A stretch of DNA of 64,000 nucleotides from the NCBI GenBank assembly GCA_002105175.1, contig MCGE01000006.1, positions 1,178,001-1,242,000 on the forward strand. Direction: 5' to 3'. The notes under the pieces are model-generated. The model did no database searches and was not told where the DNA came from. It was given only the letters and a program-made list of their open reading frames with translations. Each line of letters opens with the position of its first letter. Within the stretch, counting starts at the first letter, position 1. This document shows, piece after piece, positions 1-64,000 of the stretch. This DNA is from Absidia repens (lineage: Eukaryota; Mucoromycota; Mucoromycetes; Mucorales; Cunninghamellaceae). Made by a program: the position numbers and the translations under genes.

Positions 1-168
1 TGAGGTTGGGAAGAGATGCGAAGGAGGCGTGGGTGAGCGAATGCATTTTTACTATTTTTAGCTGGTGGCGGATGACGGTCAGGGACAAATAGCTGGATGT
101 ATTTGCGGAGCTTTTTTTATGATCAAATTACGTTATTTTTTGTCAAGGACTGCATCGCAAATATTCAC

Positions 169-209
<41 letters not shown>

Positions 210-634
210 TTTATCCCTCATATGTAGGAACCTATTAGTCACGAAGTACTCAGGGCCGCTGCTTCCAAAGCTTCCAGTAACGAAAACAAGCAATTACTAC
301 TGGACGTGAATAACAGCTCTGACTTTACATTGTTTGAAATACCGGAACCGCGGTCCGTCGTGAGACAACAATCTTTAGCAAATGACGATGTCAAGGTAAA
401 AAAAAAAAAAAAAAGCGAGGATGTCACTAGTACGAATAAGGAGAGGAAGAGGGGGTGTTCTCGGAATTAAGGGTTTCGTTTGTTGGGGAAAATAATATAA
501 AAAAGGTGGACAATGAAACAGGACAATGTAATGCCAAGCTTCTCACCCAACTGACTTTTTATTTTATTTCATAGTTGGACCTGCCTCATGTGCAAAGGCT
601 TTTAGTTTTAGTATCAAACGAAAAGAATTTGTAG
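1..634 (+). CDS. 3' end of an unrecognised gene (partial)
   Basis: Three exons join in one open frame: <1-32 (frame from base 3), 228-395 and 575-634, ending in TAG. Donors are GTGAGC at 33 and GTAAAA at 396; acceptors are TAG at 225-227 and at 572-574. The joined C-terminus reads RLGRDAKEAW, then EPISHEVLRAAASK..., then a final exon LDLPHVQRLLVLVSNEKNL, which has the even amphipathic look of real coding sequence. The first intron carries a run of about 36 T directly before its acceptor and the second has a poly-A run just after its donor. I do not recognise the family. The start lies outside the window. An alternative is read-through of the second donor to a TAA at 468-470, which I think less likely. 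Confidence 0.55.
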
Positions 635-864
635 AAACCTTATATCCAACCACATTTACTTTTTCCTTTTATCCATTACCCTAATAAAATTGCCCTTTAT
701 TTTTATTTATTTGCTTGTGTTACAAAAATCTTCTGTGCGCCGGGGTTTGTATTGCTTTTTCAATAAAATCCTGCGTCAATTTGCTCACTTCATTTTTTTT
801 ACTTTTTCTTTGTTTTTTTTTATTATTCTCTTTTATTTCATATATCACTTATTCATATACAAAC

Positions 865-2009
865 ATGTCTGAACCATTACCTCAAGGTAAGTGACAAATA
901 GTTTGTCCATTCAGGTCATCAAACCATCACTCACATTACCTTCCTCTCCTTTTATTTTCACAGGCTGGGAAGCTCGCCAAGCACCTGACGGCAGATAGTA
1001 AGTACACTTAAGATAGTAGGAGACAAGTTATGGTATCCGTATCAACTAACTCTTTTTATTATTTAGCTACTTCATTAACCATGCCGATCAATCTACTACC
1101 TGGGAAGATCCTCGTCAAAAGAGCCAACACCCTCCTGGTCCTCCTGGTTACGAAGGCTATGCTCAACAAGGTTATCCTTCTCCTCAACATGCTGAAGGCG
1201 AACGTGCTGCTTATGGTGGTTACGGTCAAGCTCCTCCCGGTGAACAAGATGGCTACCCTACTCCCCCCACACCTCAACAACAACCTGAAAAGAAATCGTT
1301 CTTTGGTGGGTTGTCTGGCAACATGAAGATGGCTGGCGGTGCGTTGGCCGGTCTTGCTGCTGGTGGTGCTTTGGCTTACGGTATCCATGAATACAATGAG
1401 CATGAAGAACGCGAAGACGAACAACAAGCTCGCCTTGATGCTTTGGAAGAAGAAAACCGTCGCCAACAAGAAGAAATCCGTGAAATGGAACGCAACAATG
1501 ACAATGGTTACGGTGCCCCTCCTCCCTCTCAAGACTATTACGGTGGTGGCGGTTATGAAGGTAGCCGCGGATGTGATGGTGGCGACGACGATGATAATTC
1601 TGATGAACAACGTGAATTGGATGAGAAACAAAGACGACTCGACGCCCTTCAACGCGATCAAGACGAACAACAACGCGAGCACGACAGGAAGCAAAGAGAA
1701 TTGGACGAAAACGGAGGTGATGAAGACGAACAGGAGGAATTAGATGCCGAGCAAGAAAGATTGGACGCACAGCAAGCTGAGCTTGATGAAAACCAAGGTA
1801 ATATATAAACGAGAAACATAGTATTAGCTGTTATTTGTATTTACTCACCATTTTCATTTTTTGTATATGATGTGTAAATTTTCATAGAGGAACAAGATGA
1901 AGATCAGGAAGAACTTGATGTAAGTATACATATACATCGAAAAACAGAGTAAATGCAACGGATTGAATAAACTGACCACTTTTTTTTTTATTAGGAGGAA
2001 GAAGAATAG
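865..2009 (+). CDS. WW-domain protein with glycine zipper and acidic heptad tail
   Basis: Five exons: 865-886, 964-997, 1067-1797, 1888-1919 and 1995-2009, giving 277 residues with all phases closing. Residues 5-35 form a WW domain (first Trp at 9, second Trp at 31, Tyr-Tyr-Phe core, Pro at 34), a module that binds proline-rich ligands. A Pro/Gly/Tyr/Gln-rich linker follows. Next comes a Gly/Ala-rich stretch, MKMAGGALAGLAAGG, resembling a glycine zipper that could insert in or pack against a membrane. The last 140 or so residues are very acidic and Gln-rich with a rough seven-residue period (LDxxQ), predicting a charged coiled coil. Two tiny exons (32 and 15 nt) encode the last acidic residues. 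The start is the first ATG before the WW domain. WW and zipper are clear; the cellular role is unknown. Confidence 0.85.
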
Positions 2010-2504
2010 TCAATCAGCATTCAAGTTGTGTGCCCTATTCCCTACGAGATATCCATATATCATATTCTTATCCCCACATTCCATTTTTATAAAGAATTAG
2101 ACAGACATAATTCTTTAGTTTAGTCTGCCCTATTTTTGTTACAATTTAGAAACCATCTCCTGTCTGCTATTATTTTTACCCATATATATTTGTCTTTATT
2201 TTTGATTCACTTTATATACTTATTTTATTTACTCAATATATTACAATCAATCATTTAAAAATAAAAATTTATATGTGTGTATGTGATGATATATACCAAT
2301 GAGGCGGGGGTTGGAATACATATACTTGTGGAAGCTATATAGTAATATTATATAAATAAGGATAGTCTGGCGGTGGCACGACATAGGTGTATTAGTATGA
2401 GTGATATGGCAGGAATGGATCTACGATTCATACTAACCGGCCTTGGGGACCGCAAAACAGTCGCTGGGACCCTTGGAGAGGGGAGTCATAGAGTGAGTTA
2501 GAAA
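2010..2504. other. Intergenic 3' flank of the WW gene
   Basis: AT-rich sequence with several AATAAA-like stretches near 2260 that could serve polyadenylation of the upstream gene. No open frame or RNA gene is evident before the repeat that begins near 2505. Confidence 0.5.
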
Positions 2505-3810
2505 GAAGGTACGTGGTAGAACACACAAATAACCACAATAATACCTTTCCTCATTATATAGTAGGTCATAGGAGTGATAATTGTAAGACATATTTTATTT
2601 CAAGCATATTGGTATATTACTAAAACTAAAGACGAATGGCTCAATGTAACATGGGATCTAAAATGGGTAGTGTAAAGGAGATCAATGTGAGATTTGGAGA
2701 ATGGCCAATGCCAATCTGAAGGGACAATTGTAAATGAGAGGTAATATAATGTGCAGTACAAGATACGAAAATGACAGAAGATATTTTTTTTAAAGTGCAA
2801 TAACGGTCAACACTTATCGAAGTTGGTATGGTTTAATAAAACGGGATCTATTGCACAAGACATGAGAGAGACTAATGAAATATTTTTCATTCGGTAATAT
2901 AAAAAGAGACATATTTTATTCAGATGTATATAGAAGTTATAGCAAACTAATATTAAACTAAGCTAATGATGGCTCCAAAAAGCCAGCTGATGGTGGTCTC
3001 AAATCTTGAATTCAATATGAAAGGGTTTCCCCATGCATCTTGTAATCCCTGTTCGGAAAACCCTTCTAAACTAGTCCTGAAAATATTCTAAGTCCAACCT
3101 AAACCCATGGGGGCTACGAGTGTGAAGAGAAAAAAAGATGAAAGAAAAGAGAAAGGACGGGGAAAAAAAAAAAAAAAAAAATGCAAGTAAATAAAACATT
3201 CACGTGGGCGGGTTTTAAATTGTTTTTCCGTCTCTCACCAGAAGTTGCAGTTCTATCCATTTCCCTTTTCGATAACATATTTCATTTCGATGAACAAAAC
3301 ACAAAAGCAGGTCCCAGAAGACTGGACTATTTTTGGAGTTCACACATCATAATATCGTTATCACACACAATACCGATACAATTTTCCTTTTCACGTTGAT
3401 ATCCTTATTGTGAGTACCTACTGACAGTGCAATATCGTGCTGTACACTGTACTGAGATTCAACAAGAAGGGTGAGAGGAATTTCTTAGATGGTTTGAAAA
3501 ATTGACCGTGATTTATGTATGAAAAAAAGACAGTGAGGGACGTATAAAAAAAAGCATGCATCAATGAGCGCATAAAAATAGGTATTTCGTTTACGCCCAT
3601 AAAAATTCCTATCTGTTTTTTTTGGGGGGGTAGGGGAAACGTCTTGATGTTTCAATTCCTCGACCCTTCAGTCAAAACCAATTAGTTTCAATGCGCAAGA
3701 CCTTTATTTTAAAAAGACCGCCCACAAAACAAAAAGATTTTGTTGAATTTTACCTTTACTATCGTATTGCCTGAATAAAAAAATTGTTGTTAAGTAAAAA
3801 TAATACCTTT
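2505..3810 (+). repeat. Dispersed repeat, copy A
   Basis: This stretch aligns by eye with copies B, C and D. Shared landmarks in order are: a TTTATT-containing left part near 2590; GGGATCTATTGCACAAGACA near 2845; the block CTAAACTAAGCTAATGATGG near 2955; ATGCATCTTGTAATCCC near 3032; CTTCTAAACTAGTCCTGA near 3063; a purine-rich tract; and TTCACGTGGGCGGG at 3199. Homology with copy C continues to about 3810 (GAGGAATTTCTT near 3474, CTACTATCGTATTGC-like sequence near 3760). No coding capacity and no clear terminal inverted repeats are seen. The left part before 2590 matches copy B best. Confidence 0.8.
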
Positions 3811-4396
3811 AATATTTTTTGTGAGCATCGTATGATCAAACATAAGAAACCATTTATATAAATTCCTAACGTATACTATATATTTACGTCATGATAAATA
3901 TACTTCTAGACATTCTTTGCAACAACTAATATCATATCGTCTTCATAAACAATTCATACACGATCGGCCTTTTTTTTTTACACCTAAAATAGTTACATGC
4001 GTTGTCATTTGACATTCAACCATGTTTATATATCATACTTTATTTTTGACACTATATTTGGACATGTGGTCATTAAAACCATTGAGACAAAGGTTATATA
4101 TGAAGAGAGGGGTAAAATGTTGTAATATTTTTATTTACTATTATTGAGTGATAAGACATTCAACGATATGTGAAACGAGTAAAAGCTATACTAATTATAT
4201 GACAATATAATAGAAAACAGAAAAAAGGAGGGTGATAAGGGAAGTATTAGGTAACGTCAAAATAATAAGTCAAGTAAAGAGTAGTAGGAGGTAAAATAGG
4301 TAAGGGTATATAAGAAGAGGATGAGGGAGGGAGGGGGGGGGGAATACAATAAACTAATTTATCAATAAGCTATCTACATGCTGTTCAGCCGAATAA
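3811..4396. other. Intergenic, no gene seen
   Basis: AT-rich sequence with a G-run at 4330-4341. It is the likely 3' flank of the minus-strand gene ending at 4397. No RNA gene or open frame stands out. Confidence 0.5.
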
Positions 4397-5917
4397 TCAT
4401 TGTCCATTTAAAGCAGGCGTTGTTTTTTGTTCCAATTGATCCAATCGATTCATCAAAGCCAGGAGTTCCATCTTCATTTCAGCCTTAGTAGCCATTGCAG
4501 GCGCTGTCATTGATGTCGCAGTAGTTTGCTGTTGCTTGTCCACTACTTTTGCTTCCAATGCCAATATACGGCCCATGCATTGCTCTATTTGCATCAGATA
4601 CGATGGCATCCAGTCGGTCATTTGCTTGGTGACTTGATTATCAATATTTTCTAACAAGGATGACTGCTGTAACTTCCCAAGGGTTACCGACGCTTGCCGA
4701 ATGGTATCATCCAGTGTCGATTTCTGTGTTCGAGTATGTTCCAATGTGCCGTGTAGTTGTTCAAAAGGGTGTAAAAATGATTGCCTTTCCGTACTTGCAG
4801 TGGATGATGGTGGAGGCGAGGATGATAGAGAGGATGACAATGAAGATGGACGGTGAGAACGGTTCATGCTGCCAGAAAGACCGGGTTTTCTCTGTGATGT
4901 CATCCGAGGTACGTCGTTAGGTCGATGAAACCGTGGTGATGATGATGGATGAACAAAATGACGAGAATTTGTACCACAGGTAGCAGCGGCAGCAGCAGCC
5001 TGTAACCGTTTGTTGATTTGTTGCTGGGAGATAGATTTTCGTAACGGTGCCGACTGTATCGAGTGTAGATGATGATCTTTGTATGTTGGCGTATTGATAG
5101 TTAAATGTGGTGCATGATGACCAAGTTTGGGAGCTAGCCGACGTTGCAATAATAATGAAGATTCTTTTGTCCTACCGTTGCAAAATATAGTGTTAGTATA
5201 TGTTTAGCTTTTGACGTAAGTCCCTCCCCCCACTAAATGATGTATTTTTGGTCTACCTGGAGTCCATATCTGTAACACTAACATCAGGTAAGGCAAAGGG
5301 CGGATAATGATGATGCTCTTCTTGAGGAGGAGATAGTCGTTGATGCTGTTGATATTGCTGTATCCACGGTTGCAGAAACCATTCTTGGCCGTCAAGTCGT
5401 ACAGGATGTAATACTTGTTCAACCAATTGTACATGAAGGCCGTTGTTAAAACGTGGCAAAGTTGGTGAAGGCATCGATGAGGTTACCACTGGTGTAATGC
5501 TGAGTAGAGGGATTCGTTGCAAGAGAGAATATCGTTCAATCACAGGTGTGTGTTCCGTGAGTTGGCAAAGGTCCATTAACAAATTCGCCTTGAAACAAGA
5601 AGCTAGTTCATAAAGTGCCTGGGTGTTGGCATACGTGTAACCATCAATCACATTTTGCAAAAGGCACTAGGATTATCGCGGTACAATTGTACTGTGTTGA
5701 CATGTCGGAATGTAGAGGCGGGCGAGAGTATGGCAAGGCGTTCTAGATCTTCCAGACAATAATAGTACATGGCATTTCGATCCAATTTTGCTTCTGTCAT
5801 TGTTGGCGATGTAGAGATAGGTGAGTTCAAAGGAGGTGATACAGACACGGGGAAGCGATACAAGCGAAATGTAGCGGTAGTGTCATATTTGCCGAGGACC
5901 AAAGCTTGAACTTTCAT
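4397..5917 (-). CDS. Unrecognised protein, Ser/Pro-rich with C-terminal coiled coil; frame break near 5650
   Basis: Two exons: 5917-5257 and 5171-4397, joined by an 85-nt intron with GTAGAC donor and TAG acceptor. The start is the ATG of MKVQALVLGKYD. Near 5650 the reading changes frame by one: upstream reads ...DNPSAFCKM then stop, downstream resumes as QNVIDGYTYANTQALYELASC. One extra T in the TTTT run on the coding strand would join both into one natural sequence, so I treat it as a single gene with a one-base break. A 35-nt GT-AG intron there would also restore frame but is very short. The C-terminal third is Ser/Pro-rich, then has a Leu/Gln/Met-rich helical segment ending NRLDQLEQKTTPALNGQ, consistent with a coiled coil. 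Family not recognised. Confidence 0.7.
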
Positions 5918-7464
5918 AATGAGGACAAGGTAATCAAACAAAAGAGAGGAAGGGGAAAAGAGAGAATAGAATTGATAAAAGGTGAGTTGTTGTTAAAAGT
6001 GAAAGGATTGTAGAAAAAAGGAATGTGCAAATAAAAGAAAGAGAAAGAATGGATAAAAATGGCATACCATCAATAAATAATAACAATTGGCAAGTTGGTG
6101 CACAAATGAGGGGACAAACGATATTTGAAATGGCGATGTCGACTTTCTTACCTTATTGATTTCGTCAATAAAAAACAAAAATCGACCTGCAGAAATATCA
6201 TTCCTTCAATAATTGAAAACTGACCAACTATAATCCAATGAATAAATAAATCGAATTAATCATGAAGGTATCATACGTTTCAATTATTCTACAGGAGGTG
6301 TATACCCAGTAATGATTAGTTAGGGGCTCTGGAGTGGAGATGGTGGACAGTCCAGAGGAACGACTTCAAACCCCGCCAAATTACGCGCCTCAAAATGCCT
6401 CATTGTTTTCCACAAATGGAATCTGGTCATCATTATTCGATATATTTCATAATATAAAAGCTGGGGAAAGATTGGGCCAGCCTTTATTTCATTTTTTAAT
6501 TGATCCATAATAGGCAAATTTTTGATTTGTTTGTTTTTCAAGAATTTATTGATTCTATATTTAATTGTGATCCATAAAGTCGGACCTATTGTTCTTTCAA
6601 TATCTAGAGCACTTAACCCCCTTTGTTAAAAATATCCAATACAGTATCCCAACCAATTTTTTTTTTTTTTTAATTAACAAAAGTGGCCTGCCTCTTAAAA
6701 AAAACACATCCTTATCACTACTACTAAGACACATACAACCAATGGATTAGACCCCGGCCAACATAAATAATACTTAGAATTCTGTCCGTAAATGTTTTAT
6801 TTGATAATATTGACAAAACAGATAATAAATGCAATTCTTTACAATACAATATCTATCAATAAATTCTGATAAAACTAATTATAAATCTATTCTAAGAGTC
6901 ACTATCACCAAATATATAAACTAAACCATGTAAAAACACACCACATTAAGGCTCATTCTTTTGGTATTCCAGATAGCACGCACCATGAGCCTGTATTACG
7001 ATTCTTCATTAGCAGAAGACTCGATAGATACGTTGTGATTAATGCGAGAATGAACCAGATGCATATCGCCGTTATGAATGTTGATGTTAAACTTGCCCTG
7101 GGTAGTTCAAAAAGATATCTTCGTAAGTAAAGAGTTAATTTGTCAGGTAATAGGATAGATGTGTGTAGAGTTTGTATTTCTTGGACGGAGGATGGAGGGT
7201 TTTGGTTATCTTGCTTCTTGCTTTCGTCCAGGTTTTACGATCAAGTGGACCTCATAATAAATACCGATTCTGTTTCCTTGGACTGTCACTCTGCATGACT
7301 CACTGTGGCCAATGTATTGTAATGTCTCAGTATCGTATCTAGTTTTCACCATGTTAATGTGTTAGCATCATACGGCAGTACATATACGCCACCGTCATAA
7401 GTGCTTGCTATTGTTCCGTCGCATAAATGGCGAAACAAAAAAAGCGACGGCTATGGAAAAAAAA
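5918..7464. other. Intergenic, weak coding-like fragment only
   Basis: Upstream flank of the preceding minus-strand gene and AT-rich spacer. On the minus strand 6541-6320 a 73-codon open frame (contains MDQLKNEIKAGPIFPQLLY) looks slightly better than random, but it has no matching exon around it. I see no RNA gene. Confidence 0.4.
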
Positions 7465-8300
7465 GAGGAGGGTGGTAGAACGCTGACCAAACAACTACAA
7501 TAACGGTTTTTCTTATAATCCAGTGGTTCATGGAAGGGCCAATAACTTGGCTATATTTCATTGAAACAATAGGCATTTATTAAAAATAAAGGGAAGAAGT
7601 TCATTGTAACAAGGGATCTGATGGAGGTAGCTTGAGAGAGATCTGAAGAATGAGCAACACTAATCTAAAAGGGCGACTTTAAAAAGGTATCTAATATACT
7701 ATACGAGGCAATGAGAAATTCTAAAAGAATTATCTGTTATTGAAGCTTAACGACAGGTCATTGTAGTAAAAAAGCAATCTATTCCACAAGACATGAGAAA
7801 AACTATTAGGTCATTTTTCATTGAAGTATGTAAAAAGATATATATTTTATTCAGACATATATACAAACTATGGTCAAACAAACACTAAACTAAGCTATTG
7901 ATGATTTCAAAGAGCCAACTTATAGTGCCTCCAGATCCTAGATCCAAAATGAAAGGGTTTCCCCATGCATCTTGTGATCTCTGTTCTGAAAACCCTTCTA
8001 AACTAGTCCTGACACTATTCTAAGTCCAACATAACCCCATTGAAGTTGAATGGTGAAGAAAAAATGAATGAAAAAAAAAAAATGAAAAAGAAGGAGGGCG
8101 GAGGGGAAAAAAAAAAATTGAAAGTAAACAAATTCACGTGGGCGGCCTTTGAAAACGTCTCTCGTGAGAGTTGGGTAGTGTTTTTTTGTTTTTTTCTTTT
8201 GGATACCAAAAAAGGAAACCAACTTTTGGTTTACAACAATCAGTACCATGCAAAACACTGTGGTTCCATTTTCATGATAGTAGTTGTTACCATATAACCG
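7465..8300 (+). repeat. Dispersed repeat, copy B
   Basis: Shares the ordered landmarks of the family: GTGGTAGAAC near 7473 (as in copy A), ACAAGACATGAGAAAAACTA near 7789, CACTAAACTAAGCTA near 7890, ATGCATCTTGTGATC near 7965, CTTCTAAACTAGTCCTGACA near 7994, a purine-rich tract at 8050-8120 and TTCACGTGGGCGG at 8133. The distal part (CAACAATCAGTACCATGCAA near 8236) matches copy D (CAACAACCAGCACCATACAA). Copy B appears truncated relative to C and D. It is non-coding. Confidence 0.78.
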
Positions 8301-8694
8301 CAAAGTATAGTACTTCTTCTAAATATTTATGAATGCGTGATAAAATAAAAAGTTGCCAAAGAAAACTGTAGACTTTCAAAAAATCACAAGGACATGGGCT
8401 CAAAATCAAATATACTGTGTCCCAATATCAAGGTTGTCTTTTTTTTTTTTTTTGTCATTAGTCACGCTCAATATCATAACCTGGGGATCGTTCATGTCAG
8501 TGGAACAAACTAAGCTCCGGCTGAAAAAACAAAATTGGCTTGTTTGGAAACCGTCCACTGGCTAATAGTTATCTTCGAGATTTTTCTCCCACACTCGCCC
8601 GGACCACATTTCCCGCTATCACACATCCCTTTTTACCTAAAAAAAATTCTGGGGAAGCATTTTATAATCTCAACCCTAAAAATCTTTAGCCGGA

Positions 8695-8727
<33 letters not shown>

Positions 8728-10453
8728 GATCAAATGGCCATTCAAGTCAAACATTGCGTCATTTACATTAAACTTGTTACAAGGGTAGATCCATAGTGAC
8801 AATATTGCGTCAATATATTAGTGTGTTAAGTATATGTAGACACAAAAGTAAAAAAAACACGTTGGCCACCCCTTGAATTTCCATGGTACAGCAGATACAT
8901 AATATCCCAGTTTTCTGTAAATGCGGAAATCGAAACCATTCCCAGCATTGGTAACATTTGCCTACCCCATTATTTTTTCTTTAACTCCTACCTCTCACAC
9001 GCTATTGTGATATAACAATCACATCATGGTGATAAAAAGTACTATTCTTTTTATATGTATATATACACATAAAGAAAGTATATTTAATTTTATTGTTGCG
9101 AATGAGGTCAGTGTTAAACACTGGCCTTCTCTTGTAAACATTGAAATCTTCTCACGCTTCCTTTTATGGAAATCTTACCATTGATCGTTCCTTTGCACCT
9201 TTTTTGTTTCCTCGGAAGCAACATTGAGTTTGCCCTGGTAATTATTCTTTTTTTTTTTAAAAAAAAAGATGGTGATTGATTAAGCGTTTTCGGGTCTTTA
9301 CGAAAAAAAGAGTTACCCAATAAATTGGTAGACGAATCTCAATCCAACTTTTGATCCAGGCAGCACTGTGTGATGAACCAAACTTTCAATGCAATTTATA
9401 TGACAAAAAAGGAAACAAAAAAAGATGATATGCACTCTGATGAACTAATAATAACTCAACCCATTGAAAAGTGCAACCATCTTTTGCCGCAACGACACGC
9501 CTTTTGGCAAACTTTCACATTCCGCCGCTTCCCCGTGTGATCCAATTGAAACAAGGGAACCTGTTGGTGTTTGGTTCTTTGTCATCCAATGGGTCTTTTT
9601 AGAGTACTGTATTAGCTAACTCTTTTATTTCCATTTATTTATATAGTATCGACACACACACACACACACACACCAAGTTTAAAAAAGTTACCCGATTTTC
9701 CATTTCTATCCACTTATACTAAAATAGTTTTTTTTTTTTTTTTTTTTTTTTTGACTCGGGGTTATTTGGTCCACCCAACGGAAAAAAAAACCTTGCCATC
9801 AACCACCATCAATGTTACAATCACTATTTTATTTTAGGTCAAGGGTAACAACATGAATGCTTAAACGAACAATGATCAGATAAATGCAATTATAACCGTA
9901 GTTTCGAGTCCCCCACTTTTACCGGCCTCAATGAATAAGCTTATTTTAGGACGGATTCTCTCTATACGCATATTTCTAAATGTTCCCCTGAATTCATTGC
10001 ACAACCTATAGATCCCATATTTCCATTATACCCCCAACTATTGTCCTACACAGTCATTACGGATTGAATAAACAATAAAGAAATCATGTAATTTGAGAAT
10101 GGCAAAAAAGAAAACAATTTTTATTCATACTAGTAAAAAAAAGTGTAAAAGCAGTAGACATTTTTTTTTTGAGTGATATATAAATAAAGAAGTAATAAGA
10201 TACAAGAGAAAGGCATATAATGGTGAAGAAGAAGAAAAAGAAGACAATGAAGGGTGATATATAATAAAAAAAAAAGGTATTACAAAGCGACAAAGAATCA
10301 AAAAAATAAAAAGCCAACAATAAAATGAATTCATAATGATAAACTATATAAATGTATAGGAAAAGGGAAATATATGATAACTAAATTGGGAAGAGTGGGA
10401 AAGGGCCGATGAAGGTGAGTGAGCTTGATTCATGTAATGAGCCGTCAACAGTG
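8301..10453. other. Intergenic with homopolymer and CA microsatellite
   Basis: AT-rich sequence with T-runs at 8441-8454 and 8698-8725, a (CA)n run at 9652-9673 and a T-run at 9730-9752. No gene supported. The last few hundred bases are the probable 3' flank of the Myb gene. Confidence 0.5.
9652..9673 (+). repeat. CA dinucleotide microsatellite
   Basis: An uninterrupted run of about eleven CA/AC units in otherwise non-repetitive spacer. Confidence 0.9.
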
Positions 10454-12409
10454 TTATTGATGATGAAGCTGTTGTGATTTGGAGGAAAGGACGTTGGTGG
10501 GTTGAGATAAATGGTTGAAGTAGGAGTAGACGTCTGATGGTGATGCTTGTATAGATGGCGTATGGAACACTTGCTTGATAGGACGCTGTTGGCTGTAGTT
10601 TATATCATGAGGGTGAGTGTTAGCTGAAGTTGCTGACCCTGATGGTGCAGGATGGTTGTATTGTGCCTGTGGTTGATGATGGTAATGGTGGTGCATATGA
10701 GGTAAGTGTTGTTGTTGCTGCTGCTGTTGCTGCTGCTGTTGAACCATTGTTGCACTGAAGTTATCACCGGAGGCAGAGTAATATTCGTGATTTTTTTTAT
10801 TGGTGCTCGTTCCATGAGGCGAGTAGTTTCCATATGTGCTAGAATGATTTGCCGGCACAGCGTTGGTATTGATAGATAATGGCGCGGGACCAGTTGTCAA
10901 AAGGATGGTGTCATCGTCAGTCGAGGAGGGACTGGCAGCGTCGTCAATACTGCTTGGTGATGAATAAGGTACTGCATCTGACACGTTAATGACATTGTTG
11001 TTTGAAGAAGAAGAGGATGATGATGAAGTAGAGGCTGAAGATGTTGACAATGATGGTGTCGCCATGGCTGTGGTTGATAAAGATGATCGCTGATGTTGTT
11101 GTTGTTCTTGTTGTTGCTGTTTGTTATGCTTACATTGCAGTTGCATCCATCTTGTTCGACATTGGCGCTAAAACAAAAAAAAAAGAAAAACGAGTGTTGG
11201 TGAAACATAATATCGACAGCGTTTTTTTTTTTTTTTTTTTTTTTTTTTTTGTTTCTTACCTGTGTGCGCCCAGGAATAGTTTCAGCAATTCGGATCCAGC
11301 ACCTTCCATGATCTTTTACACCGGAACGAAGTAATTGATCTTCGTCTGCACCCCATTTGCCTTTTCGGACATAGGGATCTAGGGCTTCAGTCCATCTAGC
11401 TTGACATTGAATTCCAGTCCGATTGGGGATCCTATCAGCAATTCGGTTCCATGGGATGGGTTGAATACGACCTTGATTATCCGTCACATTGGCATATTCC
11501 AGCACCGAATACTTCAAAATATTGTCTTCATATTCTGTCCAACGCCCTTTGTGGATATTGGGGCTACATAAAATCAAAAGCGTAAATAATGTGTACCTTT
11601 GTGTTTCTTCGAGAGCTAACTTACTTGAGTGCACCTAACCAACGTGTGGAACATTGCATGGGAGTTCGATTGGGGACATGCGAAGCAATCAGTGACCATT
11701 TGTGAGAACCGTGAATCGCCACTGCTTGTTTCAGACGTTCATCTTCTTCCAGAGACCAGCGAGAATACGATGATTGGCGCAATTTGTTCCTTTTGACGCT
11801 GTGGCTACGTGTTGTACTGACAATAGGGGATTGCATTATAGGAGCCTGTTGATACTGTACTGGCGTCACAACTGAAGTTTGTTGCTCATAATGTTGTTGA
11901 TGTTGCTGTTGTTGATGGTGATAAGAGGTCTGATTTTGGTAAAACGATTGGGATGTTGAAGGAGTGGAAGTGGGTGGCCAATATGTAGCTGGTGGAGTTG
12001 AACACGTAGACGCGGACGAGGATGTTGTCGCCGAAAGCGGGGCAACCGCAGCGGAATGATTGGCAGCAGGAGTAGGTATGTCGATCATCATCATTGCATT
12101 TACGGAAGGCGAAGAAGGAGAAGATTGAAAATGATAACGTCGTTGAGATAAAGAAGTAGAATGAGAGGAGGATGTCATAATAGGAGCTGGCTTTTGATAA
12201 TAGTGTTGCTGCTGCTGATGGTGCTGAGGGTGATAGGATGAAGATGCTGGTAGCACTGAATCCGTGGTGGAAATACCATCGTTATTGTTGACAGTTGTAG
12301 AATGCCAAGTGGATGGTTGGTCAGATGAAGTAGAAATTCCTGACAGTCCACCGCACCTTAATTCCCTGCTTTGTTGCTCCATCAATAAATAAGCATTTGA
12401 ATCGTTCAT
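10454..12409 (-). CDS. Three-repeat Myb-type transcription factor
   Basis: Three exons: 12409-11625, 11563-11260 and 11167-10454, giving 600 residues with all phases closing. Three tandem Myb/SANT repeats occupy about residues 216-370. Repeat 1 starts SRWSLEEDERLKQAVAIHG and ends CSTRWLGAL. Repeat 2 starts KGRWTEYEDNILKYSV and has a longer loop before its middle Trp. Repeat 3 starts KGKWGADEDQLLRSGVKDHG and ends QCRTRWMQLQC. The regular Trp spacing and basic third helices indicate sequence-specific DNA binding, so this is a nuclear regulator. Both splice junctions fall inside the Myb array. The flanks are Ser/Thr/Gln/His-rich with poly-Gln and poly-Ser, typical of activation regions. The second intron holds a 30-base T run on the plus strand (A on the coding strand). 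Targets are unknown; 3R-MYB or Bas1-like is the nearest class. Confidence 0.9.
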
Positions 12410-14000
12410 CGTATTTAATAAACAAATAGTTATAATGAAAATAAAAAATAATCAAAGAGCGGCAAAAAGTGAGTGAATAAAAAGGATATGAGTAAAAAAA
12501 AAAAATAGTAAAAAAAAAAAGTGAAGAAGAAGCGAAAGAGAAGTAAAAAAAAAGCCCGCCCTGATAATTTTTGTTTTATAGAGCACAAAAAAAAAAAAAA
12601 AAGATTGCATAAAATCATACTGTTCATTTTTTCGACCAATCGAAACTCAGCTACAAAGGAATGTTGAATGTGGTCGGTTTTTTATTCACCCCTTTTTGGT
12701 TTATTATACCCATAATATATATTCAATCATTACAATATCATTCTTCGTTTGGATACTATGGGACCTTATGCCAGAAATACAGACTGGTGAGTAACGGAAT
12801 ATTTTATTTGAAAAAATACGGGGGGGGGGAAGAGGTTCAATGATCAATCGATTATCGGACTGTGAACATATCCTAGATCACTAAAAATCTAAAAATAAGG
12901 CACTTCATCCAACTGTCATTTTACCTACAAACTGTTACCAAAACCCGCATTCTCCCATGCTTTCATCATTTAGCTTACAGTATAATCATTCCCTGAGAAA
13001 TATAATAAATGAAAGAAAAAGAAAGGATACAGTATAAAGACCCGTTTAAAGTATAGCTCATAAAAAAAATCAAAAACGGTGATGATCGACAAAGAGTCAT
13101 GCTGTATATTTCCGCTTGACTAATTCTTTTGTACGATGATACAGAAGTCTTTGGAGGTAGTATGAATAAACTGACTAGTAGTGGTGTGATGGATGAACTT
13201 TTTTTTTGTACGATGCGAATGGATGAGAGAGAAAGTAAAGAAACTGTCTGTGCGCGCATAGAAAAAAAAAGGTTAAACAAAAACATAAGGGATTCACAAG
13301 AAATGCAATAATGTAGTAGCTTGTAAATTCTCGTGTATCTCATACTATTCGGTCAAGACCGCTAGATGGCCCTAATAACAAATAAAGAAAAAAACAGCGG
13401 TAAAGACGATGTGGGTCTACTACATGCTTTGTATCACCTAGAATAATTCAACGTCCGATCATGCATTGGAAAATAGGCGAGCAAAAAAAAAAAAGAGAGA
13501 ATTATGGCATTCACATGAATTGTGAAGACAGTCTTGTGGTACATTGTAAAATGATCATCCAATCAATTCATTTAGGTCTGGATTTTAAAAAAAATTGAAC
13601 AGAAACCCAATGTTATGGACAATATTTCCATATACCTTTACCAGTAATACTTTACACATTTGTTATCATCAATCATCACGGTCTCATGTACCATATCATC
13701 ATCAGCCCCTCTTTTTCGATACTTTAGGAGAATAATGCTCCTTCAGGATAGATTCATTGTCAAAAAATGATCCCATTCAAATTCATACTCTAGCCTGGAT
13801 TCCTTGGATATTGTCAACATCTTATGCATATTTTATTAGGTAACATTTATCAATCATAATCAACAGGAGGTACAAAAAAAAAAAAAAGGTATAACATAAT
13901 ATGCTATCATTTTACTGGGTCCCAGTTCAATGGTAAAAAAAAAAAAAAAAAAGAAAAAGGTAAAACTATACTACAACTACTAACTAGTAATACTAAAAAC
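12410..14000. other. Intergenic, no gene seen
   Basis: Upstream region of the Myb gene, then AT-rich spacer with many A-runs (12492-12600, 13484-13494, 13875-13887, 13935-13951). Open frames here (for example minus 13343-12975) are hydrophobic low-complexity sequence with no splice support, so I list no gene. Confidence 0.5.
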
Positions 14001-14009
14001 TACACCTCA

Positions 14010-14860
14010 TCATCGTCCACAGCTGTCATCTTCTTTGGCTAGTTTTATTAGTAGATCAACAGTCATCCATTTTGGTGCACCGCATCCATCTACAAGGCAG
14101 ATAAAAAAAAAAAAAAAAAGGACGTCATATGTTACAGTTCACACAGTTTTCATCGACAAGCTTGCCCAGGGCCACCACATATTGACTTACCGCCGCCGGT
14201 GTTGCTGCTGCTGCCCATCTGTTGCCATTGCCTTTCCTAGTCATAATCACCATTAACGCATCGAGGGACCATACCGTTCTTGCAGACCAAAATCCTTCCT
14301 TTTCACAAGTCCTTTTCACATCCAGGGTATCATGTCATGTCACGTAGATCCAACTTCACATATACATACACCGCCTCCGCAGTCGTCTCAAATTTGAATA
14401 TCTTAAATATGCGTTGCATCGTTGTACTTTTTTGTTGTTCTTGTGCCAGCTTCCACCTTTCCTTCATTGTTGTTGGTGCTGAGCCGTGGCTGCAGTTGTG
14501 TTATGTTGCTGTGGTCGTTGCTATTGGTACTGATCGTGCTGAGCTGTTTGCTGGTGTTGCTGTGATCATCCATTATTGCTTGGTGTAGTTTATTTCAGCT
14601 ATGCATGAGCTGACCTAATCCCCTCCCATTCATGTCAGGTTCTATATATGAGAGGGATTTCACCATCGTCATTGTGATCACCTTGATATGCAGTTTCGTT
14701 CAAAGCTGCCATTTGTCATGCCTAGACACTTCAATATAAGCAAACCCCGATTGTCCTGTTGCTCACCGACTGACTAGGTAGAGATCCAGGGTCCACGCTA
14801 TCCAGGCCATGCTATTATCCATTCGCCCCCGAGTATAGGTTCATGTTTTTTTTTTTTTCT
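14010..14860 (-). pseudogene. Decayed coding-like stretch, family unknown
   Basis: The minus strand holds a series of coding-looking segments that no single frame joins. From right to left: MAWIAWTLDLYLVSR (about 14815-14775), MAALNETAYQGDHNDDGEI (about 14715-14640), MDDHSNTSKQLSTIST... (14573-14403), then FKFETTAEAVYVYVKLDLRD (about 14400-14340), then KEGFWSARTVWSLDALMVIM (about 14300-14240), then SQYVVALGKLVDENCVN. The last can be spliced with a short T-rich intron to YGCGAPKWMTVDLLIKLAKE ending at about 14011. GC content is higher than in the neighbourhood. Stops and frame changes between segments suggest a dead gene or element remnant. I do not recognise the family, and a badly resolved multi-exon gene remains possible. 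Confidence 0.35.
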
Positions 14861-15009
14861 CCCTGGTTTAGCCATCGCCAATGGTGTACTAAAATGGTAG
14901 ATCAAGTCAAATCAAGAAGTTTTTTCTTTGAAGAGAAAAAGAAAAAAAATTACCTAGCGGTAATTCAAAATATGAAAAGGGGGCAAGTATGAAGATGTAC
15001 TTTGGAGCC

Positions 15010-15215
15010 AAGTGCAAGGTCAACAAACCGTTGCTATGGGTCATCAAACTGTTGCAGTGAATCTTCAAAGTGGTTATAATGGGTCATCAAGCTGTTGTAG
15101 TGGAGTTTCAAGCTGTTGTGGTGGTGGGGTAATTGAGCTGCTGTGGTAGTGGGGTCTCTGAGCTGCTGTGGTGGCGGGGCGGGGTCTCTGAGCTGCGTGG
15201 CGGGGGGTCTCGAAA
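15010..15215 (+). repeat. Degenerate minisatellite, unit about 20-30 nt
   Basis: Imperfect tandem units around the core AGCTGTTGTGGTGG / GAGCTGCTGTGGTAG, preceded by units starting GGGTCATCAAGCTGTTG. At least seven units can be followed, growing more G-rich to the right. On the minus strand one frame reads as Gln/Leu/Pro-rich repeats (QQLETP, QQLDDP), so it may be the repeat domain of the decayed sequence next to it. Confidence 0.75.
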
Positions 15216-16699
15216 TGGCTGTGGTTCATTGGGTGATAAAAAAAAAACGAGCCCCCCCAGACACACATATGAGATTTAATGTTGACATAGCAGCAGCTTC
15301 CTCTATTTTATTTTTTCGTCTTCATTTGCATTATGATTTTTGGAAAGTAAATATTATCCCCTGGTATATATATGTTTTGTAGACGAAAGTTTCAGTAATA
15401 CAACGTTAAATAATTCGGCAAAAGGGGTTAACCGTGGCAAAATCCATTTATGGCTACTATTGCGGAAAGTCAATATTTTTTGGGGGGACTTGAAGTCACA
15501 CTTAACATTTGTCTGTGTAGTATTTTTTTTTTCTTTTTCATCAGCTTTTTTCCCATGTGATGCATCAGGGCTGTGATGGGTTTATTCTGTTTGGCTCTTA
15601 CTACTGGGATACTAGAAAAAAAAAACATGTTTTTATCGCTTATTGTCGTTATTATTCAATCTTCTACAAAAGGCCTATCTGATCAATTGATTCGTATGAC
15701 GATATTTGGCAGAGGATTTTGAGAACGATCTTTTATAAAGGTTATTCTATGATATTGAAGTTGAATAGACGAGAGGAGAATAAAGACATTTTTTTTTATT
15801 ATCATCAGTTTCCCTATTGTATCATCCTTCTAGTTGTAACAGTCTACAAACCTAGTGTATCTCTTTGGGAAAGGGGTCTCTTCTTTTACATATCTTTGTA
15901 TGAAGTATCGAATGAGAAAAAAGGAGGTCTTGAATGTCTATTTTTGAAATGGAAATGGCTTGTATTTGCTTTTCTTTATTCTGGTGGACACATGTTTGTT
16001 TGAACTTGATCTTATTTGACGATACATCGAAGATATAAAATGAAGGCGCTGTGTAGATGGTGTCAGGGGAAAGGATAATGGCCCTAGAGTGTGGTGACAG
16101 TTGAATGCTGGATGGCGTATATGATTTGCCTTGAACAAGACGGATCTATGCCGGTTATACTGGCAAAATTGGTTTAGCATGGAACAATATGTGATCTGGA
16201 TGGGTTATTTTGGGTGTAAGATGCACAAGACTAAGCAAGATGATTAGATTAGTTTTTATTAGTATCATATTTTAGTGATAGTTTGTAAATTAGATACAGA
16301 ATGTCAGAAATAATAAAAGTGAAGTTTCCATATAGCAAAAGAATAAAACAGATTGTAGCGAATATTGGGACAAGAATAGGGATATAAGAAGAGGACAGGC
16401 TTTTATTACTGGTGAGAGTTTGCATGGAAAATGGAACAGGACAGAAAAAAAAAACAGAAAGGGGGGGGGGTAATAGTAAGGGGATGCAATTCAACATGAT
16501 CGTAAAGTAACCTTGATTGTTACAATGGTTTATATTCCATTTCAAAATATCCTCGCTCTTACAAAATCTGATCTATTGGATATCAGGGAAGGAGAGAGGT
16601 TGATGAAGCGGGGCCTTTAATGAAAATAACGAGCCGGACATGTACACTGCGTTCATCTAATGGATGGGTTCATGGTGGGTGAATCAATGAGTATGTATT
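15216..16699. other. Intergenic, no gene seen
   Basis: AT-rich spacer. Open frames such as plus 15719-16003 have no recognisable motif or splice support. A G-run lies at 16461-16470. Confidence 0.5.
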
Positions 16700-18186
16700 T
16701 GGTGAAACACTCATAAACTAGACACAGAGCAACATTGTTTACCTTCCGATTGGTTAGTTGATGGTTAGTAAAACGGTATACTTTATTGAGGCATTAGTAG
16801 ATACTAAAACTAAAGATGAGGGATCCATTGTAATAAGAGAATTAGTGGAAGGATCTATTAAACGAAGCTTGAGAGAGATTAAAGTGAGATTTGAAAAAAA
16901 AAGGAACACTAATCTAAAGGAACGGTTGTAAAATGGGTGGCAACGCACTGTACAAGACATGAAAAGGTTAAAGGCCTTTATTTATTGAAATATAACAACA
17001 GTCAACACTAATCACAAGGAGGTGATGGTGGTAAAAAGGTGAATCTATTACACAAGACATTTGAGAGACTAATAGTACGTTTTTCATTGAAGCATGTAAA
17101 AAAAAGATATTTTTATTCAACTTATATAGGAACTATGGACTAACTAAGGCTGAACTAAGCTAATGAAGACATCGAAAGATCATCTAATGGTAGGGTTAAA
17201 TCCTGATTCCAAAATGAAAGGGTTTCCCATGCATCTTGTAATCCCTTTTCTGAAACCCTTCTAAACTAGTCCTGACACTAATCTAAGTCCAACATAACCC
17301 CATTGAAGTTGAATGGTGAAGAAAAAAATGAAGGAGAAAAAAAAAAATGAAAAGAAAGAGAGCGAAAAATTAAAACTGGCGAAAAATAAATATTCACGTG
17401 GGCGGGATTTCAATTCTTTTTTTGTCTCTTGTCAGGAACCCTCCTTTTATATTTTGTAACAGCACCGTACACCATCATCTTCCAACATTGTCAGTATGGT
17501 TGCTCATGTAGTAATCTGGGCTAGTTTGTTTAAACCACTTCACTGTAGAATAGCATGTCGCTCACCGTAGGATAGCGTATGGTACGCTCTTTGTTTGATC
17601 TAGTTTATTTGGCAATATATTAATTGTACAGCAAGATACCTCCAACACACGTGTTCCATATTTACCCTCACATACGTCTAATTGCTTTACACTTTGATAT
17701 GTGTGATATACCATTTGACAGATTTGTTTTGTAATCTTAGCTTATATCTACATCGGGATAAAAATGTCTTTTGTTTGTTTTTACACTGTCTCTCATACAC
17801 GCTCAGTTTATCTTGTCGTATGGCTAAATGGTGTGTATGTGTGTTGAAAAAGAAAAAGGAGAAAATATGTATTGGATATAGAATAATACCGATCAAGCGT
17901 TTTCTCGGTGCTCCGTCGACTCTATCGAGTTTCTTAATGAATGGGTAAGAGGAATTTCTTGAAAAATTGTCGCGGTACACGTTTGAAAAAAACTAGTGAG
18001 GGAAGGACACATAAGAAATAAGCAACAATGAGCTTATAAGCCTATAGCAATGGAGGTGCACTGGAAGATTCAGTAGTCAGTTTATCCGCATAACATTTCT
18101 TTTGTTTTTTATGGAGACGGCGACGTCTTTAGAATTGCAATTTCGACCCAACCAAAAACAGACGATCAGCTCCAAATGACCAACGC

Positions 18187-18217
<31 letters not shown>

Positions 18218-18320
18218 GAAAAGCAAAGTTCACGCCAACCTCGCAATATTGTTTCTGTCTACCTCTACTATCATATTGCGGGTTTCAACGTTTTATTGTC
18301 AAGTAAAATAAATATGCTCT
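16700..18320 (+). repeat. Dispersed repeat, copy C (long form)
   Basis: One of the two longest copies. It starts with ACTCATAAA near 16709, shared with copy D, then follows the family order: TACTTTATTG near 16778, ACACAAGACATTTGAGAG near 17050, CTGAACTAAGCTAATG near 17151, ATGCATCTTGTAATCCC near 17230, CTTCTAAACTAGTCCTGACA near 17262 and TTCACGTGGGCGGG at 17393. The distal third is shared with D (CACTGTAGAATAG near 17542, a second TAGGATAG-like copy near 17566) and with A (GAGGAATTTCTTGAAAAATTG near 17950, CTACTATCATATTGCGG near 18266). Non-coding. Confidence 0.8.
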
Positions 18321-18657
18321 GCAGTTTCCGTGTAATCGAAGTTTTTTGACATTCTTCATAACTGCATCATGTGAGATATCAATATCAAAACAACATAAAA
18401 AGACAACGATATTGGGACAAAAGTATGGTAGAAGAATAAGATAATTTTTTATTAATGGTAATAGTGTGTAAGAAAATAGAATAGTAGAATAGAGTAGGAT
18501 ATTGGATGGCATGAATAACAAATAGATAGATAAATGAATAACTAAAAAGAGGGGATGGGGCTTTTATATCAAATAAAAAAACAGCAAAGATAAATACTAT
18601 ATACAGTACAACAAAAGAGACAATTCTAATCTATAATATTCCCTATAGAAGCAATAG

Positions 18658-18691
<34 letters not shown>

Positions 18692-18693
18692 AG

Positions 18694-21600
18694 TCAGTCT
18701 CTATCATCCATCTGTGTAGATGTTTTGATTACCTGAGAATAATATTGGAAGGTGTCATAAAGCCTAGTGAATAAATTACCACAACTGTTGACAATTAACT
18801 TATCCACAAAGCTTTCCAGTTGAGGATCGGTCAAAGGGAATTGGAACCTTTCTTTGAGTTGGTAGAGGACGTGTTGAGAACCATTTTCAAAGCAGGGCAA
18901 ATGGGAGCTTTTACTCATCATTTCCACCAATAGTAAAATGTTGTCACCATACTTGCGGACAGCCTTGAATGCCTGTTTCATCAGCATACGATACTTGCCA
19001 AACAGTTCACTATCCATTCCACCAAGAACATCAATATATTCTTGAGACAGCTTGAAGGGCGCCATTTCAAATCCTACAGATCCTGGTGAGTTGGATAATA
19101 CAAACCCGAAATCAATGTCTATATATATAGATAAAGCACGAATGGTAAGTTCTAGTTCTCTCAATTAAAACAATTCCACACATTCTTATATTGAACTTAC
19201 GAATAAGGTGACCTTGGTCATCAATGAGTAAGTTGCCGTTGTGCCTGACAAAAAAAAAAAAAAAAAAAAAAAAGGGAAGAACAAATATAAGGTTAGTGCC
19301 AGTTCCATTTCACGATTGAGCATGGACACACAAAGTGCAACCATACAAATATCATTCTTTGTCACACGGCCTATTCTTCCTCACACGCTTACCTATCCTT
19401 GATTTGTAACAGATAGCAGGCAATTGAATAACCAACCAAACTTTTCATAAATGCGTCCTGCGCTGCCCTAAAAGTAGATGAAGTCGGGGGTCCCCATCTC
19501 TGCAAAATAAAAATCAGTCTATATTTTTCAATGATGTTAATCCGATGTCATTTATACCTGTTCAAAAAAGTCTCGCAAGGTATAAACCGAGTCATCTTTT
19601 TTGGTATATGCATTTTTCTTGATGGAATGAATGGATATGGTGTTTCGAATAGTTTCAATCAATCCAGAATTGTCCGAAGTTACCAAAACTCTATAGCTGT
19701 ATATACATATATATGAGTCAGTATTTTTTTTTTTTTTTTTTTTTGGTGTCAATTTCCATTTGTTCTTACTATTGCACCCAGGCGTCAACACCAGCATCTT
19801 GCCAAATTTTTTGCATTTCACGAATAAGTTGGATCGCAAATTGTTCTTGTCGTAAATCAGTGCCTTGCTTCACAATGACTGATAGTAATCGCCAATTTGG
19901 TAAATGGCCAAACGGGGAAGTTTCCCGGATCCTTTCCTTTTTGACTTGCCAAGCTTCAGAGAAGACAGCCGCTAAGAAGAAGAAGAAAAAGACAACCATT
20001 AATAACCTATCCAGTCTCCCTATTTCTCTCGCTTTCGTTTCCGCTTTCCCCATTGATTATCTTACCGCTGGGATCATCCTTGTTCATCATCATCATCGAG
20101 CGTGGTTCATCTTTCATTCCAAAATTATTCTTGTTGCTGCCATTATCAGGTTCATTTCCGCCTTGATGGATGTCGAGAGCCTGTTCCGATTCATATTGTT
20201 GTGCCGCTATCGCTTCCAATCGTTGTTCCTCCAAAGACACCATTTGATCAATAACACGTTGTCGAATAGCATGTACCATAGGTTGGGCTGGATCATTCGC
20301 ATCCTGTTGTTGAAGTTGTGCTAACATGATGGCGGCTGTTCGCATTTGCCGAGAAAAGTCCGAGGATCCCAACACACCATCAGCATCATCGTCCATCATG
20401 TTAGTTAATGACTCCTCGCCAAACGTCTTTTTGTGCCCAGTCGATTCCGAGGCGGAGATCTTATTGGTGATTGTCCCCAAATCCATAGTATCATCATCAT
20501 CTTTGTCGTCGTCATGCAATTCTCGTGTCCCATGCTGTTGCGCGTGATTGTCCATTATATCTTGTCCATAAGCAACCAAAGGAACATCCATTTCATTGGC
20601 ACTGGCTTTGATACCTTCAAGTTCCAAACACATCCCATCATCTAAAACCTCAATCATCAAAAGATACGGAGCCTACAACACAATTATATATATAAATAAA
20701 TGAATAAAACTGCGACAGCGATATGAGTACGTATATAAATATATATTGACTTACCCGTTCGGCCGAGTTGAGTACTACAGCATCTGAAGGACTCACCCGA
20801 ACTACGCGATGATGAAGAGAAGAGCAACTTCCAGAGCACCAAAGAGGCAGACATATTTCCGCAGGTAGATTATGATTGAGTAACGTCAATTCTGCATGGA
20901 GGGCACTGACACGAGCAAGTTTTGGCAAAGCCACCAACCGTTCGGCAATATCCGAGAGAGCCACGAGGAATTGCATTTCGTATTGAAAATAGCCCGACCG
21001 CACCCATTGGTGTTCATGCTGTAGATGTTGTCGTTTTGTCTTGTTACTGTTGTTGTTGGCATGCGTCAAAGAATCCGAGGATGTTCTTGGTGAGAAGAAA
21101 GAAGAAGTGGAAGAAGAGGAGCGAATGAGGGTAGGGAGATGTTGACCCGATGATGATGAGTCGTCCTGTAGTGGCGATGGCGGTGGTAAGCTGGACGTGT
21201 ATTGTCGTCGTAAGAGATAATCATCATGGTGGTTGGATGAGAAGGGTGCAGGTGATGGAGGATGACCGTCGTTGAGTGGAACGGAGGAAGATCCCATGAT
21301 CCTTGTATTCACATTTAAAGTGGGTGAAGCCGTCCTGTCTTCAATACTGCTCGAACCACCGCTTACCATTCGATGCATGCGCTGAAATGATTTATGTTGC
21401 GACCACTTTATGTGACTTGAGAGATATCGTGATAATGAGAATGCTTTGCCGCCGTGTAAGTCTTCTAATGACACCGAGAATGAGAAGGGTCGAGTGGGTG
21501 AAAGAGGCTGAGGACGATCAGAGGAAGAATCCATAGAGCGCTGTGACGATTGCCGACTGTGAAGCGGAGGAAGAGAAGAGGCGGATGATGGTGGTCTAGA

Positions 21601-22349
21601 TAAATTGTCACCATCCTCATTTTTGTTGGTATCGAGTTCCAGTGTGTTTTCGATATCCCAGTGTTGTTGGCTATGTCGATCTTCATTTATTGTTGTAGAT
21701 CCCGTTACTGATGGTTGATATTGATTTGCTGTTGCTGTTGCTGTTGCGATATCCATATCGTCATCGTCATCGTCATCAACATCGCAGTGAATGCCTTGAT
21801 TTTCAGTAGTATCGATCCAATCAGTCGGTTGCAATTGATCTGCTAATAAATTAGCTTGACACTTGTTCAAAACCCGTTCACATAGTAAGTAAGATGGTGA
21901 AGTGGGATCTGAAGACCAGTCTGACATGTAAGTTTGTAAATACCAAATACTCTAAAATCACATGGTTAAAAAATTGAGTTTAACTTCAGACCTAAATCCT
22001 ATACATATAAAATAAAAGAGTGTACTTACCATTACTGCAAAATGGGGAGATTTTTTTCCCAAATCAATCAGAGTATCCTCCAGAGCAGTCGACGTTTTAG
22101 GTTGAGTGACCAAAAGATGCCTATCAGAAGAACAACAGTAAATAAAAGAGAATGATACATGTATATTTTGTTTACTTACATGAGTTGTGGCAAAAAGAAT
22201 TCGATTTCTACAGAAGGAAACTTCTTCAAAGCATCACATAAATAGTGTTGAATGTCATCCTTGTCAGAGTACTTGAAGAGATAGGTGACAGCAATCCAAG
22301 CATTGAAGAATTCAGAGTTGAATAACCGCAGTAATGAGTCGTTGACCAT
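18694..22349 (-). CDS. pik1: Phosphatidylinositol 4-kinase, Pik1/PI4K-beta type
   Basis: Nine exons, 993 residues, all phases closing: 22349-22180, 22120-22030, 21951-20755, 20672-20066, 19971-19770, 19696-19558, 19499-19393, 19244-19201 and 19118-18694. It phosphorylates phosphatidylinositol at position 4; known Pik1 enzymes act at Golgi and nucleus and supply PI4P for secretion. The N-terminus (MVNDSLLRLFNSEFFNAWIA, then SIWYLQTYMSDW) matches the lipid kinase unique helical region. A long Ser/Asp-rich middle follows. The C-terminal kinase domain shows YRVLVTSDNSGLIETI, the catalytic loop DRHNGNLLID (about 837-846), the metal-binding DFG at 855-857 and SNSPGSVGFEMAPFKLS, all diagnostic. Length is near the yeast protein (about 1,070). 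Introns 5 and 7 carry poly-T (coding strand poly-A and poly-T respectively). Nothing suggests inactivity. Confidence 0.95.
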
Positions 22350-22880
22350 GTCTTATAGAGAGAAGGATAGTTGAAGCTGTACCTGAAATACAGTAAAAAA
22401 TATAGATTAGTTTGCTTGTGCCTGGAAGATGAAGTGAAGTCTTTTCCTACCTCTAGGTATTGGACAGTCAGTATTTTGTAAGTTTCTTCTTCGATCGTAC
22501 ACTCGATGGAATATATTCTCTTCTTTGTTTTTCAAGAAAAAAAAAGAGCGGTAATGAAATAAGAGAATATATACGATAGCGTGGATGGGGATATAAAATA
22601 AAAAGGCAATGATGAAAAGAATGAAGAGAAAAAAAAAAAAGAGGCAAAAAAAAATTGATTGTTACAGTTGTTCGAATTTTAAACTTCCGACGAGCTTAAA
22701 ATTATTCTAAAAAAACCCTCAACTGTTTTTTACTATCGTTTTCGTTTTTTTACTATGGTGAAAACGAAAAAGCAAGTATACAAAATTTTTATTATTGTTG
22801 TTATTATTTCTATTGATTAAAAACTCACTACACTACTATTCATTTATAGGGGAGGGGGGTTAGGCAAACGTAACAAAAAA
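22350..22880. other. Spacer between pik1 and the homeodomain gene
   Basis: Holds the pik1 5' leader and promoter (minus strand) and the 3' flank of the homeodomain gene. AT-rich; no additional gene seen. Confidence 0.5.
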
Positions 22881-23859
22881 TCATAATGTCGTTTTGAAAA
22901 GTTCAATGACTGATTTTGGTCTTTTCTTGGCAGGGGGATGGGATTCATCACCGCTACGCAAAGATAGATTCTCAAATCCTTGGTGGATACTATGCTTTCT
23001 TGGCGCAATGGACTGGACATACGGTGGGGTTGGCGGGGTGGCTTGATTATATGGCGGAGTGGAGGAAGATGGCATGGCGGTGATAGATGCTGGGCGTCTG
23101 GGTACTGATGGAGGAGGCATGGGAGCTATGGGCTGCAGAGAAGACGTAGGGCGATGTGGTGTAGTTGTAGGGTGGTTAGAAGGCGAGTCTGGGAATGCAT
23201 ATGAGGCTCGCCGTGGATGATGTGGTGCATATTGAATAAAGGGCTGGTGTGGTAATGGCGGTACGGGATGCATAGGGGCTGGATTAATAGGCTGTAGGTA
23301 TTGGTTCTGATGTTGATGATCAGGCCAAGGATGTGAATCGTATCTTGCTGAACTGCCATTATTGGGATTGGACATGGTCGCCGCTGCTACTCTAGCCCGA
23401 CTAGCCTTGGCTCGTCTGTTTTGGAACCAAACCTAGAGTAGATAGAATAGTTTATTAGTATTAGATATTTTTTATATTCGTGGTTATGATCGTTTAATAA
23501 AACCTTTTTCATTTTTTTATGATCTACATATGTATGCTTTTAAATATTTTTACCTGTACTTCTCGTTTCGTCATGTCAAGTTCGTCAGCAAGATTCTCTC
23601 GAACTTCCGAGCTTGGGGTATCGGTTTGTTGAAATATTTCCATTAATCGATTAAATTGTTGTGTAGATATTCGTTTTCGTTTTGCTTTTGGTGCATCCTC
23701 AGTAACAAATCCATGCCAAGTTTTTCTATTTTCTTTTTTTTCTTCTGAAGTGAGTTTTCTAGAAGAGGCAATAGGATCAACGCTGTCATCATTCAGAAGT
23801 GCAGATATGGCTAATGAACTTCTGCGACTATTACCAGAATCATACTCATCAGAATCCAT
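22881..23859 (-). CDS. Homeodomain protein; stop directly after the homeodomain, C-terminal frame displaced
   Basis: Exon 1 23859-23554 (102 codons) splices in phase 0 to an exon starting at 23433 with VWFQNRRAKA. The homeodomain spans about residues 58-115: a basic start KAKRKRIST, helix 1 and 2, and recognition helix KREVQVWFQNRRAKA with the invariant WF-N-R residues, so DNA binding in the nucleus is expected. Read strictly, the frame ends in TAG at 23394-23392 just after RAKASSG. Deleting one base in AGTTCGGGCT opens a continuous frame for 164 more residues rich in Pro/His/Ser (MSNPNNGSSARYDSHPW... to the TGA at 22881). I annotate the full span and flag the break: sequencing error, recent mutation, or a truly short protein are all possible. 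Upstream start is the first ATG of MDSDEYDSGN. Confidence 0.8.
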
Positions 23860-25929
23860 TATTTGTTTATGTGAAAATGAAAAAGATGAAAATGAAAAGA
23901 AAAAAAAGAGAGGAAAGAAGATATACATTGATGATGACCTTAGAACCCTTGCTCTTTGAACTCTTTCATTAGGCATCCTATTGACATGGTTTCAGTGAAG
24001 ATTATATCTGAGTTTAAAAACGCGCCATTCATCATTCAAGCATGGAAAGTGTTGAAACTGGAGAAATGAGTTAGAGTCCCATTTTCCATCTTTGATCTGC
24101 GTATTAAATAATTTAAACAATAAGGAAGGACAATGTGACTTTTCCTCACACTTCAAAAACGCCCCGAGTCATTCATTAGTTTTTCCTTTCACACCCCCCC
24201 TTTCTTTTTCTCCTTTTTCCTTCTTTTCTAAATGTTTTTCATTTTTATAAACTATATATATATAAATGCCACACGATTTAGAAAGATATGGCTCAATGTA
24301 TAGATATCAAGATGATGAAGAATCAATTCATCAAAGTCGAAGACATGCTCTTTTTATGCTCTTAGTAGTAGCATGTATGTCTTGTGTTTTTTTCAGTTAC
24401 AGGGTATCATCGGGATCTGGTACACCTTGCTCAACGTATATTATTTGGATGCCTTCTTGTAATAGAGAAGAGTACATGACCGGTTAGATATGATGTCAGG
24501 TTGATGTTATTTATTAATCATAGTGAATGCTGATCATAATAAACTTTCTTGTCCAAACACTTTTCTTGGCCAATGATATATCTGCATGATTTTTTATTTG
24601 TTTGTATTTTAAACAGCGCTAAAATGGGGGGGGTTAAGAAATCGAATGGCGTCCAAGACTTTTTTTTTTATTCTTTTCCCTCTATTTTTACTTTATATTT
24701 TTATACAAACACTTGAAGAATCACCAAATATCAACAATATTGATACCAGTAACAGAATTCCTTTTTCAAAATGCTTAAATGGCTACCCTTTGGCCATTCA
24801 TCAATCATCTGAAACACGTATACTCACCACCGAACTGTCGATATTCACCGCTTCCCCGTTACTTGTTTACAGTCGGTGATTGCCATACAAATAAATTCAA
24901 ATAGGCGATTCATTTCTGTCAAACCTCGTCTATTATACTGACTCCTTACTCAGTCATATACGAACAAGGACTCACCAACGTATCAAAGTATCATATGGTT
25001 AGTAAAATCCTATATAAAAATACACTTGAACTCACTCTCCTTTTCCTGAAAACTAGTTGTATACATGATACCTAATGGAAACCTGTGACAAAGAAACCAA
25101 ATATTGAATCAACTACATCATGCACGATGAGAACTAGTTTTGAATATCTCCGTAACATCTAGACCACCCTGCAATTCTGACGATGTTATCTTACAACCAT
25201 GATCAATGATGTTCGATATATTATTACCCAGTACTCTAGTAGCAGTTTGACAAAAACGAAGGTATTTTTGGACGGTCATAAACATATAGTTAAACTGAAT
25301 TTACCTTACACTCACTCCCCCTTTTTTTTTGGCTTTTATATTGTAGTATTCTTGTAAGTAATCATATAACCATCATTAATGATACGGCATTAAGGTGTGC
25401 TTCAATGGATGCTGTTAGGTGAACGTCATGTACTGTACTAGGTTTATAGCTGTTATTAGAATTAGTATATTTGAATTAGTCTGGGTCTCGGCATTTATTT
25501 TTCCGGGTCCACTTTTTTTTTTTTGCTCATTCATTATTTTGATGATGAAATAAAATAAAGTAAATAAATTTTTGGTTGAAAAGAAATACTTTGACTTTAT
25601 TGGATTGACCAGCATTGTGTATTGTATTGACTTTTTACTAAATTAATAATCAAAAAGAATTTTGGTGGGGAACTCAGTGCCAACGGTTGTGCGACGGGAT
25701 GTCGTAGTGACTGTTCCATAAAGGGCAATGGCAGTGATCAAAAAAATAGAGGATTGGACAAAAAAATTTGTGTTTGCCTTTTTTTCTCTTGGGACACGCA
25801 ATTTTTGCTTCTTCTTTTTTCTATTTTGATAACAAACAATTTTCCTTTACCTTTTGACCTCTTCTCTTTTCCTTCCTTTTTTTTTATTTTTTACTTGCCA
25901 TACTTCTTTATCTTCCCACTCAACCATAC
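23860..25929. other. Divergent intergenic region, possible tiny genes
   Basis: Lies between the minus-strand homeodomain start and the plus-strand Zn2Cys6 start. It contains the small open frame listed at 24266 and another at 24646-24879 that starts with a hydrophobic, signal-like stretch (MASKTFFFILFPLFLLYIF) but then loses any character. Otherwise AT-rich without recognised features. Confidence 0.4.
24266..24487 (+). CDS. Possible small membrane protein
   Basis: An ATG preceded by a TATA-like run (TATATATATATAA just upstream) opens 73 codons: a charged start MPHDLERYGSMYRYQDDEES, then HALFMLLVVACMSCVFF, which could span a membrane. A GT...TTTTTTTCAG stretch (32 nt from GTAGTAGC) inside would, if spliced, give an alternative end LQGIIGIWYTLLNVYYL, also hydrophobic. 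No family recognised. Real expression is unproven, and the possible intron is shorter than others in the window. Confidence 0.3.
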   Translation: MPHDLERYGSMYRYQDDEESIHQSRRHALFMLLVVACMSCVFFSYRVSSGSGTPCSTYIIWMPSCNREEYMTG

Positions 25930-28740
25930 ATGCATGCTGGATCCTTTATATCAGGCTCAGGGCAACAACAGCCGCAGCAACAACAACCATCTTCGCAGCA
26001 AGACTTGAAAAGGAAGCGGTTAACTCAAGCCTGTGATATGTGTAGAAAAAAGAAGGTAATAGATACTATGCTCATATCATATATGACTGTTTTACTGACT
26101 CCTTTCATTATATTGGGGGATATGGAAATGTTCTACTTAACAATAGATTAAGTGCGATGGTGGAAAGCCGACATGTGGAAATTGTGTGAAACTTAAACGG
26201 GAATGTACTTACATTCCAAGCAACAAAAAACGTGGACCAAGACAAGGATATATCGAAATGTTGGAGAAACGTTTGGACAAAATGGAAAAACTACTGACTC
26301 ATCCAAATGCTGAACAGAACGGACATACTACTACTTCTTCATCAACGACAACCTCACCTTCCGATAATACTGGTCCTCCTCCTCCACAACATCATCACAA
26401 CTCATTAGCCTTAAATACAGCTGCTTCCTCATCTTCGGAATCCGACATTGGACAATTGAACGTTCAACATTCGCACCCGAACATGCTTATACCAACACCC
26501 TTGACGATGGGATCTTCGTCAGACGACCCTGGTTTACGAAACAACAACAGTCACCATTATTCATCAACTTTGCATTCTCAACCACCACAACAAACATCTC
26601 AACAAAGCCCCATATTGCAACAACAGTCGCAGCAAAGCCCAGTATTACAACGAGTTAGTCATGAACGATCTGGTTCCAACTCTGATCAAACGTCAACACA
26701 GCCACCACAATCTTCCGCTTCTTCTTCGTCAACTACCGCTACGCCAACGTCCGCAACAGCACCGTGTATAGGCAACAGCAACAGCAACAGTACATCATCC
26801 AACTTTACTGATACACACGCTGCAGATGCCGACACCGCTCTTTTACCACCAAGGCCCATTGTAGAGCATTTGATCAAACTCTTCTTCGACAAAATTTACC
26901 CTTCTACTCCAATCTTTGATCCAAGAACCTTCCTACGGGATTATCGTGAAGACAAACATTCTGATTTCTTACTTTTATGTGTTTTATCTGTGGCTTCAAG
27001 GTAAGTCATCAGAGAAGGATGGATATATTGTTTATCAGTTGATATGATTGGTACTAACCTTTGGTATACTTAGATTCTCGGATGATCCTAATGTCAAAGA
27101 AGAACCTCCATGGAATTCCGGTGAAAAATATGCTGCGAAAGCACGTGAACTTTTGATCAATGCTGTGGATGACCCCAATCTATCGAATGTTCAAGCAATT
27201 ACTCTATTGGCATTGCACGAATTTGGATCTGCTCGTGGCCCAAGGTATACAAAAATAGAAATACCGTTTAGCAACCATGACTAAATATTTTTACTTTTAT
27301 ATATATGTAGGAGTTGGATGTATTCTGGGATGGCAATTCGAATGGTAATGGAATTAGGATTGAACAAGGAACCTGAGCTGGACCAGAGTACTGAACAAAA
27401 TCAGCCTGCCGATCGATGGATGGAACAAGAGGTGCGCCGTCGTGTGTTTTGGGTCGTCTTCACTATAGACAAGTAAGCCATCGTCATTTAAAAAGAAATA
27501 CAACAACTCGGAACAGATTATTAATTTATTCCACTTACTTAGTCTTGTTAGTGCTTCTACTGGTAGACCTTCTGTTATCAAAGTAGAAGATTGCGATGTA
27601 CTCCTCCCTAGCGATGAATATGGATGGGTCCGTGGCCAATTTTACACTGAAACGATGGATGGAAGTCGGGTAGTACAATTCAACGTGGGGGAACTTCGCG
27701 ATAGCAGCTTATTGGGCATCTCCAGCTTAGTCAGCCCCTCCTCACGACTATCAGCAACAACCGTGCCGACAAAGTCATCGAATGGCAATCTCTCTTGTCA
27801 TGCTTACCTCATTCGTGCCAACGCATTATTGGGTCGTATTGCCACGTTTGTCAACAGAACCACACGTGAACGAATGCTACCACCATGCAACCCTGACTCT
27901 GAATTCGCCAAACTAGATCGATGTATTGATGAATGGTACGACCAACTTCCAGCTGCTATGAAGTATACACAAGAAAACATGGATCGTCACAGAATGTCTC
28001 CCAACGTGGACAGTAGTCGGTTTGTTTTGGCCCATATCATGCATAACACGTTAACCGTCTTGTTACATCGACCCTCACTGGTACTTTTTGATACGCTGAA
28101 CTCGGAAGTGGTGCAGCCCCCTCTCAAGGAATTTTGTCGTGCAAGTGTAGAAAAGTGCTTACATGCGGTGGATAACGTGACTATAATGCTCAAGGCCATC
28201 AACAGCTGTGCCGATCTCATGCCTCCTTTCTTGACCTATCTCTCCTATACGGTGGCCACCATTGTTGTGAATAATACCTTTTCGTCAAAACCTGATGAAG
28301 CAAAGAAAGCAAGGTCTGATCTCAATGAACATTTCCGTTTACTTCAGGTAGGAAAAAAAATAATTAAAGAGATGGGGTGAAAGATATAAAGTTGACCTTT
28401 TTTTCCATTAATGCTTTGATAGTCAATGCGAAAGTATTGGGCTATGGCGGACAAGCTCTACTTTATGATTCGGGATCTGTATGCCATGCACAGCAACACT
28501 CTTCGCCACAACCATTCGAACGCCAGCAGCAATTCCAACAGCAGCAGCGGCAGTTTTGTGGAAGGTACCTCACCGCGGTCGATGTCATCACCATCGCTTA
28601 CGTCTCCGAACCCTTGGAACAATAGTAGCAACTCATCTTTAATCTCTTCAGTCTCAACAGGGCCACTACCACCATCCTCGTCCTCATTACAACAACAATC
28701 TTCACCGACGCTTTGTGATCTCAAATCGACGTCTAACAAT

Positions 28741-28797
<57 letters not shown>

Positions 28798-29169
28798 ACC
28801 CCTATCGATGGCAGTAATAGCTTCCTTCCCACCAACAATTTCTACTCTGCCACCAACCCGACGACAACGACGTTTGCTAATTACGATCCATCCATTAGAA
28901 AAATGTCTCTTGCTGAACTTGCGCTATCCACATGTGATGGTGCTTCGTGTACAAACTGGACGGTGGGTGACAATAGAGAAAATGTCGCGGCGGCTCTTCA
29001 ATCTCTGATGGGGCGAACCAACGGTGGGGCCGTGATGACTCAGCCTATGTTTGATCTCAACTCAACAACAACAACAAATGTACCAGTCTCTAATCCTTCG
29101 GTGGATACGCTTGCCTTCAATCTTGGATTTTCCAATCTAGATCCGTATAGCTCTTCATCTGCACCATGA
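25930..29169 (+). CDS. Zn2Cys6 transcription factor with fungal-specific regulatory domain
   Basis: Six exons: 25930-26055, 26147-27000, 27074-27244, 27311-27472, 27543-28347 and 28423-29169, giving 954 residues with all phases closing. The binuclear zinc cluster has Cys 35, 38, 45, 52, 55 and 62 (ACDMCRKKKIKCDGGKPTC...), split by intron 1 and followed by a coiled linker GYIEMLEKRLDKMEKLL for dimerisation. After a Ser/Thr/Gln-rich spacer comes the fungal-specific regulatory domain: HLIKLFFDKIYPSTPIFD, RSWMYSGMAIRMVMELGL, EVRRRVFWVVFTIDK, STGRPSVI. These are hallmarks of the XlnR/Fungal_trans family, so it should be a nuclear regulator. The C-terminus has a 22-residue poly-Asn run (28736-28797). 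Target genes cannot be told from sequence. The nearest ATG upstream of the cluster was chosen. Confidence 0.92.
28736..28797 (+). repeat. AAC trinucleotide repeat encoding poly-Asn
   Basis: About twenty consecutive AAC codons inside the last exon of the Zn2Cys6 gene. They are nearly pure at the DNA level, which suggests recent or ongoing slippage. Confidence 0.9.
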
Positions 29170-30189
29170 TTTGTATTTTTTTTTTATTATTATTATTTAT
29201 TATTTGTTTGCTCCTTGTCGCTTTTGGGGTGGGGGTGAATGGCGGTAAACCTTCCTTCCTTAAAGTATCCTCTTTTTATGCTTATTGTGTCACCCCGTCC
29301 ACTTCTCTTTTTTTTTTTTTACACCCAAACATGTAGTTTCTTATATATATATATATACTCACATTATTTTGTTTATTATTTTATGTAACTTTTACTTTTT
29401 TTTTTTTTAAATATTGGAAGAAAATGCAATAAAATATCACATCCATCATCGTTTTATATTATATTCAATGACATGTGCGGAAAAGAAAAGATCATTCACG
29501 ATCTTGATATACGGGGGTGGGTTTAAAAAAAAGGAGGCTGGTATCTATATTTATATGATAGGTGATTATATGAGATGATCAAAGTGGTCAAAGTTGTTGA
29601 ACTCAATAGAGGGTGTTTTGGTATGAATATGTGTGTGTTGCGTTTTTTTACGAAACATTCTCACAATTCCAAAATATTGGAACTACGGGTTAAGAATGAG
29701 TTTGTTGAAGTGTGGATTTTGATGAAGCTGGACTCTGGAGGTCATTTTGCATCTCGATAGTCAGCGCCTTTGAGCTCAGCTGTCTTTAGTTTGGGAGGGG
29801 AGAGACTTAAAAAATGAATATATACAATATGTCCGTTCTAGATGAAGCTACGCTGGTGACATAGCCTAGGTTAATTTAATATGAATGGTGGAGCTGGGGG
29901 CGGGCGCACGTTTCATATTAAGTGATCTAGAATTGTTAAACCCGTCATTAGGCTTCTTTGGGCGAGGGGGAGGGCGCAAGTAGTTATAGATACGCTAGAA
30001 TAGTGTGCAAAATGATTTTGAGCAAATGCTACACGCATAGAACGAGCGAGATTTATTTATATTATTGGTAGGGAAGGAGTATGGTTATTTTCAATGAATT
30101 ATGATATAAGACTGTCAACCAGTCACCTGGATGCTATGCGGGAGAAGGTAACTGCAGAGTGTAAACTAGAGAAGAGGTGTTTGATGGGA
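29170..30189. other. Intergenic 3' flank of the Zn2Cys6 gene
   Basis: T-runs and a possible AATAAA at 29429-29434. GC-richer islands near 29890-29990 share GGGGGCGGGCGCACG / GAGGGGGAGGGCGCAAG-like sequences without any gene. Nothing else recognised. Confidence 0.45.
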
Positions 30190-31760
30190 TACTCATAAAA
30201 CATATGCAATAGCAAAATTTGTTTATTCTTCGATGGTGAATAAAAAAAACACACTTTATTGGTGCGTATTGCTAGATACTAAACCTAAGGATGAGGTGTT
30301 CATTGTGTTAAAGGGATCTAATGGAAAACTCTTAAGTGAGATCTAAAAAAGGTCAACTCTAATCTAATGGGATATTTGTAACAAGGGATCTGATATATTG
30401 CACATGACATGAGAAAGATTGAAGACTGTCAATTTTTTTTTTTTGAACACACCAACGGTCAACACTAATCTAATTGGATTGATTGATAGTAAAAGACGCA
30501 ATCTATTACGTAAGACATGAGAGTAACTAATGGGACATGTTTCGTTGGAACAAGTAAAAAGAATCATTTTATTCAGATATAGATACAAACGATTGACAAG
30601 CTAACACTAAACTAAGCTAATAAAGGCTCCAAAAAGCCAACTAATGGCGCCTTCAGATCCTAGATCCAAAATGAAAGAGTTTCCCCATGCATCTTGTAAT
30701 CCCTGAGCTGAAACTCCTTCTAAACTAGTCCTGACACTATTCTAAGTTCAACATAGTCCCATAGCAGTTCAATGGTGAAGAAAAAATACAGGGAAAAGAA
30801 ATAATCAAAAAGAAAGAGAGCCGAAAAAATAAAAAAGACGGGAGAGAGAAAATAAAAATATTTCACGTGGGCGGGATTTCAATGTTTTTTTTTGGTGGAA
30901 ACAAAAAAGAGAACCTTGCCTTGTTTTTCTTTTTCCTTTCTTTAGCAACAACCAGCACCATACAACATGACAAATCTCGTCTCTTTTTAGTAACCATAAC
31001 CATTCAATAGCGACAGTATATTGGCTACCTCTTCCTTTTGAAGCAACCACCACTCTTGAACTTTGGCAGTAGGGTGAGACTCTTCAATTGGTGGCTCTGG
31101 ACTCACAGCACTGTAGAGCAATTTAATCCATATTTAGTTTATCCCCTTCACTGTAGAATAATTATCATTTGCCGTAGAATAGTTTACCTTTTATGATTAA
31201 ACTAGATTACCTTATATTGTATATATTTTACATCAGGATATTCGCACGCCCTAACCAACCCGACTTCAGATAGCTGTCAAGGTACTACAGTATCATTAGA
31301 CTCGTTTAATTTAGTTGTCATAAAACATATATATGCATATAAATAAAATATATATTGTATGTTTACTTTACATCGTATCATATGTTTATTTATCTTGTCG
31401 AAAGAGCATATCCAGACTATACAGTACTGTGCATGTGCCTGTTAAAAAGAATGCTGATATGTGTGCCAAAAAAAAAAAAAAAAAAAAAAAAAAGCAGCGA
31501 AGGACTTCCGAAACAATATGAAGTGATGAGCTCATAGAACCATGTCGATTAAAGCGCACTAAAAAGTACTTAGTATTGCTGTCTAACATTCCTTTTTTCT
31601 TTTTTTAAAAACATCTTGGTGTTGACATTTGTCAAAACCTACAAACTTTAAATGTCCACGGTTTTTTGATGAAGAAAAAAACACAACCATTTCAACGCAT
31701 AGCCTTTTTTATACCTTTACTGTAATATCACTAGCTCTATCATAATTATGTTATTATAAA
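30190..31760 (+). repeat. Dispersed repeat, copy D (long form)
   Basis: Follows the family order throughout: GATACTCATAAAA near 30188, CACTTTATTGG near 30252, GTAAGACATGAGAGTAACTA near 30510, CACTAAACTAAGCTAATAAA near 30607, ATGCATCTTGTAATCCC near 30686, CTTCTAAACTAGTCCTGACA near 30717 and TTCACGTGGGCGGG at 30862. Distally it matches copy C: CACTGTAGAATAATTATCAT near 31148 then GCCGTAGAATAG, then TTTATCTTGTCG near 31388. It ends with a CTTTACTGTAATATCA stretch near 31717 matching the distal end of A and C. It also carries a 23-base A run at 31469. Non-coding. Confidence 0.78.
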
Positions 31761-32159
31761 TATCACGGGTAGTCTCTGACTAGCATATAAACAACCATTC
31801 GTTTATTAATTCATTGAAGATGTCGATAAAAAGAAGACCAATAATAATAAAAAAAAGAAGTTCATAAATTGTTTATGGTGTTTAATAGAAAACAAGTATA
31901 AATAAGTATAATATATATATATATATATATATCTTGGGATGCGGATGTCGGTGGAAGGGGTAAAAAAAAAAAAAATACATAAATAATGGGAGAGTACAAT
32001 ATCATAAGGTAAGTAACTAATATATCTAAGAATGAAAGAAAAATAATGGATGTATGAATGAGTGTGGTAAACAAATGAATGGGCGTGCGTGGATGTTAAA
32101 ATAAGAAGGAAAAAAAATGAAAAAAAGATGAGGGAAAGGGAAGGGAATAAGTAATGTGA
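31761..32159. other. 3' flank of opi1, AT repeat
   Basis: AT-rich, with an (AT)n run at 31909-31932 and an A-run at 31962-31974. No gene seen. Confidence 0.5.
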
Positions 32160-34070
32160 TCAGCTGGTTTCCATTGGTTCAGCAGAATTGGTATCAGACG
32201 GTTGTTGTTGTTGTTGTTGTTGCCCAGCAATAGTTGACGGAGGAGGGCTGGTAGTTTCATGGTCGTTCTTCGTACCGGCAGACGCATTAGAGTGACGAGT
32301 GACACCTACTGAATGTAAACGATCCAACCAAACATCGGCACTACGGATGGTACCTGAAAATATCGTTGACACTGATTGCAGCATTTCCACCGATTCGCTT
32401 CCAAAATTCAACAACTTGATCGAAGTATCCTGTAATTCCGGTGATGCGTGCGGTCCGAGCGTAGGTGAAGTGAGAGGCGAATGTTTTCTAGTTGTGTTCG
32501 TAGTCGTTGTCGTTGTAGTCGAGGTCATCGTCGAGTTCAAAAGTGCCCAGCGACTTGGTAGGGCCAAAATAAACGATCGGACAGTGCCTGCGGCGTGTTC
32601 TGGGAGACCAGCGCCAGCATACTTGCTGATGACTTCCACCACCTTTCGTAGTGTCTCAATCACTTCTTTCTTGATAGCAGCCAAGGCACCTGATGGATCA
32701 TTATTGTTGGTTGATACCGTGGTTGAAGTGGAGGAGGAACGGGTCACCATGGCCACTAGGACGTCCCGAAGCAAGTGCATTTGTTGTTCAATATGTTGCG
32801 TTGCATACTATTCAGATAAAAAAAAAACGGAGACGTTAACGTGAGTATATTGAAGGCAGGAAGCAATTGAACAGTCGATCGCTTATCATTTTTTCAATAT
32901 ACCTGAAGCCAAGAAAGACAATATTTCAAGCATTTCATACTTTCTGCGCTGATCACAGCGGCGGTTGTCCCCGCGGCGGAGCCAGCATGGACTACCAATT
33001 GTTGCCACCGACTACTTCGAGATGAGCGACGCTGATTATGAATGGCATTAGCGGATACAGGATAAGGACGATGAGGAGAGACAGATCGAGAAGTTGTTTT
33101 TTGTTTGAGAGCTATAATGATAAAAAGAAAGAAACCCCCTTTTATTAATTGAATGTCGAAGCCTACCAAAAAAAGAAAAGGAAAATAGCGCCAAGAAAAC
33201 TTACGTAAGGAATCGTCCCGAGATGAATGCTTGCCCCGACGATGGCTTGTTTCTTGTGGTGGTTCACTGAGAGATGTATTGGCTAATGCGGTAGTGGCGG
33301 CTGTAGTCATATCATCATCGTTAGGATAATAATGTCCGTCCTATATATTTATATTACAAAGAATGGATGATCAAACAAATAAAACAAATGAGTATAAAGT
33401 GTCTGTATATGTGTGTTTCATGATTTGGTACCTCCCTCCATGTTTACCTGGTTGTTGGTTTCGGTCGAAGAAGGTCGTCCAAATTTACCATAGATAGGTG
33501 AGGCAATCGATTCAACCATTTCAGCACCGTATTTGACTACGGGACTAGATGCTTTGGAGGACTCATAAGCTCGTAAAGCCGAATGGACGAGAGGATGATT
33601 GGACACACGACGAATAAAGCGTTGTTGTTGCGGCGGTGTCGCCGAGGAGGAGAAGGATGGATCACTAGTGAAGTGGGGCCCTTGATCATCTTCGCTTGAG
33701 AACGATTGTCGGGCCGATGGATTGAATCCAGAAGGGGTGGTTATAGAAGGTGAGCTAGGTGTTGTTGATGGTGCTGATATCGTCGATATGGGAGGAAGTA
33801 CGATAGGTGCGATTTTGCTCGAGTGGTGATTATTCGCTGCAAGTTACCAAACGAAAAAAAAAATCCTGTTAGTCTATGTAGTTCTGGGTACTGCTTGTAA
33901 TAGCATCAAAACTTACATTGAGCCAAGTCACCCAAAGCCTCTGCGGCTAATCGTACCTCAGGATCGCGAGAATCCACTGAATTTTTTTGTTGTTGCTGTT
34001 GCTCAGACAGCGGTGGTTGCTGCTCTTCATTATTGCATAGCTGTGTAATGGACATGGGCGATTGTGACAT
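32160..34070 (-). CDS. opi1: Opi1-family transcriptional repressor of phospholipid genes
   Basis: Five exons: 34070-33917, 33836-33448, 33340-33205, 33111-32903 and 32807-32160, giving 511 residues with all phases closing. Diagnostic Opi1 blocks are visible: SRDPEVRLAAEALGDLA near the N-terminus, the core HSALRAYESSKASSPVVKYG followed by AEMVESIASPIYGKFGR, and near the C-terminus WQQLVVHAGSAAGTTAAVIS with ESMKCLKYCLSWLQ and the amphipathic segment after it. In yeast, Opi1 is held at the ER by phosphatidic acid and Scs2 and enters the nucleus to repress inositol-responsive lipid genes when lipid precursors are plentiful; function here is inferred from family. Poly-Gln occurs at both ends. A leucine zipper and FFAT motif as in yeast are not obvious. 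Start is the first ATG, MSQSPMSITQ. Confidence 0.9.
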
Positions 34071-34694
34071 TGTAGTATGGAAACAATGATAATATTTCTA
34101 AGGTATCGTTTGTTTAATGTAAGAGCGAGTGAGATATGTATAAAATGAAAATAAAAAATAAAAGATAAAGACCCCAATAATAAAATTATGGGAAAAGTTG
34201 GGGTAAGTTGGGGAGAGAAAGAAAAAAAAAAGAGTCAATGTTCAAAAAAAAAAAAAAAGTACAGCATATAAATTCCATTTCCGCTTGAACCATGTGCCAC
34301 GAAATCACCCCATCTTTTCCATTTCCAGCAACTGTAAAAACTGGTCGGAATGATCCTTCTTGCCAAGCACCTTTAATCATCCAAAAAAAATAAAATTCCC
34401 GTACATATGATTTATATAAAAATTCCAAATCAATCACATTTTATTTTGCATAAGTACATAAATGGGGTAAAAAAGAGGTAACGGGAATGGAGAGAAGAGT
34501 TACCACATGTGTTCGATACTACTGTAAACTAAGCTAAAATTCCATAAACTATTGCATACCCAATCGTCTTCGCTTTCGGCTAGCTATGACTTGATTAATA
34601 AGTTCGCCACCCCAACATAGTTCCTTCTCCTTGATTGATAAAGAGGTTACTTGTCCATATAAAAATGGATTTCCATCTATCATTTCGCCAATAA
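34071..34694. other. opi1 promoter and 3' flank of the next gene
   Basis: AT-rich sequence between two minus-strand genes. Some frame-open sequence near 34560-34690 on the minus strand (IDGNPFLYGQVTSLSIKEKE) looks coding-like and could be an extra 3' exon of the gene ending at 34695, but I could not join it convincingly. Confidence 0.4.
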
Positions 34695-37136
34695 TCAGAA
34701 TAATGAGTCCGCATCATCATCTATTTTTTTTTGTTTTTGTGACTTACAATTTCCTTTTGATTGGCCAAAGAATTCTAGGGGCATATCCTGTAAAATTTGA
34801 GGGACCATCGTTTCGGCTAATGTTACCAAGTTTCTGCATGTTCGATTTATGCTGCTGGTAAGACTTGAATTCTTGTCATTATTGTTGTCTATCTTTTCCA
34901 TCGACATCATCCTTCCCTGCAAAAGTACCAGTCCATACTCTTTGAATTCAATGTTGTAGCGCATGATGACTAGTTTTAGCAGAGGATATTGGTGATTATA
35001 GCAGTAGAACATCAACCACTTGCGTTCCACAATATTTAGCCCCAATCCTTTCAAAGTGGATACCAGGTTGTCTATATCTAAACGTCTTGATGATGATGGC
35101 GATAGTGGCAGCGCTGTGATACTTTTCAAGAGAATAATATCGAATAGTACATATAATCGTTCTTGCTGACTTAGGATCGATGTGTTGTCATTTCGCTAAA
35201 CCACAAAAAAAAAAGAGCCATAAATGAAATCGGGGTATATTTTCCTTTTTCGAATTTTTTTTGTTGATGCAACTCTTACTACTATAGATGCCATGTCGGG
35301 TAGTGGTATGCTGGTGACGATTTGCCTGAGTTTTGATGCATATTCCAATTTGAGAGAGGAAATTCGCGCTCCTCCAATTTCTTCAAGAGCTGGCAGTAGA
35401 GTCGATGACACAACCCGAGTTGCTGTTTTGGAAGGATGACATTCATTGTTGGCTGCAATCCAATGATTTTCCTTGAGATCATCCAATCGTCTGTTTGTCT
35501 TTGTAGATTGCTGTTCCAGTGATGAATTAGATACGTCCGTCTGATTTGTTATGTTCATTAAAGCTGAATTTGGTGGGGTGTTGCTTTCAGTGGCTAGGTG
35601 AGTTTGCTGAGAAGGAAGTCGTACTGTTGTCGATGAACCATATTTTGTGATTCCTGTTGGAGAAAGCAGTATGTATTGAAGAAGTTCTTGCACGGGCCAT
35701 ACATCCTATTGACGATAATTAAAAAAGGTTAGAGGACAGAAGCACAGGATTTTTTTTCTTTTTGTTCCCTTTACCTGAAAATTATCACCAGTGATTTGAT
35801 CAGAGACTAGCAGTTCAATATTCCTTTCCTTCATAGACCAGATGTCGACTTCATAATCCTGATGGTTTAGAGTTGATTGGAAGAGCGCTATGATGTGATA
35901 AATCGACTTAATGGCCATGATATGTGTTGATAGTAAGGTGTACGATACTAATTTTACTGGTACAAGTCGTTCTGATACCGTTCGTGAGTAATCGCTTCGC
36001 CTTTCGATGATGCAAGCATGCACATTGCTGTTTCCAAAGGTGCCTTCCAACGACGGGGTGAGATTTTGTCCAATAATAGTAACGATTTTGTGGCTTCTAG
36101 ATATGCATACACAGTTGATGTGTGAGATCCGCTCTAACCAAAAAATGGAACAAATGAGAAATCATTACCATCTTCCTTGTTTTTAACATAATTATTTACC
36201 ATTGATATGCTTGCTATAATCAACCGTACTTGGAGACAAAATATGGGTGTAATTCATTCCTTGTTGCCTTTTGAAAATCGCCAATGAGAGTCGCCATATG
36301 TTAATATGACCTGCACTTGTACCAACCACCAATCTTGGATCATCACAGACTTCTTCCCAGTCGCATGGTTCTTGAGGAGGAAGAATATATAAAGCAGTAG
36401 CATGACCGAGAAGTTGAGGAGAAAGGCATAAGTGAGTCACCTGGCCCTGGACATGTTGCTTATCACTATTAACATCAAGCATAACTGCTTGTAGAGATCG
36501 GTCCCGTTTGCCAAAAACCAACAAGTATCGCGAGCATCCATCGTCCGATATATTGTTCATATCATTCCGTATCTCAAACAGAGTAAAGAAGGGCTGTCAA
36601 ATTAGTATTTCCTTTCTGAACTTTTTTTTTTTTTTTTTTTTTTTTGGCAGACATAAGGGGGGGGGAGAACTTACCTTTTTCAATGGTGTGGCTGTTACTG
36701 TAATTGCTGAAAAATCATCAGCCATATGTATATCAAAATAAATTTGCGTTGTAGTTGATTCCAGGACATTGTGCCAAAATAGAACCAGATGCGAGCCAAG
36801 TGCGTTGAAAGCTGTTGAGACGATGATGAGGATAGGTGTACCCATATATGTAGATTCCAGGACGTTCTTGATGGACACCTATAAATACAATAAAAATAAA
36901 TAATATTAGCAAGTGAAATTATTAATACGTTGCTCTGTATAACGTCTTACCCTTTCTTCGTGTATAATAGCGGCCAAGTTACTTGCGGTCACTTCGCTGA
37001 TGCAATTGTTGTGCTGGTGACTGTTGTATATCTTGATAGCAAAAGGACTGTAATTATAGAATAGATTCGGGACTTGATGAAGATCACCATTGGAACAATA
37101 GAGTGCAATGAATTTGGTAGCCGAATCAATAGACAT
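34695..37136 (-). CDS. Large unrecognised protein, possible beta-propeller N-terminus
   Basis: Six exons: 37136-36951, 36878-36675, 36593-36200, 36133-35775, 35705-35280 and about 35162-34695, roughly 678 residues. The first four junctions close perfectly with canonical signals. The fifth does not. The obvious TTTAG acceptor at 35197 leads to a stop in every usable frame; only an acceptor ending AAG (35163) restores the clearly coding frame SITALPLSPSSSRRLDIDNL, unless a base is missing near 35160. The N-terminal half has WD-like beta strands (LVVGTSAGHINIWRLS; ISHINCVCISRSHKIVTIIG) that suggest a propeller. The C-terminal half is more helical (EEIGGARISSLKLEYASKLR). Coding-like sequence beyond the stop could mean a further exon. 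I do not recognise the family. Confidence 0.65.
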
Positions 37137-37535
37137 AGGTAGTAATAATGGAGGTCAACAAACGAAATAGAAATTTTTTTTTAGTTTGTTGGCTTTCATG
37201 CTGTATTTCAGTCTCCGAATTCTGCTAAAATTAAAATGAAAAAAAGGTAAGACATTCTACAATTTCTTGGTCCGAAAAAAGCACTTCGTCTCAATAAACT
37301 TAAAACATTCTATACTTGCAAAAGTATCATCCTAACATTAGACCACATATATCATATGTACATTATATTCTATGTCCAAAGTTGTTTTGAGACGAATTCT
37401 GGTAATCTGCCTGCTCGCCTATGCACCTTTTTGGGTTTCAACGAATCGCCGGGGATTAAATTAAAAGGGGGGGGTTTCCTGGCGTTTTTTTCTCTTTTAT
37501 TCTTCTGGATCCACGTACACACATTCAGCAAAAGG
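37137..37535. promoter_or_regulatory. Divergent promoter region
   Basis: About 400 bp separates the minus-strand start at 37136 from the PXMP4 homologue start at 37536. It must hold both promoters. No specific motif is assigned. Confidence 0.45.
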
Positions 37536-38382
37536 ATGGACACTATCACGAAAATAATCCTCGATCCCACTTATCATGAACTTTTTGCCATTGTAAAAGC
37601 TTTTCGAAATGGTGTTGTCTATGGTGCCAAAGTACGATTCCCCCACGCCTTGGTGATGACCTTTCTATTCAAAACTGGGTCGTAAGTACTGAAGCCATTT
37701 AGTTAGAAGTACAGTCAATAGTGATAGTCAATATCTCAAATCATGCATCCATTTTTTCATTATTATTTTTATAGTCTGAAGGATAAGTTTTGGGGTATCT
37801 TTAGAGCAACAAAACAACACGCAAAAAACTTGGGCGTCTTTGCAACTATTTACAAGACGGTTATGTATCTCCAAAAGAAGCTTAATGGGAATAAGGAAGC
37901 TACCTACCATCCATTTATTGCTGGTCTTGTTGGCGGTTATTATGTATTTGGCGAAAACAACAATATCAATCAGCAGGTATAATAGAAAAACTTTGAAAAT
38001 TGGGTAGAGGGCGTATGAAAAGTACTACCTAACAACTTTTCTTCTTCGTTCTTTTTGTGCTTATAATTATGTATAGATTATACTTTATCTCTTTTCACGT
38101 GTGGTAATGGCTCTAGTAAAGTTACCAGTCAAGCGAGAAATTGTGGATGCTCCTCAACATACATACCCTATTTTTGCAGCAGTTGTGTGGGGTTCTGTGA
38201 TGGTAAGATATATGGGAAACTTGGTAGTTTGATATGCTAATGTTTATCATTTTTTTTTTTAGTGGCTATTTAACAAGGAGAGTGATACGCTTCAACCGTC
38301 CCTCCGGGCATCCATGCAATATATCTATCAGGACTCGCAAAAGTGGAACTCCTTACGAACATTACTTTGGCACAACAAATAG
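37536..38382 (+). CDS. PXMP4: PXMP4/PMP24-type peroxisomal membrane protein
   Basis: Four exons: 37536-37681, 37775-37976, 38077-38202 and 38263-38382, giving 197 residues with all phases closing. The protein tracks the animal peroxisomal membrane protein 4 along its length: KAFRNGVVYGAKVRFPHALV, MTFLFKTGSLKDKFWGIFRA, the signature VFGENNNINQQIILYLFSRV, AAVVWGSVMWLF and TLQPSLRASMQYIYQDS. The family belongs to the Tim17-like superfamily and sits in the peroxisomal membrane with several short hydrophobic segments; its exact transport role is unsettled. The start was set at MDTITKIILD, which matches family length (about 210). An in-frame hydrophobic stretch further upstream lies behind it but is not needed. 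Confidence 0.93.
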
Positions 38383-38692
38383 ATTTTAGTACTCTTGTAT
38401 GCATGATCCCCTTTTTACAATATCATTAGAACAATAAAGATAGCCGCTTTTATATCATCATTTCTGTTGTTGGTGACGCTTTCATAGAAGGAGATCGGGG
38501 GTAAGGGGATATGGTGCGGTTGATAAGTGCGATTTTGGACCCCATGCTGTATAAAAAAAAATTGCATAGTGATGGGCTTTTGTGTAACATATTATTATCC
38601 TTTTAATTGATAAAATTACTAGAATCATGACTACGGAAGTTGTGTAATATATATATATATATATATGGATGTGTGGATATGTTAGTTTGTGT

Positions 38693-38778
<86 letters not shown>

Positions 38779-39264
38779 GCTTGGGGTGGTATTGGTACTA
38801 GCTATGATCAAGGCTGGGGCTGTGATGGGATATGTTATTGATGGATGTGTCATAGATCATATCATACACACAAATATTATGACATCATACTCAAAGAAAA
38901 TATTGAAGTACATAAGATATTGATATTTTATTGATACTGATATAAGGATAAAAATATAAGAGATTGATAAAAAAATAATAATCTAATAATATAAAAATTA
39001 AAAACGAAAATGCTACTGAATAAATGAAAGTATCGATATATAATAATGAGTGGGTGGTGACATTTGTAGTATAAAAGTGGTTGTATGGAGAGCAAGGGGA
39101 ATATTTATAATGATAAAACTAACTAAACTAAACTAAACAAAAATGATGATGGCAATGTAAAAACAAAAAAAAAAAAAAAAAGAATCATATGAGAATGAAA
39201 AAAGTACATAAAAAAAGAATGTGAGGGAGAGGGGCGGGGGGTAAAAGGAAGGGAGATAACTAGA
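38383..39264. other. Convergent 3' region with giant T tract
   Basis: Lies between two convergent gene ends. It includes an AATAAA at 38432-38437 for PXMP4, an (AT)n run at 38650-38666 and the 83-base T tract listed separately. No gene seen. Confidence 0.55.
38695..38777 (+). repeat. Uninterrupted 83-base poly-T tract
   Basis: Bases 38695-38777 are all T. It sits in a convergent 3' region, so it could be the A tail of a reverse-oriented retroposed insert or simple slippage. Length in the assembly is probably only approximate. Confidence 0.9.
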
Positions 39265-42200
39265 CTAAATTCCATGCAAAATCGCCATGACCTTGCCAGC
39301 ACGTCGCATCAACTTGTCTTGTTCCAAACCATGCTTGGGGTTCAAGGTACCGTCGTTATCATCATCTACAACCGAGTGTTCGTACGCAGAGTCAGCTTCA
39401 TCATCCATATCGTCATCATCCACATCGTGAGGTTGTTCTTCTACAAAATGATTCACACGGCTAAGTCGATCGATAATGATTTGTTGCGTTTTCAACCCCT
39501 TCAATGCACGACGGCAAACCATGCGGCGTAAAGACAAGGCTGCCAGACGCACCTGTTCGTTTGTTTCTTCCGCAGTGGTGATGACCGTGCTTCTTGCCTG
39601 GGCTGCTGTTGTATTTAAATAATGACTATCGCCATCGGCGGTGTTGTTATCCACATGGATAATGTTGCTTTCCCATAATGATTGGTGGCGCCATGTTGAT
39701 ACCCAAGCTTCCAGACCTACTAACATCACCGCAAATTCTGCCAACGCCATGACCCGGCCTTCCACATGCGTCGCTTCCAGTTCATTCGAGGTTGTCAGTG
39801 CCCGCTTGTTTTTCCGTTGTCGTAAATGCTCCGCAATTTCCAGTTCCTTGATTCCTTGAGTGTCTTGTTTGAGTAGAAGTGTTGCACCTGCCAGCATATG
39901 GATCACCTGCTGTTTGGCAATGGCATCCAATTCACATTGACGAGCCTTCTTTTTGGAGTATCCAGGGACAATCATCGCACGAGGGACCCGTTGTACCAAA
40001 GTCATCATGCTTTGCTCGGCCCGTTCCACATCACGTCGCCACAGAGCTTCCACCGCCACGCCTACAAGTGTAAACCAGTCCGCCAAGCGTCGGGAGTCAT
40101 CCTTGAGTGAGAGCGAAGAGGCATAGGCAAAAAACATGGTTGTTGTCGATAGATCCCCGGCCGCCTGGTTGTTGTTCATCATCATACCGTCGATAAGGCT
40201 TCGGAAGTCGGATTCCAGACGATCCAAAAGATACATGTTGGATAAAATAGCAGTTGGCACCAAAGCAGGCGCATTAGCCGATAAAGATAAGCCCATTGAT
40301 TTTTGCTGTCCAGCTGCCCCACCGAACGAAGTTGGTACCAGTGTCCACGTGGAGATTTGATTGCGAATCACATCCAAAGTTTCCAGCCAAGCATCTTTTG
40401 TCGAGAGGATGGCCATGAGATTATCATCTTGATCATCTTCCGTCAAACAGGCCCACGTATCTTCTTCATTGGCATCCCAAATGGCGAGTCCCCACAAGTA
40501 ATCGGCAATGCGGTTGGCCAAGAAAGCATAGGGGATCCCCAGTACCACCTGAAGCGTTGCTGTAGCGTATGCTCGGGCACGCATGGAGCAGAGTTGCTTA
40601 CGCTGCTGTTCTTCGTATCCATCGTCACTGTCACCATCATCGCCAGCGCCATAATAATCGTTTTCCAGTTCTTCTTCCAAAGAGTCCACCAAGTTGAGCA
40701 TGCGCACGCTATGATAAAGCATACTAAGACGGGTCAAAAAGGGGTTGCCACCGAGACATTCACATTCATTGAGCTTGATCCATTTGAAGACATGGCCCCA
40801 TCGATGCAGTTTTTGTTGTTCCCATTCGTCTTCATCGTAGAGGTCGTCATCCTGTTCGCCAGACGCAATATCGTAGCCAAACACATGTCGGGTCACAAAA
40901 ATAATCAGTTCTTTTGCCAAGGAAGATAAAAGTCCAATTTTGCTTTTCGAAGATAAACGCACCGTCGTATCGTCGTGATCCGCCAAGAGAAGCTTCACTA
41001 GAAGTTGATACATTTGCATACATTTTTCATCGCCTGGAGACATGGAGGGTGTGGTCTTGTTGCCGCCAAAATCCAATTTCTTGTTCTTATTACCAGCACG
41101 GCGGCGGTGGTGAAGGTGATGATGTCGAGATTTGGAGGAAGTCACTACTCGGCGTACCCTAAACGAATGGCCAAAAATCCAGCTTTTCAAGTAAGGGAAG
41201 AGGAGCTGCGCCAAGCATGCAACAAATAGAATCAAACGCAAAAGAGCCCTAGATGATTAATAAGAAAAATATATGTAAGTAAAAAAGAAAGAAAAAAGTC
41301 GATGTTTCTTGTTGTCATTCACATACCATCCATCATCAATAGAAATCCAGGAAGCATCACCTTGTTTGTTCATAGCATCATAAGAGTTGTAAGATTCATT
41401 TGCAGTAGGCATAGAGGCACCATTCATTTGTTCGCTAGCTGTACGGGACATATGGTGATGGTTGTTGACTTGTTCAGAGCCAGCAGGCGTTGTAAGAGGA
41501 GAAGAAGAGAAGAAGGAGATTGCCATAAAGAGCGCCATGAATACCCGATTGTTGGCTAGACCGCCGTCAGCTGAAGGAGGTGTGCGCGGGTGATTTTCAG
41601 AATTGCTTGAAAGAGATCCATCATCGTAATAGTCTTCCTCAGGATGGTGACTGGATTGTTGTTGTCGTCTTGCCCGTTTGCGTTTACTTGCTGCTTTTTT
41701 CCGATTCAGTTGTTCTTGTTTTAATAATTGGCGTTCCATCATCAATTGGCGTTGCATCATTTGTTCACGTTGGACCTTTTGCATTTGGTAATGGGCAAGA
41801 ACTTCATGACCTCCCGGAAGCTGAGCCAATAAGTGTTGCAGAGAGTCATTTTCCCGTTTCATGTCATCACCGGTTCGTTTGAGATGGTTGATGTACTCTG
41901 TTGCCTTTCGAAGAATGGTTGCTTTGTTGAGTTTGGTCGCCACCGCCACACCGTCGAGGTATTCTTCACCATCTTCACCAATATCGTCGTCATCATCGTC
42001 ATTTGTTTGAAGTCGACCTCGTTTGCCCCCGGCAGTAGCTTGTGGTTGACCAAGTGTAGATTTGTCTTTGGATTTGGCATGCAGGAGAGCTGGTACGGCG
42101 TTTTTCAGTTCAGTAATGCGGTCGTTGATGTTATTGCGGTAACGTCGTTCGATGGCATTATGCGCTGTTTTCTTTTGCTTTCCGCCGCTACCTCCAAGTC

Positions 42201-43249
42201 CAGTGACATCAGATGCTGATAAAGGAAGTGGGATCGATCCATCCGTGGTCATATTAGTAGCAGGCTTCAATCGTTGTATTGGAACTTTGTCTAGAACAAT
42301 AATAAGAAAGGAATGCGTCTTGTTAATCATCAAATTGCATTTTTTTTTTTTTGAGTCTACTAATAAAACGATGCTTACTTGGATCGGCATGAGATAAGGT
42401 AGGGGAGTCCCAATTAATACGAGCGATAATTTCAGCCACATTAGGAGTCATAGTTGTAGAAGAGGATGAAGGTGGTGGTTGAGATTGTGGTAATTGAGGT
42501 GAAGAGTCTAAAACAGGAGGAGGAGGAGGAGGAGGGGCTTGTTGAGGAGAAGTCATAGAAGATATCATAGGTGTAGGTTGTTGCTGTTGTTGTTGCTGCT
42601 GCTGGTGTTGCTGTTGTTGTTGAGGAGGAGAAGAGATATAAGAGTACTGATCAGGACTTGGATATTCCTGTTTGATAATGTCTTCCGAAGTCCATTGAGA
42701 GCGTACAATAGGTGTGACATCAAAATCATTCGGTGGTGTAAACCCTGCCATATCGTACTTTTTGTCAGTTGTATTAGCAACAGTATCAAATAGCGGTTGA
42801 TTCATATTGTTATTGTTTGATGCGGAATAAGGAGGTGAGGCTTCATCGTATACTGTAGTATTCGGTGTTGATATATGCATAGTTGAGCCCATGGAGGTGG
42901 AGGTAGTTGTTGTTGGTGCATTCGAGGTAGCCTCGTTCATCATAAAAGATTGACAATCAACTGGAAGGTAACGATCAAAATCTTGCCACAAATCCTGTAC
43001 AGGTCTTTGTTGCTGTTGCTGTTGCTGTTGTTGTTGTTGTTGCTGCTGCTGTTGTTGCAGTTGGTGCTGTTGTTGCTGTTGCTGGTGGTGGAGGTGGTGC
43101 TGTTGTTGCTGTTGTTGTTGTTGTTGTTGTTGTTGAATTGCTACCTGAGCTTGTTGTTGTAATTCTAAATCAAATTGTGACAATGAGAAGAAGGGGTCGT
43201 TGCTATCCCCAAATAAATCCAGCTCTGGACCTTGTATAAATGTTTCCAT
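39265..43249 (-). CDS. sre1: Sterol regulatory element-binding protein (SREBP/Sre1) homologue
   Basis: Three exons: 43249-42379, 42290-41327 and 41248-39265, giving 1,272 residues with all phases closing. The N-terminal 290 residues are an activation region with several long poly-Gln runs and a Pro-rich block. The bHLH-zipper begins near 328: KKTAHNAIERRYRNNINDRI carries the tyrosine (Tyr341) that distinguishes SREBPs from other bHLH proteins, followed by a long acidic loop and KATILRKATEYINHLKR. Two hydrophobic segments follow at about 538-555 (NRVFMALFMAISFF) and 613-637 (ALLRLILFVACLAQLLF), enclosing a loop of about 57 residues, the expected ER hairpin. The remaining C-terminal half corresponds to the regulatory region. 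Known homologues are cleaved under low sterol or oxygen to release the bHLH part. The second intron breaks the code just before the second membrane segment. Confidence 0.93.
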
Positions 43250-44271
43250 TATGTTAAAAAAAAGTGAGGGATGAGAAAGTGAAAGAGGGACGAGGAAATA
43301 AAAATGAAACCGGATGAAAGAAAAATAGAGAAAAGGGGTCCCCTCCCCCAAAAAAGGTAGGTGCTTAGCGGATTTCGAAATTTGCGAAAAAAGTGGCGTG
43401 AGGTTCTTCGACGACACATATTGAGCACGCACCTTCCTATTGTCTTTCTCCCCCCATGTCCATTCTTTCTTATAAATAGTAATCGAACACTACGATATAC
43501 ATTTTATAAAGAGCAATTGTTTTTTTTTCCTTTTATCGTATTGTCATCATGGCACTTTTTTTAATTTTTACCTCTCAATCTTTAAGACCGTTGGTCTCTA
43601 ATTTGAATCGCCGAACCACTGTAAAATTGTGAAGGACCGCCCAACCAAGATCGATGTTAGTACTACCGTTCCTTGTTGCTGGTGTTGTTGATGAGGGGAA
43701 GGGGGGGTTGTGGGAGATTCGGAGAAACCTGTGTTATATCACCAATTGATTGGTCAACAAGGGCAACCACCAAAAAAAGGCACAGGAAAGCCTTTGTCGT
43801 TTTATTTTTTAAACAGCGCTGACTTCCTGCGCTCTCGGTAAACCCCTTGAGTTTAATGTGCTGGCTGCTCCTTGTATCGTCGAAAAAAACGGAACAATGA
43901 CGATATTGATCGTTCACTGCGTATTCTGAAAAACGATCGAGATATACCTGATTTCATAATTCATTGACAGTAAACTAATTACTTTTGGTGTACTGAAAAA
44001 TACAATTTCTCGAAAATACATAAGCCTGTCTGGGAACGGTCGTCAATGGCGATGCTGCATTTTCTGGCCGCAAGTCTCAGAAAAAATTCAAAGCCAAAGC
44101 TGTGATTTTATTATTTTGATCTGCTTACAGCGCAGAGCAAAAAAAAAAAAAAAAAGGTTACACAAATGGCGAATTTGATGAGGCTGTGTTTTTATTTTAC
44201 TCGTATTATTTGTCACGCTGCCACTTTTTTTTTCTTTTATTTTCTTTTCTCATCTTTTCTCTTTATTTTAA
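43250..44271. promoter_or_regulatory. Divergent promoter region of sre1 and the HSPA12-like gene
   Basis: About 1 kb between the two starts. Contains an A-run at 44139-44155 and pyrimidine-rich leaders directly before 44272. No further gene is supported. Confidence 0.45.
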
Positions 44272-46398
44272 ATGGACACGCCACCTCCTTTCCGTCTCAG
44301 CGACTATCCTGTAGTTATTGGCATTGATTTTGGTAGATGGATTTCTTATTTTTAAACCCCCAGAATGTTGTCATACTAAACTCACTGTTATTTGATATAA
44401 AGGTACCACTTACTCTGGTGCGGCATATGGTATAACCACGTCAGAAAATGAAGTATGTGACATCAGTACTTGGTAAGTGTCAATTAAAAGAAGTGAACTA
44501 TTGTAAATATATTAATATATGCCTCGTTTTCTTTCTATTAGGCCCAAACAAGCTGCCTACCGTTATCCCAAAGTAAGTAATAACTTCCATCATCTTGAAA
44601 GGACTAACCTACTCACACTGTCACTTTTTCTACACTGTATTTTGTTCAGGTTCCTACTATTAGTGTAAGTATCTATTTATTCTACTTTTCTTCATTTACT
44701 CAGATACTTACACCATATTTTTCTTTTATATTACAATAGTTGTATCATCCCGATAGTTTGGTAAGCTCATATGCACGTCAACGATCAAAAAAAGGCAACG
44801 CTATTTACTATTTGTTATTAGAAATTGGCGCATTGGGGAAGTGCTGTGCGTGCTGAATGCAACAAAAACAACCTGAAGCATCAATACGTTCTTTTACAAC
44901 AATTCAAACTATTCCTGGACGATACGTTGGGTGATGTTTTACGGGTACCTGAAGGCTTCAATGTGATTGAAATCATTGCTGGTAAGGAAAAAAAACAAAA
45001 AAAAACAGTGGATCAAAAGGCTGTGTATATGTCTATCATTCGAGAAAAGGTATTTTCCTCACCATCATGCTATGTACCTTTTTTTTTTTTAGATTACCTC
45101 CGAGAATTCCATGCTCATGTATTGTCTGAAATGCGAAAAGGCTTTGCTCATCAATTCGAAGGGCGCTATCGTTATTGTCTCACGGTAAAAGAATCAGCCC
45201 AAAACAACAAACGAAGAGATACTGAGGATTGGGATGATGACTAATGCTTTCTATTTTTTATTTTTATTTTTACTTTTTTTTTTGTGCGTGTGTGGCTCAT
45301 AGGTTCCGGCCATGTGGAATGACAAGGCCAAGCAAATGATGCGAGAGGCGTCGATTTTGGCAGGGATTATTGACAAGGATGATCACCACGACCGATTAAT
45401 GTTGATTTCTGAACCAGAAGCGGCTGCTATTTATTGTGAAAAGGCATGTGATCAATTCAGTATGGAAGATGGTGACGAATTCATGATTTGTGATGCTGGT
45501 GGCGGTACTTTGGATTTGATTGTTTTTAATGTCAAAATGGATGCTCAAGGCAATCGCAAGTTCCAAGAAAGCGCAAAAGGAATGGGCAAGTCATGTGGCT
45601 CTGTTTTCATTGATAAGAAGATGCGGAAACTCTTGAAAAGCAAACTGAACAAGGTGACAAGTGGTAGAGTGCCTGTTCATGCTCTTGAAAATATGATGGA
45701 ACATTTTATCGGTAAAAATGAAGAGAAAAATTTGATTTGCTATATATATTATTACTAGATCGCTTACGCATTTTCGCTTTATTCTGCGTATATGGGCATT
45801 GATTAGAACGCTTGAAACCCTCATTTGATGGCACTGAAGATCAATATCTTGAATTACCAATGAATGCTGGACTGACTGAACATACGATGCCATCCATTGG
45901 TCTTGGGGACGGCATGCTTCGATTTTCATTGGAGGAACTCAAAACGAAGGTGTATGAGCCGGTGGTCAAGGAAGTCTTGGAATTGGTGCATAAACAAAAA
46001 TCAGAAGTTACTAATTTGAAAGCAATCTTTATGGTCGGTGGGTTTGGCTCTTCGCAATATCTTTATTCTCGTGTCCATGAAGAATTCGAACCTCTCGGTT
46101 GCAAGGTGATCTCACCCCCTCGTGCAGGTAATATTCAAGCGTATATATGTGTATATAATAAAAATAACTGACCAGCATTTTCTTTATGATAGAAATGGCT
46201 GTCTGTCGTGGTGCCGTTTATTTTGGAATGAATCCCACCAAAGTATCCGTACGTATCCCAAGAAATTGGTACGGTATTGATATCACTTCACCATTCAACG
46301 AATTACTCGATCCTCCTGAATACAAAATTGTCAACCCTGACGGCTCTATTCGATGTGACCATAGATTCTCTATCTTTGTCCATCGTGGAAAACCATTA

Positions 46399-46440
<42 letters not shown>

Positions 46441-46802
46441 CAAAGGGGAGATGGCGACGGTAATAAATAAGAAATAGACTAACGATTTGGGCGATCGTTT
46501 TTCCTTGTCTTTCTAATATAGATATTGATAAGTGTACAAGCAAGCGATATACCACTTACTATCCAAGGTCCACTGCGTGCACGTTTTATGCCGCTAGTAT
46601 AGAAGAAGAACCTCGTTATGTTATCCAAGAAGGGGTCCGAAAGGTGTTTGACTTTGAAATCCCTATGCCTCGTTTGCCGGATCTAATGCCTGGTGATCCT
46701 GTAGAATTGACTATCAATATGTACTTTGGTGAAGTGGAATTACGTGTGGAAGCAATGATTAGGGACAAGACTTATCAAGTGGTTTGTAACTTCAACGTTT
46801 AA
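44272..46802 (+). CDS. HSPA12-type Hsp70-like ATPase-domain protein
   Basis: Eleven exons, 555 residues, all phases closing: 44272-44332, 44403-44472, 44542-44572, 44650-44664, 44740-44760, 44822-44981, 45093-45184, 45303-45711, 45807-46127, 46193-46399 and 46522-46802. Actin/Hsp70-fold ATP-binding motifs are present: phosphate 1 VIGIDFGTTYSGAAYG, phosphate 2 MICDAGGGTLDLIVFN and adenosine AIFMVGGFGSSQYLYSR, plus LISEPEAAAIYC. The length and the lack of a classical substrate-binding domain fit the HSPA12 subgroup, which is expanded in some fungi. Clients are unknown. Exons 4 and 5 are only 15 and 21 nt. The intron before the last exon starts with about 37 A. Start ATG lies just before the phosphate-1 motif, as usual. 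Confidence 0.92.
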
Positions 46803-47217
46803 TCTTAGTTGTATTTTTATTTTTTTATTTTATTATTATTCCCCCCTCCCTGCCCCCCTCTCCCTTTCCCTTTTTTTATACTATCATTTCCTCTTATTTG
46901 AGTTAAATTTTTCATTTGTGTCTTCTGTATATGCTTTGTGGGTGTGTTTATTTGGTGTTTTTTATACTTTATATATCTTCTTCGTAGTATAGATGACAAC
47001 GAATTCAATAAAAAAATGACTTTTTTTTTCGAACTCATGATGGTCCTGTAGTGGAGGATCAGTGATTGGTCATGTGTGATTGACGACCGGTGTTTGAAAA
47101 TATAAGTCTCAGGGGACGCTAAGATGCAACGTTGATCTCTACTATCTTTTCTTCGTTTTTATTTTACACACAGATACCCAAAAAACAAAAAACAAAAAAA
47201 AACCCATATTTACCAAT
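46803..47217. other. Intergenic, no gene seen
   Basis: 3' flank of the HSPA12-like gene with pyrimidine-rich stretches and an AATAAA at 47008-47013, then a short spacer before the broken dehydrogenase. Confidence 0.5.
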
Positions 47218-48811
47218 ATGCTATCTCCTATCCAATTTTCAATGCGTACGCTCTCTGTATATCACCTAACTCGCGCACTGGCATCTAAAGCGAGTATCTT
47301 TGTGAAATGTAATTGGCAGAAAAGCCAGCTAACGGACGATGAAATCATGGTACGGCAAGGTAAAAGCTACGAAATTATTATACTGCGATCTTGAAACACT
47401 CTCTTTGGCTGACGAAATTACTTATCGTTTGCTTTTTTTCATAGTGATACTGCTCTGGAATACCGTCGAAATAAACTGTAACCTCGAGTAACAGAAGCCT
47501 TCCTTAATGAACGTAAGTACTTTCTGATTCACATTCTCACTCTCATGATAAACTCATTATTTCACACCATGTATCCATTAGACTTTGACAGGAATATTAT
47601 TCAAGAAATGGGGGTCCTTGGGTTTTTAAGATCTACTATCGATGGGTATGATTGTGCTGGTATCTTTTCTCTTTCGTACGGCTTGACTGCTCGTGAAGTG
47701 GAGTTGTAAGTAATAGCATAGAGAAGAATAACTAGCCGTGTTTGTACTAATCAATAATTTTGGGCGTAGTGTGGATTCAGGATACCGTTCAGCCATGTCT
47801 GTCCAATCTTCCCTTGTTATTCATCCTACCTATGCCTATGGTACCGAAACCCAAAAAGAAAGTATCTTCCTGACTTAGGTAAATCATATTACATAGAGCG
47901 ATGTAAGACACATGATGCCGATACCTTTTTTTTTGATACATAGTCAATGGTATCAAAATCGGCTACTTTGTATTAACTGAACCAGATCATGGCTCTGTTG
48001 CTGGTATGGAAACGATTGCCAAGAAGGTGGATGGGCATTGTGTTTTTAATGGCAGCAAAACGTGGATCACCAACTCATCTATTGCTGATGATATGATTGT
48101 ATGGGCCAAAAATCTGGATGAAGACGGTGCTATTCGTGGGTTTATTCTAGAACGTGTCATGGCTGATATTGAAACACCAACATTGCAAGGGAAAATGTCG
48201 CTTCGACCCACTATTACTGGCACTCTGATGTTGGATAATGTTCAGGTGCCTGTTGCAAACATGTTGTCAAATATCGAAGGTATCAATTGTCCTTTCAGAT
48301 GCTTGAACAATACTCTATATGGTATATGTTGGGGCTCTCTTGGTGCTACTGATACCTGGTTGACTCAAGCCCATGATTATACCTGGAACATAATCAATTT
48401 GGTTGTCCTCTTCCTGTAAATCAGATGATTAAAAAAAAGTTGGCCGATTTCAACACGGAAGTAAGTACAAGAAAAGGAGTGGTTGTGGGAAATGTGCTAA
48501 TAATTATAACGTTTATTCGGTGGTGTATAGACTTACATTGGCCTTCAAGCCTGCCTTCAAGTGGGTTGTTTGAAAGGCACTAACAAACTGGCTCCCGAAC
48601 GATCTCCATAGTGAAGCGCAACCCCACCATCAAGGCACTTGAAATTTCTCGTGAGGCACATGATACTCTCGGAGGAAATGGTGTCTCGGCTGAATACAAT
48701 ATTATCCGTCAAATGAACAATTTGGAAATTGTGGTGACTTCTGAAGAAACAAAAGATATGCATACGCTTATTTTGGGTCGATCTATTACCGGTATTCCAG
48801 CATTCCAATGA
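47218..48811 (+). pseudogene. GCDH: Broken glutaryl-CoA dehydrogenase copy
   Basis: The sequence follows mitochondrial glutaryl-CoA dehydrogenase, the FAD enzyme of lysine and tryptophan degradation: [128 protein letters not shown]. It cannot make the protein. There is an in-frame TAA at 47479-47481, a mismatch of phase between the first two exons, a lost base near 47863, a frame change near 48385 and another near 48600. Conserved residues have also drifted: the family YEGT around the catalytic Glu reads SEET and GSD reads GSV. Exon-intron structure is still visible. This points to a decayed paralogue. Confidence 0.88.
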
Positions 48812-49091
48812 ATCTATTTTATTTTATTGATAGAAACTTGATGGTAGCTAGTTGAATTTTATAGTTAGGATATTTAGTAGTATATTACTTTTTGTTTGCT
48901 ATTTCCCAATAAAAATAAGCCCTGTTGATGGAGGGTTTTTGACAAGATTTAAAACACCGAAGTTTGTTTTTGGAAGCAAATAATGCCGCTTCGTATTTTT
49001 CTTTTTTCTTTGTCGTCCTCGCTCGTGCACTCAGTTCAGCAGTTTCATTTATTCAATTTACTCCAGAAGGTGTCAGCAAAGTATAAACAAC

Positions 49092-49344
49092 ATGGTGCAA
49101 CGAAAGTCCCAAATGATTGACCCCGAAGAACTACATAATCTGTTACAGGCGGAAGGGAAAGAACATGCCGAGATCAAAGGGAAAGTTATCTCTGTTGTCA
49201 ATCACCTACCATTCCACTTTGCGGTGCCCATGACTCAACAAGAAAAACTAGCCTCATTGGATAGAAAGGAAAATTCTCACAAACGACATCAAGAACCAGA
49301 CCCTTCCAAACGAGGCGTTCAATACTTGAAACCGCAACCTCAGC

Positions 49345-49387
<43 letters not shown>

Positions 49388-52031
49388 TACAATAAACGGC
49401 AGCACAACTGAAGATGATATACATGCTCCAATCTCCAATCTGGAAAGAAGACGGTCGCTTGCCTTATCGCTTGGTCAGTCTGATTTATGGGATATTACAC
49501 CGCGATCTGGGCACTCTGCTATTTATGCTGGTACTGAATCTCTGCGGAACAATTACAACACGCTGATGATTGGCGGCACTGGACAAATTAAATCGGAATT
49601 CACAGGTCAAGAAATGGCCATAGATGGAATCCCAGCGATACAAAAGACAAATTTGGCTCAAGTCCTTCTCCATCGCCATAAAATGTGCCCCGTTTTTCTC
49701 GACAATGAACGTGCTTCTGGCCACTATGAAGGATATTGTAAACAAGGTAAGAGAAAAGGTTTATTCAGCAAGTTTCATTAACTTGAAGGAACATCTCATC
49801 ATTTTTATTTTTATTTCACGGAATTTTATAGTACTTTGGCCTTTATTTCATTATATGATGTGGAATGAAGATGTAGATGAAAGTCAGTATTGGGATGATT
49901 ACGTTTCAGTGAACCAAACTTTTGCAAGAACAATTGCCAACAACTATGAACCTGGTGATATAGGTAAGGAATGGTAAATATTAGGTGTGCGGCCTATAAG
50001 GTTAAACGAAAAACTTAACATTCTCTTTTCTTTCTTACTTTTTTTTTGGTCACAAAGTATGGATACAAGATTACCATCTTTTATTGGTCCCACAGATGCT
50101 CCGTGAACTCAAAGCTGATGCGCTTATTGGCTTGTTTATGCATACACCCTTCCCTTCTTCTGAAATGTTCCGCTGTTTACCACGTAAGAGCAACAAACAA
50201 ACAAATTGACAATAATACCTTTAATTAATGTTTCATATTATTGTTTAATTAACATATAGATCGACGAGAAATTTTAAATGGAATGCTTGGTGCAAACCTT
50301 GTGGGTTTCCAGGTAAAAGCAAATAAAGAGAGTGAACTCAAAAAAAAAAAAAAAAAAAAGGAAGAAAAGAACCGCAATATATGATACAGGCAACTTGATT
50401 GATTCCTTTTTCTGTATTAGACATATAACTATGGACGACACTTTGCATCCAACTGCACACGGATTTTGGGTTATGAATGCAGCCCATCTGGAATTGAAGC
50501 GAAAAATGGCACTGTCACTTTGGGGACGTATCCTATTGGTATTGATGTGGATCGTACTCGGACAAGCTGTCATCGACCCAACGTAGCACCCAAGGTCAAG
50601 GCTATCCGTGAACGTTATGCTGGCAAGCACATTATTGTGGGACGTGACAAATTGGATCCTATGAAAGGCCTTTTACAAAAGCTTGAAGCATTTGAAAAGT
50701 TTTTGTACGATTATCCAGAATGGCAAGACAAGGTATGTTCTCTCCCTCCTCCTCCCCTCTTGCAACACATACACACATATAAAGGTACTTACTTTTTTTT
50801 TTAATTTATTTGCTTAAATATAAAAGGTGGTCTTGATTCAAGTGACATCACCAGGGGTTATTCAAGCACCAAAATATGAAGCCAAGATAGCAGAAACGGT
50901 GAATCGCATTAATACTCAGTTTGGATCGATTGAATTTACACCTGTCAATCATTACCACCAACATATTGATCGTGATGAATTTTACGCATTATTGACTGCC
51001 GCGGATATTGGATTGGTGACACCTGTGTGTGACGGAATGAATACAACAAGCTTCGAATATGTGGTGGCACAGGAAGATCGACATGGTCCATTGATATTAT
51101 CGGAATTCACAGGAACTGCCCATAGTATGAGTGCCTCTGTCATTGTCAACCCTTGGGATTATGCGAATGTGTCAAGCGCCATAAATGAATGCCTCATCAT
51201 GTCTGACGAAGAAAAATCTGCAAAGGCTAAGGTATACATAAAATCAAATACGTGAAGTTTAGAATGTGAAAGGATATGCAATTCTAACTCACCTCTGTTT
51301 TTTTTTCTTGGTCTATTTCTTCAAAATATATATACATAATAGCAATTGTCGAGCTTTATCAATACTCACACAGCAACATATTGGGCTACCACCTTAGTCA
51401 ACAATCTTGTCGCATGCCCTAAAGGAAGCTTTGGACGACCTTCTACGAAACTCGATCCTCAGCGACTATTTATTGAATACAAAAATATCTCCAAAGGACT
51501 CTTTTTTTTCGATTACGATGTAAGGAAACTTTGGCAACAAGGCTCTAGCTTCAAACACACTTGCACGCACGCAAACTCATCTTCATATTTTTATATATAA
51601 TTGGTTTAGGGAACATTGACACCTATTGTAGACTTGCCTGAAGATGCCAAGCCTTCTCCACAGATGAAAGATGCCCTGAAACAGCTTTGTGATGGAAGTT
51701 CAAACACGGTATGGGTGGTGTCTGGGCGTGATCAAAAGGCATTGGAAATATGGCTGGGTGACGACCTCCCTCAACTCGGTTTATCGGCTGAACATGGATG
51801 CTTTACTCGTTTCCCTGGAACTACCTGTTGGATTAACAATATCGACAGGATTGATATGACTTGGAAAGATGATGTCCATGAAATCTTCCAATACTATACA
51901 GAACGCACTCCCGGTAGCTTTATTGAAGAAAAGCGTGGCTCTCTGACATGGCATTATCGCAAAACAGATCCAGAATCATTTGGGTAAGTTAATTTTAATA
52001 CTCACACATGGCAGGCTTCTCTAAAATGTAC

Positions 52032-52070
<39 letters not shown>

Positions 52071-52491
52071 AGAAAAAAACTGATCAAATCCTGCTCTTTT
52101 ATATATATATATATGCTTTAGTGAATTCCAAGCTAAAGAATGCCAAAACCATTTGGAAAATGCCATTGTTCCAAAACTCCCTGTGGAAATTCTGATTGGA
52201 AAGAAGAATTTGGAGGTACGACCGATAATGATCAACAAAGGCGAAGCGGTAAAACGTGCCATGTCTCAAGCAACGACAACTGACTTTATATTTTGTGCGG
52301 GTGATGATCGAACGGATGAAGATATGTTCAAGGCATTGAAAAAACAGGTATCTCGCGGTGGTACTTTGGACAAGATCTTGTTTACAGTCTCGGTAGGTCC
52401 TTCGCATCGAAAAACGTTGGCCGATTGGTATGTGGAAACAAGCTCGGATTTGGTAGATATCCTGTCAGGTCTGAAGAAAATGGCATCATGA
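49092..52491 (+). CDS. tps2: Trehalose-6-phosphate synthase-like/phosphatase (Tps2 type)
   Basis: Nine exons, 867 residues, all phases closing: 49092-49746, 49832-49963, 50058-50183, 50260-50312, 50421-50732, 50827-51231, 51343-51519, 51610-51983 and 52122-52491. The first part is a GT20 fold: VLWPLFHYMMWNE, VWIQDYHLLLVPQMLRE, IGLFMHTPFPSSE, GANLVGFQTY, YPIGIDVDRTRTS, IIVGRDKLDPMKGL. The C-terminal HAD phosphatase has the nucleophile motif DYDGTLTP (Asp 618 and 620), VVSGRD and the metal-binding GDDRTDEDMF (near 805). It should dephosphorylate trehalose-6-phosphate in the cytosol, giving trehalose for stress and spore survival. The nucleophile motif is split by an intron. A poly-Gln run encoded by CAA sits at 49345-49387. 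Acceptors of exons 3 and 6 end in AAG. Both domains look intact, though the synthase part of class II proteins is often inactive. Confidence 0.94.
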
Positions 52492-52789
52492 TATTGGTAG
52501 GTGATATTGGGGTGTCCATTTTTTACTTATTTATTTATTTATTAGAATACATAGTATAGAATATGTACACATATAGCTTATATTTAATCACCCGTCATCT
52601 CTCTCTTTTCGTCATTGTATTTGTCTGATTTTATAATAAAAACCAAAATTTTGCAATATATTTATGACAATCCCTTTCTTTTGTTGTGTGAAATAGATTT
52701 CGCAGTACAGCAGGATATATTCAATCGTGCTTGATGGTTGGAAATTCGAGGACTCAGAACAGCCCATATCGCGCCAGTGGGGCCACAGG
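52492..52789. other. 3' flank of tps2
   Basis: AT-rich, with AATAAA-like sequences near 52634-52640. The reverse repeat copy starts just downstream. Confidence 0.5.
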
Positions 52790-53160
52790 AATGTTTCAAA
52801 TCCCGCACACGTGAAATTTAATTTACAGCCTTTTTTTTTTTTTTTGTCCCTCTCTCTCTTTCTTTTCATTTTATTTTTTTCCTTCATTTTTTCTTCAGCA
52901 TTGAACTTCTTTGAGGTTATTTTGGACTTGGATTAGTGTCAGGACTAGTTTAGAAGCGCCTTTCCGCTCAGGGATTACAACATGCATGGGAAACCCTTTC
53001 ATTTTGGATTCATGATTTAGGGTCTCCATTAGTTTTTTTTCTGAAATCTTTCAATAGCTTAGTTTAGCATTAGTTCGTCCATCGTTTGTTTCTACATCTG
53101 AATAAAATATGTCTCTTTTTACATGCTTTATTGAAAAATAACCCAGTAGCTTTTCTCATG
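52790..53160 (-). repeat. Dispersed repeat, reverse partial copy E
   Basis: Read on the minus strand it shows TTTTTCAATAAAGCATGTAAA, the CTAAACTAAGCTATTGAAAG block, a TGCATGTTGTAATCCC variant, CTTCTAAACTAGTCCTGACA, the purine-rich tract and TTCACGTGTGCGGGATTTGA. The distal third present in copies A, C and D is missing or unrecognisable. Confidence 0.78.
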
Positions 53161-53630
53161 TTTTGTTGAAGGGATTCCCTTTTTTTGCTATATCAAATAA
53201 ACGCTTTAGCGCTCCGCTGGAGCTTTTGGAAATCTTTCGATTTATTGGGTGTCACAGTTTTTTATTAAAGTGTGGGTTTTGATGGGATAGGATTAAACCC
53301 TCCGCCATTCCGCAGTTTGGTGGACAGCCCCATGGAGCCTAACAGTCGTCCTCAACGCGTCGTCAATGGTTTTTTTTTGTGTGCTGAAATAATAGCTTAC
53401 TCGAAAGGCGTCGGAGAGATTAGAGTTTGATTATGTAGGGGGATTGCAACTGCCTTTCCACTGGAAGGTAAAACGAATTATGCACTATGGTAATTATGAC
53501 GATTGCCCCTTCATTTAATTTTTATTTGCATTTCCCTGATTTTTTGACATAAAAAAAAAGGCTGGATGATTCAGGCTCCGCATTTTTGCTTTCTATATTT
53601 TTTTGCCCCCTCCTCTTTTTTTTTCCCTCT
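53161..53630. repeat. Short repeat member 1 and small hairpin
   Basis: Contains AAGTGTGGGTTTTGATGGGAT near 53270, which recurs near 54605, with similarity extending to a GGTGGACAGC / AGTGGGCAGC end. At 53211-53223 GCTCC-GCT-GGAGC forms a small perfect hairpin followed by T. Non-coding. Confidence 0.55.
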
Positions 53631-53920
53631 CTCCTTTCTTTTTTATTTTTTTTTCCTTCATGATAGTGTGAATGATATGATGGCAAGGCTCATTAGGATA
53701 CTGACGATCTAGGATCTTGATTTAAGGGCGTTTTAAAAAACGCAAAACAAACGTCATGGCGAAACGCTTTTATTTTGGATGTAGGCTTTGGGGATGTCAG
53801 TAGATTAGTATCAAGGAATCGTCATTAGTTTAGTAGTAGTTTGTCATCGTTTATATCTACCTCTGAATAAATATGTTCTTTTTCTTATAATTAGTTTCTC
53901 TGTTGTACGTTTACATGATG
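53631..53920 (-). repeat. Dispersed repeat, reverse diverged copy E2
   Basis: On the minus strand it matches the middle of the family: AAGAACATATTTATTCAGAGG, a CTACTACTAAACTAATGACG block, AGATCCTAGATC, CCAAAATAAAAGCGTTTCGC (family CCAAAATGAAAGGGTTTCCC) and a final purine-rich tract. More diverged and internally rearranged than copy E; tandemly placed with it. Confidence 0.65.
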
Positions 53921-56225
53921 AGCTTCATCGAATGTGTATTACATATGCATACAAAAAAAAAGTGTGTCTACTATATCTACATATATATATATATATATGA
54001 AAAAGGAACGGATTGGGTATTATGTAGACTTCTTCCACCAGCTCTATAAGTTTGTGCGTAGAAAAGAAAACAGGGATATGTTTGTGTGAAAAAACAACTA
54101 ATACATTGTATTTTGTTGTGGTGGGGTATATTTGAAATGTTTGTAAATAAAGACAAGAGTAAATAAGTGATACAATTGATATGGTTTTTTATTGAATAAA
54201 ATGACAGTGGGTTTTTATAGTAAAAGCTAGAGAAGCGGATGTTGTAATAATAAATTTCTATGATGATAAATGATTGTAGATGATAATGGATTATTGGTAG
54301 AGTTCGAGATGAGGGAATAAAATAGTGTATTATGGAATAGATAGATGAGTAACCTTTGATCTTGATTGTAGACCAAGTGAAACATAGCCAGTGTAAGGAT
54401 ATGCTGGGTAGTGACAAGGTACAATTGTTGGGACGCGATTAGTAGCCGCGTACCTGATATGTGTGGATGATGACAAATAATGATGGTATAGATATTTTGA
54501 CATAAATATTACTAATCAGGAACCAGGAATACGACAATATTGAAGAGCAAAGTTGAGAATAATATTAATTACAGTATGTAGCTACTGGGTGATAGGGCGT
54601 TTCTTAAGTGTGGGTTTTTGATGGGATGGGATGGAAGACTCTATGATTTGGCACTATAAGTGGGCAGCGATTGAGAAAAAAAGGATGGACGCTTCCTAGG
54701 TTGGGTAGGGCGTCAGCGGTGGGTCAAAAAAAAAAGAAGTCGAAGGAGAAAGAATACTGTTCTCATTGTGTATATTCAAGTCATTAATGTATTTACCAAA
54801 AAGCGAAATTAAAGTTACTATATCTGGGTTTTCTTACGGACTATTTTCATTTTAATAAATAACCAGCCCCCTCAGCTATCGAGAAAAGTCCCGATATGGT
54901 GCGACTCACTTATAATGTCAAATATTAGGCATGATCCTAGAAAGCTGATAGTTTTTTAAAAAATGGCCACCTCAAAAAAACAATGTATAAACATGATGAT
55001 TCAGACCTTTAAGAACAAAACGTGTACATCAGTTTTTTTTTTTTAAATAAAAAAGGAAAAACTTATCAGTCTTCAAAAAAAAAAACTTTGGCTGGCTAGC
55101 CTAGGATTTGAAACGTATCTGATGTACTAAAACGGAAAATGATATGTGCATTTATTTTGTAAAACACCGCGAAAACTGTAAAATATTATACAGAAAACAA
55201 GGTCCTGTTTTTTGCTCGTTCCCGCTCCCATATCAAGCGTAGCTAATAGATGTAGATGTACAGTATATTATGATTCACCATTAGTTCATTTATACCTTTG
55301 ATTCTCTTGTGAAATACCACTATAAAAAAACACCCGGTTAAAAATATTACTAAAATTAGAAATACCATTGAAATATTTAACTTTACATCCATTAAGACCT
55401 TCCAATATTGTTTGCCCGTAAATGAACGTGTACCAAACAAATGTAACCACCTATATAAATATATTTTGTGTATTTCTAATAAGATTTGATAAATATTTAA
55501 AAATATCATGAAATTCAAGCTTTCCAATCATAAACTTATCGAAATTTCAGTCAGACCAAAAACGAAGGAAGCAACCTTCAAAACAAAAATGGTCATTACA
55601 CAAGCTTCGGAGCTTAAAGCGGTGAAAAAAATTTGGGCTCCGCTCGCACTGCCCCTGGGTCATTTTGGCAAAAGCGCGGCGTAGCCGCGCCTCTCCCGGC
55701 GCTTTTTTAGCGGATTTCCATGTTTTTTTAGCGGTATGGAGGGGTATTTCTGTGTGCGTATGGGGATATTGGATGGGGAAAAAAAAAAAAAAAAATGGTA
55801 TGAGTAGAAGGAGTATGTGACTAGAAAGCGGATCCAAGCAAACGTGGATGTCCAAGTATGTGTGTGATTGAATGGTGGGCAATAATGTAGAGGCGGTTAT
55901 TATGGCTGTAGGCTTTAGCTGTGAGCTTATAGGCGTAAACTTTGGGGCATTGTGCAATTAATTGTATGAGAGATGGATGGTTGGTTTGGTGGCAAAAAAT
56001 GATTGTATAATATTTCTAAAGATGCATGGAAAATTTGAAGTTGAACGGTTTTGTAGTTCGTTTTATATAAAGCGAAGAAGAGTATATTGCAGGTTAATTG
56101 GATTTTGCAGGCTGTAAAGCCAGATGGGTGTGAATTCAACCGCCGCCGCCGGCAGTCTGGATTGTTGATCCAAAAAAAAAAAAAATGGGAGCGCAAATCC
56201 AAAAAAAAAAAAAAAAAAAGGTATA
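53921..56225. other. Gene-free stretch with short repeats and a GC-rich hairpin
   Basis: AT-rich sequence holding the second member of the short repeat (54590-54680), an (AT)n run at 53981-53998 and the GC-rich palindrome at 55674-55690. Open frames here are AT-rich or low complexity. No gene supported. Confidence 0.5.
55674..55690 (+). other. GC-rich perfect hairpin
   Basis: GCGCGGC, a GTA loop and GCCGCGC form a perfect 7-bp stem. It lies in a small GC-rich island (55640-55710) within AT-rich DNA and is followed by two copies of TTTTTTAGCGG. Confidence 0.75.
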
Positions 56226-56350
56226 AAATGTCTCATTAGTCTCTCTCATGTCTTGTGCAATAGATCCTTGTTGTAACTACCATTGGCCCTTTAGTTAATG
56301 GTGATCGCTGTTGTACTTCAGTAAAATATACATTTTTATTAACCATTCTC
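56226..56350 (-). repeat. Dispersed repeat, reverse fragment F
   Basis: On the minus strand it contains GGATCTATTGCACAAGACAT followed by GAGAGAGACTAATGA, nearly identical to copy A at 2843-2877, preceded by a recognisable AACTAAAGGG stretch. Only the duplicated left module is present. Confidence 0.75.
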
Positions 56351-57543
56351 TGACCTATCGGAAAATGAATAATATTGCTATTGTAGTTGTTTTGAGTGTG
56401 TTCTACCAGACACTTATTTCTAGTCCACCCACTATGCTTAGTCCGAGGCACTAGCTGCCAACCTTCGACTATTTGCTATGAAGGAAAGCTATATTCCTGC
56501 TTGAACAGTCACATAAATCAATCTATGTTGTGCTGTGTGTGTAGCGACCGCTATACGTATTTTTCACAGTTTTCTATCTTATCTATAACTACTGTCCCAT
56601 CACCAGATACTAAAGTGCAAAAAAGGTGAAGGCGTTCAGTCCCACCCCCATCAACCTCAGTCCCTCTCCCAGTATAAAAAATGCTGGGATGAAATTGCTG
56701 AACTGCATCATAGCATGATAAGAATGGACATGTGATATTAACGGTGCATGGTACAGGGCACAATTCTTATCTGTGACATATTTGAGGATATGTGCCAAGT
56801 CTTCTCTTTTTTTTTTAATACAGTTTCATTTTTTTCTCAATGAATCTAAATATAGATTTCGCAGAAGGTCTAGTTGGTCTAGATAAAATGTTAGGACGGC
56901 TGAGGGTAACTATGAATGAAGCGCTCTCAGTGAGAACGAAATACAATGGTTGAACGTAAGAAGCACATACTAAATGATATGGCGTTATATGAGGGGTTTT
57001 GGTTAAAATGCTACATTCAGCGACAGTCTTTATTCTTGCGAAATACGAGATAAAAGTGGTCTTTGGACGACGCTAAACCTTCCAGTTCTATGCATGAGCA
57101 GATTTTAGCGGTATTTCAATTGTTTCTATGCTTAATGAATGAGCTCAGCAACTAAAACATTTTTTCATAAGCGCTACAATCTTATTATAATTGTCCACGT
57201 GCATATGTTTTCGTATCAGAGGAGGGGTGTCATGGTGAATCATTGAAATACGAGCTTAATAACTAGCCCCTGAAATTATTACCTCTTTAGTTGAACTGAG
57301 AAAAGTTAGATAACCAACCTTTTTTTTTTTTATCACATCCAACAAAAATCAAAAGCAAACACACCATACAATATTCCCTTCCAAAACATCAATTACACAT
57401 CACATCAAACAAAAGATATTTTATTATTATAAAGAAGTCAGTGGTATAAAAAATCAAATTCTACTAATACTATATACTAAATACTAAATATCAATCATAA
57501 AAAAGCTAATCTACTGCACACCAAAGACCAACGTCGTGTTCAT
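56351..57543. other. Intergenic, weak coding-like remnant
   Basis: On the minus strand 56763-56551 an open frame contains GRGTEVDGGGTERLHLFCTL, which looks somewhat coding-like but has no start or splice partners; it might be an element remnant. The rest is AT-rich flank of the gene ending at 57544. Confidence 0.35.
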
Positions 57544-58039
57544 TCATCTTTTGTGATCATCATCGTCCTTTTTCTTGTCATCGTTAGCCACCATATTTTC
57601 CATGATCCTCCTAGCACTATCCCGTAACAAAAAGAAGGCATCCCCACGTTTGGCACTATCAATGAATCTTGTGAAGAACCCAGTCTGAGTCCCATCCTTC
57701 CACGATTCGATATACCGACGTCCGAGTTCTTGTACAGGTGTAAATGTTCGGGTCATGAATTTCGCCACTATCAGTTCAAATAATAATATTAATAAGAATT
57801 GGGCAACCAATATATCACATTATCTATCTGAAATATTTCAAGTTTTATTACCATCTTCCCCGGTCCGTCCAAATCGTTCACCCAGTTCAACAGTATAATA
57901 TTCGGGACTAAAAACGTCAAATAGATAAAGATAATGAGTTTTCAGCTGCTCATCATGTGAAATCATACTGTTTTTCTTTTTTTTTCGCATACCTTGTCTT
58001 CTTAATGATATCAGTTTCTATATGGAAAACGAGAAAGAG

Positions 58040-58077
<38 letters not shown>

Positions 58078-59054
58078 AAAGTGTGTGAATAGATGAATAA
58101 GTAAATCCTGAGACGCACTATTTTTTTTTTTTTACCCTTGATATGTTCCAAAAAGCCAGATCGAGTATGAGATACCACTAACCAGTTTCCGTAGAATGGG
58201 TTCCAACTTGAAGCCAAGTTGAGCTCTTGTCGTTTTTTCGTTTTCCTTTGTTGGCTTTCACGGAAGAGACATACCATGGCACATTGGGAATTGAGGGGGT
58301 AGGTTTGATCGGATGTTGTTGTTGGTGATGGAGGTGATAGCGATGGAGAATGCTGTTGCTGTTGCTGTGGTGATGACGATGACTTTTTGATTGTATCAGA
58401 TTGACTATTAGATTCTGGTAATGACGATGACGCTGTTGCTGTTGCTGCTGTGTTTGCCAAGTTTGCTTTGCGTCCCGCTTCTTTGAGATCATCGACCAAA
58501 TTGGATTCTTTTTGATGATTAGGTTCTTTGGTCCATAGATAACAATCCTCCTTCCATTGTTCTTCCCCTTTGTTGTTGGTCGCCTGTCGAGAGAATTTAA
58601 CGATATAAGATGACAAGTGATCGTCAAGCTTGTTGTTGCTGTTGCTACTATCATTCCTGCTGCTGTTAGTGTGGTTGCTGCTGTTACCATTGTTGCTTTC
58701 AGCTTCGGGATCGGTAACGTCGGGAGGTTCTTCTGACCACCAAGGGGAGAGAAGTTCTGAGGAATCCTCAGGCGGGGCATGATGGGGTACTGCTGGAAGA
58801 GAGGGTATAGGGTGATGGTCATTGTCATTATTGCTATAGTGCTGTAGGTCTTTATAGTGCTCGGCAAGGTCTGAGATACTGGTCGACGAATCATGATCAT
58901 TGGCCACTGTGTTCTTCTTTGTGTCAGTATCCTTTTCGGTTGATGTTGTACTGGTGCGATCATCGGTGTTGTCGCTATTGTTATTATCCTTTGTCATATC
59001 CACTTTTTCTTCACCTTTGTTGTCACGATGTAGCTTTTCGGTAGTGTTCGTCAT
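57544..59054 (-). CDS. Unrecognised protein with conserved-looking C-terminus
   Basis: Four exons: 59054-58136, 58017-57993, 57907-57852 and 57767-57544, giving 407 residues with all phases closing. The first 230 residues are low-complexity Asn/Ser/Asp/Thr-rich. From about residue 250 the sequence becomes well ordered: NSQCAMVCLFRESQQR, LASSWNPFYGNWLVVSHTRS, then SPEYYTVELGERFGRTGED, FMTRTFTPVQELGRRYIESW and DSAKRGDAFFLLRDSARRIM, ending in a Lys/Asp tail. That pattern suggests a real domain of about 150 residues which I cannot name. The first intron holds poly-A near its donor and a 35-base A run (58041-58075 on the plus strand). Divergently transcribed from the V-ATPase F gene, 255 bp apart. 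Confidence 0.8.
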
Positions 59055-59309
59055 TAAAAAAACAGAAAATCAGTGATGTAATGTTTGATTGGTAAAAATA
59101 CAAGAAAAGAGGAAAAAGAAAGAGAAACCATACAAAATAAAATATAAAAGTAAGCTATCTTCCTTTTTTTAAAAGTGACCCAATAAGATTGATTTTTGAT
59201 TGCTCTGCTTTTAAATGCCGCACTTTTTCTTTTTTTCTTTTTTTTGTTGTAGACTCCTTTCTTTCCTTCTTTTTTTGTTATTTGACCTTTAGTGCAACAT
59301 TTCTCTTCA
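59055..59309. promoter_or_regulatory. Short divergent promoter
   Basis: Only 255 bp separate the two starts, so both promoters must overlap here. The interval is rich in T and A runs. No defined motif is assigned. Confidence 0.45.
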
Positions 59310-60106
59310 ATGTCCACAGAAAAGGTGAATCATAAGGATAGAAACTTCCTAGCCGTTATTGGTGATGAGGTAAGTAAAAAAAAAAAAAAAAGACTTACTA
59401 TTCTGTATCTCTATTTTTTATCTTTGAGGAAGTACGTTTATCTTGACAACTTATACTCAATATATACTGTTTTTCATTTGGCGATACATAAATATGTATA
59501 TATAGGATTCAGTGACAGGTTTATTATTGGCTGGTATTGGGCATGTCAATCAACAACAAAAACGGAATTTCCTTGTTGTGGATGCCAGTAAGTGATTTGA
59601 CACCAGCATAGCTTGAGTTGCGATTACGCGCCATTACCCCGCCGTTGTTACTTCTCCTTACTGAAGAACCTCAATATATGTTTTTTTGCTATAGAAACGC
59701 CTTTATCGACTATTGAAGACCAATTTGTTGAATTCACTAAAAGAAAAGATATTGCCATCATCTTGATCAACCAGCATGTACGCACTTTCCCATCTCGAAA
59801 AAAACACATCGCCGCACGCCGTCTTTTTCATTTACTGACCTTCCTTTATTATTGTCTATTTGTTTGTTTATTTATTTGTTTTAGGTTGCCGAAGATATAC
59901 GTGAATTGATTGATGGACACAATCAAGCCTTCCCCACCGTTCTTGAAATACCCTCTAAAGATCATCCTTATGGTAAGTAGGCCCTTACGCACCACATAGC
60001 AAAAGATTTGAAAACTCATCATCATCATTATCCACATGATTCGTCTCCCATAGATCCTGAAAAAGACAGTGTCTTGAAACGTGTACGCAGATTATTTGGC
60101 GAATGA
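59310..60106 (+). CDS. VMA7: V-type ATPase subunit F
   Basis: Five exons: 59310-59369, 59506-59587, 59695-59777, 59885-59972 and 60054-60106, giving 121 residues with all phases closing, the usual length. Family landmarks: [60 protein letters not shown] and [20 protein letters not shown]. Subunit F belongs to the central rotor of the V1 sector with subunit D and is needed to couple ATP hydrolysis to proton pumping at the vacuole and endosomes. The small size with four introns is normal for the lineage. Confidence 0.96.
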
Positions 60107-60650
60107 AATGTATTACCCTCATGCTCCCACTTCTTCCTTCATAGTATAGAGTTTCCCTTTTTTATTCATTTATATCTTTATATACTGTTGTTTACCTCTA
60201 TTTGAAATAAAATGTATTATCGAAACTCCTCCAGTCTTTTTTTTTTTTACACTGTTGCTTGACTATTATTCGAAATAAAATGTACTATCAGTAGTCCTCT
60301 AAAATTTTGCTGTTGTTTTTTTGGCCTCTATGTGTATGATGATCTTCGACAAATGATTTGTATAATATCGCGTATCTGAATATGTGAATATGGGGGGAAG
60401 ATGACAGCTTTTGCTATGAAAAATGCCAATCTTTTTCATTGTGGGTGCGTATGGCATGAATTTATATTTAAAGTATATGTATACAAGGTGAAGATTGTTA
60501 TTCAAATAAAGGATACGAATATATGGATTTTATTTTTATTCTATAAACTGTAAATAAGATGTACAAACTATTGGAGGAGGATCCATCTATACTATATATC
60601 TAAACTTTCACAAAATTAATATCACTAATAATAATATTATCTGAAGGTAA
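60107..60650. other. Convergent 3' region with duplicated poly(A) signal
   Basis: Follows VMA7. A block of about 50 bp containing GAAATAAAATGTATTATC (60204) recurs about 66 bp downstream as GAAATAAAATGTACTATC (60272), so the AATAAA signal occurs twice (60206-60211 and 60274-60279). The rest is AT-rich without genes. Confidence 0.65.
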
Positions 60651-63508
60651 CTACGATAACCGCTTAATAGACCTGAGAGAAAAATAAACATAATGAATAC
60701 AACGGATCAGACAACTTATCAAGCGCATCCATCTCTTCTTTTTTTTTTTTTTTTTTACCTTGCTACGTTGTCAAATAAGCGTTCAATTTCTGTGCTTGAT
60801 CGTACAAAAGAATGTTCCCAAAATTTCGGTTCCTTGATCAATCCAATAAATGTCGCCAGTAGGCCCCAAGGATGTGGTCGATTGACAATCAATCTTTCAA
60901 GAAGAATCCTATGGAAATACAAATACAACAAGCATGTCAATCAATCGTTCATTTCATTCCATCTCCTTTGCTTCATCTTTTCCTTTTTACCTTGTGATTT
61001 GTTCCTTGGTTTGTTCCGACATTTCTTGGAAGAAATGTAGTAATGCTTGACTAAAGAATTGAGTGTGGCTGTTGGGATACCGTAAATGATCAGCCATAGC
61101 ACCTAATACCAGATAAGACCCTTGTGGAGACATATGATTGACTAAATACATGTATAGCTTAATGGCAGGATTTGATTCCGTTGGGATTTTTATGACTTGA
61201 GTAGCTGTGTACAGTACCAATGCATTCAGGACATCTTCACGGACATGCTGCTGTTCTTTCGAATCACCATCGACACTGGAATCGACACTGGAAGAGGACG
61301 AGGAAGTAATAAAGTCGAGTGCATCCTTGTAAAACGATGAGGATCCGTCTTCAATAAATTGATCGATCTTGAGGTTGAATTGTTGTTCAGTAAGAATAGT
61401 AGCATAGGACATTACAATGGAGGGATCTTCTTTACATTCAGGAAGGAGGCCTAAACACAAGTCGGGGGTCAAAGGATCAGGGAAATGCATTACCAAAGGG
61501 AAGGCGCTAAGAACCATGTTACGTAGTTGTATACAAGTATGAGGAATCACCTGGACAAACACCATATAATAGTCGCATAAAAACTCGGGAAAGTCATGCA
61601 GGAGTACCACCAGGAGTCGTAGCGTACCATGATAGAATGCCTTGGTTGCTGTGTGTAAGCTTTGCTTTTCCAAGAGCGATCCCAAAAATTTGAGAAGGCA
61701 GAGAATGAGTTTGTGATAAATATGCCAGCCTGATCGATCACTTTTTGCCAGTAGCTGAGGTAAGAGGACTCGATGAGATACTAGTTGAAGCCATGAGAAC
61801 GCAAATCCAGGAAATTGTGAAGGTTGGAGCGTGAACAGGGCATCGCTATTTTTTTTCACATTAAAAAAAAAGAAGAAGAAAGGGAAAAAGGAAAAGATTA
61901 GTATAATATTCCTAAGAACCAGTGTTCCTAAATGAAAATGAGGTTTTTACCAGAAGCATGCCAAAACACTGGTGTCAATTGCTTTTGCCCGAGATTTGCA
62001 GAGTTCCGTAAATACCAAGGAGAGTAAGCGAAAGAATGGTTTTTGATTGAAACGAGGGCCCATAGCTTCGTGATATTGAGCAAGCACCAAGACAATGACA
62101 GAGATAATATGACCCACCATTTTTGATTGCTGTTGAGATGATTCTTCCAAAGTTACCATATATGTCATCAACTTGGCCAGTGCGTCCACCCATTGAATCG
62201 CCTTTGGTCTACCCATTATATAATGTTGTACGCAAGTTTCCGTCCCCATCCGTAAGAAGAAGCATTTGCCATCGTCATCCTTGGTCGCCGATAAGATGCG
62301 CTTTACAATCCCACTGAGGAGTGTATCATTTGCGATTGGGTATTGAGAGAGCTGGTTCCATTCCGCGAGCAATAATCGTAGTTGTAAACAGTTGATCCCT
62401 TCCAGTTTGATACTAGGGTAAACTTCATCCACTCTATGTTGTAAGTCTTGTATAAATGATGTCACCCTAATGAATAATACAATTGAAAGTGAGATGTCAA
62501 ATCAATATACTTCAATGTTTTTATTTACCTTGGGGACGATTCACCAGAAATAACTTGCTGCCGCAACGTAGAAACGGTCAGGATATGATCTTCCAAATTT
62601 GTCATGGGGTTTGGCGTCAGTAAGCATATCCGTACGAGATCAGCAGCAAATTCAGATGCAAGGTCAGCTTTCGTTTGAATCAATTTGGCAAGTTGTATAT
62701 CGAATTCCTCTAGTGGTAGTAGTTGACAACGTATCAGCATCGCCATGACGGATGGGTTGAATTTTCTCTATAACAACAAGTACAACACATCAATGATCAT
62801 AAATTAACATTTATATAAGTGAATCCAAATGTGCTTTCAACTTACTTCATCATCAGCATACACCAACCACAACAAAGCTTCCCGTCCAACTTCGGGTGAG
62901 GTGTCAAATAAGGATTGTAAAAAGACAGTATATGCTTCCAGAGCTAGAGTCGTATTACTTTTATACAGCATGTAAATGATTTTTTCCACAAAGGTGAGCA
63001 TGGTTTGTTGAGGATGAAGACTTTGAGAGATCAGCAGAGGTATTTGTCGCATCACCAAACAAATATCGTGATTCGGCGGTAGTAACGAAAACGTGATAAT
63101 TCCCGACTGTTGGATGAGTCGATCCAGCTCAACAAGCATTTGCTGGCGGATAATAATAATTATAAAAAAGAACAAGATTAGTACCATGGCAACAATACAC
63201 AACAACTAATAATAGATCATCCACACAATCAAATAACTAAAGATCCATTGTATTTGATACTTTTTTTTTATTTACCTCTAGCTTTGCAGACACAAGATCA
63301 CTGTTTGGAGCGATTGGTGGGGATTTAAAAAATCAGATAGGTGAGGCGGTGGGAAGTTTTGATGGCTGGTAGGAGATCCACGAGGTAAGCTGGTGTTCGT
63401 TTGATCGATAACTGCTTGCGAAGAGGGCGAGGAAGATACTGTGGACTTTTGTGCAAACATTTCATAAAGTTTCATCTTTGGCACAGCATAAGAGTGAGGG
63501 GATGGCAT
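60651..63508 (-). CDS. Not1-like protein holding only the C-terminal part of the CCR4-NOT scaffold
   Basis: Seven exons, about 770 residues: 63508-63276, 63142-62846, 62767-62529, 62466-61951, 61845-60991, 60908-60759 and 60672-60651. The second half is unmistakable Not1 C-terminal domain: [71 protein letters not shown] and [20 protein letters not shown]. The part before it matches the connector region. This domain docks Not2-Not3 in known complexes. Full Not1 proteins are about 2,000 residues; the deadenylase-binding MIF4G part is absent. Exon 1 shows a one-base break at the A6 run 63327-63332 (T6 in coding sense): one more T joins [20 protein letters not shown]... to [12 protein letters not shown]. 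An acceptor-like TACAG just before the start leaves room for upstream exons outside the window. Confidence 0.85.
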
Positions 63509-64000
63509 TATATAAATAACTGTACAATAAAATAAAAGGAGAGGAACGACGAAAAGAGAGAAAACAGAAAAACAAAAAAAAACAAAATGGCTATAGAAAA
63601 ATTCAAACACCGAGTGGATCATCCCAGAATCCTTCTGTTCTTTTTTATTGAAGACAAACATATTTCTATATATCAGAGACAAGAAGTTTCTTCATAAATT
63701 TTTCATTTTCCTTTTTTTTTTTTAAAGAGAAGGACGAGCTATCAGACTGCAGCTCTTTCCGTGCCGTGTCCTTGGAATAAGCGAACAGGCGAGATCATCA
63801 ACTATCATAGTTGACCCTGAGAGTCATCTATAATACACTTCACTCATAGGAAAATCTGCTAAATATCATCTACTAGCTTGATAAATGTGTCTAGTTTGAA
63901 AAACGTAGAACGGTAATGTACTGTATACAGATCCTGTAGAGTACGGTCACTAAAGAAAAAATAAAAGGTCCCGGTTATCTTGCTCTTTTATAGTTTTTTT
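63509..64000. other. Upstream flank of the Not1-like gene
   Basis: AT-rich. Read on the minus strand it gives only a hydrophobic low-complexity frame, with no Not1-like exon visible. Confidence 0.5.

What the first reader, a model, noticed from the sequence alone, without database searches (positions are those of the whole stretch)
2505..31760. Unrecognised dispersed non-coding repeat family with four long forward copies
Copies at about 2505-3810, 7465-8300, 16700-18320 and 30190-31760 share the same ordered landmarks over 0.8-1.6 kb, including CTAAACTAAGCTAATG, ATGCATCTTGTAATCCC, CTTCTAAACTAGTCCTGACA and TTCACGTGGGCGGG. They lie only between genes and are diverged from each other. They encode no protein and lack obvious terminal inverted repeats or LTR structure. 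Four long copies in 64 kb implies a high genome copy number. It could be a MITE or Helitron-like element, a SINE-like unit or a decayed solo LTR.
Basis: seen in the sequence. Interest (0 to 1): 0.75.

Follow-up and report, generated by a model that had tools for sequence, protein, structure and literature searches.

The report
Fungal dispersed palindromic non-coding repeat family
Thousands of scattered copies of a non-coding, once-palindromic repeat lie between the genes of this mould, and their shared centre has stayed alike while their ends decayed, as if the copies keep swapping sequence.

Summary
The repeat is real and larger than seen. An 18-base landmark has 3,871 matches (up to 3 mismatches) in the 47.4-Mb genome against 45 for the reversed control, about one per 12 kb. 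Protein hits suggest a Cunninghamellaceae mould. The shared unit is ~735 bp: ~100-bp tandem units, an 85-bp core (~91% consensus), an A-rich stretch and a CACGTGGGCGGG box. Homology fades outward; the right arm is an old inverted copy of the left. No sharp ends were seen. A young TIR transposon carries a diverged copy of the block, the only clean mobility found. Variants are shuffled among copies over tens of bases, and one pair of loci shares a 96% tract within 68-88% sequence. Best reading: an ancient non-autonomous foldback-like family whose centre is kept alike by sequence exchange between copies. Solo-LTR, SINE and structured-RNA readings are disfavoured. The mechanism is unproven.

The parts
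2515..3224 (+). copy 1, shared block (model 2-734 of 735); faded left-arm homology 2373-2511
   Evidence: E 3e-153; left arm (E 3.5e-9, split-half model); its right arm not significant (E 0.49)
7473..8155 (+). copy 2, shared block; right-arm start 8181-8300
   Evidence: E 1.6e-164; E 7.3e-12; no left-arm hit listed
16701..17418 (+). copy 3, shared block; right arm 17470-17820
   Evidence: E 3.3e-167; right arm E 1.3e-20; left arm not significant, E 0.68
30183..30887 (+). copy 4, shared block; left arm 29811-30181, right arm 30889-31402
   Evidence: E 3.3e-178; left E 5.2e-36, right E 1.4e-27 and 2e-13
   Evidence: E 3.3e-104; no arm hit listed
53755..53882 (-). degraded piece of the family (model 403-537)
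   Evidence: E 1e-15
56225..56408 (-). degraded pieces of the family (model 1-94 and 282-387)
   Evidence: E 6.6e-13 and 1.3e-20
30668..30752 (+). most conserved 85-bp core within copy 4 (model positions 515-599, placed from the 17-mer at 30687)
   Evidence: (mean consensus fraction 0.91 at model 520-600)
30862..30875 (+). TTCACGTGGGCGGG box at the right edge of the shared block, near the centre of the palindrome
   Evidence: for the centre in L079

Best explanation
An ancient, non-autonomous, foldback-like (palindromic) element that spread to roughly 3,800 sites in a Mucorales mould. Its arms then decayed at each site, while the centre stayed alike because copies keep exchanging sequence (ectopic gene conversion, or template switching if they still move). 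Shown: copy number, anatomy, inverted arms, graded conservation, shuffled variants, mosaic identity between loci, and one young TIR transposon that carries a diverged copy of the block. Inferred: that the main dispersal was by transposition, that the exchange is gene conversion, and that the core or the CACGTG box is what focuses it or is preserved by it.
For: Copy number, strands about equal. Placement of 149 listed copies on contig C1 near random (gap CV 1.01, variance/mean 1.11). Inverted arm: 20 of 76 downstream flanks carry minus-strand core homology at E up to 0.1 (12 at E<0.001), 265-735 bases after the model end; reversed flanks 0 of 76. One of the 20 (L014) lies inside a nested transposon and should be left out, giving 19 of 76 (11 at E<0.001). 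Near-complete palindrome L079, arms 95% complementary; inverted core pair in L080 (88%). Split-half models find the outer left arm in 42 of 70 and the right arm in 37 of 67 copies at E<1e-5; no reversed flank reached E<0.01 (the alignment behind both halves was made jointly). Internal ~100-bp units u1-u3: z 7.6, 8.5, 14.4. Core identity 0.82-0.91 in every bin of flank identity over 2,144 of 2,211 pairs, 0.82-0.83 in the four bins holding 2,141. Per-site spread in the core three times the binomial expectation. Core conservation is not due to how copies were chosen: 9 copies picked only by the distant CACGTG box give 0.911 in the core against 0.770 in u1-u3; in the 10th, L074, no core was found. 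All four combinations at 2,079 of 2,080 pairs of two-allele sites; linkage falls with distance, above the site-permuted level at 20-50 bp (P 0.002; transversions 0.004) and near the column-shuffled level beyond 200 bp. C28 and C37 share, in order, 88, 96, 82, 71 and 68% identity. L034 and L041 share ~0.8 kb at ~93% falling to background on both sides. A TIR transposon with an 8-bp duplication in L014 carries a diverged copy of the block; 14 other places match at least 920 of its 992 inner bases at 87-94%.
Against: No sharp common ends; target duplications could not be sought because ends cannot be placed; no transposase partner was searched for genome-wide. So transposition of the bulk of copies is inferred. 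Short-range linkage may partly reflect alignment choices; excess linkage is not significant from 50 bp on. Two-allele sites could be sites where either base is tolerated. Flank identities come from multiple alignments that are poor in AT-rich flanks. The near-invariant CACGTGGGCGGG box, set apart from the core by a variable A-rich stretch, suggests function, which exchange alone does not explain. In one search only 83 of 588 bases of the C28 right arm matched C37, so the upstream side of that mosaic is thin. The TIR transposon may simply have captured a copy. Only 77 aligned copies of ~3,800 were read.
Confidence: 0.48

Rival explanations
1. A still-mobile non-autonomous family in which the core and CACGTG box are needed for mobilisation. 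Lineages that spread keep the core; other parts drift; recombination happens during replication.
For: Graded conservation with near-invariant blocks; low linkage; 33 other places share a larger composite with L051, three of them 91-96% alike over ~0.9 kb; a young TIR transposon carries a diverged block.
Against: Ends are ragged; the 96% tract does not extend along the pair; only 3 of 2,144 copy pairs have flank identity of 0.75 or more, which would need very many source copies; no coding partner in the pieces read, though none was searched for genome-wide.
Confidence: 0.25
2. A host element kept by selection at each site, for example a protein-binding site, boundary or terminator at gene ends.
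For: Core found in 9 of 10 copies chosen by another motif; near-invariant CACGTGGGCGGG; 9 of 15 copies with predicted genes on both sides lie between convergent genes, 1 of 15 between divergent; 29 of 41 flanking gene sides face the copy with their 3' end (tallied by hand).
Against: Spacing is random, not regular (from a partial list, though pairs under 2 kb are fewer than random, 4 against 10.9); linkage decay is not expected of independently maintained sites; avoiding promoters explains the gene-end bias; a palindromic ancestry of about 2 kb is not needed for a binding site.
Confidence: 0.13
3. Solo LTRs of a long-dead LTR retrotransposon.
For: Two composite loci read (C28, L015) carry two direct copies 2.8 and 2.4 kb apart with a shared middle; many other loci match the same middle followed by a second block.
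Against: In C28 the two copies are only 65% alike over 627 bp; no open frame above 120 aa in the middle as far as read; no common TG...CA ends seen; the inverted arm is not an LTR feature. A solo-LTR-like insert with TG...CA ends and a GTTTC duplication sits inside copy L065.
Confidence: 0.08
4. A multicopy non-coding RNA gene, transcribed leftward from the CACGTG box.
For: On the minus strand the box is followed by pyrimidine-rich sequence, the core and an AATAAA (seen in the sequence).
Against: RNAalifold on 60 of the 77 copies predicts no pair (+ strand only); in the window Rfam reports only a U3 RNA, not in a copy; weak Rfam matches in L079 are below cut-off and span the palindrome.
Confidence: 0.04

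Closest known systems
Foldback-like elements such as Galileo of Drosophila (PMC3573991; passages found by term)
   Same: Long, internally repetitive inverted arms; non-autonomous copies made only of arms; arms of up to ~1.1 kb; wide structural variation
   Different: Galileo has a P-superfamily transposase; here none is known, outer ends are not defined, one arm is usually far more decayed than the other, and the most conserved part is not at the ends
MITEs and TIR transposons
   Same: Non-coding, high copy number, between genes, inverted-repeat ancestry; one TIR transposon of this genome carries a copy of the block
   Different: The family itself shows no sharp ends, and its core is conserved far more than its ends
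Repetitive DNA of Absidia glauca (35% of the genome, cited in PMC4133162; passages found by term)
   Same: Related moulds are reported as repeat-rich
   Different: No sequence was available to compare; older work on A. glauca repeats and the SEG1 element is recalled, not seen
Palindrome arm-to-arm gene conversion (human Y palindromes, PMC3723533; search listing and start of abstract only)
   Same: Inverted arms kept alike by conversion, as may hold for L079
   Different: There within one palindrome; here exchange appears to be between many dispersed loci

Membership tests
Foldback-like / MITE (TIR DNA transposon) | inverted arms | tested here: met
   19 of 76 flanks after leaving out L014, reversed control 0; L079 arms 95% complementary
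Foldback-like / MITE (TIR DNA transposon) | sharp ends shared by copies | tested here: not met
   homology fades outward; nested inserts in L014 and L065 do have sharp ends
Foldback-like / MITE (TIR DNA transposon) | target-site duplication | not testable with these tools
   ends of family copies cannot be placed and no related genome is held; a TIR transposon that carries a copy of the block has an 8-bp duplication in L014
Foldback-like / MITE (TIR DNA transposon) | related autonomous transposase element | not tested
   no genome-wide transposase search was run; no open frame above 120 aa in the composite pieces read
Foldback-like / MITE (TIR DNA transposon) | internally repetitive arms (Foldback/Galileo) | tested here: met
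   u1-u3 units, z 7.6-14.4; u4 not significantly related (z 1.1-2.8)
LTR retrotransposon / solo LTR | two near-identical direct repeats around an internal region | tested here: not met
   direct copies in C28 65% alike; one locus measured
LTR retrotransposon / solo LTR | TG...CA ends with 4-6 bp duplication | tested here: inconclusive
   ends cannot be placed; no common TG...CA seen by eye in alignments
SINE | RNA-pol-III-type head (tRNA, 5S, 7SL) | tested here: not met
   no tRNA in window and 20 loci; no such Rfam match at E up to 1 in L035, L050, L079; a very decayed head could be missed
SINE | 3' terminal A-rich or simple tail | tested here: not met
   A-rich stretch is internal, followed by the CACGTG box
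Helitron | 5' TC, 3' hairpin and CTRR, A^T target | not testable with these tools
   ends not sharp; no related genome for empty sites
Structured ncRNA family | conserved, covarying secondary structure | tested here: not met
   0 pairs predicted on 60 copies, + strand

The most novel reading that the evidence does not exclude
About 3,800 dispersed non-coding loci in one fungal genome evolve as a single recombining population: exchange between loci, focused on a ~100-bp core (for example a recurrent break or recombination site), keeps the core alike across the genome while the outer parts of each ancient palindrome erode.
Probability: 0.25. Interest if true: 0.78.

Novelty: new variant of a known kind. 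Interest (0 to 1): 0.5.

Why it matters
If each match carries the 735-bp block, the family makes up to about 6% of this genome (3,871 x 735 bp, inference), so it would shape genome structure, rearrangement and repeat annotation in these moulds. If the copies really exchange sequence across the genome, they offer thousands of natural replicate loci for measuring ectopic gene conversion in a fungus, and a core whose function can be tested directly.

Tried and rejected
RNA gene: no conserved pairs on 60 of the 77 aligned copies; weak Rfam hits in L079 span the palindrome. SINE/tRNA. LTR. A hairpin I first saw by eye in the core (GAAAGGGTTT...AAAACCCTTC) was dropped: the partner position is A or C at about equal frequency opposite a near-invariant T. 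Regular spacing as for origins or boundaries: not seen in the partial list. Counting private variants to separate selection on copies from selection on source lineages was set aside: under a star tree slow sites give more singletons than fast ones, so the test is confounded. Global pairwise alignments inflate random identity to ~0.65 and were used only for the steep fall of one pair, whose outer arms were not detected. Relatives elsewhere: 18-mer in viral contigs 0 hits; 17-mer in genome contigs 10 hits in bacteria and archaea, fewer than the ~30 that equal base frequencies would give in 257 Gb (my estimate). No collection of fungal genomes is held; the host is placed only by protein hits (best named 75%, Chlamydoabsidia padenii; family). 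Literature: nine searches listed no paper that by title or abstract start describes this family; searches list 12 of 331 and 8 of 492 papers. Two papers were opened, for passages only.

I had first treated it only as a control for sharp ends.

Limits: 77 copies in the main model, selected by exact 17-mer on C1, by BLAST to copy 4, by the CACGTG box (9 of 10 fetched) and from the window. L029 (a duplicate of copy 4) was still and was dropped and from then on; L079, L080 and L091 were never in the model. The coding predictor was trained on 15 ORFs of the window, and loci with two copies are counted twice. The search tool scores only the best candidates, so hit counts from DNA queries are lower bounds.
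Full report
Observation. The four landmarks lie in order in the four forward copies, and a reference-free repeat search recovers the same families. A profile of the shared block finds five main copies in the window, 2515-3224, 7473-8155, 16701-17418, 30183-30887 (all +) and 53185-52790 (-), and degraded pieces at 53882-53755 and 56408-56225 (-).

Copy number. In the window's own assembly (47,368,516 bases, 79 contigs) the 17-mer ATGCATCTTGTAATCCC occurs exactly 557+566 times (control, the pattern read backwards, 0+0); CTTCTAAACTAGTCCTGA with up to 3 mismatches 1,950+1,921 times (control 26+19); TTCACGTGGGCGGG exactly 369+358 times (control 1+0). That is about one per 12 kb. On contig C1, 149 distinct listed copies are placed near randomly (gap CV 1.01; 100-kb variance/mean 1.11; strand runs 71, 73.4 expected), with fewer gaps under 2 kb than random (4 against 10.9) (a partial list, since at most 100 places are printed per search).

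Host. The protein of window ORF 39265-41256 (-) matches bHLH proteins of Mucorales, best named hit Chlamydoabsidia padenii at 75%, next Halteromyces radiatus at 63%, both Cunninghamellaceae. No near-identical named protein was returned, so the species is not identified. PMC4133162 (passages) cites 35% repetitive DNA for Absidia glauca.

Anatomy. Aligning 68 copies and then 77 copies to a profile gives a ~735-bp block: three related ~100-bp units (u1-u3; pairwise z 7.6, 8.5, 14.4), a fourth segment u4 that is not clearly related to them (z 1.1-2.8), an 85-bp core (mean 0.91), an A-rich stretch, and a near-invariant TTCACGTGGGCGGG box. Outside, homology fades: the share of copy pairs with a colinear BLAST match falls from 0.97 at the core to 0.02-0.03 at -750 and +300. 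Models trained on half of the loci and tested on the other half find the outer left arm in 42 of 70 flanks and the right arm in 37 of 67 at E<1e-5 (40 of 67 at E<0.01); no reversed flank reached E<0.01.

Palindromic ancestry. Searching 76 downstream flanks with the core model gives 20 with minus-strand matches at E up to 0.1 (12 at E<0.001), 265-735 bases after the model end, and 5 plus-strand matches at scattered places; the reversed flanks give none. One of the 20, L014, lies in a nested transposon, leaving 19 (11 at E<0.001). The right-arm consensus matches the reverse complement of the left arm at 78% over 81 columns. Locus L079 is a near-complete palindrome: arms 95% complementary over 192 and 98 nt, on either side of the CACGTG box; L080 has an 88% pair over 91 nt and L034 an 84% pair over 63 nt. 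In the other aligned copies the right arm is on average much more decayed than the left.

Not an artefact of selection. Nine of ten copies chosen only by the CACGTG box keep the core; they agree with the consensus of all other copies at 0.911 in the core and 0.770 in u1-u3; in the tenth, L074, no core was found. For the 17-mer-selected copies the core without the 17-mer is 0.887.

How the copies evolve. Core identity between copies is 0.82-0.83 whether the flanks of the pair are 0.45-0.54 or 0.68-0.72 alike (flank values depend on the alignment). Per-site conservation is far more uneven than binomial (sd 0.109 against 0.032 at model 520-600): near-invariant bases stand beside two-allele sites, some of them transversions at near-equal frequency (561 A/C 37:30; 587 T/A 40:36). 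At 2,079 of 2,080 pairs of 65 two-allele sites all four combinations occur. With 99 sites, linkage declines with distance (mean r2 0.095 at 1-10 bp, then 0.051, 0.037, 0.033, 0.030, 0.024, and 0.023 at 400-735; column-shuffled 0.020; site-permuted P 0.002 at 20-50 bp, 0.064 at 50-100; transversions alone P 0.004 at 20-50 bp). Under 20 bp alignment choices may contribute. Sites where either of two bases is tolerated would also give four combinations, but not a decline with distance.

Mosaic pairs. A query from L051 (contig C28) beyond its right arm matches 33 other places at 68-96% (34 candidates scored), 23 of them over about 600 bases or more. Against C37 the colinear identities are 88% (83 bp; the rest of that 588-bp query had no listed match there), 96% (~850 bp), then 82%, 71% and 68%. 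A single insertion event would give even divergence; a tract of 96% within 68-88% sequence is what conversion between two older copies would leave. L034 and L041 show the same kind of step, ~93% over ~0.8 kb, but their outer arms were not detected, so that pair is weaker evidence.

Composite loci. In C28 two direct copies start 2.8 kb apart around a non-coding middle; L015 has the same order, 2.4 kb apart. The two copies in C28 are only 65% alike over 627 bp, so they are not the LTRs of a recent insertion. C28 copy A is as close to L015 copy A (69.8%) as to L015 copy B (69.2%), whereas the middle, with the start of copy B, is 73% alike between these loci.

A transposon carrying the block. Inside copy L014 lies a 1,394-bp element with inverted ends of ~200 bp (first 188 perfect) and an AATAAAAA duplication. 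Between its ends it holds a diverged copy of the block in the opposite direction (model 280-542, E 1e-25). Fourteen other places match at least 920 of its 992 inner bases at 87-94%; its 17-base end, with up to 1 mismatch, occurs 53+57 times (control 0+0), and by eye at least 7 of the 14 have exact inverted ends on both sides about 1.3 kb apart. So at least this derivative of the family has moved recently, either because it captured a copy or because the family descends from such elements. Inside copy L065 a 282-bp TG...CA insert has a GTTTC duplication. Ordinary mobile ends are therefore recognisable in these data; the family copies themselves show none.

Setting. No copy of 29 overlaps a predicted coding segment by more than 60 bases; of 15 with predicted genes on both sides, 9 lie between convergent, 5 between tandem and 1 between divergent genes. 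The predictor is crude and some genes are kilobases away.

Rejected classes. No tRNA in the window and 20 loci; in the window Rfam reports only U3; no consensus RNA pairs on 60 copies of the + strand.

Verdict. I commit to an ancient non-autonomous foldback-like family with exchange between copies (0.48). A still-mobile family with a constrained core (0.25) and a host-selected element (0.13) remain open. What would decide is a second genome and the full set of copies.

Noticed in passing
L014:3156-4549: 1,394-bp transposon with ~200-bp inverted ends and an 8-bp AATAAAAA duplication, inserted in a family copy and itself carrying a diverged copy of the block; 14 other near-complete places, several on contigs C29, C35, C43 and C50.
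   Followed up: partly
L065:711-992: 282-bp insert beginning TGATG and ending TTTCA with a 5-bp GTTTC duplication, inserted in the core of a copy; looks like a solo LTR of another element.
   Followed up: partly
window 63737-63950 (-): U3 small nucleolar RNA (Rfam RF00012, 60.9 bits).
   Followed up: no
window, e.g. 28726-28838, 42560-43171: Long trinucleotide tracts that read as poly-N and poly-Q runs in long open frames that look like transcription-factor genes.
   Followed up: no
window, e.g. around 171-208, 38695-38782, 52033-52068: Many long A or T homopolymer runs, one over 60 bases.
   Followed up: no
L091:2341-3001 (-): Protein-kinase-like gene whose 3' end faces the composite repeat (judged by eye).
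   Followed up: no
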